Of a stretch of DNA of 64,000 nucleotides, positions 1-64,000 are shown one piece after another. How positions within the stretch are numbered: position 1 is the stretch's first letter; the number at the start of each line of letters is the position of its first letter. Below the pieces are notes generated by a model, which was not told the origin of the DNA, did no database searches, and saw only the letters and a list, made by a program, of their open reading frames with translations. Location: contig JASEVX010000338.1 in the NCBI GenBank assembly GCA_031761405.1, positions 113,666 to 177,665 of the forward strand, read 5' to 3'. This DNA comes from Serripes groenlandicus (taxonomy: Eukaryota > Mollusca > Bivalvia > Cardiida > Cardiidae). The translations under genes and the position numbers were made by a program.

Positions 1-897
1 AGCTACCCTCAACTAGTTTAGCCCGCGAGCTACCGCGGTTTACCTGGGTGTGGCCGATGCCGTGCACTAGCATCTTCTTGGGACCATAGATGAGAGTTGG
101 GCCAGTGATGAGGACCAGTGCCAGTAGTCCATCCCATGGATGTGGCTGACTGCTGAAACAAAGGTACTACCTCTAACACTACACCCCTACACGCCATAGT
201 CATGCAAACGTATGAAAATCCTAAACAAATGTGCAAAGTGAGAAAAACATGTGTCGGCGTGCTTTATAAACAGGAAAATCAACTTCAGCAGACTTGAAAA
301 CATAGGAATTAACACTTAAATCATGCAAATCGGGCAACTACAAATACTTTTTAGCAAAATGTGAACTACGGGCGGCTAATTTGGCGGCCATCTTGAAATT
401 TTTCAATTAGCCAATCGGGCAGATTTGATTAGTATCATCTGGAGAACAAGTGTGCAAAGTTTGTTGCTTGTATCATCATTTGCACGATTCCTCTGGAAAA
501 AAAGATGTTATCTGCCCCCACTAGTTGTGCAGAGGTATACCATGGAGAGGATCGTTAGATGATCTGCTTGAAATATGTGTTCTCATTGGCTTTAGGCCGA
601 TACATATATTGAACAGCACCGGAACAAAATTTAGGATGCCACATCTTTAAAATAATATTGTGCTAAACCCAGATACAGAAGCTGTACAAACTATAGTCAC
701 ATGATCAACAGTTTTAGCTTAGAAACAGTTTATATTTTAGATATACATGGATAAACATTATTAAATGATTTCATCACAAATCAAGACATCTCTTTGAACA
801 TGAAAATAACATTCAGTGAGGTAAAATTACTGTTTAAAGGAGAATTCGATGTGATTTTATCCCGATATTGACACATTACATACAGTCTGCTGCAAGT
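1..897. other. No recognisable feature
   Basis: AT-rich sequence with no exon-like reading frame, no tandem repeat and no clear similarity to the repeat families elsewhere in the window. Confidence 0.5.
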
Positions 898-1130
898 CTA
901 ATAGGGGAATCATTTGTATTCGTAAATAAGACAAAAAAACAAAAATGCGAGTCAAATAAATAAAAAACTGCAAATACTTAAAACATCGGAATATTTATTT
1001 CATTTTAGATGTGTCATAACTTTTAAACAAACGCAATTGTAATATGTTCAAGACATTTAAACTCGTCCTCCCATGTCATTTCCGAAAAGTTTTTAAAAAT
1101 ATAAGTCGCGGGCTCCTGCCCAGCGACTAA
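898..1130 (+). repeat. Interspersed repeat, copy 1
   Basis: Closely matches 62301-62555 in the same orientation, with shared blocks such as 'atatttatttcattttag' and 'gcgagtcaaa'. It ends in the hairpin-like 'gtcgcgggctcctgcc..gcgac'. Family not recognised; the conserved hairpin end suggests a mobile element. Confidence 0.7.
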
Positions 1131-1417
1131 CAAAGTTTAATTGGTAAATAAAATTGGTAAAAAATGTGTATATTATGATTGGTAAAAATTATATACCTAT
1201 ATGTTAATATGTCCAATATATGGTTAACACATAACACGTTTTGAATTTTGTATATATATATATATATAGTATGTTGTATTATGGGCCTGAGGCCTAATTA
1301 CTGAAATTGTATTGTATACATATTTGTAAAAGTGTATAGACAAATCACAACGGTAGCATTTACCTACTTACTTACTAAGTGGGGAACATGCCATTGGAAA
1401 ACTAGTCAAGACCTGGG

Positions 1418-3835
1418 TTAACCCTTTCCCACATACAGACACTTTCTGAAGCCTCTGCAGTCAATACATGGGTTAACCCTTTCCCATATACATGTACAGA
1501 CACTTTCTGAAGCCTCCGCAGTCAATACATGGGTTAACCCTTTCCCACATACAGACACTTTCTGAAGCCTCCGCAGTCAATACATGGGTTAACCCTTTCC
1601 CACATACATACACTTTCTGAAGCCTCCGCAGTCAATACATGGATTAACCCTTTCCCACATACAGACACTGTCTGAAGCCTACGCAGTCAATACATGGGTT
1701 AACCCTTTCCTACATACATACACTTTCTGAAGCCCCCGCAGTCAATACATGGGTTAACCCTTTCCCACATACAGACACTGTCTGAAGCCTCCGCAGTCAA
1801 TACATGGGTTAACCCTTTCCCATATACATGTACAGACACTTTCTGAAGCCTCCGCAGTCAATACATGGGTTAACCCTTTCCCATATACATGTACAGACAC
1901 TTTCTGAAGCCTCCGCAGTCAATACATGGGTTAACCCTTTCCCACATACAGACACTTTCTGAAGCCTCCGCAGTCAATACATGGGTTAACCCTTTCCCAC
2001 ATACAGACACTGTCTGAAGCCTACGCAGTCAATACATGGGTTAACCCTTTCCTACATACATACACTTTCTGAAGCCCCCGCAGTCAATACATGGGTTAAC
2101 CCTTTCCCACATACAGACACTGTCTGAAGCCTCCGCAGTCAATACATGGGTTAACCCTTTCCCATATACATGTACAGACACTTTCTGAAGCCTCCGCAGT
2201 CAATACATGGGTTAACCCTTTCCCATATACATGTACAGACACTTTCTGAAGCCTCCGCAGTCAATACATGGGTTAACCCTTTCCCACATACAGACACTTT
2301 CTGAAGCCTCCGCAGTCAATACATGGATTAACCCTTTCCCATATACATGTACAGACACTGTCTGAAGCCTCCGCAGTCAATACATGGGTTAACCCTTTCC
2401 CATATACATGTACAGACACTTTCTGAAGCCTCCGCAGTCAATACATGGGTTAACCCTTTCCCACATACAGACACTGTCTGAAGCCTACGCAGTCAATACA
2501 TGGATTAACCCTTTCCCATATACATGTACAGACACTTTCTGAAATCTCCGCAGTCAAGACCTGGATTAACCCATTCCCACATACAGACACTTTCTGAAGC
2601 CTCTGCAGTCAATACATGGGTTAACCCTTTCCCACATACATGTACAGACACTTTCTGAAATCTCCGCAGTCAAGACCTGGATTAACCCATTCCCACATAC
2701 AGACACTGTCTGAAGCCTCCGCAGTCAATACATGGATTAACCCATTCCCACATACAGACACTGTCTGAAGCCTCCGCAGTCAATACATGGATTAACCCTT
2801 TCCCATATACATGTACAGACACTGTCTGAAGCCTCCGCAGTCAATACATGGATTAACCCTTTCCCACATACATGTACAGACACTTTCTGAAATCTCCGCA
2901 GTCAAGACCTGGGTTAACCCTTTCCCACATACAGACACTTTCTGAAATCTCCGCAGTCAAGACCTGGATTAACCCATTCCCACATACAGACACTGTCTGA
3001 AGCCTCCGCAGTCAATACATGGATTAACCCATTCCCACATACAGACACTGTCTGAAGCCTCCGCAGTCAATACATGGATTAACCCTTTCCCATATACATG
3101 TACAGACACTGTCTGAAGCCTCCGCAGTCAATACATGGATTAACCCTTTCCCACATACATGTACAGACACTTTCTGAAATCTCCGCAGTCAAGACCTGGG
3201 TTAACCCTTTCCCACATACAGACACTTTCTGAAGCCTCTGCAGTCAATACATGGGTTAACCCTTTCCCACATACATGTACAGACACTTTCTGAAATCTCC
3301 GCAGTCAAGACCTGGATTAACCCATTCCCACATACAGACACTGTCTGAAGCCTCCGCAGTCAATACATGGATTAACCCTTTCCCATATACATGTACAGAC
3401 ACTGTCTGAAGCCTCCGCAGTCAATACATGGATTAACCCTTTCCCATATACATGTACAGACACTGTCTGAAGCCTCCGCAGTCAATACATGGATTAACCC
3501 TTTTCCATATACATGTACAGACACTGTCTGAAGCCTCCGCAGTCAATACATGGGTTAACCCTTTCCCACATACAGACACTGTCTGGAGCCTCCGCAGTCA
3601 ATACATGGGTTAACCCTTTCCCACATAAAGACACTGTCTGAAGCCTACGCAGTCAATACATGGATTAACCCTTTCCCATATACATGTACAGACACTTTCT
3701 GAAACCTCCGCAGTCAAGACCTGGATTAACCCATTCCCACATACAGACACTTTCTGAAGCCTTCGCAGTCAAGACAAGGATTAACACTTTTCCACATACA
3801 TACACTTTCTGAAGCCTTCGCAGTCAAGACCTGGA
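1418..3835. repeat. Minisatellite of about 45 units grown from the left end of the TTAA MITE
   Basis: The unit is about 50 or 56 bp: 'ttaaccctttcccacatac', an optional 'atgtac', 'agacactttctgaagcctcc', 'gcagtcaatacatggg'. The first about 45 bases are the left terminus of the MITE, up to its GCAG(CAGAC) motif. The array runs straight into a complete MITE copy at 3836. Unit variants (gcctcc/aatctc, tac/gac) are arranged in larger blocks, showing segmental duplication. Confidence 0.95.
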
Positions 3836-4039
3836 TTAACCCTTTCCCACATACAGACACTTTTTGAAGCCTCCGCAGCAGATTACTTTTGAAAACGTTT
3901 TGGCAAATTGAGAAATTTTTCATAATGTTTTCAACTGTATTCTAAAGCAAACCTTTAATAAAAACAGATTTCAATATTTTCAATACAGACGATTTCAAAG
4001 TGGTCTACTGCAGATTTGTTGTTTGTAGGAAAGGGTTAA
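3836..4039. mobile_element. TTAA-flanked MITE (piggyBac-like)
   Basis: Starts TTAACCCTTTCCCACATACA and ends TTTGTAGGAAAGGGTTAA, with the internal 'gaaaacgttttggcaaattg' half of the central palindrome. This is the complete copy from whose ends the flanking arrays were built. Confidence 0.8.
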
Positions 4040-4121
4040 TGTGGTCTACTACAGGTTTGTTGTATGTGGGAAAGGGTTAATGTGGTCTGCTGCAGGTTTG
4101 TTGTATGTGGGAAAGGGTTAA
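4036..4121. repeat. MITE right-end tandem copies
   Basis: Two extra copies of a 41-bp unit 'gtggtctgctgcaggtttgt' + 'tgtatgtgggaaagggttaa' follow the MITE. The right terminus has therefore been amplified as well as the left. Confidence 0.85.
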
Positions 4122-4775
4122 CCTGTGCTGCAGCACAATCTGATCCGCGTCTTTCTGTTTGCCATCTTACTTATAAAAGTTGCATATTCATCAACAATTC
4201 TAAGAACATTCTAATTCTTAATTTGAAGAATACTCTACATGTTAATGAAACATATTTTCTGATTGACTTTACCATAATGGTGTAGCACTTCTGAAAGAGT
4301 GATTTTTTTTGTGAATTTAGAATTTAGAATAAGACAATCTAGATGAAAACATCGTGGCAAAAGGATAGATTGCTCTTAATGAACAATTTCTCCTTTTGTT
4401 TCAATCTTTTCAATAAATCATCTTTTATTTACAGAGATTTACAGAGATTTCCCATAATGTTGACTAGATGTTTTCAAAGTTATCTGCTGAAAATGTGTTG
4501 TATGTGAGAAACACATTCCCACATACAGCAAAACTACTAATTTTGATATAGAGTAGAAAACATTAATGTCAAATGAAAAAATTGCTCATTATCAGCAATT
4601 TATCCATTTGCCACAATGTTTTCAAAAGTCAGCTGCTGCATAGGCGTCAGAAAGCGTCTGTATGTTGGAAAGGGTTAACTGTTAGCCTATTCCTTAATAC
4701 CGATGACTTTGACGACTGTAGCATTACTTCAGAAAAAAAATCCATTGTTTTAAATTGTTGCCTGATGTCAATTGT

Positions 4776-4980
4776 TTAACCATTTCCCTCATATAGACGC
4801 TTTCTGACGGCTCTGCAGCAGACAGCTTTTTCAAAACATAGTGACAAAAGAAGAAAATGCTCAAAACGAACAATTTCTCCTTTTGCCACAATGTTATCAA
4901 TTCAGTTATAGAGATTTTCTATGTTCTGACAAAATATTTTCAAAGTCGTCTGCTGCAGAATTGTGATGTCCGTTGTTTAA
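4776..4980. mobile_element. TTAA MITE copy
   Basis: TTAACCATTTCCCTCATATA at the left, central 'gaagaaaatgctcaaaacg' / 'caatttctccttttgccaca', and a degenerate right end 'tctgctgcagaattgtgatg' finishing in TTAA. Confidence 0.75.
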
Positions 4981-5223
4981 CCCTTTCTCATATGCAACAA
5001 ATCAGCACGAGATGCTTTAGATTAAATGAAGCTAGTCAAACTGACTTTCTAAATCATCGGAAAGAATAAATTGCTGAGCTGGCTGGCATTATAACCATAA
5101 TTACAAACATAATTAACGTGGCTCGACTAAGCTCTACATAAGGGGCATACGCGCAAAATTACCTTAGCTGTCGATGAATGATAATAATGCTCATTTCATA
5201 TTCTAAAATCTTTATTTGAACTC

Positions 5224-5296
5224 CAAACCCTATGTTGCGGGTACCCAAAATTATCCTCACATTTGAGTACCCACAACATTGGGTTTTATGAGGTAA
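5224..5296. repeat. Imperfect inverted repeat (hairpin)
   Basis: 'aaaccctatgttgcgggtac' at the left pairs imperfectly with 'gtacccacaacattgggttt' at the right, separated by about 20 nt. Origin unknown; could be a tiny palindromic element. Confidence 0.6.
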
Positions 5297-5437
5297 AAAG
5301 GGAGATATTGGTTCTTACTCCTACTCATCTCCATCTCTGACGTCAGGTAAACCCCGTCCCGACATACAACAAATCTGTCCCACACCACTTCAAAAACATT
5401 TAAATTGAAACAAATTATTGAATAAAAGTTAAAAACA

Positions 5438-5557
5438 TTTATTGAGTGAAAGCTGAAGATTTTTTTTTTAATAAAACTGAAAACTTCGCCACACTGTTTT
5501 CAAAAGTTATCTGGTATGGAGGCATCAAATGGCGTCTGTATGTGGGAAAGGTTTATT
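5438..5557 (-). promoter_or_regulatory. Possible 3' UTR with AATAAA signals
   Basis: On the minus strand, AATAAA occurs at 5557-5552 (13 nt past the stop) and 5443-5438 (about 127 nt past it). The second is the better placed polyadenylation signal. The sequence in this UTR is MITE-derived (AAACCTTTCCCACATACAGA next to the stop), so the gene may use a transposon-supplied signal. AT-rich DNA makes chance hits common. Confidence 0.3.
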
Positions 5558-5569
5558 GTTTCTGACTTT

Positions 5570-5990
5570 CTACTGATATTTGATGACATATTCAGGGTAG
5601 TACTGGTTGCAGTCAAACAGACAAAAGATCCGTGGTTTGTCTGACTCATCCACACAGCAGTCATACAGCCGAGATTTTGAATCTTTTGGATCCAACTGCG
5701 GTGGTCTTTTATAGCTTGGATCGCCGACTGTCCATTTTCCGGCCAAAACTCGGCATTGGAACATGTATTTGTAGCCATCGGAGTCTGCCTGAGCGTATCC
5801 ATCTGAGTACTTGGCCTCCTTGGCAAAGTATGTTCCCTGCCCAAATAAGGAGCCCACGCGTTCCCCAGCGAGTCGGTGATCGAGGTTGTTTTCACAGATT
5901 ATGTCGAGAAAATCTGGCAATGTACCATGATAAAGGTCCAGTTCGTTGGCACATCCTTGTCCATAGGCAGTCTCAAACTGTCTCCTTTTT
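5570..5990 (-). CDS. MIB-PARP exon 20: C half of the PARP catalytic domain and stop (aa 862-1001)
   Basis: Encodes ELDLYHGT with catalytic H883, then GSLFGQGTYFAKEAKYSDGY with Y916, S924 and Y927. Y916 corresponds to PARP1 Y896; S924 and Y927 keep the spacing of the nicotinamide-contact residues S904 and Y907. The domain ends KPRIFCLFDCNQYYPEYVIK. The position of PARP1 E988 is I983, so the triad is H-Y-I, as in mono-ADP-ribosyltransferases, and not H-Y-E as in PARP1 or tankyrases. The stop TAG is at 5572-5570. Acceptor ATTTCAG. Confidence 0.96.
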
Positions 5991-8900
5991 CTGAAATATT
6001 ATGGTTTATTGCAAAGAAATGTTTTGAGAACAGAAAAGATTGATAGAGGATACTTTTAACTTATGTTCTTGTTTAACCGTTTTCTCATATACAAACATTT
6101 TGACCCCTCTGCAGCTGAAGACCATTGAAATCATGGTGACAAAAGGAGAAATTGCTCATAATGTTTTCAACAATAACTGTACCATCATTTAAAGAGATAC
6201 TTTGAACCATTGCCTCAATGTTTTGTAGTCATATGATGCAGATTAAAGAGTTGATTACAGATAGAAATGTCCACATATCATAAAATAAATAAAACTAGAG
6301 GGCCATGATGGCCCAGGATCGCTTGCCTGAATTATTCCATGTGATTACATGTTCAAACCTACCACAATAACTTTTTTTTACCAACCAATGTGCCTTGCAG
6401 AAATCTTGTAGAGGGTCACCCAAGGAACATTTCTACAAAATCATTTGGAAATTGGCCAGATACTTTCAGAGAAGAAGATTTCTATAGTTTTCAATATAAC
6501 CATACAAGACAAAACACCCTACCCCAGGTGACCACATTCTCCCACAGATCAATATGGCTTGAAAAAATCAGTTAAATGGTCTCCCAAGGAAAGTTTCTAC
6601 AAAATTATTTGGAAAATGGACAGACATTTTGAAGACGAAAAGTGTTCAATATAGCAATTCTAGAATGGAGCACATGTGTTACCTGCACCTGCTCAATGAA
6701 AGTGTGACGAAAAGTGTGACGGACAGACAGACGGAGACGCCAGACAAAAAAAAAGTAATCCCTAAGTGCCTACCATGCTACGCAGGGTGACGCAATAACG
6801 CAAAATGGCGGCCATGTTTTTCAACCAATCAACATGGCTTGAAGAAATCTGATAGAGTCACCCAAGGAATATTTCCACAGATTTTTTTAAAAAAGAACCA
6901 ACAAGTTTTGGAGGAGAAAAATGTTTAAGTTTTTTTCTTTTGGTTGCCATGGAAACTAGAAATATACATGGATCAAAAAGATTTGAAGGAAATGTGGTGA
7001 GGACATTATGAGGACTCTTTCTGTGAAATTTCATCCACATTGACCCAGTGGTTACAGAGGAGAAGATGTTGATGCACGGACGACGCATGACACGTGTCGG
7101 ACAAAGGGCGATCACAATAACTCACATTGAGCACTTTATGCTGAGTTAAATGAGCTCATATACTTACAGATAATAATGCTCCCACATGAATTTATTCTGA
7201 ATCCTTTCTATTTTGAAGATTCTTGCCTGTGGCATAGTTCGACAGAAGTTATTCCTGACCCCTAGGAATTCCTTGTTCAGTAGACCGTTTGTGGTGTCCA
7301 AATTGACCTTTATTAGTGTGTCCCCTTTTCCCATGCTGTCCCAGTGTGTAGGGAGCATGACCCCTTTCTGTGAAGTTGCAAAGTTTCTCTTGGACGCTTG
7401 CATGGCCAGTCTGAATAATTAATTTAATTCTTATTATAAAAGGTGCTGAACCACAGAAAACAGATATTATAGTCAAAGTTTTAAAACTGTTTTGAAATAT
7501 GAGAAACAAAATACCGGAATGCAATTAAGAGTAATAATTTCACTTTCCAGTACCAGAAATATCTAAATATTGATCGTTTATGCTTAATGTTCACTTGGTA
7601 GACATAGCCAGTAAGGCGGCAAGTTTTGTACATTTTCATGACTTTCAATTGACAGTTTTTCAACATTTACTGCCAAAAAAGGTTTAAATTCTTTACTACT
7701 TACTGTGTTGTCTATATTAGCAATATTTGCAGAAGTTTCAACATTACAACAATTTGATCTCCATCTGGAGTTCAGCACATTTAAGATCAAATATAAAAGA
7801 GCTATAGCTCCTCCAAGAATTTCGAGTCTAAATTTGCTCAAAATGTTTTGTTTCTTACCCTATACCTCATTTAGAAGCTTTCTGAAGTCTATACTTTAGA
7901 CGACTTTTGAAAACATTGTGGTGAGAGGAGAAAGGGCTAATAATGAGCAATTTCTTGTTTTGCCACAATGTTCTCAACTGATTTTAATGATTATTAAACT
8001 GTCATTTTTGGAGATTTTCGTGTTTTGCCATTTGGTGTTCTAAGTCATCTGCTTAAGATGTGTTGCATGTGGGAAAGGGGATATAACTCTGAAAAGAATT
8101 TCGAATCTCATAAAGCTGACAATACATCTTGTTTCTTCAGCTTCCAGTAAAGCTTCATTCAATTTGAGACTCCAATTGTTTGTAGATACACCTGCATTGT
8201 CTACAAAAAAAAAGAGTCTGGTAGTTTGTTCGTTTTCAAAGTTTTTACTCTATACAAATAAGGAAAACAAGCAACAAGAAGATTTTTAAAGATTTTACAA
8301 TGCACATATAAGGAAAACAAGCCTCACCCCTGGCGGCCATGTTTCTTCAATGGATCGGATTAATTTGAACAATCTTGGTAGAAGGTCCCCCAAGGAATAT
8401 TTGTGCCAGATTATCTTCAAGAAGATTTCTAAAGATTTTACAATGGACATATAAGGAAAACAAGCGGCAATTTTTTCAACGACTCGGAAAAATTTGAACA
8501 ATCTTGATAGAGGGTGCCCCAAGGAACATTTGTGCAAAATTCTTTTCAAATCAAGCCAGTACTTTTGGACAAGAAGATTTTTAAAGTTTTGGCAATTTTC
8601 CCCTTTTCTGATTCCGCAGAAACCAACGTTCTACTTGGATTTTAATTCTTTGAACAAGTATAAAAGAGGACCACATAAGGAACATTCCTGTGAAGTTATT
8701 TTGAAATCAGTCCACTGGTTTAGTAGGAGAAGTCATTTGTAGGAAATTGTTAACAGACGGATGTACAGACGGCGCAGGACGACGACTACGACGCCGGATG
8801 ATCACAAAAGCTCACCTCGCACTTCGTGCTCAAGTGAGCTAAAAAGCCAGTAACACAAACAACTGACCTTTTCATGAATTCTCTAGTAGTTGTGTCTGTG

Positions 8901-11900
8901 CACAAGTCCAAGGGTGTTTTGCCATCTTTGTTTTTGATGTCGACATCTGCACGTGCCTCGAGCAGCAAGCATGAGATTTGTATCCCAGTATCGTCGTTCT
9001 TGATGGCTACACCAAGTAACTTTGCTAGCTGGAATTAAGATTTTCTTTAATAAAACATTTTGCATCTGCATACACTTTCTAACCCCTCTGCAGCACACAA
9101 CATTTTAAAACATAATGAGCAATAGAACAATATATCTCTATTTACCACAAAACTGTAATTAATAATTAAGCTCATTTATGGAGATCTTCCATAATTAAGC
9201 CTAGCTATCGTCTTCTGCTGATTTGTTGTATGTGGGACGGGGAAGAGCTAAATGACAATTATTCTTAACCCTTTTCCTTATAACACAAATCTGCAGCAGA
9301 AAACTTAGAAAATATTTAGTCAAAAATATAGCTTCAATAAATGAAAGAAAAATTATTAAATAAAGTTAAAAGCACTGTGGCATAAACATAAATTGATTGC
9401 TTTCAATTTCTCAATTTTGTCACATTGTTTTCAAAAGTCGACTATTGCAGTGGAAGCAGAGAGCGTCTGTAAGTGGGAAAGTGGGTAAAAATGATTTTCT
9501 TGTTTTGAAAAATGGGCTGCATCATGGGATAAACATATATACAGTATCATATCCAACCTGCATTTTAACACATTTGAAAATATCAGGGCAAAATGATAGG
9601 TATACTTCTTTTGCCACATTGTTATTAAATCTATTCAAAAATTATATCTTTATTTATAGTGTTTTCCTCATGTTTGTTTGAATGAATGTAAAGTAACTAG
9701 ATATCAATATTACTGATTAAAATGTCGTTTAAACTAACTTGTTGCTAGCTTTATAATCTTTACAACTATGCTCCCCAAAGTGAAATAGTCAATTATGCGC
9801 GGCGAGGGTTAACAAATTCAACTGACCGACATTACAATCATGTGACATCTTTAATCATCGTATTGAAAACAAATCAAGTCATTATAATTTATTAACTTTT
9901 AAAAACATCTTCTTAGTTTCATTTTACATGTTGAGAGAGAGTTAGGTGGAGTTATATTTGGACCGATTTATGTTTGAAATCGGGGAGCCAATTGATGGAG
10001 ACCTTTCAAACTGCCACACTACAATAGACGCTACCTCAGTGGTACCGTCCAAAAAGTAGATAGCTCCAAACATAGCAGGCCATAGTTAAAGTTTCTTGTA
10101 TTATTTGATTCTACTGACGCAATGTACATGTATCAGTATCGCAACTCAAAGGTAAAGATGGACAGACAATGAAGAAGCTATCCCTTACCAGCAGGTGACA
10201 GAAAAAGGGCACATACCTGATCTGGCAATGCACGACTTATCTGTGCAACATGTAGAGGAGTGTTTCCTTGATTATCTTGTAAGTTGACATCACATTCTGA
10301 AAAACAATATTATGAACCAGCATTATACAAATAAACTTTAAATAAAAATTATCAAATTAATCACATTGCTTACATTGTTCAGTAATTTTACTTTCATTTA
10401 CAGAGATTTTCCAGCTTTTTGCATTAATATTTTCAGAGTTGTCTGCTGCATATTTGTTTTATGTGGGAGAGGGTTTACAATAAGATTATATATTTTGTTT
10501 CATATTATTTATTTAACCCTCTTCTTCTGAAAATCACAATTTGAAGCATCTGCAGCAGATAATTTTTGAAAACATAGTGACAAATGGAGAAATTGTATCC
10601 AAAAACAACCCTATTACATAATTGCATATCATTATTCCTTATAGAGTTTTTAATATTTGTATCATGATCTTTTACAAGTCATCTGCTGCAGATGTGTTTA
10701 TGGGGGGGGCAAAGATTACATTAAACCCTTTTACCTTAACCCTTTCCCTCATACGACAATTCTGCAGCAGACGACTTTGAACATATTTTGTCAAAAAATA
10801 TAAAATCTCTATAATTGAAAGGATGACTAAAAGTGGAAAACATTGTGGCAAAAGGAGAAATTGCTTGTTTTGAGCAATTAACCCTTCCCCTCATACGACA
10901 ATTCTGCAGCAGACGACATTGAACATATTTTGTCAATAAATTGAAAATCTCTATAATTCAACTGATAACCTGTGACTTAAAGTGGAAAACATTGTGGCAA
11001 AAGAAGAAATTGCTGGTTTCTTTTGTCACTGCAGAGGCGTCAGAAAGCGTCAGAAATCGTCAAAATGAGGAAAAGGGTTAAATAGACATCAATCAGTAAA
11101 GAGCCTGATCTGAATTAAAGTTCTGTTATTTAACAGTGAAACAGGAATGTTAACCCCTTTTCACACTTACAGCAAATCTAAACCAGATGACGTTGAAAAC
11201 ATCTTGGAACAAATATTGCAAATCTCTTTTGTCCCACATACGATGAATCTACAGCAGAACAATTGAAATAACAGGGCAATGATGGCCCTGGATTGCTATC
11301 CTGATTTAATATAACTTGTTAAATGGTCACCCAAGGAGCACTTCAGCCAGGTTATTTCAAAATCAAACCACTACTTTTGATAATTTTTTTTTAAAGGTTT
11401 CACCATATATTCATACAAGGAAATCAAGCCCCATCCTCTAGCAGCCATGTTTTTCAACGGATCATAATACTTTGAACAATCTTGGAAGAGAGTCACCCAA
11501 GAAACATATTTTCCAGTACTTTTGGACAAAAAGTCTTTTAATTTTTCACCATTCATACATAAAAGGAAAACAATTAAGTGGCGGATCGGAATAATTTGAA
11601 CAATTTTGAAAGAGGGTCACCCAAGGGACATCTGTGCCTTGCGGCCATGTTTTTCAACAGATTGGACAGTATTGGATTCAAAGTACAATGGGTCAATTTT
11701 CTTTTTAATCTGGACAGTAGTTTTTGACAAGAAGATTTTTATTTCATGAGTTCAGCATGGAATTCAATTATATGAACAACTTTAAAAGGAGATAATCCAA
11801 GGAACATTCCTTCAAAGTTTCAAAATTGGCCAAGATGCTGTTTGAAGAGAATAATGAGGGCCGACGGACAAAGACCGGTCACAATAGCTCACTCTGAGCC

Positions 11901-14900
11901 TCTGGTAAGCTAAAAACCATATCCAAACAAGAAAATGTGTCCATGGAACACGGATGCCCCGGTTGTTAACTATATTTTAAAACGGACGGACGAACAGTTG
12001 GTCCAACCTCAAATTGATACAATTTTTTAAACAATGATATGTTGATTGTCATTTGTGTGAAGTTTCATAATGATAGGACATCAGGTTCACTAAAATCTAA
12101 CTTGACCAAAAACTTTAACCTGAGAATGGAATGGACGAACAGACAGACGAACAGACGGATGAACAGTTGGTCCAACCTCAAATTGATACAATTTTTTAAA
12201 CAATGATATGTTGATTGTCATTTGTGTGAAGTTTCATAATGATAGGACATCAGGTTCACTAAAATCTAACTTGACCACAAACTTTAACCTGAGCGGGACG
12301 GACGAACGGACGGACGGACTAACAGACCGGAAAACTATATGCCCCTCATACCTCGTATGCCGGGGCATAAAAATATGGAAACTCTTTATCAATCAAAGAA
12401 TAATAAGATCTAGCAGTATAGAGTTGAAAACATATTGGCAAAACGAGAAAATGCACATTATGAGCAATTTCTCCCCTTTGCCACATTTTTTATCTAAAGT
12501 TGTCTGCTGCAGAGGCATCAGAAAGCATCTGTATGTGGGATGAGCAGTGACTCATTGTGAGCAATTTCTGTTTGCAATAGTGTTTTCAAAACTCGTTTAC
12601 TGCTGATATGTGAAATGTATCTGTATGTGTGAAAGTGTTTATAAAATAATATTGTAAATTATGAATTAATCCTTTACCTGATGATATTACTTTTGTAGAC
12701 TTTGAGATGGAAAATAATACTGAGCAATTCATCTTTTTTACATAATGTTTTTCTACTCAGTACTGATATAAAATCAAAGTACAACGTGTTAATAACCCAT
12801 TTTTATCTGATATGTTTTAAAATCAAACGATTGTTATAAAAAACTTAATCCGGAAAATAAAATAACTAAATCATGGATTCTTATCACTTTCCAAAATGCA
12901 GACACATTTAAATGCATATAGAGAAATTGTTTACACTTAGCAATTTATCCTCTTGCCAGAATGTTTACAATAAGCAATTTCTCCTCTTGCCACAATATTA
13001 ACAATAAGTAATTTCTCCTCTTGCCAAAATGTTCACACTAAGCAATTTCTCCTCTTGCCACAATATTAACAATAAGCAATTTCTCCGCTTGCCACAATAT
13101 TAACAATAAGCAATTTCTCCTCTTGCCAAAATGTTAACAATAAGCAATTTCTCCTCTTGCCAGAATGTTTACAATAAGTAATTTCTCCTCTTGCCAAAAT
13201 GTTAACAATAAGCAATTTCTCCTCTTGCCAAAATGTTAACAATAAGTAATTTCTCCTCTTGCCACAATATTAACAATAAGTAATTTCTCCTCTTGCCAAA
13301 ATGTTCACAATAAGCAATTTATCCTCTTGCCACAATATTAACAATAAGCAATTTCTCCTCTTGCCACAATATTAACAATAAGCAATTTCTCCTCTTGCCA
13401 CAATATTAACAATAAGCAATTTCTCCTCTTGCCAAAATGTTAACAATAAGCAATTTCTCCTTTTGCCAAAATGTTAACAATAAGCAATTTCTCCTCTTGC
13501 CACAACTTTTCAATTCTAGTCCATACTTAAAGGATACTTTCATTTATAGAGATTATCCATGGTTTTGCCTAGATGTTTCCGAAGTATTTTGTTGTATGTG
13601 ACAGATGGTTAAAAAAAGGTTCATCAGGTAAATCGACAAGTAACCAAACATAAGTAAATGGTCAAGTTACCAAACATAAGTAAATGGACAAGTTACCAAA
13701 CATAAGTAGATGGACAAGTTACCAAACATAAGTAGTTTGGACAAGTTACCAAACATAAGTAAATGGATAAGTTACCAAACACAAGTAAATGGACAAGCTA
13801 CCAAACATAAGTAGATGGACAAGTTACCAAACATAAGTAAATAGACAAGTTACCAAACGTAAGCAGGAGCTCGATCATCCTCTTGTGACTCTGTGAGACA
13901 GCAATGTGTAGTGGACTTCGGTGTGTATTATTAACTGCATTCTTATTTGCTTTGGCCTTAAAAATAAATTGCCATTCATGTTTTCATAAAGCCTATTTAA
14001 ATTGTAAACCCTTACCCACATACAGCAAATTTGCAGCAGACGACTTTGATAAAATAGTGACAAAAACCTGAATAAATCTCCATAAATGATAGCTTAATTG
14101 TTGAAAACATTGTGACATCAGCAGTTTCACCTTTGGCCAAAATGTTTTTAAAAGTCGTCTGCTGCTATTGCGCAAAAATGCGTCTGCATGTGGAAACAAT
14201 TTCACACACAATTTCTCCTTTTGCCTCAAGGTCTTAAACTTTATTTAAACATATTTCTTTCCTTTATAGATATTCCATATTTTTATTTAACATGTTCAAT
14301 GTCGTGAGCTGCAGATTTGTGGTATGCGGCAAATGTTTTTTAAAAGAAAAATACTATTGGGTACATTTTGTTGTACAAATTATTTTCTGTAGATATAAAA
14401 ATCAGCCAGAATTGACATATTTTGTTTTCATTCATCAGTACCATGGCAATGATCAATGCAGCTATTGTTTATAAGAAAAAAAAAACATTTCTCAACTACA
14501 CACACATTTTGATGTGTATATAGCAGACAACTTTTGAAAACATTGTGGTTAAACAAGAAATTGCTTGTAATGAACAATGTCTGCTCTTACCAAAAAGTCA
14601 TCATCTCTGAGCAATAATCAAACCTTCATACAGAAGTTCCTTATTTTTGGCTTAATATTTATTTAAGTTATCTGCCCCAAAGTTGTTGTATATGGCAGAT
14701 CTGTTGTATATGGCAGAGTTGTTGTATGTGGCAGAGATGGTGTATATGGCATATTTGGTGTATATGGCATAGATGGTGTATATGGCAGATTTGTTGTATA
14801 TGGTGCAGAGTTGTTGTATGTGGCAGAGATGTTGTATATGGCAGAGTTGTTGTATATGGCAGATTTGTGGAATTTGGCAGAGTTGTTGTATGTGGCAGAT

Positions 14901-17900
14901 TTGTTGTATGTGGCAGATTTGTTGACTGTGGCAGATTTGTTGTATATGGCAGAGTTGTTGTATGTGGCAGATTGGTTGAATGTGGCAGATTTGTTGTATG
15001 TGGCAGATTTGTTGTATGTGGCAGAGTTGTTGTATATGGCAGATTTGTTGAATGTGGCAGATTTGTTGTATGTGGCAGATTTGTTGTATGTGGCACAGTT
15101 GTTGTATGTGGCAGAGTTGTTGAATGTGGCAGATTTGTTGAATATTGCAAATTTGTTGTATATGGCAGTGTGTTTATATGTCTCTGTATATTGGAAAGGT
15201 TACAACTTCATTTATGCAGATTCCTTCTTAATTTTTCCCCAGATATTTCCAAATTTGTCTGCTACAGATTTGTGGAAAGGGTTAAACTTTTCCATTAAAC
15301 AGTAAATCTGCAGCAGACGACTTTGAAAGCATCTAAAATAGATATTGAAAGTCTCAAGAAACAAGAACGCCATGATGGCCCTGGAATCACTCACCTGATT
15401 TTTTTGTTCTCACCTTAGCTATATAAACCCCGCCCCCTGGCGGCTATAGTTTCCGACCAATCAACTTGGCTGAAAGGAATCTGATAAAGGGTCACCCTAG
15501 GAACATTTCTACAAAATTATTTGAAAATCGGCCTGACACTTTTGGAGGAGAAGATTTTTTAAGTTTTCACTATAGCCATATAATGCAAAATAGCCCTGCC
15601 CACTGGCGGCCATATTTTTTGACCAATCAACATGGCTTGAAGGAATCTGAAAGTGGGTCACTTAAGGAACATTTCTACAAAATTATTTGAAAATCAGCCT
15701 GACACTTTCAGAGAAGAAGATTTTTTAATTTTTCACTATAGCCATATAAGGCAAAATAGCCCCGCCCCCCTGGCGGCCATGTTTTTTGACCAATCAACTT
15801 GGCTTGAAAGAATCTGATAGACGGTCATCCAAGAAACATTTCTACAAAATTATTTGAAAATCGTCCTGACGCTTTCGGAGGAGAATATTTTTTAAGTTTT
15901 CACTATAGCCATATAAGGCAAAATAGCTCTGACCCCACCCCCCCCCCCTGGCGGCCATGTTTTTCGATCAATCAACATGGCTTGAAAGAATCTGATAGAG
16001 GGTCATCCAAGGAACATTTCTACAAAATTATTTGAAAATCGGCCTGACACTTTAGGAGAAGAAGATTTTTTAAGTTTTCACTATAGCCATATAATGCAAA
16101 ATAGCCCCGCCCCACCTGGCGGCCATGTATTTTGACCAATCAACATGGCTTGAAGGAATCTGATAAAGGGTCACCCTAGGAACATTTCTACAAAATTATT
16201 TGAAAATCGGCCTGACACTTTTGGAGGAGAAGATTTTTTAAGTTTTCACTATAGCCATATAATGCAAAATAGCCCTGCCCACTGGCGGCCATATTTTTTG
16301 ACCAATCAACATGGCTTGAAGGAATCTGAAAGTGGGTCACTTAAGGAACATTTCTACAAAATTATTTGAAAATCAGCCTGACACTTTCAGAGAAGAAGAT
16401 TTTTTAATTTTTCACTATAGCCATATAAGGCAAAATAGCCCCGCCCCCCTGGCGGCCATGTTTTTTGACCAATCAACTTGGCTTGAAAGAATCTGATAGA
16501 CGGTCATCCAAGAAACATTTCTACAAAATTATTTGAAAATCGTCCTGACGCTTTCGGAGGAGAATATTTTTTAAGTTTTCACTATAGCCATATAAGGCAA
16601 AATAGCTCTGACCCCACCCCCCCCCCCCCCCCCCCTGGCGGCCATGTTTTTCGATCAATCAACATGGCTTGAAAGAATCTGATAGAGGGTCATCCAAGGA
16701 ACATTTCTACAAAATTATTTGAAAATCGGCCTGACACTTTAGGAGAAGAAGATTTTTTAAGTTTTCACTATAGCCATATAATGCAAAATAGCCCCGCCCC
16801 ACCTGGCGGCCATGTATTTCGACCAATCAACATGGCTTGAAGGAATCTGATAATGGGTCATCTAAGGAGCATTTCTACAAAATTATTTGAAAATCTGCCG
16901 ACCAGTTTGGGAGAAGAAGATTTTTTAAGTTTTCACTATAGCCATATAGGCAAAATAGCCCCGCCCACCTGGCGGCCATGTTTTTTGACCAATCAACATG
17001 GCTTGAAGGAATCTGATAGAGGGTCATCCAAGGAACATTTCTACAAATTATTTGAAAATCTGCCAACCAGTTTGGGAGAAGAAGAATTTTTAAGTTTTTT
17101 TCATTTCGTTGCCATGGAAACCAGAATTCTGCATGGATCCCAAATATTTGAAGGAAATCTGGTGAGGTCATTGAGAGGATGCTTTCTGTGAAGTTTCATC
17201 CCAATTGACCCACTGGTTACTGAGGAGAAGAAGTTGACGCACGACGGACGACAGATGCCGGACAAAAGGCGATCACAATAACTCATCTTGAGCAAAGCTC
17301 AGGTGAGCTAATAAAAGTGTAACAATTTACTATTGAATAGAGTTGGAAACATTGTGACAAAAGGAGTAATTGTTCAAAATTAGCAATTTCTTCTTTGGCC
17401 ACAATGTTTTCAAAAGTTGTTTGCTTCAAAGCATCTGTATATAGGAAATGGGGTTAAAAGGCTGTAGAAATGCCATGTAATACCTTTAGGAGTGCACTAG
17501 CAATTTCTGTATGGTTATTAGCAGCACAGATGTGCAGGGCTGTAAAACCTTCCTCCATCTTTTCATCCAACAGTTTAGGACTTTTCCCTATAATAATCTC
17601 AGCGGCCCTGCAAAAGTAACATTTTTCTCAACCATTTTCCACATACAGAATCGGATGCTTTCTGACGCCTCTGTAGCAGACAACTATCGAAGATATTTTG
17701 GAACAAGCAAATTCAGAGAATTATGGTCCCCCGCTTTGGGGCTCTTATTGGTCAGGGTCAAGGTCACAAGGTCAAAATTGGTATTGATGGAAAGGGGTTG
17801 TCACAAGGAATACACATGTGAAATATGAAAGCAGTACCTATTACGGTTCAGAAGTTATGACCAAGGTTAAAGTTTTTGTGACAGCGTGACGGAGGGACTG

Positions 17901-20900
17901 ACGGACGGACTGACTGACGAATGAGATTTAATGTCCCCGACGTTTTACTTCGTAAAGCGGGGGACAATAAGGAGAAAATTCTACTCATGCCCAGATATTT
18001 TTCAATGTCATCTGCTGCACATTGTTTGTATGTGAGGAAGGGCCATGACACAAAAATCATCTAGAAACACATAATTATTGTGAATATATATAAAAGATAT
18101 ACAATGCAGAAACTCACCGGGATAAGACTTAACCCTTTCCATCATATAGACACTTTTTGACCTCTCTGCAGCAGACGGAATTTTGAAAACATAGTGACAA
18201 AACGAGCAATTTCTCCTTTTGCGACAATGTATTCCACTTTTATTTTAAGGTTATTTATTTAATTATAGAGATTTTCTATTTTTTGACAAACTAGAACTAT
18301 CACTGAATGTGATTAATACCCCCGAACGCCGCCCTGATAGGAAAGGTTGTGAAATATTTAGAAACCCCACCTTAAAAGGACAATGTTATGGATCGGGTTA
18401 TTCTTGTTTTGTTCATTTTTGGATAACAAAGGGCAATAACACTGTAATTATGTAAAGTAGAGTTATGGTTCTTGTACACTGCACTTCCTCTGATTATGCT
18501 CTACCGTTGTATGTAGTTTTATTAGATTCCATCTGTTAGTTATTAAATAATTCTCCGGACAAGAAAAAGTAACATAGGGCAATAACTCTGTATTTAGGTA
18601 AAATAGAGTTATGGTTCCTGTACACCGCACTTCCTCTCAATGTGTTGTATCATCCTATGATGTTTAATTAATTCCAACAATTAGTTTTAAAGTTATGCTC
18701 CGGACAAGACTCTACGAACAAGAAAAAGTAACAAAGGGCAATAACTCTGAAATTATGTAAATTAGAGTTATGGTTCTTGTACACTGCACTTCCTCTGATT
18801 ATGCTCTACCATTGTATGCAGTCTTATTATATTCCATCTGTTAGTTATCAAGTAATTCTCCGGACAAGAAAAAGTAACAAAGGGCAATAACTCTGTATTT
18901 AGATAAAATAGAGTTATGGTTCCTGTACACCGCACTTCCTCTCAATGTGTTGTTTCATCCTATGAAGTTTTATTAAATTCCAACAATTAGTTTTAAAGTT
19001 ATGCTCCGGACAAGACTCTACGAACAAGAAAAAGTAACAAAGGGCAATAACTCTGCAATTATGTAAATTAGAGTTATGGTTCTTGTACACTGCACTTCCT
19101 CTGATTATGCTCTACCATTGTATGTAGTTTTATTAGATTCCATCTGTTAGTTATTAAGTAATTCTCCGGACAAGAAAAAGTAACAAAGGGCAATAACTCT
19201 GTATTTAGATAAAATAGAGTTATGGTTCCTGTACACCGCACTTCCTCTCAATGTGTTGTATCATCCTATGAAGTTTTATTAAATTCCAACAATTTGTTTT
19301 AAAGTTATGCTCCGGACAAGACTCTACGAATAAGAAAAAGTAACAAAGGGCAATAACTCTGTAATTATGTAAATTAGAGTTATGGTTCTTGTATACTGCA
19401 CTTCCTCTCATTATGCTCTACCATTGTATGTAGTTTTATTATATTCCATCTGTTAGTTATTAAGTAATTCTCCGGACAAGAAAAAGTAACAAAGGGCAAT
19501 AACTCTGTATTTAGGTAAAATAGAGTTATGGTTCCTGTATATTGCACTTCCTCTTAATGTGTTGTATCATCCTATGATGTTTTATTAAATTCCAACAATT
19601 AGTTTTAAAGTTATGCTCCGGACAAGACTCTACGAACAAGAAAAAGTAACAAAGGGCAATAACTCTGAAATTATGTAAATTAGAGTTATGGTTCTTGTAC
19701 ACTGCACTTCCTCTGATTATGCTCTACCATTGTATGCAGTCTTATTATATTCCATCTGTTAGTTATCAAGTAATTCTCCGGACAAGAAAAAGTAACAAAG
19801 GGCAATAACTCTGTATTTAGATAAAATAGAGTTATGGTTCCTGTACACCGCACTTCTTCTCAATGTGTTGTTTCATCCTATGAAGTTTTATTAAATTCCA
19901 ACAATTAGTTTTAAAGTTATACTCCGGACAAGACTCTACGAACAAGAAAAAGTAACAAAGGGCAATAACTCTGTAATTATGTAAATTAGAGTTATGGTTC
20001 TTGTACACTGCACTTCCTCTGATTATGCTCTACCATTGTATGTAGTTTTATTAGATTCCATCTGTTAGTTATTAAGTAATTCTCCGGACAAGAAAAAGTA
20101 ACAAAGGGCAATAACTCTGTAATTAGATAAAATAGAGTTATGGTTCCTGTACACTGCAATTCCTCTCAATGTGTTGTATCATCCTATGAAGTTTTATTAA
20201 ATTCCAACAATTTGTTTTAAAGTTATGCTCCGGACAAGACTCTACGAATAAGAAAAAGTAACAAAGGGCAATAACTCTGTAATTATGTAAATTAGAGTTA
20301 TGGTTCTTGTATACTGCACTTCCTCTCATTATGCTCTACCATTGTATGTAGTTTTATTATATTCCATCTGTTAGTTATTAAGTAATTCACCGGACAAGAA
20401 AAAGTAACAAAGGGCAATAACTCTGTATTTAGGTAAAATAGAGTTATGGTTCCTGTACACTGCACTTCCTCTCAATGTGTTGTATCATCCTATGAAGTTT
20501 TATTAAATTCCAACAATTAGTTTTAAAGTTATGCTCCGGACAAGGAAAATCGCAACGGACCAACCGACCGACCGACCGACCGACCAACCACAGGGTGACT
20601 CCAATATACCCCCTCTAAACTTCGTTTATCGGGGGTATAAATATGTTCAAAGTCGTCTGCTGCAGATTTGTTGTATGAGGGAAAGCGTTAATATCATACT
20701 TTCTGCAGTCCTTCAAAGCAGCCAAGTGCAGGACATTGAAGCCTTTCTTGTTCTGTACAGAAAAGTCAGCCCCTTTCGCCTTAAACACAATGTAGATGAG
20801 TAACGATTGGCGTTTCCTCTGTATGATACAATCATGCATCGGAGTGTCACCGTCATTGTCCTGTAAAAAATTAAACCTCATAAAACAAGTCTTTCAATTG

Positions 20901-23900
20901 CCCATAATAATAAATGTATCCTTTTACCACAATGTATTCAAAAGTCGTCTGCTGCAGAGGCTTCAGAAAGTGTCTTTATCTGGGAAAGGTTTAATAACCA
21001 ACACCACAAGGTTTGGTTTCAAAGGTTACGTGCTTCAGATGTGTCAAAAGCATGTCATTTCTTTGGATATGTTTTGCTTATATTAATCACATATAATTTC
21101 TGATTTCTAGAAAGATAATTGTAGAAACAAACCAGGAACCTTTAACCCTTTCCCACATACAGAGATGCTCTCTGCATCCATTGCACAAGTTAATTTTTGA
21201 AAAAACTGTGGAAATCATAATTGTGCTTTCATTTTAAATGATTATTCATTTTTTCTCAGACAAATTCAAAGTCGTCTGCTGCAGATTTGTGATATCTGAG
21301 AAAAGGTTAAAACATAAAACATCCATATCTATACTTTCTTTTTTCACAATTATTTTTTTCTGTTAATTTGTAACCTTATATTGATGTCCTACATTAATAT
21401 TGACTGAGGCACCATTTTCCACCAACGGTTTTGTACAAGTAAGTGATATTAATCTTGATGTCCTACCTTGATATTGATTGAGACACCATTTTCCACCAAC
21501 AGATGTGTACAGGTAAATCATATTCATTTTGATGTCATACCTTAATATTGACTGAAACACCATTTTCCAACAGCAGCTTTGTACAGTAAGTGATATTAAT
21601 TTTGATGTCCAACCTTTATATTGACTGAGACACCATTTTCCACCAACAGTTTTGTACAGGTAAATCATATTAATTTTGATGTCCTACCTTTATATTTACT
21701 GAGATACAACTTTTTCCAACAATAGTTTTGTACAAGTAAGTGATATTAATTTTGTTGTCCTACCTTTATATTGACTGAGACACCATTTTCCACCAACAGT
21801 TTTGTACAGGTAAATCATATTCATTTTGATGTCCTACCTTAATATTGACTGAAGCACCATTTTGTACAGGTAAGTGATGTTGATTTTGATGTCCTGCCTT
21901 TATGTTGACTGAGACACTATTTTCCACCAATAGTTTTGACCAAGTATGTGATATTAATTTTGATGTCCTACCTTTATATTGACTAAGGCATACTTTTCCA
22001 AAAACAGTTGTGTACAGGTAAATCATATTAATTTTGATGTCATACCTTACTATTGACTATGGTAATGTTTTCCACCAACAGTTGTGTACAGATTAGTGAT
22101 ATTAATGTTGATGTCCTACCTAAATATTGACTGAGACACCATTTTCCATCAATAGTTTTGTACAAGTAAGTGAAATTAATGTTGATGTCCTACCTTTATA
22201 TTGACTGAGACATTATTTTCCAAAAACAGTTTTGTACAGGTAAATTATATTAATTTTAATGTCCTACCTTAATATTGACTGAGACACCATTTTCCACCAA
22301 ACGTTTTGTAAAGGTAAAATATATTAAATTTGACATCCTACCTTTATATTGACTGAGGCACCGTTTTCCACCAACAGTTGTGTACAAGTAAGTAATATTA
22401 ATTACCTTTATATTGACTGAGACATTATTTTCCAAAAACAGTTTTGTACAGGTAAATTATATTTATTTTAATGTCCTACATTAATATTTACTGAGACACC
22501 ATTTTCCACTGACAGTTTTGTACAATTTAAGTGATACTAATTTTGATGTCCTACCTTTATATTGACTGAGGCACCACTTTCCACCAACGGTTTTGTACAA
22601 TTAAGTGATACTAATTTTGATGTCCTACCTTTATATTGACTGAGACACCGTTTTCCACCGACAGTTTTGTACAGGTAAGTGATATTAATTTTGATGTCCT
22701 ACCTTTATATTGACTGAGGCACCATTTTTCACCAATAGATTTGTATAGGTAAGTGATATTAATGTTGATGTCCTACCTTTATATTGACTGAGGCACCATT
22801 TACCACCAAAAGTTTTGTACTGGTAAATGATATTAATTTCGATGTCCTTCCTTTATATTGACTGAGGCACCGTTTTCCACCAACAGTTGTGTACAAGTAA
22901 GTAATATTAATTACCTTTATATTGACTGAGACATTATTTTCCAAAAACAGTTTTGTACAGGTAAATTATATTTATTTTAATGTCCTACATTAATATTTAC
23001 TGAGACACCATTTTCCACTGACAGTTTTGTACAATTTAAGTGATACTAATTTTGATGTCCTACCTTTATATTGACTGAGGCACCATTTTTCACCAACAGA
23101 TTTGTATAGGTAAGTGATATTAATGTTGATTTCCTACCTTTATATTGACTGAGGCACCATTTTCCACCAAAAGTTTTGTACAGGTAAATGATATTAATGT
23201 TGATGTCCTACCTTTATATTGACTGAGGCACCATTTACCACCAAAAGTTTTGTACAGGTAAATGATATTAATTTTGATGTCCTACCTTTATATTGACTGA
23301 GGCACCGTTTTCCACCAAAAGTTTTGTACAGGTAAATGATATTAATTTTGATGTCCTACCTTTATATTGACTGAGGCACCGTTTTCCACCAACAGTTTTG
23401 TACTGGTAAATGATATTAATTTTGATGTCCTACCTTTATATTGACTGAGGCACCGTTTTCCACCAAAAGTTTTGTACAGGTAAGTGATCCCTTCCCTATG
23501 GTTATATGCAGACAGGTCTGCCCTTTTTTATTCTGCACATCCGTCTTAGCACCCTTTCCTAACAATAATCCCATTGAATTTTCCTCCTGCCTGAAGAAGA
23601 AGAATTATGTTAACCATTTCCCACATACAAACACTTTCTGACCCCTCTTCAGCAGATGTCTTTTGAAAACATTGTTACAAAAGGTGAAATTGCTCAAAAG
23701 GAGCAATACCTCATTTTTCCACAAGGTTTACAACTTTGTTTAACTCAGAAAGACTATTGAGCCCATTGCAATGGTGGAAGACAAATGAGGGATGTTCCAT
23801 TGACTTACGTCAATGACTGAAAGATAAATGGTCGAGCCTGAGTTTCAACCCACAACCCCTGGATTTAAAGAGCACTTGTGTAATACAATGTGAAAAAATA

Positions 23901-26900
23901 ATATTATTTTCGGATTTGAAAACATTTACACAATAATTTCAAAATTTGGCAACATTTATGCAATCAACATTGTCTGTATAAGGTACAGAGTTCATAATAA
24001 CAGAATTATCTATCTATGGGACAGACCACTTTACTACATAGGCACATGTGTATTAAATACAGAAAATAAACACGATACATGTACAGATCAAAACTTGATC
24101 ACAAGCAGTAACTTGTAGGCTTGTTGACCAAAAAAATAATAAACCAAGTTAATTTATAGAATAAAAATATTTGCATAAGACCTTGTTATACCAGTTAGTA
24201 AAACATTTATTTTATAATTTTTGGACTGCATGTATGTGGGGTGGCTCTACAATGTTCAATTTAAATGAGTGACCTTACATGACCTAGTTTAGAGCTTGAT
24301 AGAGATTTGAAGAGTAGAATGTTCTGATGAATTTTCATGACGATTGGATATATTATGTGGCCTCTAGACTGTTCATATGGTCATTGAGATGAACCATCGT
24401 TTTAAGGGAGATAACTTGTTAAACAAATAAATTTTAAAGAGAGTTATCTCCCTTTCCATGTTATTTAAAATTACATTGTATAGAATATATAAATTCAAGG
24501 GGCATATCTTTGGCTTCCTCAAGCAATCTTTAATAGCGAAACTTGCCTTCTGGCATTTCCATATGGTGGTGAACATTTAAATAGTTTTCATCAAATCCAT
24601 CTATACCATGCAGGGCAGATGGAAGGTCGGACAGACAATGCCAAATCAAAATTCCATCCACCTAAGTGACCTTTGTTTGGGGATAACAAATATTGCCAAA
24701 CCAAATTCTTTAAGACCTCTTACCCAAAAGCAGTAAAATGCAGTGCAGTATCCCCTTCCTCATCCGCTATATGGATTTCTGCCTTATTACTAAGGAGATA
24801 TTTCACAACCTCTAAGTGACCTTGATAACAGGCCAGCTGTAGGCCAGTCTTGTGTTCATGCAGTGCATTTACCTGTTGAAAAAATACACTCAAACTTTTG
24901 CAAAGAACAGCCCATGGCTTTAAGTGGTCGCTTTAATTTCCACACGATCATTGTACATTAATCAACGGTCCTCTTTGAAATGCTACCAATGGTCGCTCTC
25001 ATAGGTCACGATTGCTTGTAAGTTCAACCCAATCAGCACAGGACCTCTGGCAGATTGGCAAGGTGTACACAAGATCAGCATAGTCATTTGGAACTATTTA
25101 TAAACGGCCAAAACATAAAACAAAATTCAGCCAAATATACGTCACTTATATGTTAACATTTTGGATTTCCGAATAGATTCAAGGAAGACATTCCATATCA
25201 CACTATGACATCGGCTAAAACTATTTAAATGCTACATTAAATTCATAATTTCCTTCCTTGCTTATGCCTGTTATAAAATCAAAGTAATGAAAGTATTTAA
25301 GTTGATATTCTTTTGAGGATCACAAGCATGTCGACTATGGACAATGGACAAAGACTTGAAAACGTTATTAACTTTTATACTGTTTTAGTTGGGTTTTACA
25401 TGTCACAAGAGTGACAAGACTGACCAGTCAATCATTATACTTTTTCTAATCATTTGAATTCTGATTTAATTTGTGTTTACATGTTTGTTAAATTCATGAC
25501 AATATTCATGAATAAATATTTGTATTCGTTACCCTGTATTTATGATACATATCGTATTTGCCACTTCGTGTATTCGTTACAGCCCTAATAGTAACTATAT
25601 AGTCATACTATCTGTGTATAGTTACTATATAGTCGTGTTTAGTCATTGTCTCATATTACTTTTTGTTTAGCTTCATAAGATATCCTTTCCCTCAGCACAG
25701 CAAAAGGAGAAGTTGATCACAATGAGCAATTTTTACATTCTGTCACAATATTTTCAACGAGAGACATACAAATACATACGTATAAGTCACTGTTTCAACT
25801 TAATACAATTATATAAATGCACTTCAACCCTTTAACATATAAGGAGGCTTTATGACACCTAAGCAGCAGATGACCTTTGAAATCATTGCGACAAAAGGAA
25901 AAAATTCTCAAAACACGCAATGTTCTCAATTTTTTTCAGTAAACATTTCTAAATTTATAGAGATTTTCCATGTTTATTAAGGAATGTTTTCAGTCATCTG
26001 CTGCAGATCTGTACAAAGATAGTCCATACCTTGTCAGGGGATCTACCAACAATGCTTCTCAGTGTGTCCATGTCACCTTTAGCACAAGCCTCTACCACAG
26101 ACATGTCATCATCTTCATCGGCTGGGAGTGCTCGTAACAGGCCAACAAATAAGTCCGCAAGCACTCCTCCCATTCCTGAAACATAATGAAATTATACGGT
26201 TAGTTTAAAAGAAGCAGACCTTGAAAGACTGCACAAAGAGCATACAAAGAGAACTGGCATTGCGACTTGGAGACCTCTGTAGTTTCTGACATTCTATATG
26301 TTGCACCATTGGCATTCAACAGAAGAGAGCCTATAGAGCAAATTTATCATTTTCCAATGATGTTTTCGACTCTTTATCCGAACAAAATACAAGGTAAGAG
26401 ATGTTCCTATTTTTCCTCATCTTTTTTAAGCAGACAACCCTAAATAGATCATAATAGGTAATGTATTTACCTTATCCTGCATACAACAAATCTATAGCAG
26501 ACGACTTTAAGAAAAGATTAATAAAAATCTCTATAAACGAAGACGTGGTTATTTCATAGATTTAAAATTATTAAGGCAAAAAGAGAAAATGCACCTTATG
26601 AGCTTATTAAGAGCAATTGTTTTTAAAAGTCGCCTGCTACAGATGCATCAAAACAACTCACTGTCGACATCTCTCTTCATTCTCTGTAAATCATCTTCAT
26701 CTTCCACCATTTCCGACTTTGATAATTGTGGGACTTTCCTGGCGATTGACAAATCCTCTACAGGAAGACAACACACAGGGCTGTAGATCCAGACTCGATC
26801 ACCAATCTTGACACGCAAATCACCATCATCTGCTATTCGAACAATGCGACCAACTTTCCCAAGTGTCTGTAGGTAGGTTAAAATTTCACCTTTAATTTAG

Positions 26901-29900
26901 TATTATGAGATCAAGCTTGGCAAGAAAATTGATACAATACATGGATGCTCCAAATCTTATTGAAATCATATCTAAACTTTGCTTTATTATAAATCTGATG
27001 CCTGCCTAATACAGGTCTTCTCAGATTGGGTTTTTTATCGGCCAAGACCAAGCACCAGCTCATGAATGTTAAGTGTATAGGGTTTATTCAAGACGACCTT
27101 TTATGTGGTGTTGTCAGATCCAGTATACGTACAGCAAAGTACTTTGATCTGATTTTAAGGAGAGATATTCTTCCTCTCTAAATATAAAAGGGCAATAACT
27201 CTGTCAATAGATGGCAAATCAGAACAAGCTGATAAAACAGGCAATTCATCTTAGTATGCAAGCTTCAACAAAACTGCCTCAGTGTTGTTTTGATAGAGCG
27301 AACTCCCTGGTCATACCGAAGTCTTTAAAAAATGGTAGTAATGGCTGCCCTCTTGGCGATCAGGGTTGCGGGGGTAGCATTACAACTGACTGGCTAGTAT
27401 CAGGATAAATGGACCAGAAGTACCAGTAACTATGCCAGGAAACGCAGTGATATAACTTGAAAATTGTTGAAAGCTGCATAAAACACCAACATGATGGCCC
27501 TGGAATCGCTCACCTGAAGATTTTATGCATGTAAGGCAAAACACCCCCACCCACTCGCTTGAAGGAATCTGATAGAGGGTCAGCCAAGGTGCATTTCTAC
27601 AAAATTATTTGAAAACGGCCAGACACTTTCGGAGTAGAAGCTTTTTAAAGTTTCCACTTTAACCATTTAAGACAAAACAGCCCGCCCCCTGGTGGCCATG
27701 TTTTTTGACCAATCAACATGGCTTGAAGGAATCTGATAGAAGGTCACCCAAGGATTATTTCTACAAAATTATTTACAAAACCCAACCCTATGCTAAAGAA
27801 TTTTCTCAACAAGTTGGAACCAAAAACAAAGGACTTAATCTTTTCCAACTTACAGACCTTTTTTGGAAACTCTGCAGCAGAACATTTCTAAAAAAATATT
27901 TGAAAATCAGCCTTATACTTTTGGAGGAGAAGATTTTTTAAGTTTCCACTATAGCCATTGACCAATCAACATGGCATGAAGGAATCTGATAGAGGGTCAC
28001 CCAAAGTACATTTCTACTAAATTATTGGCCAAACACTTTTGGAGAAGAAGCTTTGTAAAGTTTTCGCTATAACCATATAAGGCAAAACAGCCTCTCCCCT
28101 GGTGGCCATGTTTTTTACCAATCAACATGGCTTGCAAGGAATCTGATAGAAGGTCACCCAAGGATCAGTTCTTCAAAATTCTTTATAAAACCCAACCCTA
28201 TGCTAAAGAATTTTCTCAACAAGATGGAACCCAAAACAAAGGACTTAACCCTTTCCAACATCCTCTGAAAACTCTGCAGCAGACATTTTTTGAAAACATT
28301 GTCGCAAAAGGAGAAATCGCTCACATTAAACTTTCTTCTTTGGCACAAAATGTTCAACTCTATTTATCAACAAGAGCTGTCCGCAAGATAGCATGCTCGA
28401 CTATTTGGCCATTTGATACTATAGACAACAGTTGTTACTGAGATAGTGGCTTGATAGTATAGAACTATAAATCAAGTTGGATAAATCTTGTTTGAATAGC
28501 ATCTGCTATTTGTGAGAAAAGGCCTTGCATGCAAAACTTTAACCCAAATTTCTAATTTCAAAAAGGGCCATAATTTAAAATAAATTCAGTCAGGAGTTAC
28601 CTAACCTGATTGTTTGATACCTTTTAAGACTATAATGAAGTTTTAAATAAATCTCTGAGTGGTTATTGAGATATGTGTGTGATAGTACCATGGATGCAAA
28701 ACTTTAACCACATTTTCAAAGTCAAACAAAGGCCATAATTTGTACTAAATTCAGACAAGAGTTAGCTAAATTGACTGTCTGACACCCCTGAAGACATAAA
28801 TGAAGTTTTAAGTCAATATCATTAGTGGTTACTGAGATATATCCATGGAAGTACCTTGCATAATTTGAGTTATCAAACTTGATTGTTTATATAGGTGTGA
28901 TTTATAAAGTTTCAATGCAATGCATCAAGTAGTTACTAGGATATGGACTCTTATAATGTCATTGCACGCAAAACTTTAACCAGAATTTCTAAGTAAAAAA
29001 AGGGCTATAACTTGCAGTACATGCAGGATAGAGTTATCAAACTTGATAATCTACATAGTTGTGATGGTTTGGAAGGGTTGTATAAAGTTTCAATGCAATG
29101 CATCCATTAAATACAGAGATATGGACTCTTAAGTAAAAAATAAACAAGAGGGCCATGAGGCCCTGGAATCGCTCAACTGAGAATGGGCTATTTAAGACAT
29201 AACTCTTTCAGTGCCAAAGGCAATATCATCAAGACAAACTTTCTGACAAAATTTCAAGCTGCGCAAGTCAAAAATGCGATCTCTATAGTGTTAACTAGAT
29301 TGTTCTACAATTTGGCCTAGTGACTTAGTTGTTGACATGACCTGACCTGACCCATATTCAAACTTACCCTAGATATCATCAAGACAAATATTCTGACAAA
29401 GTTTCAACATGCTCAAGCCAAACAAGATTTCCGTTAAATTTGGCCTAGTGACCTAGTTTTTTACATGACTTTCTGATAAAGTTTCAACATGCTCAAGTTT
29501 AAAATGCGGCTTCAAGAATGTTAACAAGATTTTCCTTAAATTTGGCCTAGTGACCTAGTTTTTGACCGGACATGACCCATATTCAAACTCTGCCTAGATA
29601 TCATCAAGACAAAAACTTTCTGACAAAGTTTCAACATGCTCAAGTTTAAAATGTGGCTTCCACAGTGTTAACAAGAATTTCCTTCAATTTGGCCTAGTGA
29701 CCTAGTTTTTGACCCGACATGACCTATATTCGAACTTGGACTAGATATCTCTAAGAAAAACATTCTGACAAAGTTTCAACATGCTCAAGCCAAAAATGTG
29801 GCTTCCAGAGTGTTAACAAGATTTTTCTTAAATTTGGCCTAGTGACCTAGATTTTGACTGGACATGACTCATATTCGAACTTGGCTTAGATATCATCAAG

Positions 29901-32900
29901 ACAAACTTTCTGACAAAGTTTCAACATGCTCAAGTTTAAAATGTGGCTTCCAGAGTGTTAACAAGATTTTCCTTCAATTTGGCCTAGTGACCTAGTTTTT
30001 GACCCAACATGACCTATATTCGAACTTGGCCTAGATATCACTAAGACAAACATTCTGACAAAGTTTCAACATGCTCAAGCCAACAATGCGGCTTCCAGAG
30101 TGCTAACAAGATTTTTCTTCAACTTGGCCTAGTGACCTAGTTTTTGACATGACATGACATGACCTATATTCAAACTTGGCCTAGATATCACTACGACAAA
30201 CATTCTGACAAAGTTTCAACATGCTCAAGTTTAAAATGCGGCTTCCAGAGTGTTAACAAGATTTTTCTTCAATTTGGCCTAGTGACCTAGTTTTTAACCC
30301 GACATGACCTATATTCAAACTTGGCCTAGATTTCACTTAGACAAACATTTTGACAAAGTTTCAACATGCTCAAGCCAACAATGCGGCTTCAAGAGTATTA
30401 ACAAATGTTTCCTTAAATTTGGCCTAGTGACCTAGTTTTTGACCCAACATGACCCAGTTTCGAACTTGGCCTAGATTTGATGGAGATATATGTTCTGATA
30501 AACTTTCATGAAGATTAGATGCAAAATGTTGCCAATAGAGTGTTAACAAGCAAATGTTGACGACGGACAAAAGGCGATCACAAAAACTCACCTTGAGCAC
30601 TTTGTGCTCTGGTGAGCTAAAAAGGGTCATAATTTTGTCATAATTTTGTCAAAATCTTATTTAGAGTTATGGGACTTTTTCTGCAAGGTCATTTGATGAT
30701 GTCCAATAAGTGTGTGAAGTTTCAAAGCAATAGCATCAAAGGATTTTGAGAAAAAGCTTTGCATATAAAACTGTAACCAAAGTTGTAACGCCGATGCAAA
30801 CATCCGACGCATAAGTGACTGTAATAGCTGTCATATTCTTCAAAAAGTCGAGCTAAAAATGACTTTTATTTAAAGAGAGCTTTTCATAAATTTGTCTGGA
30901 AGTTTTCAAAGTTGACTGCTGCAGATTTGTTGTATATGCAAAAGAGTTAAGGCAGTGCAATAATAATCAACAAAGCTTTTTTTTTTATCTTAGTAATCAT
31001 TAAAGAAAGGTAATAACATCACATACATCACCTTGAATGAGGTGTGTATTGACTGAACAGGACCGGAAATTATGTGCTGCAGATAAGATTTGTGGGGAAG
31101 GGTTAAGTACTTAAGGGTTTACTGTGACATACAGAGTTCATATCAGAATTCCAGCCACCATGTCCTTCCTGGAGTTCTTTTACTGCATTCACATCTTCTA
31201 AAACAGTAACAGCTTCTCCTAGTGAAAAACTGTGTACCTGGAATTATAAGTAGAAACAAAACTGTGTAACTTAAGTAACAAATAGAAATATGGTGTACCT
31301 CAAGTTACAAATAGAAAAACTCAGTGAACCGTAAGTAACAAATAGAAAAACTGTGTACCTCAAGATACAAAAAGTAAATGCTAGCTTTAATTTTTTTTTA
31401 ACTATTAACTGTTTCTTTACAGAGAGGTCACAGTGACCTTGACCTTTGACCTAGTAACTCCAAACTCTCTAGGCAAAACCAACTTGAAGATCACAGGCCT
31501 AAGTGTATGTTAGTTACAAATATAAATACTGTGAACCTCAAGTTACAAATAGAACAACTGTATACTTAAAATTACTAGAAGAAAAAACTTTTTTAAATTA
31601 CAAATAGAAAAACTGTGAACTTTATTATATAAATAGAAAAAACTGTGTACTTAAAATTACAAATAGAAAATTGTGTTACTGTAAATAAATAAAGTGAAAA
31701 AAGGAAAACTTTGATCTTTAGGTTACAAATAATAACATATTGTACCTTAAATAACAAATACAAACACTGTGTACTTATCGCGTGATTTAGAATATTGTCA
31801 CCTCTCAGGTTTGACAGCATTTAACCCTTTTCCCCATACACAAAATCTGCAGCTGACGACTTTTAAAAAAACTGTGCAAAAATATTGTAAATCTCTATTT
31901 GTGAAGCTAAACTTGAAATGGAGTCTGTTGCAGATTTGGTGTATGTGGATATAAGGTTATAAAAATGATTACCCTGCTAAGGCACTGTCTATTCACAGTC
32001 CAGATTTTAGCATCATCAAATTGTAGTCTTATTGTCTTCTCCTCGTACAGCATATCTACAATGGTACCAAGCTCTGTTAAACACTGAAATATATTACAAT
32101 ATCATTAAAAATAACAAAAACAACTATAACTAGAACTGTCACTGAAGATGATAAATACCCCCAAAACAGCACCTTGACCTACACCATTACTTAATCAGTA
32201 AAAGGGCCATAACTCTGTAAAAAAAACCATGCAATTGTCTACAATGGTACCAAGCTCTGTTAAACACTGAAATATATTACAATATCATTAAAAATAACAA
32301 AAACAACTATAACTAGAACTGTCACTGAAGATGATAAATACCCCCAAAACAGCACCTTGACCTACACCATTACTTAATCAGTAAAAGGGCCATAACTCTG
32401 TAAAAAAAAACATGCAATTGTAAGACCTTTAAGATATGCACATCTCCTCTTGGTATAGAAGCTTCATGTAAAATTTTATTAAATTCCACCCAGTGGTTTG
32501 TAAGAAATAGGCCGGACAAAATATGACTTCTGACCGACCGACTGTTTCATTCCATCGTTCCTGCACTACTACTTTATGACTATAATAATAACTATAAACT
32601 GTTTCATTCCATAGTTCCGGCCATACTACTTTATAACTATAATAATAACTATAAACTGTTTCATGCCATAGTTCCAGCCAAACTACTTTATGACTATATT
32701 ATAACTATAAACTGTTTCATTCAATAGTTCCGGCCCTACTAGTTTATGACTATATTATAACTATAAACTGTTTCATGCCATAGTTCCGGCCCTATACTGT
32801 ATACTTTATGACTATATTATAACTATAAACTGTTTCATGCCATAGATCCGGCCCTACTACTTTATGACTATATTATAACTATTAACTGTTTCAAGCCATA

Positions 32901-35900
32901 GTTCCGGCCCTACTAGTTTATGACTATATTATAACTATAAACTGTTTCATTCCATAGTTCCGGCCCTACTACTTTATGACTATATTATAACTATAAACTG
33001 TTTCATGCCATAGTTCCAGTCAAACTACTTTATGACTATATTATAACTATAAACTGTTTCATTCCATAGTTCCGGCCCTACTAGTTTATGACTATATTAT
33101 AACTATAAACTGTTTCATGCCATAGATCCGGCCCTACTACTTTATGACTATATTATAACTATAAACTGTTTCAAGCCATAGTTCCGGCCCTACTAGTTTA
33201 TGACTATATAATAATTATAAACTGTTTCATTCCATAGTTCCGGCCCTGCTATAAACTGTTTCATTCCATTATTAGTTATGGCCCTATTACTTTATGACTA
33301 TATCATAACTATTACCTGTTTCATGCCATCGCTCCAGCCCCCGTACACTTGATTATCCTGCATTTGTTTAAACTCTCTCTCTTCTAGATTGACGCGAACT
33401 TTGTCACTTCTTTTTAGTATGATTTCTCCAGAGCTGACAGTATCTGTGAAACGAAAATGGAAATAAATTATTTAAACCTTTCCCATTTACAAGAAAGCTG
33501 CAGCAGACGACTTTCAAACATCTAGAAAAAGATATTGAAAAGATCTATAAATGAATGCAAAATTATTGGACAGAGTTGTGGCAAAAGTCATAATTGCTGA
33601 TTATGCATTGTAAGTTGGGTTTCTACAGATGCAAAAGAAATGTGCTTACACATGTGTATGGTTTATCAATTGATTGATTAGGGTTTAACGCCGTTTTTAA
33701 CAGTTTTTCAGTCATAAACAGCCCATTGGTGAAAGACGAATGACGCAGGTTACAGTGACTTTTGTCAAACTTCGGAAAGAATGTTGGCCGAGCTGGGATT
33801 CAAACTCACAACCTCTGGTTTGACTGCCCGCATCGCTACCGATTGAGTTACTGAGGCTCGGCTTATGGGATTCAAACTCACAACCTCTGGTTTGACTGCC
33901 CGCATTGCTACCGACTGAGTTACTGAGGCTCGGCTTATGGGATTCAAACTCACAACCCCTGGACAGTGTCGATACCAACTGAGCTACAGGGGCTTGGCTT
34001 ATGGTTAAAAAGCTTAAAAGCTTCCATCAGAGCAACTGGTCTCTATAATTACATTACACATAACATAACAAGACGATGGCATGATCAAAGCAAACTGTAT
34101 TTGAATATATTATGGGAAGTTTTCAAATTACAGACATAGAAGTCCGATAGAGTTTGTATGTTGGAAATCAGGAATAATAGTATGCAAGCTATTTGAAATG
34201 ATCATCCAAACCCTTTCTCACATACAACAAATCTACAGCAGACAATTGAACCCTTTCCCACATACAACAAATCTACAGCAGATGATTTTAAAAACACTTA
34301 ATCAGTCACAAAAATGGAAATACTCTCTATACATGAACATACAATTATTGATTGAAGTTCAAAACATTGCAGCGAAAGGATAAATTAATCATTATGATAA
34401 GGATATTAATTGTCTATTTCTGAGGAAAGGGTTAAGGTGACAAACTACATCTGTGACTGAGATGATCTACAGCCGAATAGTCTGTAAGAAAATCCAGTGT
34501 TAGACTTGAAATGATTGTGTGTCTCTAAATGACTGCATTGAATAATGTTAAAGTTAGTTTTTCAGACTATGTGCATGTTTATGTGATGATGTGAATGTGT
34601 ATTTATGCTTCCTCAAGCCGCGCCAATATTGAACAACTGTGACTGGGTGACCAAACTTTGTATGTAAACGTATAAATGGAACAAGACTTTGTTGAATGAA
34701 TATGGGCATTTTATTAAGAAAAATGCAAATGACAGCAATGTGTATTAATCATAAAGCGAAAGTAGGGATAGGCTGTATCAGACGTCCAGATCAGGAGCAG
34801 TGTAAAGCTCTTAACCCTGCAATATCTCTCTTATTATCCAACTAAACCCTATGATGTAGGTAAAGGGGTCAAATAAGGATTTTAGAATATATGCATAACA
34901 CCCGTTAACTACAGGTCTGGCGTATCAAACTGGGCAATGATCTGACAGGTTGATCAAGGGGGTTTCCACTTTTAAGTGAATCATTCTTTCATGACCCTTC
35001 TTTTTTATCGGATTTTATTTAACCTGAGAGGTCACTCTTGTCAGTGAGATATGCACAAATCATGCATAAAACATTGATAAAAGTGATACATTTTATGGCT
35101 GGTTTTTTTATATTTACATAAATATAAAATATGTGCTGTTTTTTATCTATATTTACATTGAACTAAAGAAGGAATTCATTTTCTACTGAGTTGCATTGTG
35201 ACTAGTCTAGAGTTACCTGCTCCTAGCTTCCATTACATTATCCCATCTGGCATACAGCAATAATGGCAGACCGAAACAACTAGTCTTGAGTTACCTGCTT
35301 CTTCCATTACATTATCCCATCTGGCATACAGCAATAATGGCAGACCAAACCAACTAGTCTTGAGTTACCTGCTCCTTCCATTACATTATCCCATCAGGCA
35401 TACAGCAATAATGGCAGACCAAAACAACTAGTCTAGAGTTACCTGCTCCTTCCATTACATTAACCCATCAGGCATACAGCAATAATGGCAGACCAAAACA
35501 ACTAGTCTTGAGTTACCTGCTCCTTTCATTACATTATCCCATCAGGCATACAGCAATAATGGCAGACCAAAACAACTTGTCTTGAGTTACCTGCTCCTTC
35601 CATTACATTATCCCATCAGGCATACAGCAATAATGGCAGACCAAAACAACTAGTCTAGAGTTACCTGCTCCTTCCATTACATTATTCCATCAGGCATACA
35701 GAAATAATAGCAGACCAAAACAACTTGTCTTGAGTTACCTGCTCCTTCCATTACACAAAGACCTAATAACACAAAGATATGAAACGATCCAATAGACAAA
35801 GAACAAATCTCGAGAATGTTACAGTTCTCAACGCGACAGACCATGTGACCAGCGAGATTACGCGAGATTCCAAAAACCGAATCGGCAGCCATTTGCAATT

Positions 35901-38900
35901 TGAAGTAATGTGAAAACATGGATAATTAATTGATAACTCTTCAACAAATGTAAATATTTGATGACTGAATGACTGAAAGACATTAATTGGTATGTAGTTT
36001 ACGTTTATAAATCATTTATATCAGGTGATGTTAATTTGATAATAAACATTAATTTTCTAACACAATGGTAAGAAAATTGCGGTCGGTGGTTAGTGGGTGG
36101 GGTATAATTAAATATAATTATTTAATTGAGCTTTCAGTTAAGTAGAATGTGTTTTTTCCTCGGTGCTGACATCAATCAATTATTCTTTTTGTTTTACCTC
36201 TTGATGTCGTGAACGGTTTTTATAAAATCGGCTTCTATTTGCTTTCATAATCGTATTTTGTCTGAACTGGATTCTGTCTTTTTTCTCTCATTGATTTAAA
36301 ATTTTGTAATATCACTTTTCAAATATTTGCTTATAACTTCTTCGTTAGTCACCGGATTGATTTGATTGGGGTAATATTCTTTTCCAGTAACTTTTTTCTA
36401 TTGAGTAAGCTTAAAACAAAAAATTGAAACAATGATTTACTGTGTTTTAAACAGTATTTAAGATTCCCTTTTGTATAGTGGATCTCGGTATGATCAATTG
36501 GTACAAAACAATAATGCTTCTAAGATTTTAGTTTACAGCTCTTATACATGCTAATAATAACCCAAAACATAAAATTCCAATTCTTACATCCACTCATCAG
36601 TGCTTAAGCCAAGAACTTTTAAGGTTGTATTTATTTTACTCATGTTTTGTATGCTAATAAGTTCTGAACTGGATTCTGTCTTTTTTCTCTCATTGATTTA
36701 AAATTTTGTAATATCACTTTTCAAATATTTGCTTAAAACTTCTTCGTTAGTCACCGGATTGATTTAATTGTGGTAAAATTCTTTTCCAGTAACTTTTTTC
36801 TATTGAGTAAGCTTAAAACAAAAAAATGAAACAATGATTTTCTGTGTTTTAAACAGTATTTAAGATTCCCTTTTGTATAGTGGATCTCGGTATGATCAAT
36901 TGGTATAAAACAATGATGCTTCTAAGATTTTAGTTTACAGCTCTTATACATGCTAATTATAACCCAAAACATAAAATTCCAATTCTTACATCTCATTATC
37001 AGTGCTTAAGCCATGAATTTTTAAAGTTTTATTTATTTTTCTCATGTTTTGTATGCTAAAAGGTTCTGAACTGGATTCTGTCTTTTTTCTCTCATTGATT
37101 TAAAATTTTGTAATATCAATTTTCAAATATTTGCTTATAACTTCTTCGTTAGTCACCGGATTGATTTAATTGTGGTAATTTTCTTTTCCAGTAACTTTTT
37201 TCTATTGAGTAAGCTTAAAACAAAAAATTGAAACAATGATTTTATGTGTTTTAAACAGTATTTAAGATTCCCTTTTGTATAGCGAATCTTGGTATGATCA
37301 ATTGGTACAAAACAATGATGCTTCCAAGATTTTAGTTCACGGCTCTTAAATTATACAATGCTAAGTAACCCAAAACATAAAATTCGAATTCTTACATCCC
37401 ACATCAGTGCTTAAGACATGATTTTTAAATCTTGTATTTAGTTTCTAATTATTTTGTATGTTGAAAAGTACTGAATTGGATTCTGTCTTTTTTTCTCTCA
37501 TTTATTATAAATTTTGTAATAACTCCATTGATATTTGTTTTTAAACTTCTTTGTACGTCACAAGATTGATTAATTTGCGGTAATTTTCTTTTCAGGGAAA
37601 TAGCAGAAGAGAAAACATAAACAGAGATGATCCCTTTACCAAAGAGAAAGCGAATAACTGTTTGAATTGACTTTTCATGTTGACCATGCACTTAACTGCC
37701 AATCTATCAATCCTTAGGTTAATATTTCTCCTTTGACCACAATGTTTTCAACTTTATTCAACAATAAAGCTATCTTTTATGGAGATTTTTAAGATGTTTA
37801 GCACCTTGTTTTCAAATTTTTCAGCTGCATATGTGTTGTATGTGGGAAGGAGTTACACGTATCCCACATACATCAAAAACACAGCAGACAACTTTGAAAA
37901 CATCTAGAATGTATATAATTGAAAGTATAATCAATCAATGGAGTTGAAAAGGTTGTGCCAAAAGAGGGAATTGGTTCCCTTGAGCAATTTCTTCTTTTGC
38001 AACAATGTTTTCTAAGTTCTACCGCAAAGTTTTTAGAAAGAGTCTATATGTGGGAAAGGATTAACAATGTTAAATATATTTTACTTAAATACCATGATCA
38101 AATCTTTCGTGTTGTTTAATATCACACTTAATAAACGATGCATTATGTGAGACAATCAACTATCAAAGATTGCAAACTATATACCCAAATAAAATGTATG
38201 CTGTCAGTTGTTTGAAAAGAGATTTACCTTGATATGGTAAACTTTTCATCTTTTGGATATAATTGTTTTATTTAGCAATGAGACAAAGGGTTATGTATTA
38301 AAAATAGTTCTGTTTGCCATTAAAACAGTGCAATTATGATGTTGCAATTTCGTTTGAAAGCCTTTGATGTCAAATTACATATGGTCAATCAGTGGCCTGC
38401 TAGTGTTAATCCCCAATAAGCACAATGTGTACAAACCTCCGTGTCATACTGTCGTGTTTACTTAGAGATATACCACAGTCAACTGTTTTGTTTTATAACT
38501 GGCTTTACCCCTTTTCTCAGTCCTTTATTCCTTTCATAGTAGTGGAAATGGGAAATTTACACATTTTAGTTGTTTTTTTTTAGTAGTTTTTGTTCTGTGT
38601 ATTAATAATAAAATATATTGTTATTCTCTTCTTTCAAAATGTTATGAACAAAATGTATAGCAGTAATACATAGATTATTGTTTGTTCTAAATTTAATCAT
38701 TTAAATGATAGTATAAAGAAATCGGGCAAAGACCATAACTTGTATGTCAGGCATTTAACAAAAGGAAGGACTGTAAAGAAATGGCCAGAATTGTTCCATT
38801 TTGGGTGTAATGAAACAGATCAAATGGAGATGACTTTGAAAACCTTTACTCCAAACTATGAAAACTCTTTACAACTGAAAGAACAATTATTGAATAAAAT

Positions 38901-41900
38901 AGAAACAATGTGACAACAGGCGATAATTTGCTAATTATAAGCAATTTATCCTTTTGCCAAATTGTTATCAAAGTAAGTCTGCTACAGAGGTGTTAGAAAG
39001 TGTATGTATGTGGGAAAGGGTAACTGAAACAGCCATTTTAAATACATTGGTAGAAAGGGGGAAATTGTAGTTATTTTAGTGACTTCATTCATCTAGAAAT
39101 TATTTTCATTTTTTTAAGTGCATAATATGATTATACAGTTGTATTTACAACGTTCATACCATACATATGTGTTTGTCTGCATCTTTGTAATTAGATTAAA
39201 TGTTTGTAATTAAAAAATTGACTACTTTAAATTTGTTTTGTTGGATGTCTCCTGATATCAGATCACCTATGCACATGTATTTGGTATTTCACACCGCTTT
39301 CAACAATTTTTCAGTTATACCACTGTTACCTGGGTACTTAACCATGTACTGCCGGGCCATTTAAGTACATTTAATATCCATTGAATTGATCCGTTTATTA
39401 AAATAATAAGTTTCCAAAGTGCTATTAAAGACAAAAATACATAGAAGTATTGTTATTATGTACTTTGATGTTATATACAGTTGCTGGTAAATTACATGGA
39501 GGTGTTATAACGAATCAGAGACAAACAACATAGTTATGAATGGTCTCATATTTTTTATTTCTTTTATCTAGGGGATTGATTCGAAAAGATTTAATGAAAG
39601 ACGGACAGACAAACTGATTTCACCTAGGAACATGCATATACACTATGGGGAAATTCTTAAATTCTTAAATTCAACAAATACAAAAGCGTTCCACAAATAT
39701 TTCTTAAATTGATGGACAGCCCCTTGTATTTACAGCAAGAAATCTAGATTATGTTTCATCTTATAGTCCTGATTTATGTAATTAACGAAAATACATGACC
39801 AATCAAGTGAATTGAAAACGAAAGAATATCGAGTGAAACTCTATGAACGAAGTATAAATAGTCATTTAAATTTGGATCGCAAATAGTCCGGGCAAAGCTT
39901 ATTTTACTTAGATGACGTGAATTATCAAATAATAGTGTCAGATATCATTGGTCTTCAGGCGCGTAGCTAGGCTTACGCACGTACGCACGTGCGTAAGAAA
40001 TATTTTGAGAGTTCCAAAAATGAAAATGAAACAAATGCGAAAAATGCAATAAAACCTGGACCCTAAGGAGGGTAAGGGTGAAAAAGGACAAATCAGAACA
40101 ATTCAGACATGATCAATTTGTCACACGAATAATCTATATTTATTGATAATATTAGATGTTCTATGTAGTTTGTATACGGTCATATAGTATTTTCATATTG
40201 TACATGGGAGTACGATATTCGAAGTCTATTGTTGGAGCGAATTGTGGTCCGTGCCATTTATTTGGATCTTAGAAGAAATCGCTAGTGTCGCAACCTGCAA
40301 CAATCAACCGACCCAAGCAATCTTGGCAAGGTCATCACCGCTCACATTAAGTGCAAGACACATGCGCATTCGCTTGAAGCGGCTGAACTTTTCACTGCAG
40401 TTATGTCTGGAATTAAGAAAAGCATTGCCCAATCAGTTTCCTATGCCAATGATGTCCTAGTTAGCAAGAACATACATGTATTACAAGGCATAATTGATAC
40501 AATTATATCCTTTGTTGTAAACACAATCTAGCTATACGTGGTCCTGAGGATACAAATAGTAACTTTTAAGCACTTTTAGAATACCAACCCAAATATAACC
40601 CTGTGCTGCGTGACCATTTGAAGAACGGTGACGCGATACACTTCATCCGCTATACAAAATGAAGTAATAACGATATGCGGGGTTCAAATCAGAGAGGAAA
40701 TTTTGCGCAATTGCAAAAGTGTTCCGTTCTTTGGGTTTATGACAGACGAAGCCACTGACGCGTCTACAATGGAGCAAGTGGCGCTCTGTTTGAGGTATTT
40801 CGACCATACAACCAAGTCGGTTAGGCTACGATGGAGCATCCAACATGTCCGGAAAGTTCCGTGTTGTTCGAGCGAGTTCGGCAGATAATTCCCGACGCAG
40901 TGTACAACCACTGCAAAGCTCACAGTATAAACCTTGCTATATCATGCGTCCGAGGAGCCACTTGCCAGAAACATGATAAAGACCGTTCAAGAAGTGGCGT
41001 TCCTGTTTTACTTCTCGGGAAACTAAGTAAGCATAAAACACATGGAAAATCGGACTAAATTACAGTCGCACTTAACACTTTCAAATGCTCGTATACGACG
41101 GTCGTTGACAGCTTAGATGACCTCTTCCTTAACTATGGTGATGCCAAAGCTGGGGCATATGAACTGCGATCACTCAGTTCGGTTTCTTCGAGGTTTCACT
41201 TTTGTTGAAGTGCCAGTCAATGTTGGTAAAAATAAATTCCGAATGCTGCAAACGTTTTAAGGGTATTTTGTGTAGATATGCCGTACATAAGAGTATCGAG
41301 TAGGCTCATTTAGATATTGTGAAATATACGCCAGAAGTCACCTGAGTCCATATAGACGAAAAAAAAATCCCGGGGGAGCATGCTCCCCCGCCCACTATAA
41401 AAGTGCGTAATCCACAAATCGACCCAGCTACGCGCCTGGTCTTTGCCAAAGATATAGGTCTTTGTCCTCTGCCGATACAAGTTACAATGTAATTTTGAAT
41501 TTCTCGAAGTCGAAATGTAATTAAAACAAACTATTATATATAAGTTAAATAATTTTTATTGTTCATATAAATTATTAATAATTTTTAACAAAGTCTTAAT
41601 AGTACAATTATATCTAGGTATTTGGTTTTCAACCACATTTCTATAATTGTTTTCTTCTCGAGTTGATCGCTTATTTAACAAGCGATGTTTTATAAAGCGC
41701 CTGTTAAGCATCACATCGAGATTAAAATATTTAAAGCGTCTCTGCGAGATCTCGCTCAAATCTCACGCACCTGTTTTTCTGTCACGTTGCTTAGCGAGAT
41801 TTGGGATCGATGCATATCTTTGTGTTATTAGGTCTTTGCATTACATTATCCCATCAGGCATACAGCAATAATGGCAGACCAAAACAACTAGTCAAGAGTT

Positions 41901-44900
41901 ACCTGCTCCTTTCATTACATTATCCCATCAGGCAAATAGCAATAAAAGCGGCACCCTTTGGACATGGTGTAGCAACTCAAAAAGTACTTTGATTCATTAT
42001 TAACCCTTTCCTTCATACGACAATTCTGCAGCAAACGACTTTGAACATATTTTGTCAAGAAATAGAAAATCTCTTTAATTGAATGGATAACCTATAAAAG
42101 TGGAAAACATTGTGGCAGAAGGAGAAATTGCTTGTTTTGAGCAATTTCTTCTTTTGTCACCATGTTTTCTAAAAGCTGTCTGCTGCAGAGGCTTCAGAAA
42201 GTGTCTATATGAGGGAAAGGGTTACATGTATTTATTCCAAACATCATGTTGTATTGGTCCGCTGTATAGTAATTGTATACCTACTAATTTCTATAAATGT
42301 CTTAGCAATATATAAGGGGAGTTGACCCATCTAGTCACCATTGTTGATTCACTATAGTCCATCGTGTACCAGAGGTGACCCATCTAGCCCCCATTAATGA
42401 TTCACTATAGTCTGCCGGGTACCAGACTAAGATCAATTGTGACTTGGACACTCAAAATTGGTATATTTTTCAATGATTTATCTCCCCTGTATACTGATTA
42501 TTGTTTGGTTTGGATAAATTAATAGAAGCTATGAGATACTCACCAACAAGTGGCAAATGGTCAAAGTAGTATTTGATTGGTCCTGCACTCTCCTCTGTAT
42601 AAATCACATCAACACACCCTTCCCCACCCATTCTATACTCCCCCAACTTTTTGGTTGCCACCCACTTCACCTTGACTCCTCCCCTTGGACTATCCTTCTT
42701 CCAATTGGTTATTTCGGTGACCGTCCCTTCCTCACTAGCACCACCTGTGAAACAAGTTTGTATTTATCTGACCCTATCATGATGATGAAAAAAAAAAGAT
42801 GTTTGACGAAACACATGTCTTGTCTGCCAGTTAAGTCAAAGCATGCAGATAGACAGGCATTTGGATAAGTTCTCCCTAATTTCACCCTGTAAAGGCAGGC
42901 AACACAAATATGTCCTATTCAGTGATATAAAAGAAGAGGGCCATGAGGACCCTGCATCTCTCACACAAACATGATAAAGAAGTATGCAAAAATTCCATTG
43001 GTGGAAGATGAATGACGCATGTCGCATTGACTTTTGTCAGACGTCAGAAATAAAGTTGGCCGAGCCGGGATTCGAACTCACAACCCCTGGATTTACAGCC
43101 CCCGTTGTTACCAACTGAGCTACCGGGGCTCGGCTAGTGTGATAATAGTGATCGTGCTGATTGAAAGTACAGACAATTAACCATAGTGTGACAATAGTGA
43201 TCATGCTGATTGAAAGTACAGACAATTAACCATAGTGTGACAATAGTGATCGTGCTGATTGAAAGTACAGGCAATTAACCATAGTATGACAATAGTGATC
43301 TTGCTGATTGAAAGCAGACAATTAATCATAGTGTGACAATAGTGATCATGCTGATTGAAAGTAAAGACAATTAACTATAGTGTGACAATAGTGATCGTGC
43401 TGATTGAAAGTACAGACAAATTAACCAGCGTGTAACAATAGTGATCATGCTGATTGCAAGTAGACAATTAACAGTAGTGTGACAATAGTGATCATGCTGA
43501 TTGAAAGTACAGACAATTAACAGTAGTGATCATGCTGATTGAAAGTACAGACAATTAACAGTAGTGATCATGTTGATTGAAAGTACAGACAATTAACAGT
43601 AGTGTGACAATAGTGATCGTGCTGATTGAAAGCAGACAATTAATCATAGTGTGACAATAGTGATCATGCTGATTGAAATTACAGACAATTAACCATAGTG
43701 TGACGAAAGTGAACATGCTCATTACTGATTGAAAGTACAGACAATTAACTGTACTGTGACAATAGTGATCATGCCGATTGAAAATACAGACAATTAACTG
43801 TACTGTGACAATAGTGATCATGCCGATTGAAAGTACAGACAATTAACAGTAGTGATCATGCTGATTGAAAGTACAGACAATTAACAATAGTGAACATGCT
43901 GATTGAAAGTACAGACAATTAACTGTACTGTGACAATAGTGATCATGCCGATTGAAAGTACAGACAATTAACTGTACTGTGACAATAGTGATCATGCTGA
44001 TTGAAAGTACAGACAATTTACAATAGTGATCATGCCGATTGAAAGTACAGACAATTAACTGTACTGTGACAATAGCGATCATGCCGATTGAAAGTACAGA
44101 CAATTAACTGTACTGTGACAATAGTGATCATGCCGATTGAAAGTACAGACAATTAACTGTACTGTGACAATAGTGATCATGCCGATTGAAAGTACAGACA
44201 ATTAACAATAGTGTGACAAAAGTGAACATGCTCATTACTGATTGAAAGTACAGACACTTCTATTAATTGAGGGGCTATAACCCCAGCATGATATTCACAG
44301 CTCTTTCAATGATGAAAGAAATGTTAAAAATAACATTGTTTCCAAACATATACGTTTTCTGAGCCCTTTGCTGCAGAAGACTTATTAAAACATTATTTCC
44401 AAATAACAAATTGCTCATAATGATCAATTTCTTATTTTGCCGAAATGTTTCCAACTTTGTTCAATAACAAATCATTCATTTATAGAGAAATTTATATTCT
44501 TTAACTAAATGTCTTCAAAGTCATCTCCTGCAAACTTGTTGGATTCATAAAAGGTTTAAAATGTTACCATCATCATTTTTCCATTTCCAGTGTGGGCCCC
44601 GCATCACTGTTGCCCCAGCATACACCCCGTCAATCTGTTTGGGCGTACTAAAACGTCTTGGTGCCACACCATAACTGCAACAAAATCAGAGAACAAGATA
44701 AGGAAAATTAACCCTTTCCTACATACAGTCTCTTTCTGTTGCCTTTGCAGCAGACAACTTTTGAAAACATTGTGACAAGAGAAGAAATTGCTCAACGATT
44801 TAAAGTTTCATTTTTAGAGAATTATCAAATTTTCATCTGAGATTTTTAAAGTTATGTGCTGCAGAATTGTTGCATGTGGGAAAGGGTTTACAAGTTTTAG

Positions 44901-47900
44901 CCCGAGAAAATCTCTCTCTAATTATTCTTATTAACCCTTTCCCCTATATGACACACCATATGACTTTGAAAAGATCTAGCTTAAAATATGGAAAATCTAT
45001 ATAAATGAAATTTCAATTATGAAATAAAGTTGAAAACATTGTGTTATAAGTGGAAACTGCTTATTATTACAATAAAGCAATTCCTCTTTTTAGCACATAT
45101 ATGTTTTCAAAAGTCATCCGCTGCAGATACATCAAAATGCATCAGCAAGTAGGAAAGGGTAAAAACTTTTTTGTTGCTACTTGAAAGAAATTTCAAAATA
45201 AGATGATTCTTTTCACAGGATATACACATAACAATTTTTACCTGATATATTTCAAGTGTCAAATATACACATAACAATTTTTACCTGATATATATTTCAA
45301 GTGTCAAATATACACATAACCATTTTTTACCTGATATATTTCAAGTGTCAAATATACACATAACCATTTTTATCTGATATATTTCAAGTGTCAAATATAG
45401 ACATAACCATTTTTTATCTGATATATTTCAAGTGTCAAATATATACAGTATAGACATAATCATTTTTTATCTGATTATATTTCAAGTGTCAAATATAGAC
45501 ATGTATGACCATTTTTTATCTGATATATTTAAAGTGTCAAATATAGACATAACCATTTTTTATCTGATAAATTTCAAGTGTCAAATATAGACATAAACAT
45601 TTATTATCTGATATATTTCAAGTATCAAATATAGACATAACCATTTTTTATCTGATATATTTAAAGTGTCAAATATAGACATAACCATTTTTTATCTGAT
45701 ATATTTCAAGTGTCAAATATAGACATAACCATTTTTTATCTGATATATTTAAAGTGTCAAGTGTTATGAAAACTTCTGATAAAACCACAAGTACAATGTA
45801 CCCGGTGAGTCAGTTTTTTCCTACTTATCTTAGTTACTAAAGAAATGGACCCTTTATAAATAAATTACTTTTTTTCTTTATATACATTATAATTATGGTA
45901 AATTAGGTAAAGCACTCCTTGGTCAGTATAATATATAGTGCAAAAAATAATTATTATTCATTTATTCAAGTGTATAGAGCGAAAAATAGTTATTTATTTA
46001 TAAGGGGTCCATTTTTTTAGTTACTGATTATGTGTCCATACCCTCAGGCAGAAAACCTGTGGATAAAACGAGAGTGTTTGAATGAAAGCATGTTTCACCT
46101 GCCAATATGGCATTAAGTTAAATCATGACAGTAAAACAATGTATGGACAGATGAATGGACAGACACACGGACAGACGATGGAGAAATGATATGTCATCTT
46201 GCCAAGGCAGCATCACACACAAGAGATTAGCTTATTTTAAGCAAGTTTTCCTTTTGAATTTTCCCCCTATGTTTTTTCAAAAGTGCTCTTTTATAAAATC
46301 ATCTGATGGCATCTGTATCAGGTAGAGAATTTATGAATATGAATGTCACCCCTTATCTTAACCCTTTCCCTCATATAGACGCTTTTTGAAACCTCTGAAG
46401 CAGACAGCTTTTGAGAACATGGTGACAAAAGAAGAAATTGCTCAAAACAAGCAATTTCTCCTTTTGCCACAATGTTTTCCACTTTTAGTCATAGGTTATC
46501 CATTCAATTATAGAGTTTTTCTAGTTTTTGACAAAATATGTTGAAAGTCATCTGCTGCAGAATTGTCGTTTGAGGGAAAGAGGTTAACCCTTTCCCAAAT
46601 ATAAACAAATCAGCAGAAAATGACTATGAAAACATATACCGTAGGAAAGTTTTATTATTAAAAAGACTTGAAATCTTTGTGGTGTAAATAGAAATTGCTT
46701 TTTATGAGCAAAATTCTCATTTTGCCATGATCATTTCAAAATATGTAGGAAAGGGTTAAACTCTGGAAAGTGGAAAAAAAATTCGCTTTTCAATACAAAA
46801 AAATCTGAAACAACACTTTTGAAAACATATAGGCAAAAATATGGAAAATCTCTATAAATAAAAGTATAACTAGAGATTGCTTTTTTGAAAAAGCGTTGTG
46901 TGGTCGTAGGGGAGGAAAACAAATGATGGAGATGAATTTTGTAGTTTAGGACTGGAGATGAAGTAACTGTGAATTTGAATTTCGGCCTATTAACCTGTAG
47001 ACAATAGTGGACATGTATTGCATAAGATGCACAAGATTAGTGGTTATTTTTTTAAGAATTATTGAGCGGAAACCATTTTTCAGGTCAATGTGTCATGACC
47101 ATCCTGTATACCAAGTATGAAGTTCCTGGGCCCAAGCAGTCTTCAGTTATTGAGCGGAAACCATTTTTCAGCCCAATGTCATCGTGACCTAGACAACTGT
47201 GACCTCAACCTTTGACCTAGTGACCTCAAAATCAATAAGGGTCATTTGTCTATCGTGACCAACCTGCACACCAAGTATGAAGTTCCTGGGTCCAAGCATG
47301 CTTCAGTTATTGTGCGGAAACATTTTTCAGCCCAAGGTCACCATGACCTTGACCTGTGACCTAATGACATCAAAATCAATAGGGGTCATCTACAGGTTAG
47401 GACCAACCTGCACACCAAGTATGAAGTTCCTGGGCATAAGTGTTCTTGAGTTATTGAGCAAAAAACATTTTTCAGCTGAAGGTAACTGTGACCTTGACCT
47501 TTGACCTTGTGACCTCAAAATAAAACAAAATCAATAAGGGTCATCTACTTGTTAGGACCAACCTGCACACCAGGTATGAAATTCCTCGACATAAGCATTC
47601 TTTAGTTATTGAGCGGAAACCATTTTTCAGCTGAAGGTTACCATGACCTTGACCTTTGACCTATAATGACCATGAAAGGGGTCATCTGTTGGTGGTGACC
47701 AACCTTCACACCATGTATTAACTTCCATGGCCAAATCAGTTTCAGCTCATTGTCACTGTGACCTTTCAGCTCAAGGTCACTGTGACCTTGACTTTAGATG
47801 TACTGACCCCAAAATCAATAGGATCTTCTACTGGGTATGGCCAACCTGCATACCACATATGGAGTTCCTCGGCCCAAGCGTTCTTCAGTTATTGAGCGGA

Positions 47901-50900
47901 AACCATTTTTTACCTCACAAGGTCACCATGACCTTGACCTTTAACTTCAGACATCAAAATCAATAGGGGTCAGCTACTGGTCATGACCAACCTGCATACC
48001 AAGTATGAAGTTCCTACACCCAAGCGTTCTACAGTTATTGAGCGGAAACAAGCGTGACAGACAGAAGGACGGACGGAGGGACGGAGGGATGGACGGAACG
48101 GGCAAAAACAATATGTCACCCCCATGTATGGGGGAGACATAATTATTGAATAAGTCTGAAACTATGGTTATGTAAAAGGAGAAATACTTCATACTTCAAC
48201 TTTGTTGTTGACATAATATTTTCGAAAGTTGTCTGCTGCAGATAAATCAAAATCCATTTGCAAGTGGTCTATCTTTTCCCAGAACTTGCAAATGCAATTT
48301 GAGGCGTTTGCAGCAGATCATTTTTGAAAACATTGTGGCAAAAGGCGAAATATTGCACATTATATATTTTCAACCCTAATCAATATTTCTTCTTTCTTTT
48401 AAACCCTTTCCATCATACGACAAATGTGCAGCAGACGACTTTGAACATGTTTTATCAAAAAATTGAAAATCCTATAATTGAATGGATAACCTATGACTAA
48501 AAGTGGAAAACATTGTGGCAAAAGGAGAAATTTCTTCTTTAGTCACTATGTTTTCAAAAAGCTGTCTGCTGCAGAGGCGTCAAAAAGAGTCTATATGAGG
48601 GAAAGGGTTAATAGATATTTAACATGTTTTTGCTGAGATGGTTTCAAAGTCATTTGCTGCAGATTCATTGCATCTGGAAAAATCGCAAGTTACAAATGAT
48701 GTGTGAAACAAGAGGACCAAGATGGCCCTAAATCGATCACCTGAATTTGATCAGGAGTGCAAATGAACCTGCAAGGAGTTAAAGAAATAGTAAAATGGCT
48801 TAACAGTATATATAGAGGCCATTTGTATGTTGAAATATAACAAGAACTTTAATAAGAATGAAATTGTAAAGTTTTGTCATTTTGCGCCTTTCCCGATGCC
48901 GTATTGCTTCCCTGTTTTTCAATGAAGTTAACCCTTTCCCTCATATAGATGCTTTCTGACGCCTCTGCAGCAGACGGCTTTTTGAAAACATAGTGACAAA
49001 AGAAGAGCAATTTCTCCTTTTGACACAATGTTTTCCACTTTTAGTCATAGGTTATCTATTCATTTATAGAGATTTTCCATTTTTTGACAAAATATGTTCA
49101 AAGCCGTCTGCTGCAGAATTGTTGTATGAGGGAAAGGGTTAATACGGCTTGAACAGTTTCTGTAGAGGATCACTCAGGAAAACAGACAAGCAGATTATTG
49201 AGGAAAAGGATTTTAAAGTTTGGGTATTTTTCTCCCTTTGTGATGCCGCAGCAACCAAAGTTCTACATAAAATGTAAGTCTTTGAACAATTTTGAAAGCA
49301 GACCAACAAAGGAACATTCCTGTGAAGTTAAGTTGAAATTGGTCCAGTGGAATGGTAGGAGTTGTCATTTGTAGCTAAAATTAAATTTACCCCTTTTGTG
49401 ATGACGCCTGATTGCTATGATTTTGAAACCAATCAATCCGGCTTGAACAAATAAATTAAGTAGAGGATCACTGAAGTAAGTTTTCTTTTCAAATTTCTTA
49501 AAATCAGACAAGCTCTTTCAAAACAAGAGCTGTCGGAGGACAGCGCGCTCGACTATTCCACCGCTTATTTAAGTTACTGAGATAATGGACTCTAATGTAG
49601 TTGCATGCAAAATATTAACCACAATTTCTTAAAGGGTGATAATTTGCATTATATGCAGGATAGAGTTATTTAACTTGATTATGTTAATAGGTGTGATGTT
49701 TAGGAAGGCAATGGAATGCATCAAGTAGTTAATAAGATATGGACTCTTAATGTAGTTGCACGCAAACCTTTAACCATAATTTCTAAGTAAAAAAACGGCA
49801 ACAATTTGCACCATATGCTGGATAGAGTTATCTTAATTGGTTGTGTTTATAGTTGTGAAATTGAGAAAGGTTGTATAAAGTGTCAATACAATGCTTCAAG
49901 AATCCAGAATTTCCAAGTCCAAAAAGGGCCATAACTTGCATTAAATGCTGGATAGAGTTATTGTACTTGAATGTTTATGTGTGAAGATTGGGAAGGGCTG
50001 TATAAAGTTTCAATGCAATGCATGAAGTAGTTACTAAGATTATGGTCTCTTAATGTAGTTGCACGCAAAACTTTAACCAGAATTTCTAAGTAAAAAAAGG
50101 GCCATAATTTGCATAAAATGCAGGATAGAGTTATCTTACTTGATAATCTACACAGGTGTGATAGTTGGGTAGGGTTGGGTAGCAAGTTTCAATGCAAAGC
50201 ATCAAGTAAATACAGAGATATGGACTCTTAATTTAGTTGCACGCAAAACTTTAACCAGAATTTCTAAGTTTTAACAATGCACATATAATGAAAACAAGCT
50301 CCGCCTCTTGGCGGCCATGTTTTTCAATGGATCGGAAATATTTGAACAATCTTGGTAAAGGGTGCCCATAGGAACATTTGTGCAAAATAATTTTAAAATC
50401 GGGCAGGTACTTTTGGACAAGAAGATTTTTTAAAATTTGAACAATGCACATATAAGGAAAACAGGCTCCGCCCCCTGGCGGCCATGTTTTTCAACCTATC
50501 AGAAATATTTGAACAATCTTGGTAAAGGGTGCCCCAATGAACATTTGTGGAAAATAATTCTCAAATCGGGCCAGTACTTTTGGACAAGAAGATTTTTTAA
50601 ATTTTAACAATGCACATATAAGGAAAACAAGCTCCGCCCCCTTGCGGCCATGTTTTTCAACGGATCGGAAATATTTAAACAATCTTGGTAAAGGGTGCCC
50701 CAAGGAACATTTGTGCAAAATAATTTTCAAATCGGGCCAGTACTTTTGGACAAGAAGATTTTTTAAGTTTTAACAATGCACATATAAGGAAAACAAGCTC
50801 CGCCCCCTGGCGGCTATGTTTTTCAACGGATGGGAAATATTTAAACAATCTTGGTAAAGGGTGCCCCAAGGAACATTTGTGCAAAATAATTTTCAAATCG

Positions 50901-53900
50901 GGCCAGTACTTTTGGACAAGAAGATTTTTCAAAGTTTTAACAATGCACATATAAGGAAAACAAGCTCCGCCCCCTGGCGGCCATGTTTTTCAACGGATCG
51001 GAAATATTTGAACAATCTTGGTAGAGGGTACCCCAAGGAAAATTTTTAAAAATAATTTTCAAATCGGGCCAGTACTTTTGGACAAGAAGATTTTTTAAGA
51101 TTTGGCAATTTTCCCCTTCTCTGTTGCCGCAGCAACCAAAGTTCTCTATGGAATTTAAATCTTTGAACAATTTTGAAAGAGGTCCACCAAAGGAACATTC
51201 CTGTGAAGTTTGGTTGAAATTGGTCAAGTGGTTAAGGAGAATGATCTAAATGTCTAAATGTTAACGACGGACGACAGACAACGGACGATGGACGACGCCA
51301 GACGGACAAAAAGTTATCAGAATAGCTCACCTTGGGTGATCTAAAAAAGGGCCATAATTTGCATAAAATGCAGGATAGAGTTATCTAACTTGATAATCTA
51401 CACAGGTGTGATAGTTGGGTAGGGTTGTAGAAAGTTTCAATGAAATGCATCAGGTAAATACAGAGATATGGACTCCTAATTTAGTTGCACGCAAACCTTT
51501 AAACGCAAAAAGTGATCAGAATAGCTCACCTTGGGTGATCTAAAAAAGGGCCATAACTTGCATAAAATGCAAGATAGAGTTATCTAATTTAATCTACATA
51601 GGTGTGATAGTTTTGTAGGGTTGTAGAAAGTTTCAATGCAATACATGTAGTATTTAAGTACTTGCATGCAAAACCTTAACCAAAGTGTGACATGGATGCC
51701 GACGCCAGGGTGAGTAGTATAGCTCTCATATTCTTCGAATAGTCGAGCTAAAAATGGAATTTCCAAATTTTGTCATTTTGCCCCTTTTCTGATGACACCT
51801 GACTGCCATGTTTTTCAACCAATCAGTATGGCTTGAACAAATTTTGTAGAGGGTCACCAAAGGAACATTTCTATTAAATTATATTTGAATCTGACAAGCA
51901 GATTCAGAGGAGAAGATTTTTAAAGTTTGGACATTTTGCCCCCTTTCTGATGCTGCAGCAACCAAAGTTCTCAATGATTTTGTAACCAATCGATACGGCT
52001 TGAACAAATTAAGTAGAGGATCACTGAAGTAAGATTTCTTTTTAATTTTCTTAATATCAGACAAGCACTTTCAACTTTTCTACTATATTATATTGGAATC
52101 CGACAAGCAGATTCAGGAGAAGATTTTTAAAGTTAGGACATTTTGCCCCCTTTCTGTTGCCGCAGCAACCAAAGTTCTTGATTGAATTTGAATTTTTTAA
52201 CAATATTGAAAGAGTGACACCAAAGGAACATTCCTGTCAAGTTTTGTAGAAATTGGTCTTATGGTTAAGGAGGAGATGATGTTTAAAGCTAAAAGTTAAC
52301 GACGACTGACGACGGACAGAGAGCGATCAGAATAGATCACATTGAGCCTTTGGCGCAGGTTATCTAAAAATAGACAGAATAACTTACGCCCTGGCTTTAT
52401 ATGAGTTCATTCTCATAAAGCCATGTGACAGGTCATGTTTGCCCGTCATATAGCATGTTGTGCACAGGTCATAGTCATTGCATGCTGAACATTTCCATCT
52501 CAAACCAATTAGAGGACGCTCCTTACACTCATCACATGTGATCGTCTCATGTTTCACACCTGTAAAAAGACTTACTTTAGCCTTTCCCTCATATAGACGC
52601 TTTCAGATGCCTCTGCAGCAGACAGCTTTTTGAAAACATAGTGACAAAAGAAGAAATTGCCCAAAACGAGCAATTTCTCCTTTTGCCACAATGTTTTCCA
52701 CTTTTAGTCATAGGTTATCCATTCAATTATAGAGATTTTCTATTTTTTGGCAAAATATGTTCAACGTCGTCTGCTGCAGAATTGTCGTATGAGGGAAAGG
52801 GTTAAGCCTTTCCAACAAATCTGCAGTGGACGACATTGAAACATCTTGGTAAAGATGAGAAAAATCTCTATAATTGAATTGATTAATTGATTGATTGATT
52901 GGGTTTAATGCCGTTTCAACAATGTTTAAGTCATATCACGGCGGCCAGTTCACCTACTCATAAGTTTTCTAGCTTTCTCACACCAGTAAACCACACAACA
53001 CACTTTCCAAGCAACTAGCTGCTTTTTCACATTTACAGACTGTTAGCCCATTATGGTGAAAGACGAAAGACTCTTGTCACAGTGACTTTTGTCAAACGTC
53101 GGTAAGAATGTTGGCCGAGCTGGGATTCGAACTCACAACCCCTGGATTGACAGCCTGCATTGCTACCTGGGGCTCGGTCTCTATAATTGAAAGTATGGTT
53201 ATTGAATAAAGTTGAAAAAATTGTGACAAAAGAGGAAATTGCTCATGATGTGCAATTTCTCCTTGTGTCACAATGTATTCAAAAGTCGTCTGCTGCAGAG
53301 TTGTCAAAATTAATCTATTTGTGAGAAAGTTTTAATATTTGTCCACATAGAGTGACGCATTTTGATACATCTCCAGCGGAAAATGTTTGAAAACAATGAA
53401 GCAACATGAGAAATTGTTTTCAGAATAATCAATTTGTCCTTAAGTATTAGTGGTTTATTTTTTGTAAAATTGAGGCAAAGGGGAAACTGCTCATATAAAT
53501 GATTAATGTATCTTTTAGCATTAATGCTAAATAGGTTATTTTTTCAATTATTGTGAAGTACATTTTGTACTTTCATTTATATAGATTTTTCATAATTTTA
53601 TGACATCCTTTGCTGCAGATTTGTTATATGTGGAAAAGGGGTTAACATTATTAACATTTTCTCACATACAGACGCTTTATGACAAATTTTGAAAAGTGAA
53701 AAGGCAGAAATTACTGAAAAGAGGCATTTACTTCTTTTGCCACAATGTTTTAAACTGTTTTTCAGTAATCATGCCTTAACTTATGGAGATTTTCTGTGTT
53801 TTTACCTCAATCTTTTCAAAGTCGTCTGTTGCATATTTGCTGTATGTGGAAAAAGATTAATGGCTAACAGAAAACAGCCAGCCAGTTGCTTGGAAAGCAT

Positions 53901-56900
53901 GTTGTGTGGAGTACTGGTGTGAGAAAACCAGGAAATATATGAGTAGGTGAGCTGGCCGCCATGATATGACTGAAAAAATATTTCCAGGCAGCAACAAAGA
54001 GAGGTCAAAGGATATTGAAATTGTCACACCATAGAACATTTTGATTTAACTGTAATGGAATCTAACACGGATGTATGGACAGATAAAGGTAAATTTAAAT
54101 GCCCAGACCCCAATCCCCTCAAAAAGTTGGCGCAAAAACATGAAAAGCATTGATGAATACAAATATTGTCAAAAAGACACTCCTAATTTCCCAAACAGCA
54201 ACTCAAAATCAACATGACTCAAAACAAGAGGGCCATGATGGCCCTGGATTGCTCACCTGAATGATACAATGTAATTTGTCATGCCTGCTACAATTACTAG
54301 TTTTTTTTTACCAAACATGCCTTGAATTAATCTTGAAGTGGAACATTTCTTCAAAATCATTTGGAAATTGGCCAGATTCTTTTGGAAAAGAAGATTTTTA
54401 AAACTTTCAATATAACCATATAAGGCAAAACACCCATGCTCAGGTGAGCTAAAAATCCACCTATATTTCCATACCGTAAATGTTAAGACCTATCTACAAT
54501 TAGTCAAGACTAGCCAAGGTAGCTCATTCCGTGGTCAAGCAGGCTCTCAATCCATTGTGAGTTTGCACCTAACATTCTTTCCGACTTTTGACAAAAACCA
54601 ATGTCACATGTGTATGTCATCTGTCTTTCACCAATGGGCTGACAGTCTATGTGGAAAAGCAGCCAGTTGGTTGAAACCACTGTTGTGTGTTGTAAATGAC
54701 TGAGCTTCTTTGTTTGATTTGAGTTTTACGTCATTTCTTTCATAAATATAAATTGTAATACTTTTTCTATGATCCATCAGAAAAAAATAATACAGTGAAA
54801 ATATTTGCCTCACATAAGGGCAATCCTTGGAACTAACAGACAAAATGCCCCACCATTCACACGCACACTAAGGGGTGGGACTTAAAAAGACCAGAACAAT
54901 ACAAACTACTAGAATCAAACAATCATACCAATCTGAGAGTTGTCAAGCATTCGAAGATCATATTTCCCGTCTTTTCCTGCCCTGTATCGAAGTTCTCGAC
55001 CTGAATCCCATATCACTGTGACCTCATTGTCAGACGATCCTTCTTTAGGAACATACACTACAGTACCTAAAATGCATTTTAACCTATTCTTGATACAGAA
55101 GATTTTTTATACAATAAACAAATCTTAACAAATAATCTGTTTTAGGCCCTGTGCCAATCACTTGTGACTTTCAAAGTCTCCTGGATACAACAGTATTATC
55201 ACAAGACCTCGGGCTGAGGGTGTCTCGCCTTTCTAGGAAATTTGACCAAGTGTTTGACCTAGTTTTGAACTTGAACAAGATGTGATCTAATAACTTTTCA
55301 GGAAGATTATATAAAAAATGTGATTTCTAGATTGTTCCTCTCACATTTGACCTAGTGACCTAGTTTTTGACCCCTGATGACCTATTTGTGAAGTTGACCT
55401 ATAATTGATGAAGGAAAATCTAGTGTTTAAACTTGTGAAGATTGAAAGAGACTTCTAGAGTGTTCAAAAGATTATTCCAACATTTGACCTAGTGACCTAA
55501 CTCTTGATACCCCATGAGCCAGTTTAAAAACATGATCAAGATTTGATGGAGACAATTGTTGTGATTAAATTTCATGAAGATTGAATATCAAAAGTGAATT
55601 ATTGAGTGTATACAAGGTTATTTTAACAATTGACCTTGTGACCTAGTTTTGAACTTGACCAAGATTTGATGGAGATAAAGTTTTGGATTACTTTCATGAA
55701 CAATAAATGATGACCTTGACCGTTAACATGTTAAAGCTGAATTATGTCACATGACCCAACAACAAAAGTTTCAGAAAAATTCCAGCAGGGGTTGCTGAGG
55801 TATAACTAAGGTTAAGTTTAGAGGTTAAGTTACCTATCCAAGGTCAAGTTCTGGCAAATAATGACCTTGATTTTGACGTTGAATGAAGTTCCATGTTCCA
55901 ACAATACATCAGACAAAGTTTCAGAAAAATTCCAGCAGGGATAAACCAAGGTTAAGTTTTGAGGTTAAGTAACCTAACCAAGGTCAAATTCTGCCAAATT
56001 ATGACCTTGACATTGAACATTTTAACGTTGAATTATATCCCATGACTAAACAATACATTTGACAAAGTTTCAGGAAAATTCCAGCAGGGGTTGCTGAGAT
56101 ATAACCAAGGTTAATTTTTGAGGCTAAGTTACCTAACCAAGATCAAGTTCTGGCAAATTATGACCTTGACATTGATAATTTTGATGTTGTATTATATATA
56201 GTTATTAGTGAAGGTAAAGAGGTGAAGAAACGGATCTTACCAACATGGCCTTCACCGCCATCTTGTCTTTGTTTTTGCCAGTCTGGTCCACGTATCACCC
56301 GTACACCAGCTTTCATCTATAACAAATTACAACGAAGTATATATGATATTCTCAATGTCCTGTGCTTTAACCCTTTCCCTCATATAGACGCTTTCAGACG
56401 CTTCTGCAGCAAACAGCTTTTTTGGAAACATTGTGACGAAAGAAGAAATTGCTCAAAACTTCTCCTTTTGTCACCATGTTTACAACTCTATTCAATGTTT
56501 GTACTTTCATTTTGAGAAATTTCCATATTTTTTTTTAAATGTTGTGAAAGTCGTCTACCACGGGAATTGTGGTATATGGGAAAGGGTTAACCCTTTCCCT
56601 CATATAGACGCTTTCTGACGCCTCTACAGCAGACGGCTTTTTGAAAACATAGTGACAAAAGAAGAAATTGCACAAAACGTGCAAATTCTCCTTTTGCCAC
56701 AATGTTTTCCACTTTTTGTCATAGGTTATCCATTCAATTATGGAGATTTTCTATGTTTTGACAAAATACGTTCAAAGTCGTCTGCTGCAGAATTGTCGTA
56801 TGAGGGAAAGGGTTAATGGGAAACATATGACCTCAGAAATATTCGAAGTTAACTTTTGATAGACTTGAAAAAAATGAAGGAAAAGGAAGACACAATGTTT

Positions 56901-59135
56901 CCTAAAGTTCTCTGCTGTATATAGAAATCAGAATTTATCTGTTTAATAAACTTTAATGGGACACATATGACCTCAGAAATATTAGAAGTTAACTTTTGAT
57001 AGAATTGAAAAAAATAAAAGGAAAAGGAGACACAATGTTTTCTAAAAGTTCTCTGCTGTATAGAAATCGGAATTTATCTGTATAACCCTTTCCCTTATAC
57101 GACAATTCTGCAGCAGACGACTTTGAACATATTTTCTCAAAAAATAGAAAATCTCTATAATTAAATGGATAACATATTACTAAAAGTAGAAAACGTTGGG
57201 GCAAAAGGACAAATTACCCATTTTGAGCAATTTCTTCTTTTGTCATTATGTTTTCAAAAAGCTCTCTGCTGAAGACGCGTCAGATAGCGTCTATATGAGG
57301 GTAAGGGTTAATAAACATGCAGGTAAAGCATTTAAGTCGTTTAACCCTTCCCCAAATGTGCAAATGCATTGTTAAGCAGGCAAATTATGTTATCATTTTG
57401 GTACAAATAGAAATGTCTTATCATGACTAAATTCTCCTAATCATTTAAATTCTATTAAATAATTGTACTTCTTTATAGAGATTTTCTATATATATTTGTT
57501 TAGATGTTTTATAAAATATGTTGTATAATGTGGGAAAGGGTGTATTGTTAAAAACATTTACCTAATGTCTTTTTTAACCCATTACCTCATATAGACGCTT
57601 TCTGACGCCTCTGCAGCAAACGGCTTTTTGAAAACATACTGACAAAAGAAGAAATTGCACAAAATGTGCAATTTCTCCTTTTACCACAATATTTTCCACT
57701 TTTTGAATGTTATCCATTTAATTATAGAGATTTACTATTTTTTGACAAAATATGTTCAAAGTCGTCTGCTGCAGAATTGTTGTATGAGGGAACGGGTTAA
57801 CTCTTTCCATGCCAAAGGCATATAAAGGCTGTTGCAAACAATGCCAATTCAGGTGAAACACGTCAGCTCTTAATGATTGATTGATTGATTGATTAATTTA
57901 TTGATTGATTGGGGTTTAACGCCGTTTTTTAAAAATAAATCAGTTATATCACCTACTCATGCATTTCCTGGTTTTCTCACACCAGTACTCCACACAACAA
58001 TCTTCCCAAGCAACTGGCTGCTTTTCCACATAGACTTAGCCCATTGGTGGAAGACGAATGATGCATGTCACATTGACTTTTGTCAATCCTTGGAAAGAAA
58101 ATTGGCCGAGCCGGGATTCAAACTCAAAACCCCTGGATTGACAGCCCGCGTCGCTACCGACTGAGCTACCGGGGCTCGGCAGCTCTTAACGAGCTGTCTC
58201 TCCTGAAATCTGCATTATTCGCTACTTAGACATTAAACTTAACCCTTTACCTCATACGCCAAATCTGCAGCAGATGACATTGAACATATTTTGTCAAAAA
58301 ATAGAAGATCTCTATAATTGAAAAAAAAAAAAAAAAGGATAACCTATGACTAAAAGTGGAAAACGTTGTGTCAAAAGGAAAAATTGCTCGTTTGAGCAAT
58401 TTCTTCTTTTGTCACTATGTTTTCAAAAGGCCGTCTGCTACAGAGGTATCAGAAAGCGTCTATATGAGGGAAAAGGTTAACTTCATTTTACTGTTGGAAG
58501 AAAAATTAATCTTTACCACATGGACGAAAAATGGAATTGTCCAATTCAGCCTTGTGAAATTCAGCAAAAAAAGAGGCCTTAATCCATGTACAACTAATCT
58601 TCAGCACATGCCTCCAAATTGTATGCTGCAGGTTTGTTGTATGTGGAATAGGTTAAAACCCTTTCCCTCATACAACAATTTTTGAACATATTTCGTCAAA
58701 AAATTGAAAATCTCTATAATTGAATGGATAACCTATGACTAAAAGTGGAAAACATTGTGGCATAAGGGGAAATTGCTCGTTTTGAGCAATTTCTTCTTTT
58801 GTCACTATGTTTTCAAAAATCCGTCTGCTGCAGAGGCGTCAGAAAGCATCTATATGAGGGAAAAGGTTAAACCCCAGATTGAGGAACTCAAAACAATCAA
58901 ACTGTATCAGTGGGATGATTCCTTTGATTACCCACATTAAAGGGCTTCAAGGTCAAATAAGGATTTCAGAACGTGAAATAAGTCGATCATTTATCTAAAA
59001 GCAGTACAAATTTCGTTGCAAAACTGAAAATAAATCCCAAAATATTAAATTTTCATAAACTTTAAAAATCAATATTATTTCAATGAAAGTGAAAGTAGAA
59101 AGGAAAATTGAACTTACACGAACATATTCTGTCAT
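5570..59135 (-). CDS. Mind bomb-type scaffold fused to a PARP catalytic domain (MIB-ANK-PARP), 20 coding exons
   Basis: Minus-strand gene assembled by hand. Exons in transcript order: 59135-59118, 56316-56241, 55066-54929, 52559-52388, 44674-44568, 42744-42544, 33443-33316, 32083-31973, 31237-31133, 26866-26662, 26175-26030, 24872-24724, 23590-23434, 20860-20700, 17607-17484, 13956-13854, 10296-10217, 9028-8868, 7410-7168, 5990-5570. All introns are GT-AG, all phases agree, and the total is 3,006 nt (1,001 aa). Seen: Mib_Herc2, ZZ finger, Mib_Herc2, two MIB repeats, ankyrin array, PARP domain. Family knowledge: MIB1/MIB2 are about 1,000-residue RING E3 ligases that ubiquitinate Notch ligands, with substrates bound by the N-terminal Mib_Herc2-ZZ-Mib_Herc2 module. 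The RING region is absent here and a PARP12/14-like mono-ADP-ribosyltransferase takes its place. Inference: a protein that modifies MIB-type partners with ADP-ribose. No expression evidence is available; the first exon is the least certain part. Confidence 0.92.
6292..7155. repeat. 'gagggccatgatggccc' interspersed element
   Basis: Begins 'agagggccatgatggccc' then 'gatcgcttgcctga'. It contains the 'accaatcaacatggcttgaa' and 'acatttctacaaaat' blocks and ends with 'cggacaaagggcgatcac', 'aataactcac', 'gagcactttatgctgagtta'. The head is a small palindrome and the tail a TGAGC/GCTCA hairpin. The same family recurs in the window. Its end lies about 15 bp past the donor of the exon at 7168. Confidence 0.8.
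7168..7410 (-). CDS. MIB-PARP exon 19: N half of the PARP catalytic domain (aa 781-862)
   Basis: Encodes GVMLPTHWDSMGKGDTLIKV, NKEFLGVRNNFCRTM, and IFKIERIQNKFMWEHYYL. 'LPxxWxxM' followed by 'F...M....I.xIERIQNxxxWExY' is the signature opening of PARP12/PARP14-type catalytic domains. Acceptor ATTCAG, strong donor GTAAGT; phase 2 in and 2 out. About 10-15 residues separate it from the last ankyrin helix. No WWE or helical regulatory domain is seen. Confidence 0.95.
7704..7764 (-). other. Possible cassette exon between the ankyrin and PARP exons
   Basis: Flanked by acceptor CTCCAG and strong donor GTAAGT. In the phase left by the last ankyrin exon it is open (20 codons, including RSNCCNVETSANIANI). 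It is 61 nt long, so including it would shift the PARP exons out of frame. Either a chance exon or a splice switch that removes the catalytic domain. Confidence 0.25.
8238..8843. repeat. 'ggaaaacaag...ggcggccatgtttttcaa' interspersed element
   Basis: Contains 'cacatataaggaaaacaag', 'ggcggccatgtttcttcaa' and 'ccccaaggaatatttgtgcc' blocks, and ends '..gatcacaaaagctcacctc' + 'gcacttcgtgctcaagtgag'. The same family forms the 165-bp array at 50268-51335. Confidence 0.8.
8868..9028 (-). CDS. MIB-PARP exon 18: last ankyrin repeat (aa 728-781)
   Basis: Encodes LAKLLGVAIKNDDTGIQISC, then LLLEARADVDIKNKDGKTPL and DLCTDTTTREFMK. 'LLEARADVDIKNKDGKTPLDL' is the final ankyrin repeat. Acceptor TTCCAG, donor AAAAG|GTCAGT; phase 0 in, 2 out. 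It joins directly in frame to the PARP exon at 7168-7410, so no extra exon is needed between them. Confidence 0.93.
9490..10216. other. Intron with one degenerate MITE, otherwise nothing recognised
   Basis: 9267-9485 is a decayed MITE. The rest is AT-rich intron DNA with no repeat recognised inside this window. Confidence 0.4.
10217..10296 (-). CDS. MIB-PARP exon 17: ankyrin repeat (aa 701-727)
   Basis: Encodes CDVNLQDNQGNTPLHVAQIS and RALPDQ, a textbook ankyrin 'VNxQDxxGNTPLHxA'. Acceptor TTTCAG, donor GTATGT; phase 1 in, 0 out. The junction codon with the preceding exon reads GAA (E). Confidence 0.93.
11270..11915. repeat. 'gggcaatgatggccctgg' interspersed element
   Basis: Same head palindrome as the family at 6292, then 'agcagccatgtttttcaac' blocks and the tail 'acaatagctcactctgagcc'. 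Internal partial duplications of the 'atcttggaagagagtcaccc' block. Confidence 0.75.
11955..12372. repeat. 'gccccgg..ccggggc'-bounded element with internal tandem duplication
   Basis: Begins 'ggatgccccggttg' and ends 'cgtatgccggggcataaaaa', an inverted pair. Between them, a roughly 165-bp unit ('ttggtccaacctcaaattga' to 'aacctgag') occurs twice, separated by GACGGA-rich stretches. Confidence 0.75.
12935..13503. repeat. About 34-bp minisatellite grown from the MITE interior
   Basis: About 16 units of 'aataagcaatttctcctctt' + 'gccacaatattaac'. The unit corresponds to the right arm of the MITE central palindrome (gagcaatttctccttttgcc + acaatgtttt). The array ends in MITE-like flank ('cttttcaattctagtccata'). 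Confidence 0.93.
13627..13866. repeat. 26-bp minisatellite overlapping an exon donor
   Basis: About 9 units of 'aagttaccaaacataagtaa' + 'atggac'. The last unit contains the real donor (complement of GTAACTT) and the final about 10 nt of the ankyrin exon at 13854. Confidence 0.93.
13854..13956 (-). CDS. MIB-PARP exon 16: ankyrin repeat (aa 667-701)
   Basis: Encodes AKANKNAVNNTHRSPLHIAV and SQSHKRMIELLLTF, an ankyrin repeat ('SPLHIAVxxxHxxxIELLL'). Acceptor TTTAAG, donor GTAACT; phase 0 in, 1 out. The final about 10 nt and the donor belong to the 26-bp array at 13627-13853. Confidence 0.9.
14007..14335. mobile_element. Two adjacent degenerate MITE copies
   Basis: 'aacccttacccacatacagc' with 'tttgcagcagacgac' at 14009, the central palindrome arms, and 'ctgctgctattgcgcaaaaa' at 14160; then a second partial copy ending near 14335 ('gtgagctgcagatttgtggt'). 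Confidence 0.6.
14690..15170. repeat. About 18-bp minisatellite grown from the MITE right end
   Basis: About 26 units of 'gcagatttgttgtatgtg' with variants (gagttg, tatatg, gaatgtg). This is the motif just inside the MITE right terminus (ctgcagatttgttgtatgtg). MITE left-arm sequence lies on the left side (14520-14600). It creates long spurious open frames on both strands. Confidence 0.94.
15362..17313. repeat. 'gccatgatggccc' element expanded into a roughly 170-bp array with higher-order structure
   Basis: Head 'aagaacgccatgatggccct' and tail 'cactcatcttgagcaaagct'-like 'caggtgagctaataaa'. Between them are about 10 units of about 170 bp (ggcggccatgttttttgacc, aatcaacatggcttgaagga, acatttctacaaaattattt, cactatagccatataaggca). 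The block from about 15440 repeats almost exactly 679 bp later (for example 'cactggcggccatatttttt' at 15601 and 16280), so four monomers were duplicated together recently. A poly-C run (about 20) sits at 16616-16635. Confidence 0.92.
17484..17607 (-). CDS. MIB-PARP exon 15: ankyrin repeat (aa 625-666)
   Basis: Encodes AAEIIIGKSPKLLDEKMEEG and then FTALHICAANNHTEIASALL, an ankyrin repeat with the MIB-like 'DEKxxxGxTALHxxAxNNHxExAxxLL' pattern. Acceptor TTGCAG, donor GTATTA; phase 2 in, 0 out. Confidence 0.93.
17726..17965. repeat. 'gtcccccgctttgg' element with inverted ends
   Basis: Left end 'gtcccccgctttggggctc', right end 'cttcgtaaagcgggggac', an imperfect inverted pair. The interior has 'gtcagggtcaaggtcacaag' and GACGGA-type repeats. 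Inserted in a truncated MITE; likely non-autonomous. Confidence 0.7.
18295..20640. repeat. About 153-bp satellite array inside a 'tacccccg..cgggggta' element
   Basis: About 14 monomers built around 'aagtaacaaagggcaataac', 'agagttatggttcttgtaca', 'gcacttcctct' and 'ttctccggacaag'. Two monomer types alternate (dimer about 305 bp), and a block repeats at about 918 bp (for example 19220-19411 against 20138-20329). Bounded by 'gattaatacccccgaacg' and 'ttcgtttatcgggggtataa'. Ends with an ACCG microsatellite. Confidence 0.92.
20645..20691. mobile_element. MITE right-end fragment abutting an exon donor
   Basis: 'gttcaaagtcgtctgctgca' then 'gaggg aaagcgttaa', ending 8 bp from the exon that starts at 20700. 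Confidence 0.75.
20700..20860 (-). CDS. MIB-PARP exon 14: ankyrin repeats (aa 572-625)
   Basis: Encodes DNDGDTPMHDCIIQRKRQSL, then KAKGADFSVQNKKGFNVLHL and AALKDCRK. 'DxxGDTPxHDxI' and 'NxxGFNxLHxAAL' match conserved MIB ankyrin passages. Acceptor TTACAG, donor GTATGA; phase 0 in, 2 out. A MITE end (TTAA at 20688-20691) lies about 8 bp inside the following intron. Confidence 0.94.
21385..23433. repeat. 73-bp array of ankyrin exon end plus splice donor, about 28 copies
   Basis: Unit: 'gtcctacctttatattgact', 'gaggcaccattttccaccaa', 'cagttttgtacaggtaagtg', 'atattaattttgat'. On the minus strand each unit has about 48 nt matching the end of the adjacent ankyrin exon (the KLLVENGASVNIK region) and its GTAGGA donor, plus about 25 nt of intron. 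Copies differ by point changes and small gaps. None has a good acceptor, so they are not complete exons. Confidence 0.95.
23434..23590 (-). CDS. MIB-PARP exon 13: ankyrin repeats; seed of the 73-bp array (aa 519-571)
   Basis: Encodes GLLLGKGAKTDVQNKKGQTC, LHITIGKGSL and CTKLLVENGASVNIK, a typical ankyrin 'LLLxxGAxxxxxxxxGxTxLHxA' series. Acceptor CTTCAG, donor GTAGGA; phase 2 in, 0 out. The last about 48 nt plus the donor form the unit of the downstream array at 21385-23433 (about 28 further copies). Which copy of the donor is used cannot be settled from DNA; the exon-proximal one keeps the frame. Confidence 0.88.
23722..23870 (-). mobile_element. Degenerate tRNA-SINE fragment
   Basis: 'agcccattgcaatggtggaa', 'gacttacgtcaatgactgaa' and 'tcaacccacaacccctggat' match the body and head of the tRNA SINE, but box B is decayed. 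Confidence 0.6.
24724..24872 (-). CDS. MIB-PARP exon 12: ankyrin repeats (aa 470-519)
   Basis: Encodes VNALHEHKTGLQLACYQGHL, EVVKYLLSNKAEIHIADEEG and DTALHFTAFG. This is one complete ankyrin repeat and the start of the next. The 'DxxGDxAxHxxAFG' passage is characteristic of MIB ankyrins. Acceptor CAACAG, donor GTAAGA; phase 0 in, 2 out. Confidence 0.94.
24880..25670. other. Intron, nothing recognised
   Basis: AT-rich intron between the exons at 24724 and 26030. No reading frame, tandem repeat or known element from this window is seen. Confidence 0.4.
26030..26175 (-). CDS. MIB-PARP exon 11: lead-in and first ankyrin helix pair (aa 421-469)
   Basis: Encodes GGVLADLFVGLLRALPADED and then MSVVEACAKGDMDTLRSIVG. 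The second segment has the ankyrin-type 'hVxAAxxGDxxxhxxhh' helix pattern that opens the MIB ankyrin region. Acceptor TTTCAG, donor GTATGG; phase 1 in, 0 out. Confidence 0.9.
26662..26866 (-). CDS. MIB-PARP exon 10: second MIB repeat, C half, and acidic linker (aa 353-421)
   Basis: Encodes TLGKVGRIVRIADDGDLRVK, then GDRVWIYSPVCCLPVEDLS, closing the second MIB repeat. An acidic linker (EMVEDEDDLQRMKRDVD) follows. Acceptor CTACAG, donor GTGAGT; phase 0 in, 1 out. The region just past the donor is a MITE end. Confidence 0.92.
27495..28165. repeat. 'catgatggccctgg' element, about 3.5 units
   Basis: Head 'acatgatggccctggaatcg' + 'ctcacctga', then repeated 'accaatcaacatggcttgaa' and 'acatttctacaaaattattt' units. 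Interrupted twice by 'tatgctaaagaattttctca' segments that occur at both 27790 and 28199, showing a duplication of about 410 bp. Confidence 0.8.
28366..29145. repeat. 'acaagagctgtccgcaagat' interspersed element
   Basis: Starts 'acaagagctgtccgcaagat' + 'agcatgctcgactat', with repeated 'gcaaaactttaaccagaatt' and 'gttactgagatat' blocks. A related copy begins at 49524 (acaagagctgtcggaggaca). Confidence 0.75.
29149..30622. repeat. 'gagggccatgaggccct' element with about 8 tandem units of about 170 bp
   Basis: Unit blocks: 'tttggcctagtgacctagtt', 'cttggcctagatatcactaa', 'gacaaagtttcaacatgctc', 'gcggcttccagagtgttaac'. Tail 'ggacaaaaggcgatcacaaa' + 'gagcactttgtgctctggtg' + 'agctaaaa'. Confidence 0.9.
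31133..31237 (-). CDS. MIB-PARP exon 9: second MIB repeat, N half (aa 318-352)
   Basis: Encodes VHSFSLGEAVTVLEDVNAVK followed by ELQEGHGGWNSDMNS. 'GxxVxVxxDxxxVKxLQEGHGGWxxxM' is diagnostic for MIB repeats. 35 codons, phase 0 in and out; acceptor TTCCAG, donor GTATGT. The acceptor edge is the seed of the tandem array at 31218-31770. Confidence 0.92.
31218..31770. repeat. About 40-bp array seeded on an exon acceptor
   Basis: About 13 imperfect units of 'aaaaactgtgtacctcaagt' + 'tacaaatag'. The first copy (31223-31250) is the 5' edge of the exon at 31133-31237 together with its acceptor. A 'gaccttgacctttgacctag' insertion interrupts the array near 31430. Confidence 0.82.
31822..31962. mobile_element. 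Short MITE copy ending beside an exon donor
   Basis: 'ttaacccttttccccataca' with 'tctgcagctgacgac' at the left, 'gttgcagatttggtgtatgt' at the right, ending about 11 bp from the exon at 31973. Internally deleted (about 140 bp). Confidence 0.7.
31973..32083 (-). CDS. MIB-PARP exon 8: first MIB repeat, C half (aa 281-317)
   Basis: Encodes CLTELGTIVDMLYEEKTIRL and then QFDDAKIWTVNRQCLSR, the 'GxIxxxxxxxxxRVxFxxxxxWxxxxxxL' half of a MIB repeat. Phase 0 in and out, exactly 37 codons. The acceptor and first 29 nt are duplicated 183 bp upstream at 32238-32266. A MITE end lies about 11 bp past the donor. Confidence 0.9.
32055..32420. repeat. Near-identical 183-bp tandem duplication containing an exon acceptor
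   Basis: 'tctacaatggtaccaagctc' begins at 32055 (inside the exon) and again at 32238 (inside the intron). The unit carries the first 29 nt of the exon, its acceptor, and a 'aactgtcactgaagatgata' + 'aatacccccaaaac' repeat element. The copies look nearly identical, so the duplication is recent. Confidence 0.95.
32540..33315. repeat. About 56-bp minisatellite resembling an exon donor edge
   Basis: About 14 units of 'ctgtttcatgccatagttcc' + 'ggccctactactttatgact' + 'atattataactataaa'. The last unit merges with the exon at 33316, whose end reads 'ctgtttcatgccatcgctcc' + 'agcccccgtac'. Confidence 0.93.
33316..33443 (-). CDS. MIB-PARP exon 7: first MIB repeat, N half (aa 238-280)
   Basis: Encodes 'KRSDKVRVNLEEREFKQMQ' and 'VYGGWSDGMKQ', matching the 'DxVxVxxxxxxFKxxQ...GGWxxxM' motif of the MIB repeat (the region that binds the C-box of Notch ligands in MIB1). 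Acceptor TTCACAG, donor CAG|GTAATA; phase 1 in, 0 out. The last about 30 nt of the exon resemble the unit of the adjacent minisatellite (32540-33315). Confidence 0.92.
33664..33999 (-). mobile_element. tRNA-derived SINE with head in triplicate
   Basis: Minus-strand SINE. The tail side is 'caattgattgattagggttt'; the head carries tRNA-like box A and box B ('gattcaaactcacaaccc' on the plus strand). The about 73-bp head unit occurs three times in tandem, each ending 'ggctt(gg)cttatgg'. The flanks share TATGGTT (33657-33663 and 34000-34006), a likely target duplication that is also inside the repeated unit. Confidence 0.85.
34440..35200. other. Intron, nothing clear
   Basis: No exon-like frame. 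A phrase 'aaaccctatgatgtaggtaa' resembles the hairpin at 5224 but no full copy is visible. Confidence 0.35.
35205..35755. repeat. 74-bp minisatellite, left part
   Basis: About 7.5 units of 'gttacctgctccttccatta', 'cattatcccatcaggcatac', 'agcaataatggcagaccaaa', 'acaactagtcttga'. The array is cut by the insertion at 35756 and resumes at 41838. Confidence 0.94.
36255..37595. repeat. About 405-bp tandem repeat, 3.3 copies
   Basis: Copies start at about 36258, 36661, 37063 and 37468 with 'tctgaactggattctgtctt' + 'ttttctctcattgatttaaa'. The fourth copy is diverged and truncated at 'gtaattttcttttcaggg'. Lies inside the 6.1-kb insertion. Confidence 0.92.
38070..39950. other. Interior of the 6.1-kb insertion, mostly unrecognised
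   Basis: One MITE-like copy at about 38790-39030; the rest has no reading frame or repeat that I recognise. Confidence 0.4.
39956..41438 (+). mobile_element. hAT-like non-autonomous element with CAGGCGCGTAGCT ends
   Basis: The left end CAGGCGCGTAGCTAGG is mirrored by CCCAGCTACGCGCCTG at the right. The flanks share GTCTT (39951-39955 and 41439-41443). A second internal inverted motif lies beside each end ('cttacgcacgt' / 'aagtgcgtaa'). 'CAG..CGTAGC' termini are common in hAT elements, but 8-bp duplications are expected for them and only 5 bp are seen here. Confidence 0.75.
40628..41060 (+). pseudogene. hAT-type (DUF4371/ZMYM-like) transposase fragment
   Basis: One frame reads VPFFGFMTDEATDASTMEQV followed by ALCLRYFDHTTKSVRLRW. 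The frame then shifts and continues as IIPDAVYNHCKAHSINLAIS. These match the core of hAT-like transposases of the DUF4371 kind ('..DEATDxSxxEQxxLxxRYxD' and 'HCxAHxxNLxxS'). Missing N terminus, at least one frameshift and no C terminus make it a dead fragment. Confidence 0.75.
41838..41975. repeat. 74-bp minisatellite, right part
   Basis: About 1.7 units identical in type to 35205-35755, continuing in phase after the insertion. Confidence 0.92.
42000..42225. mobile_element. TTAA MITE, near full length
   Basis: TTAACCCTTTCCTTCATACG left end, GCAGCAAACGAC, central palindrome (gaaattgcttgttttgagca + atttc), CTGCAGAGGCTTCAGAAAGT, and right end GAGGGAAAGGGTTAC. The right TTAA is mutated to TTAC. 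Confidence 0.88.
42544..42744 (-). CDS. MIB-PARP exon 6: end of second Mib_Herc2 domain (aa 171-238)
   Basis: Encodes GGASEEGTVTEITNWKKDSP, then VKVKWVATKKLGEYRMGGEG, VDVIY, and finally GPIKYYFDHLPLVG. 'G..GTV..I..W' and the closing '(K)YYxDHLPxxG' match the MIB second Mib_Herc2 domain. Acceptor TCACAG, donor GTGAGT, phase 1 in and 1 out. Confidence 0.92.
42995..43134 (-). mobile_element. tRNA-derived SINE, tail-truncated
   Basis: On the minus strand, the head has box A-like TAGCTCAGTTGGTAAC and a perfect box B-like GTTCGAATCCC. Only about 140 bp remain, ending at 'ccattggtggaagatgaatg'. Confidence 0.85.
43135..44255. repeat. About 45-bp minisatellite, about 25 units
   Basis: Unit 'gtgtgacaatagtgatcatg' + 'ctgattgaaagtacagacaa' + 'ttaaccata', with shorter deletion variants. 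Two sub-families (ctgatt / ccgatt) are blocked left and right. Begins exactly where the SINE head ends. Confidence 0.93.
44568..44674 (-). CDS. MIB-PARP exon 5: start of second Mib_Herc2 domain (aa 135-171)
   Basis: Encodes a short linker and then GVYAGATVMRGPHWKWKNDD, the start of the second Mib_Herc2 domain ('G..V.RGxxWxW..DDG'). Acceptor TTGCAG, donor GTAACA; phase 2 in, 1 out. A MITE copy begins 34 bp upstream of the acceptor (44708). Confidence 0.92.
44708..44890. mobile_element. TTAA MITE copy
   Basis: TTAACCCTTTCCTACATACA, TTTGCAGCAGACAAC, central 'gaagaaattgctcaacgatt', and right end 'gtgctgcagaattgttgcat' + 'gtgggaaagggttta'. Confidence 0.8.
44931..45162. mobile_element. TTAA MITE copy, degenerate
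   Basis: TTAACCCTTTCCCCTATATG at the left; 'tcatccgctgcagatacatc' and 'agtaggaaagggt' at the right. Internal palindrome eroded. Confidence 0.7.
45221..45760. repeat. About 49-bp AT-rich minisatellite, about 11 units
   Basis: Unit 'cataaccattttttatctga' + 'tatatttcaagtgtcaaata' + 'tagacataac'. No link to an exon edge or to the MITE is seen. Confidence 0.93.
46358..46587. mobile_element. TTAA MITE, full length
   Basis: TTAACCCTTTCCCTCATATA to TTTGAGGGAAAGAGGTTAA, with both GCAGCAGAC-type motifs and the central palindrome. Its right TTAA is shared with a second copy at 46584-46759. Confidence 0.88.
46584..46759. mobile_element. TTAA MITE, adjacent degenerate copy
   Basis: Starts TTAACCCTTTCCCAAATATA at the shared TTAA and ends 'atatgtaggaaagggttaa'. 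Confidence 0.7.
47050..48142. repeat. About 135-bp array bounded by a 'ccccatgtatggggg' hairpin
   Basis: About 8 units of 'ttattgagcggaaaccattt', 'aaggtcaccatgaccttgac', 'acctcaaaatcaataggggt', 'ccaacctgcacaccaagtat', 'gaagttcctgggcccaagc'. Tail of GGACGGAGGGACGGA repeats, then 'caccccc atgtatgggggag'. Confidence 0.9.
48399..48611. mobile_element. TTAA MITE, full length
   Basis: TTAAACCCTTTCCATCATAC, GTGCAGCAGACGAC, and GAGGGAAAGGGTTAA at the right. Confidence 0.88.
48709..49410. repeat. 'gaggaccaagatggccctaa' element, split by a MITE
   Basis: Head 'aagaggaccaagatggccct' and 'gatcacctgaa'. Interrupted by the MITE at 48928-49142, then 'tttctccctttgtgatgccg' and 'aaaggaacattcctgtgaag' blocks. 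Confidence 0.7.
48928..49142. mobile_element. TTAA MITE, full length, nested in another repeat
   Basis: TTAACCCTTTCCCTCATATA, CTGCAGCAGACGGC, and right end GTATGAGGGAAAGGGTTAA. Clean TTAA duplications on both sides. Confidence 0.92.
49524..50267. repeat. 'acaagagctgtcggaggaca' element
   Basis: Related to 28366-29145: repeated 'atatgcaggatagagttatt' and 'gttgcacgcaaaactttaac' blocks of about 190 bp. Confidence 0.75.
50268..51335. repeat. About 165-bp array, 5 units
   Basis: Unit 'ctccgccccctggcggccat', 'gtttttcaacggatcggaaa', 'caatcttggtaaagggtgcc', 'cacatataaggaaaacaagc'. Tail of 'acgacggacgacagacaacg' and 'agaatagctcaccttgggtg'. Confidence 0.92.
51740..52375. repeat. Element fragments of the 'aaccaaagttctc / aaaggaacattcctg' type
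   Basis: Two overlapping partial copies with 'ttttgccccctttctgatgc', 'cagcaaccaaagttc', 'caaaggaacattcctgtcaa' and tail 'agagcgatcagaatagatca'. Ends about 15 bp from the donor of the ZZ exon. Confidence 0.75.
52388..52559 (-). CDS. MIB-PARP exon 4: ZZ-type zinc finger (aa 78-135)
   Basis: Carries the full ZZ ligand set: C86/C89, C101/C104, C110/C113 and H119/H123, within 'TCDECKERPLIGLRWKCSAC' and 'DYDLCTTCYMTGKHDLSHGF'. In MIB proteins the ZZ finger sits between the two Mib_Herc2 domains, as it does here. Phase 1 in, 2 out. A MITE begins 18 bp upstream of the acceptor (52577). Confidence 0.95.
52577..52805. mobile_element. TTAA MITE, full length
   Basis: Left end (TT)TAGCCTTTCCCTCATATA, CTGCAGCAGACAGC, and right end GTATGAGGGAAAGGGTTAA. 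Lies 18 bp upstream of the ZZ exon's acceptor. Confidence 0.9.
52879..53177 (-). mobile_element. tRNA-derived SINE, full length, inserted in a MITE
   Basis: Minus strand. Head with box B-like GTTCGAATCCC ('gggattcgaactcacaaccc' on plus), body with 'atcacggcggccagttcacc', tail (AATC)n. Target duplication TCTCTATAATTGAA at 52865-52878 and 53178-53191, which is MITE interior sequence. Confidence 0.93.
53868..54000 (+). mobile_element. tRNA-SINE body fragment, plus strand
   Basis: 'cagccagccagttgcttgga', 'gtgtggagtactggtgtgag' and 'aggtgagctggccgccatga' are the SINE body in the opposite orientation. No tRNA head. Confidence 0.75.
54222..54453. repeat. 'gagggccatgatggccctgg' element, short copy
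   Basis: Complete palindromic head with 'attgctcacctgaa', a short interior, and end 'ctcaggtgagctaaaa'. Only about 230 bp, so this may be the compact ancestral form without the tandem units. Confidence 0.8.
54929..55066 (-). CDS. MIB-PARP exon 3: end of first Mib_Herc2 domain (aa 32-78)
   Basis: Encodes GTVVYVPKEGSSDNEVTVIW, then DSGRELRYRAGKDGKYDLRM and LDNSQIG. The 'WDxG..xYRxGxxGxYDL...DNxQIG' pattern is the second half of Mib_Herc2. Acceptor TTTTAG, donor GTATGA, phase 1 in and 1 out. Confidence 0.93.
55205..56175. repeat. 'gacctagtgacctagttttt' repeat region
   Basis: Alternating 'tttgacctagtgacctagtt' units and three about 130-bp units of 'gttgctgagatataaccaag', 'tcaagttctggcaaattatg', 'caaagtttcaggaaaattcc', 'agcaggg'. 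Confidence 0.8.
56241..56316 (-). CDS. MIB-PARP exon 2: start of first Mib_Herc2 domain (aa 7-32)
   Basis: Encodes MKAGVRVIRGPDWQKQ followed by QDGGEGHVG. This is the hallmark start of a Mib_Herc2 domain (RVxRGPDW...DGGEGHVGTV). Acceptor TATAG lies just before the ATG and donor GTAAG follows; the exon exits in phase 1. Its first codon is itself ATG, so it could be the true start. Upstream, two MITE copies begin 51 bp away at 56367. Confidence 0.9.
56367..56590. mobile_element. TTAA MITE, first of a head-to-tail pair
   Basis: TTAACCCTTTCCCTCATATA, CTGCAGCAAACAGC, right end 'gtatatgggaaagggttaa'. The right TTAA is shared with the next copy. Confidence 0.87.
56587..56816. mobile_element. TTAA MITE, best-preserved copy
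   Basis: TTAACCCTTTCCCTCATATA, CAGCAGACGGC, 'gaagaaattgcacaaaacg' / 'gcaaattctccttttgccac', then TCGTCTGCTGCAGAATTGTC and ATGAGGGAAAGGGTTAA. Good consensus proxy: 230 bp including both TTAA. Confidence 0.93.
57082..57311. mobile_element. TTAA MITE copy
   Basis: 'aaccctttcccttatacgac', TCTGCAGCAGACGAC, and right end 'gagggtaagggttaa'. The left TTAA has become TATA. Confidence 0.82.
57574..57800. mobile_element. TTAA MITE, full length
   Basis: TTAACCCATTACCTCATATA to TATGAGGGAACGGGTTAA, with all internal motifs. Confidence 0.88.
57874..58179 (-). mobile_element. tRNA-derived SINE, full length, with 10-bp target duplication
   Basis: Minus strand. The head GCCGAGCCCCGGTAGCTCAG has box A-like TAGCTCAGTCGGTAG and box B-like GTTTGAATCCC. 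About 306 bp with a body and a tail of AATC repeats. Target duplication CAGCTCTTAA at 57864-57873 and 58180-58189. Best reference copy for this family in the window. Confidence 0.95.
58239..58480. mobile_element. TTAA MITE copy
   Basis: TTAACCCTTTACCTCATACG, TCTGCAGCAGATGAC, and right end GAGGGAAAAGGTTAA. Carries a poly-A insertion at 58321-58336. Confidence 0.86.
58653..58870. mobile_element. TTAA MITE copy lacking the left GCAGCAGAC motif
   Basis: TTAAAACCCTTTCCCTCATA and right end GAGGGAAAAGGTTAA. The left sub-terminal motif is deleted. Confidence 0.85.
59118..59135 (-). CDS. Probable first coding exon (aa 1-6, MTEYVR)
   Basis: An 18-nt coding segment: ATG in an A-rich context (GAAAATGA), preceded by an in-frame TAG two codons upstream, and ending at a strong GTAAGT donor (59117-59111). 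It ends in phase 0 and joins the next exon in frame, placing MTEYVR before the first Mib_Herc2 domain. The alternative is that translation starts at the ATG that opens the 56241-56316 exon, with this exon as untranslated leader. RNA reads would decide. Confidence 0.5.
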
Positions 59136-59564
59136 TTTCTACACAAGTTTTAAATATGATTGACTGCTCGATGATTATATGTATCACTCCGACATAAAGA
59201 ATAACTTTTCAAATAACTAAGCATCGGTCAAACAGTTATTCTCAAATTTTGTTACAAAATGTCTTCACAAAAATGGCAGCTCTGATCATCTTCCCAATAT
59301 ACTTCCTTGATTGGAAAAACCTGACAAAGCAGAAGGATTTTTTGTCCTTAACTCTTCTCCATATTGATTAATTTTCAGCAGAAGACTTTTGAAAACATTG
59401 TCAGAAAAGAAGAAATTGCTCATGATGGGCATTTTCTCCTTTTGGCACAATGTTTTCATTTCTATTCAATGATTATACTTTAATTTACAGAGATTTTTCA
59501 ACTTTTTGATAAGATGTTTTAAAAGTCTTCTTAGCAGGAAATTTGTTGTATGTGGGAAAGGGCG

Positions 59565-60160
59565 GCTCAACCTTCAGCAGACGGCTTTCAAACAAAAAAG
59601 TCACAGTGGCTAAGGATGACTTTCTTGTTATTGTTTATCAAAATATTTTCAACTCTGTTCAACTTACATACATGTACATACATTTGGAGAGAGTTTTACA
59701 TGTGATTGTGTTTACAAGGTTTTCTGCAACAAATGAATGCGGGAAATGGTTAGACAAGGCAAAAATATGTTTCCAGACACTAATTGATAAATCTGCATCA
59801 CTGTTCTAATTTGCATAAAACTCATAATAAATACAGTAATTACTTAACTTAACTAATTTTTTGAGTGAGTAAGTGAAAATATTGACAGACAACTATTTCT
59901 ATAGTAAAAGTAATAATCACGTGAAACATTGGTGTGCTCAATGGTGTGAAGGGCTGACGGCGCTCCCAAATAAGTATAAGAGTCCTTAATTTTAAATTTT
60001 GTTTGAATAATTAACTTCCTTCTTACCTTGGCGAAACCTCCTACATTGTATCTCTAAGCGGCTAAAAATAGACATTGGGAAACCCCATCAGACATATCGG
60101 CTGCATAATATGGCTAAATATTCCACTTCTTTAAAACTCTCCAAATGAGTTTAAGCTTAG
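59565..60160. other. Upstream region, no promoter recognised
   Basis: AT-rich DNA upstream of the first coding exon. Apart from the donor-like site at 60025, I see no core promoter motif or CpG-rich stretch. Confidence 0.35.
60027..60070 (-). other. Possible 5' untranslated exon ending at a strong donor
   Basis: The minus strand reads CGCCAAG|GTAAGAAGG at 60033-60018, a strong donor about 0.9 kb upstream of the first coding ATG. The segment just before it includes an ATG directly followed by TAG. It could be a leader exon of the MIB-PARP gene; no TATA box or initiator could be assigned. Confidence 0.2.
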
Positions 60161-60165
60161 ATTAG

Positions 60166-60167
<2 letters not shown>

Positions 60168-60209
<42 letters not shown>
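60168..60209. repeat. (TA)n microsatellite
   Basis: About 20 TA units. Confidence 0.97.
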
Positions 60210-60212
<3 letters not shown>

Positions 60213-60571
60213 TGCTGTGTCAATGTTTCTTTCGTTTCACGAATGAGAAGCCGTTGCAGCTTAAGAAAAATAAAAATAAAATAAAAGGGAAAGTACTCGT
60301 ACACACTTAATTTACCATCCTTTACAAGTTACCTCCCAGTCTTAAATGTTTCTAGAAGTTGGCACTGGAAAGTCTAGTAAGGCAATGAAGACCTAAGCAG
60401 CTCCCGACACATATCGTCTAATTCCTTATGTAAACGGAATTGATATATATGTGCATCGGTTTTGTAGATCAATACATATATATATCTTTATCTTTAAATC
60501 ATATGTTATATAAAAAGGAAATGAAGTTTCGCCGATGTACACAAAACAGAAAAAGAGACAAAGTTCCGCAC

Positions 60572-60893
60572 CTGATTGATTGGGGGGGGGGGGGGGGGGG
60601 GTTAACGCTGTTTTTAACAATTTCTCAGTTATATCACGGCGGCCAGTTCACCTACGCCTACTCATGCATTTCCTGGTTTTCTCACCAGCACTCCACACAA
60701 CAATCTTCGCAAGCAACTGGCTGCTTTTCCACATAGACATCGCGCAGTGGTGAAAGACGATCGACGCATGTCGCATTGACTTTTGTCGATCGTCGGAGAG
60801 AGAGTTGGCCGAGCCGGATTTCGAACCCACAACCCCTGGATTGACAGCCCGCGTCGCTACCGACGGAGCTACCTGGGCTCTGCTCCGCACATG
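60572..60893 (-). mobile_element. tRNA-derived SINE with a long poly-G/C tract
   Basis: Minus strand. The head has GTTCGAAATCC-like box B ('atttcgaacccacaacccct' on plus) and the body is typical. A run of about 20 G (60582-60601) sits at the tail junction. Likely target duplication TCCGCAC at 60565-60571 and 60894-60900. Confidence 0.87.
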
Positions 60894-60900
60894 AAGTCAC

Positions 60901-62300
60901 ATGTTATCGAAGCCAACAGTTAAGCCTTAAGTATTGTTTAGGAATAGAGGAGAACACACATAAATGCATAATCTAACGCTTGATAGCGGTTCATATAGTC
61001 TACATTTACTAGAAAGAATAATATAGACAGATATGAAGGATTAAAACTTATTTAAAGATATACAAGAGAAAGTAGATGCAACGCATCAATGTCGCCGGAA
61101 ATCCATACTGCAGTTATGCATAACACTAACATTATAGTAGTTGAATAAACAGTTATCAACTGAGGGGCATATTGGAACATCAGGGGTGGGGTCAAGTGAA
61201 AATGTTTCATAATTTGCATTGTTTTGTCATCGAAGTGAATGATAATTGAAGCCTTTTATTGTTTATGACCAATCTCCATTCCAAAGTAGGTTGACCATAC
61301 ACACAACCAACTAATTATTGATCATAAACAGTAATAGAAATGAGTAATCTTGACAATCATTAGTCTTAGTATGTATACAGTGCTTTCATTAAGGAATAAT
61401 TATAAGATTTGTGAATTACACATACACTTTTCAAGATGTTTGTCAGAATATTTGAATTTTATTATTTTTCAATAAAACCACAAAACAGACAATTTAGGAT
61501 TTGCATGCAATAGCACGTCATTTTATCTTTCCTCTATTAAAGTCAACAGTGGACACCTTTGCAGCAATCTACTTTTAAAACAATGAGATAAGGGTTAAAT
61601 CGCTGAAGACATGAGTTTTCTCTTTTTCTCAAAATGATATTAGCTTGGCATTCTAAATATATCATACTTTAACAAATGTTGAAATGTAGTCCAATATTTA
61701 TAAATTAGACCACCTTCGAAATATAATTTCAACTAAACAGTTAAATCTCATTGAAATTGTTGTATAATTTAATTTCGAATTTCGAACATAAACTGAGCCC
61801 TACTACATGTTAATCTATTTTAATTCTTTCCTTCATTTTTTATAATGAAAATAACAAACTACTCATGTTTTAAAATTATATTATGATGAGCGCCCTTGTG
61901 TCAATGATGCATAACAATATGCAGATCGGAAGCAATATGCCTTTAGGGAATTAAATGACACATTTAAAATTGTCAAGGACGAAATAATTTAATAAAGAGC
62001 CGATTCTTTCTTATTCGCAGAGATGTCGTTCTTGAAACTTTTTATAGGCAGAGAGTGTTCGTAAAACCAGTTTTATCTCGGTTGGTTCTTTTCTTCATTT
62101 GTTTCGAACCAAATAAACATTTTAAATCACCTATGATTTACTATTTGTAAGTGAGTGTAAAGAGCGGCTCTCTGCAAAAGGAGATTGATCTACGCTGTTG
62201 GTATGTAAACAAATAATTAGACTGTGCGACGTAAAGGTTTGTAGTTATCGCCTTTTGATTACATGTAGTATATAGTGTAAAATAAAGTATTTCAGTCTAG
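60901..62300. other. Nothing recognised
   Basis: AT-rich DNA. A decayed MITE-like stretch near 61545-61640 ('ccttt gcagcaatctacttttaa') is the only hint of a repeat. Confidence 0.4.
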
Positions 62301-62555
62301 CTAATAGGGACTGTTTTGTCTTCGTAAATAAAACAAATAAACATAAATGCGAGTCAAAATAAAGAAACTGAAAATACCTAAAACATCGAATATTTATTTC
62401 ATTTTAGATGTGTCATTACTTAGTGTTTTTAAACAAACACAATTGTAATATGTTCAAGACATCTAAATGTGTTTCTTTCTAATAATAATCCCCCCTCCCA
62501 TGTCATTCCGAAAACCTATTAAAAATAGAAGTCGCGGGCTTCTGCCCGGCGACTA
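62301..62555 (+). repeat. Interspersed repeat, copy 2
   Basis: Partner of 898-1130 in the same orientation, ending 'gtcgcgggcttctgcccggc' + 'gac'. Confidence 0.7.
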
Positions 62556-62882
62556 ATTACTAATCTGCACTTCGCTCCATCGGGTTTCGATATCATACTA
62601 GTTTACTCTATAGCTTCAGGATATTTAATGACTTATGCTGTAGACTAGGTATACTGTATTTTCTTTGAATATTTCACTCATAACTGTTTTATATCCAGTT
62701 GCTTTGACACTGCATTTAGATGAATGAACGCAATAGCAACTGATTGTCTTTGACTTTTTAGGCGTTGACTCAGGAATGCTTATGTTTCCATTTTCAGCTT
62801 TCTAATGAACCAGAGACCTAAAATAACATTTAGGTGTTGTCTGTACAATCAGTATAAGCAGTATTAAACACTACAGGCTTAT

Positions 62883-63377
<495 letters not shown>

Positions 63378-63534
63378 AAAGATCAATGATAAAGTATGAA
63401 AGTCATTAGTGGTAAGCTAAATAATGTGATATTTCAAACTTGATGTGGTAATGGCTGTGTGTTTACTGGACATTTTACTATATGGAGAAAAGGATAAGGG
63501 CTGGAAATACAGCTTCATAATTGATTTATTTCCA

Positions 63535-63735
63535 TTAACCATTTTTCTCATATAAACACTTTCTGATGCCTCTGCTGCAGACCAGCTTTTCGAAAACATG
63601 GCGACAAAAGAAGAAATTGCCCCAAATAACCAATTTCTCCTTTTGTTACCATGTTTTCAATTGTATTCTTTTATTGTACTGTCACAAGTAGGGAGTTTTC
63701 ATCTTTTCAGGTATGTTTTCAAAGTCGTCTGCTAT
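63535..63735. mobile_element. Degenerate TTAA MITE
   Basis: 'ttaaccatttttctcatata', 'gcctctgctgcagacc', central 'gaagaaattgccccaaataa' / 'ccaatttctccttttgttac', and 'aaagtcgtctgctatatata'. The right end is replaced by a TA run. Confidence 0.7.
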
Positions 63736-63889
63736 ATATATATATATGTATAAGTTAGTTGATAACATGTATGGTCCAGTAGAATGTCACTTTATTTTTT
63801 CGGCATATGTGTTCGACGTCCCATAACAGTGTGTATACCAAAAAGAAACTACTACTAAGTTAATTACGGTTTCTCTCATTCATGCCTGC

Positions 63890-64000
63890 CCTCCTCTCAC
63901 CCTCCTCTCTCATCTATCTATATATATATCTACAATCTAATCATCTCCCCTCTCTCACTCTCACACATAGTATATCTATCTGCCCCTCTGTACCCCCCCC
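63890..64000. repeat. Pyrimidine-rich low-complexity sequence
   Basis: Irregular CTC/TCT and TATC runs to the window edge; no gene. Confidence 0.7.

Follow-up and report, generated by a model that had tools for sequence, protein, structure and literature searches.

Does the bivalve Serripes groenlandicus encode a protein in which a Mind bomb scaffold ends in a PARP catalytic domain instead of RING fingers, and, if so, what is its origin and what would it do? The question is raised by a locus in a window of 64,000 nt of contig JASEVX010000338.1, the whole stretch of DNA analysed here, which contains no N. Our best explanation is that this gene, MIB-PARP, encodes a RING-less relative of MIB2 with a domain of the PARP12/14/15 type in the place of the RINGs, that the arrangement descends from one ancient fusion, and that the product is likely a mono-ADP-ribosyltransferase whose MIB scaffold would choose the clients. 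Judged from sequence comparison, this reading is probable, though well short of certain.

Exon structure of the locus

Six-frame translation revealed Mind bomb, ankyrin and PARP stretches, all on the minus strand. A tblastn search with the 997-residue relative from Mercenaria (P0001) placed 19 pieces in collinear order on the window, with E values of 1.2e-67, 1.5e-27 and 2.2e-18 for exons 19, 18 and 17, respectively. At each of the 18 junctions we took, from the GT-AG pairs that preserve the reading frame and agree with the Mercenaria relative, the one with the best summed score. The resulting minus-strand gene has 19 coding exons from 56316 to 5570 (Table 1) and 18 introns, all GT-AG and in frame; its joined coding sequence of 2988 bases has a single stop, at the end, and encodes 995 amino acids. 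All three intron phases (0, 1 and 2) are represented, which makes an open frame across every junction a non-trivial outcome, and the match between domains and exons is far above the chance level. AATAAA motifs are found 12, 126 and 353 bases past the stop.

Table 1. Coding exons of MIB-PARP and codons of the catalytic triad, in window positions
Feature	Positions	Strand	Content
Exon 1, aa 1-25	56241..56316	-	First part of first Mib_Herc2, MKAGVRVIRGPDW...; AG directly upstream
Exon 2, aa 26-71	54929..55066	-	Remainder of first Mib_Herc2; weak acceptor (-4.0)
Exon 3, aa 72-128	52388..52559	-	ZZ zinc finger, all eight Cys/His ligands present
Exon 4, aa 129-164	44568..44674	-	Second Mib_Herc2 begins (RGPHWKWK)
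Exon 5, aa 165-231	42544..42744	-	Remainder of second Mib_Herc2
Exon 6, aa 232-274	33316..33443	-	First Mind bomb SH3 repeat (REP)
Exon 7, aa 275-311	31973..32083	-	First Mind bomb SH3 repeat (REP)
Exon 8, aa 312-346	31133..31237	-	Second Mind bomb SH3 repeat
Exon 9, aa 347-414	26662..26866	-	Second Mind bomb SH3 repeat and linker
Exon 10, aa 415-463	26030..26175	-	Linker, then ankyrin array begins
Exon 11, aa 464-512	24724..24872	-	Ankyrin repeats
Exon 12, aa 513-565	23434..23590	-	Ankyrin repeats; 3' end recurs in 74-nt minisatellite
Exon 13, aa 566-618	20700..20860	-	Ankyrin repeats
Exon 14, aa 619-660	17484..17607	-	Ankyrin repeats
Exon 15, aa 661-694	13854..13956	-	Ankyrin repeats
Exon 16, aa 695-721	10217..10296	-	Ankyrin repeat
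Exon 17, aa 722-774	8868..9028	-	Last ankyrin repeat; RING MIB2 homology fades at end; weak acceptor (-4.2)
Exon 18, aa 775-855	7168..7410	-	PARP part begins, position of MIB2 RING region
Exon 19, aa 856-995 and stop	5570..5990	-	Remainder of PARP domain with H877, Y910, I977
Catalytic His codon, H877 (LYHGT)	5927..5929	-	His in 50 of 50 rows
Catalytic Tyr codon, Y910 (GTYFA)	5828..5830	-	Tyr in 50 of 50 rows
Third triad codon, Ile 977 (PRIFCLF)	5627..5629	-	Ile in 42, Val in 5, unreadable in 3 of 50 rows

The initial annotation had proposed twenty in-phase exons and a protein of 1,001 residues. The in-frame multi-exon gene stands, but homology backs 19 exons and 995 residues. The three exons named there at the ankyrin-PARP end (9028-8868, 7410-7168 and 5990-5570) proved correct, with donor 8868 joining acceptor 7410 and donor 7168 joining acceptor 5990 in frame. 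A first exon near 59135, coding for six residues, is possible, but the N-termini of the 20 relatives inspected, eight of which read M-x-x-I-K/R-x-G-x-R-V, give it no backing. Because an AG abuts the ATG at 56316, and in view of the N-termini of the relatives, a short coding exon is likely to lie further upstream.

A misassembly, or the wrong joining of two neighbouring genes, has to be considered for such a locus. The exons cover 50.7 kb of repeat-rich DNA, the joined product of S. groenlandicus is known from genomic DNA alone, and four of the 18 acceptors score below zero in a rough splice matrix (those before exons 2 and 17, Table 1, and those before exons 18 and 19, at -0.1 and -1.4). These four are nonetheless all AG and consistent with the relatives, and the intact frame and GT-AG borders at all 18 junctions also speak against an artefact. 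Misassembly and transcripts that never join the two parts, the objections that the initial annotation had itself raised, both fail against the relatives, as many named assemblies contain the joined protein and contigs of 3.1-5.1 kb supply 17 of the 57 relatives. An error of this kind is thus hardly credible.

Long tandem arrays crowd the introns and flanks (1404-3878, 15428-17098, 18424-20544, 43135-44236 and others, with periods of 55, 166, 306, 49 and more), and Tandem Repeats Finder reported 50 rows in the window, some of them overlapping. At 21381-23488, the terminal 55 bases of exon 12 together with the 19 intron bases that follow, including the 5' splice site, form a 74-nt unit repeated in tandem; Tandem Repeats Finder counts 22.3 copies of it in one array and 6.5 in the adjoining one. 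This minisatellite, derived from an exon, places many copies of a donor site within intron 12. The acceptor and the beginning of exon 7 are duplicated in a 183-nt tandem repeat at 32055-32421 (99% matches), in which a second exon start lies at about 32244. Regarding other genes, ten ORFs picked out of the 387 in the window matched no Pfam family, and an Rfam search of the window gave nothing at gathering thresholds.

Domain order and catalytic residues

Pfam finds the domains in the order Mib_Herc2, ZZ, Mib_Herc2, two Mind bomb SH3 repeats, ankyrins and PARP, all on the minus strand and as the initial annotation had read them. Every score lies above the curated cut-off of its family, with 130 bits for MIB_HERC2 (two copies), 94.5 for SH3_15 (two copies), 51.6 for ZZ, 155 for Ank_2 and 62.5 for PARP (PF00644, cut-off 26.7). 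NCBIfam matches were confined to the ankyrins, all of them far under cut-off. The N-terminal 335 residues of a rough model match human MIB1 (4xi6) with an E value of 9.8e-69. Structure prediction for the Mercenaria relative gives a fold that matches the MZM-REP part of MIB1 (4xi7) and, by Foldseek, the MIB1 ankyrins (8v0e), in line with the MIB-like ankyrins recognised earlier. Of the 57 relatives, 47 show the zinc-ligand pattern of the ZZ finger, and ten are partial or diverged.

Neither a RING nor a SAM family is among the ten Pfam families matched in the 995-residue protein. A RING-like cysteine pattern, positive in all four molluscan RING MIB2 controls, was found neither in the window protein nor in any of the 57 relatives, so that neither the Pfam scan nor this search revealed a hidden RING. 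The proposal that PARP replaces the RING fingers at nearly the length of a MIB protein therefore stands, with a PARP domain found, a RING not, and a length of 995 residues.

In an alignment with 11 RING MIB2 rows from molluscs and vertebrates, similarity is clear through the last ankyrin (GKTPLDL), with a mean BLOSUM62 score of 3.3 and 2.1 at residues 756-767, drops to 0.4-0.7 at residues 768-779 and is about zero at residues 780-791. Residue 774 is the last of exon 17, and the homology to RING MIB2 fades at the junction of exons 17 and 18, the point at which PARP begins. A model from Sinanodonta woodiana (P0038) that has no PARP diverges from Potamilus P0006 right past the last ankyrin, a departure that is expected if an intron sits at the equivalent spot in the Sinanodonta lineage too. 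A model from Haliotis rubra (P0155) is MIB-PARP-like and ends within the PARP region. Both may represent PARP-less isoforms or incomplete models.

The best sequence match of the PARP part is PARP12 (8.7e-37), followed by PARP15 and PARP14, then by ZC3HAV1 (PARP13), PARP10 and, weakly, tankyrases; PARP12/14/15 are also the best fold matches. PARPs that synthesise poly-ADP-ribose carry Glu at the third position of the catalytic triad. MIB-PARP proteins keep the His and Tyr of the triad (Table 1) and have Ile or Val at the third position in all 47 readable rows, the signature of mono-ADP-ribosyltransferases. The triad and the near relatives suggest that the domain is likely active and adds single ADP-riboses, the triad alone being no proof of activity.

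Molluscan relatives and the history of both halves

A protein search with the rough query yielded 1034 passing matches, of which the best 120 were listed. Among these 120, 48 proteins combine Mib_Herc2 with PARP, one more (Solemya, partial) has SH3_15, ankyrins and PARP, while PARP and a RING family occur together in none of the 120. The closest match listed is Mercenaria P0001, 58% identical to the query. Species labels accompany 33 of the 48, all molluscs: the bivalves Mercenaria, Mactra, Mya, Potamilus, Sinanodonta, Ostrea, Magallana, Saccostrea, Crassostrea, Pinctada, Mytilus, Pecten, Mizuhopecten, Argopecten and Ylistrum, together with Haliotis, Gigantopelta and Patella. A search with an abalone PARP region (113 matches) adds eight relatives, from two abalones, Littorina, Nucella, Pomacea, Batillaria and two sources that lack a species label.

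This brings the total to at least 57 relatives, counted as clusters at 90% identity with isoforms included. Forty of the 57 are species-labelled, every one from a mollusc (clams, oysters, mussels, snails), and the search for Mib_Herc2, ankyrins and PARP in molluscs that the initial annotation had advised thus recovers the joined protein from many assemblies. The other 17 sit on the 3.1-5.1 kb contigs, which hold the entire reading frame; these are very likely spliced transcripts, because the gene in the window spans more than 50 kb and introns would not fit. No MIB-PARP from outside the molluscs is among the matches listed, a result that does not establish absence in cephalopods, annelids or brachiopods, as the searches need shared words (one missed abalone members that another recovered) and 17 of the 57 relatives lack a species label. 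A Lingula match from the abalone search is of the PARP12 type.

Several relatives depart from the common plan. P0046, P0148 and P0153 are partial and lack Mib_Herc2. P0036 from Crassostrea virginica (1041 residues) has three MZM modules, with six Mib_Herc2 and three ZZ domains, no ankyrin family and a PARP domain of the MIB-PARP type. P0041 from Gigantopelta aegis is a 1360-residue model in which the MIB N-terminus is repeated and which also has ankyrins and a single RING. Its long branch sits basal in the RING group, and it is either a fused gene model or an odd RING-bearing paralogue.

The initial annotation knew of no described protein with this architecture. In searches of the open-access literature, no title or abstract beginning among the papers listed described MIB-PARP; most subscription papers lie outside this coverage, and an earlier description may exist. 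Public databases already contain the proteins, but name them differently. Among the 120 matches listed of 1034, 24 of the 33 species-labelled rows are named by their source as E3 ubiquitin-protein ligase MIB1, MIB2 or mind-bomb, and some MIB-PARP rows are called Poly [ADP-ribose] polymerase in UniRef. As molluscan entries named as E3 ligases have no RING, new names are merited.

Phylogenies of the MIB and PARP parts, suggested earlier as separate analyses, each group these proteins. The trees contain no MIB1 outgroup, and a root was not inferred. For the MIB part (42 rows), one branch with an SH-aLRT of 98 splits 30 MIB-PARP from 12 RING rows, and in a careful tree with five long rows removed the RING rows (100/100), gastropod MIB-PARP (100/100) and bivalve MIB-PARP (94/91) each form a group. 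For the PARP part (58 rows), 33 MIB-PARP rows form a clan (99/96) together with an HSP70-PARP protein of Dreissena, separate from the PARP12 and PARP14 rows sampled and split into gastropods (96/82) and bivalves (94/90). Since the Dreissena protein falls within the bivalve rows, only 4% of bootstrap trees unite the MIB-PARP rows to the exclusion of all others. Both halves share this history, which points to one fusion before the bivalve-gastropod split; a single early fusion after the last ankyrin exon is apparently the best reading. Descent from MIB2 specifically would hold if the RING relatives among the matches listed are MIB2 and not MIB1.

Independent fusions were considered and rejected by the AU test, both for a grouping of bivalve MIB-PARP with bivalve RING MIB2 (p-AU 5.2e-5) and for the gastropod equivalents (2.5e-4). 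The Dreissena polymorpha protein (P0121, 687 residues, named heat shock 70 kDa protein 12A-like) has its C-terminal PARP inside the MIB-PARP clan, and the MIB-PARP-type cassette may have been reused there on another scaffold.

The scaffold has diverged more than that of RING MIB2. Mean bivalve-gastropod identity in MIB-PARP (22 by 8 rows) is 44.5% for MZM, 39.3% for REP, 32.9% for the ankyrins (ANK) and 40.7% for PARP, values that are lowered because paralogues are mixed in; in RING MIB2 (two bivalve by two gastropod rows) it is 75.8%, 65.2% and 71.7% for MZM, REP and ANK, respectively. Compared with four molluscan RING MIB2 rows, the MIB-PARP scaffold averages 46% identity in MZM and 36% in ANK. 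Nineteen positions are invariant across the 11 RING rows but in MIB-PARP seldom carry that residue and commonly (over 70%) a different one, for example His in MIB-PARP (H157, RGPHW) against Asp. As MZM, REP and ANK are retained yet diverged beyond RING MIB2, the client set may have changed.

Such divergence would also fit an immune effector comparable to PARP12, PARP13 and PARP14, in which the MIB half targets or senses infection-related proteins and Notch and MIB clients have been abandoned. The affinity of the PARP part to PARP12/14/15 agrees with this, as do the multiple divergent database copies in Ostrea, Mizuhopecten, Ylistrum, Pinctada and Haliotis. Those copy numbers come from database rows that mix isoforms and several assemblies, however, and divergence by itself is no sign of immunity, so that we rate an immune role as improbable. 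In the available part of an immune study, an oyster gene annotated as MIB2 (PARP and RING types not being distinguished) is a predicted microRNA target (PMC4650145).

Predicted function and comparison with known systems

With the binding parts kept and a different enzyme at the end, MIB-PARP is predicted to be a client-binding scaffold that delivers ADP-ribose. MZM, REP and the ankyrins would recruit clients as in MIB1/MIB2, and the PARP end would tag the recruited proteins with ADP-ribose rather than ubiquitin, an output switch in which the same kind of scaffold sets another tag. The available excerpts of published work describe such binding for RING-bearing Mind bomb proteins: MIB1 engages Jagged1 and Delta by way of its MZM and REP parts (PMC11887331); the N-terminal and ankyrin parts of zebrafish Mib, and not its RINGs, are described as the major domains for self- and partner-binding (PMC3979679); and the N-terminal zinc-finger region of human MIB2 suffices to bind cFLIP-L, which RING-dead MIB2 still binds (PMC7815719). 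Because zebrafish Mib, according to that excerpt, binds mainly through these parts, MIB-PARP may be able to join MIB2 complexes. A tentative extension, possible though less likely than not, is that MIB-PARP still binds both MIB2 and the clients of MIB and places ADP-ribose where MIB2 would place ubiquitin, giving two competing outputs on the same partners. Notch ligands or TBK1-type proteins, which the initial annotation had suggested, are candidate clients.

Self-binding of this kind could instead serve a protein that mainly regulates RING MIB2, forming mixed complexes through the N-terminal and ankyrin parts that dilute or redirect the ligase and ADP-ribosylating mostly itself or MIB2. The excerpts on zebrafish Mib and RING-dead MIB2 are in keeping with such a regulator, and the presumed partner is at hand, as RING MIB2 coexists with MIB-PARP in Mya (P0098), Mytilus galloprovincialis (P0092), Gigantopelta (P0112) and Nucella (P0078). 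A pure decoy, however, would have no need of the catalytic residues that are kept in every readable row, and the distance of MZM and ankyrins from RING MIB2 disfavours conserved mixed complexes. A mainly regulatory role is therefore unlikely, if somewhat less so than the immune one.

If the tentative extension to two competing outputs on shared partners is correct, early molluscs made an ADP-ribosyl writer of a Notch-pathway ubiquitin ligase by exchanging its last exons, and MIB-PARP would be a Mind bomb protein that writes something besides ubiquitin and a natural model of enzyme exchange on a fixed scaffold. The gene itself documents the swap, at an exon border, of a ubiquitin writer (RING) for a predicted ADP-ribose writer (PARP), with the scaffold otherwise kept. 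Bivalves and gastropods separated more than 500 million years ago, and the swap would exceed that age if the date holds. The PARP family gains an architecture, and Mind bomb signalling a testable link with ADP-ribosylation.

MIB-PARP shares with MIB2 and MIB1 the Mib_Herc2-ZZ-Mib_Herc2 module, two SH3 repeats and ankyrins in the same order, with clear homology to about residue 767, and differs at the C-terminus, where MIB1 and MIB2 have RING fingers and MIB-PARP has a PARP domain with no RING found. By contrast, PARP12, PARP14 and PARP15 share its catalytic domain with a triad of the H-Y-I type, and carry zinc fingers, WWE domains or macrodomains before PARP where MIB-PARP has the Mind bomb scaffold. 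Tankyrases also have an ankyrin array followed by PARP, but they place a SAM domain between the two and have Glu as third triad residue, whereas MIB-PARP has a Mind bomb N-terminus, no matched SAM and Ile or Val at that position. A tankyrase identity was ruled out on these grounds, namely the missing SAM, a PARP part far nearer to PARP12, and Ile 977 instead of Glu. In DTX3L-PARP9, an E3 ligase and a PARP are two separate proteins and the RING is retained. This pair, like MIB-PARP, couples ubiquitin-ligase scaffolding with a PARP; MIB-PARP would do so in a single chain that has dispensed with the RING.
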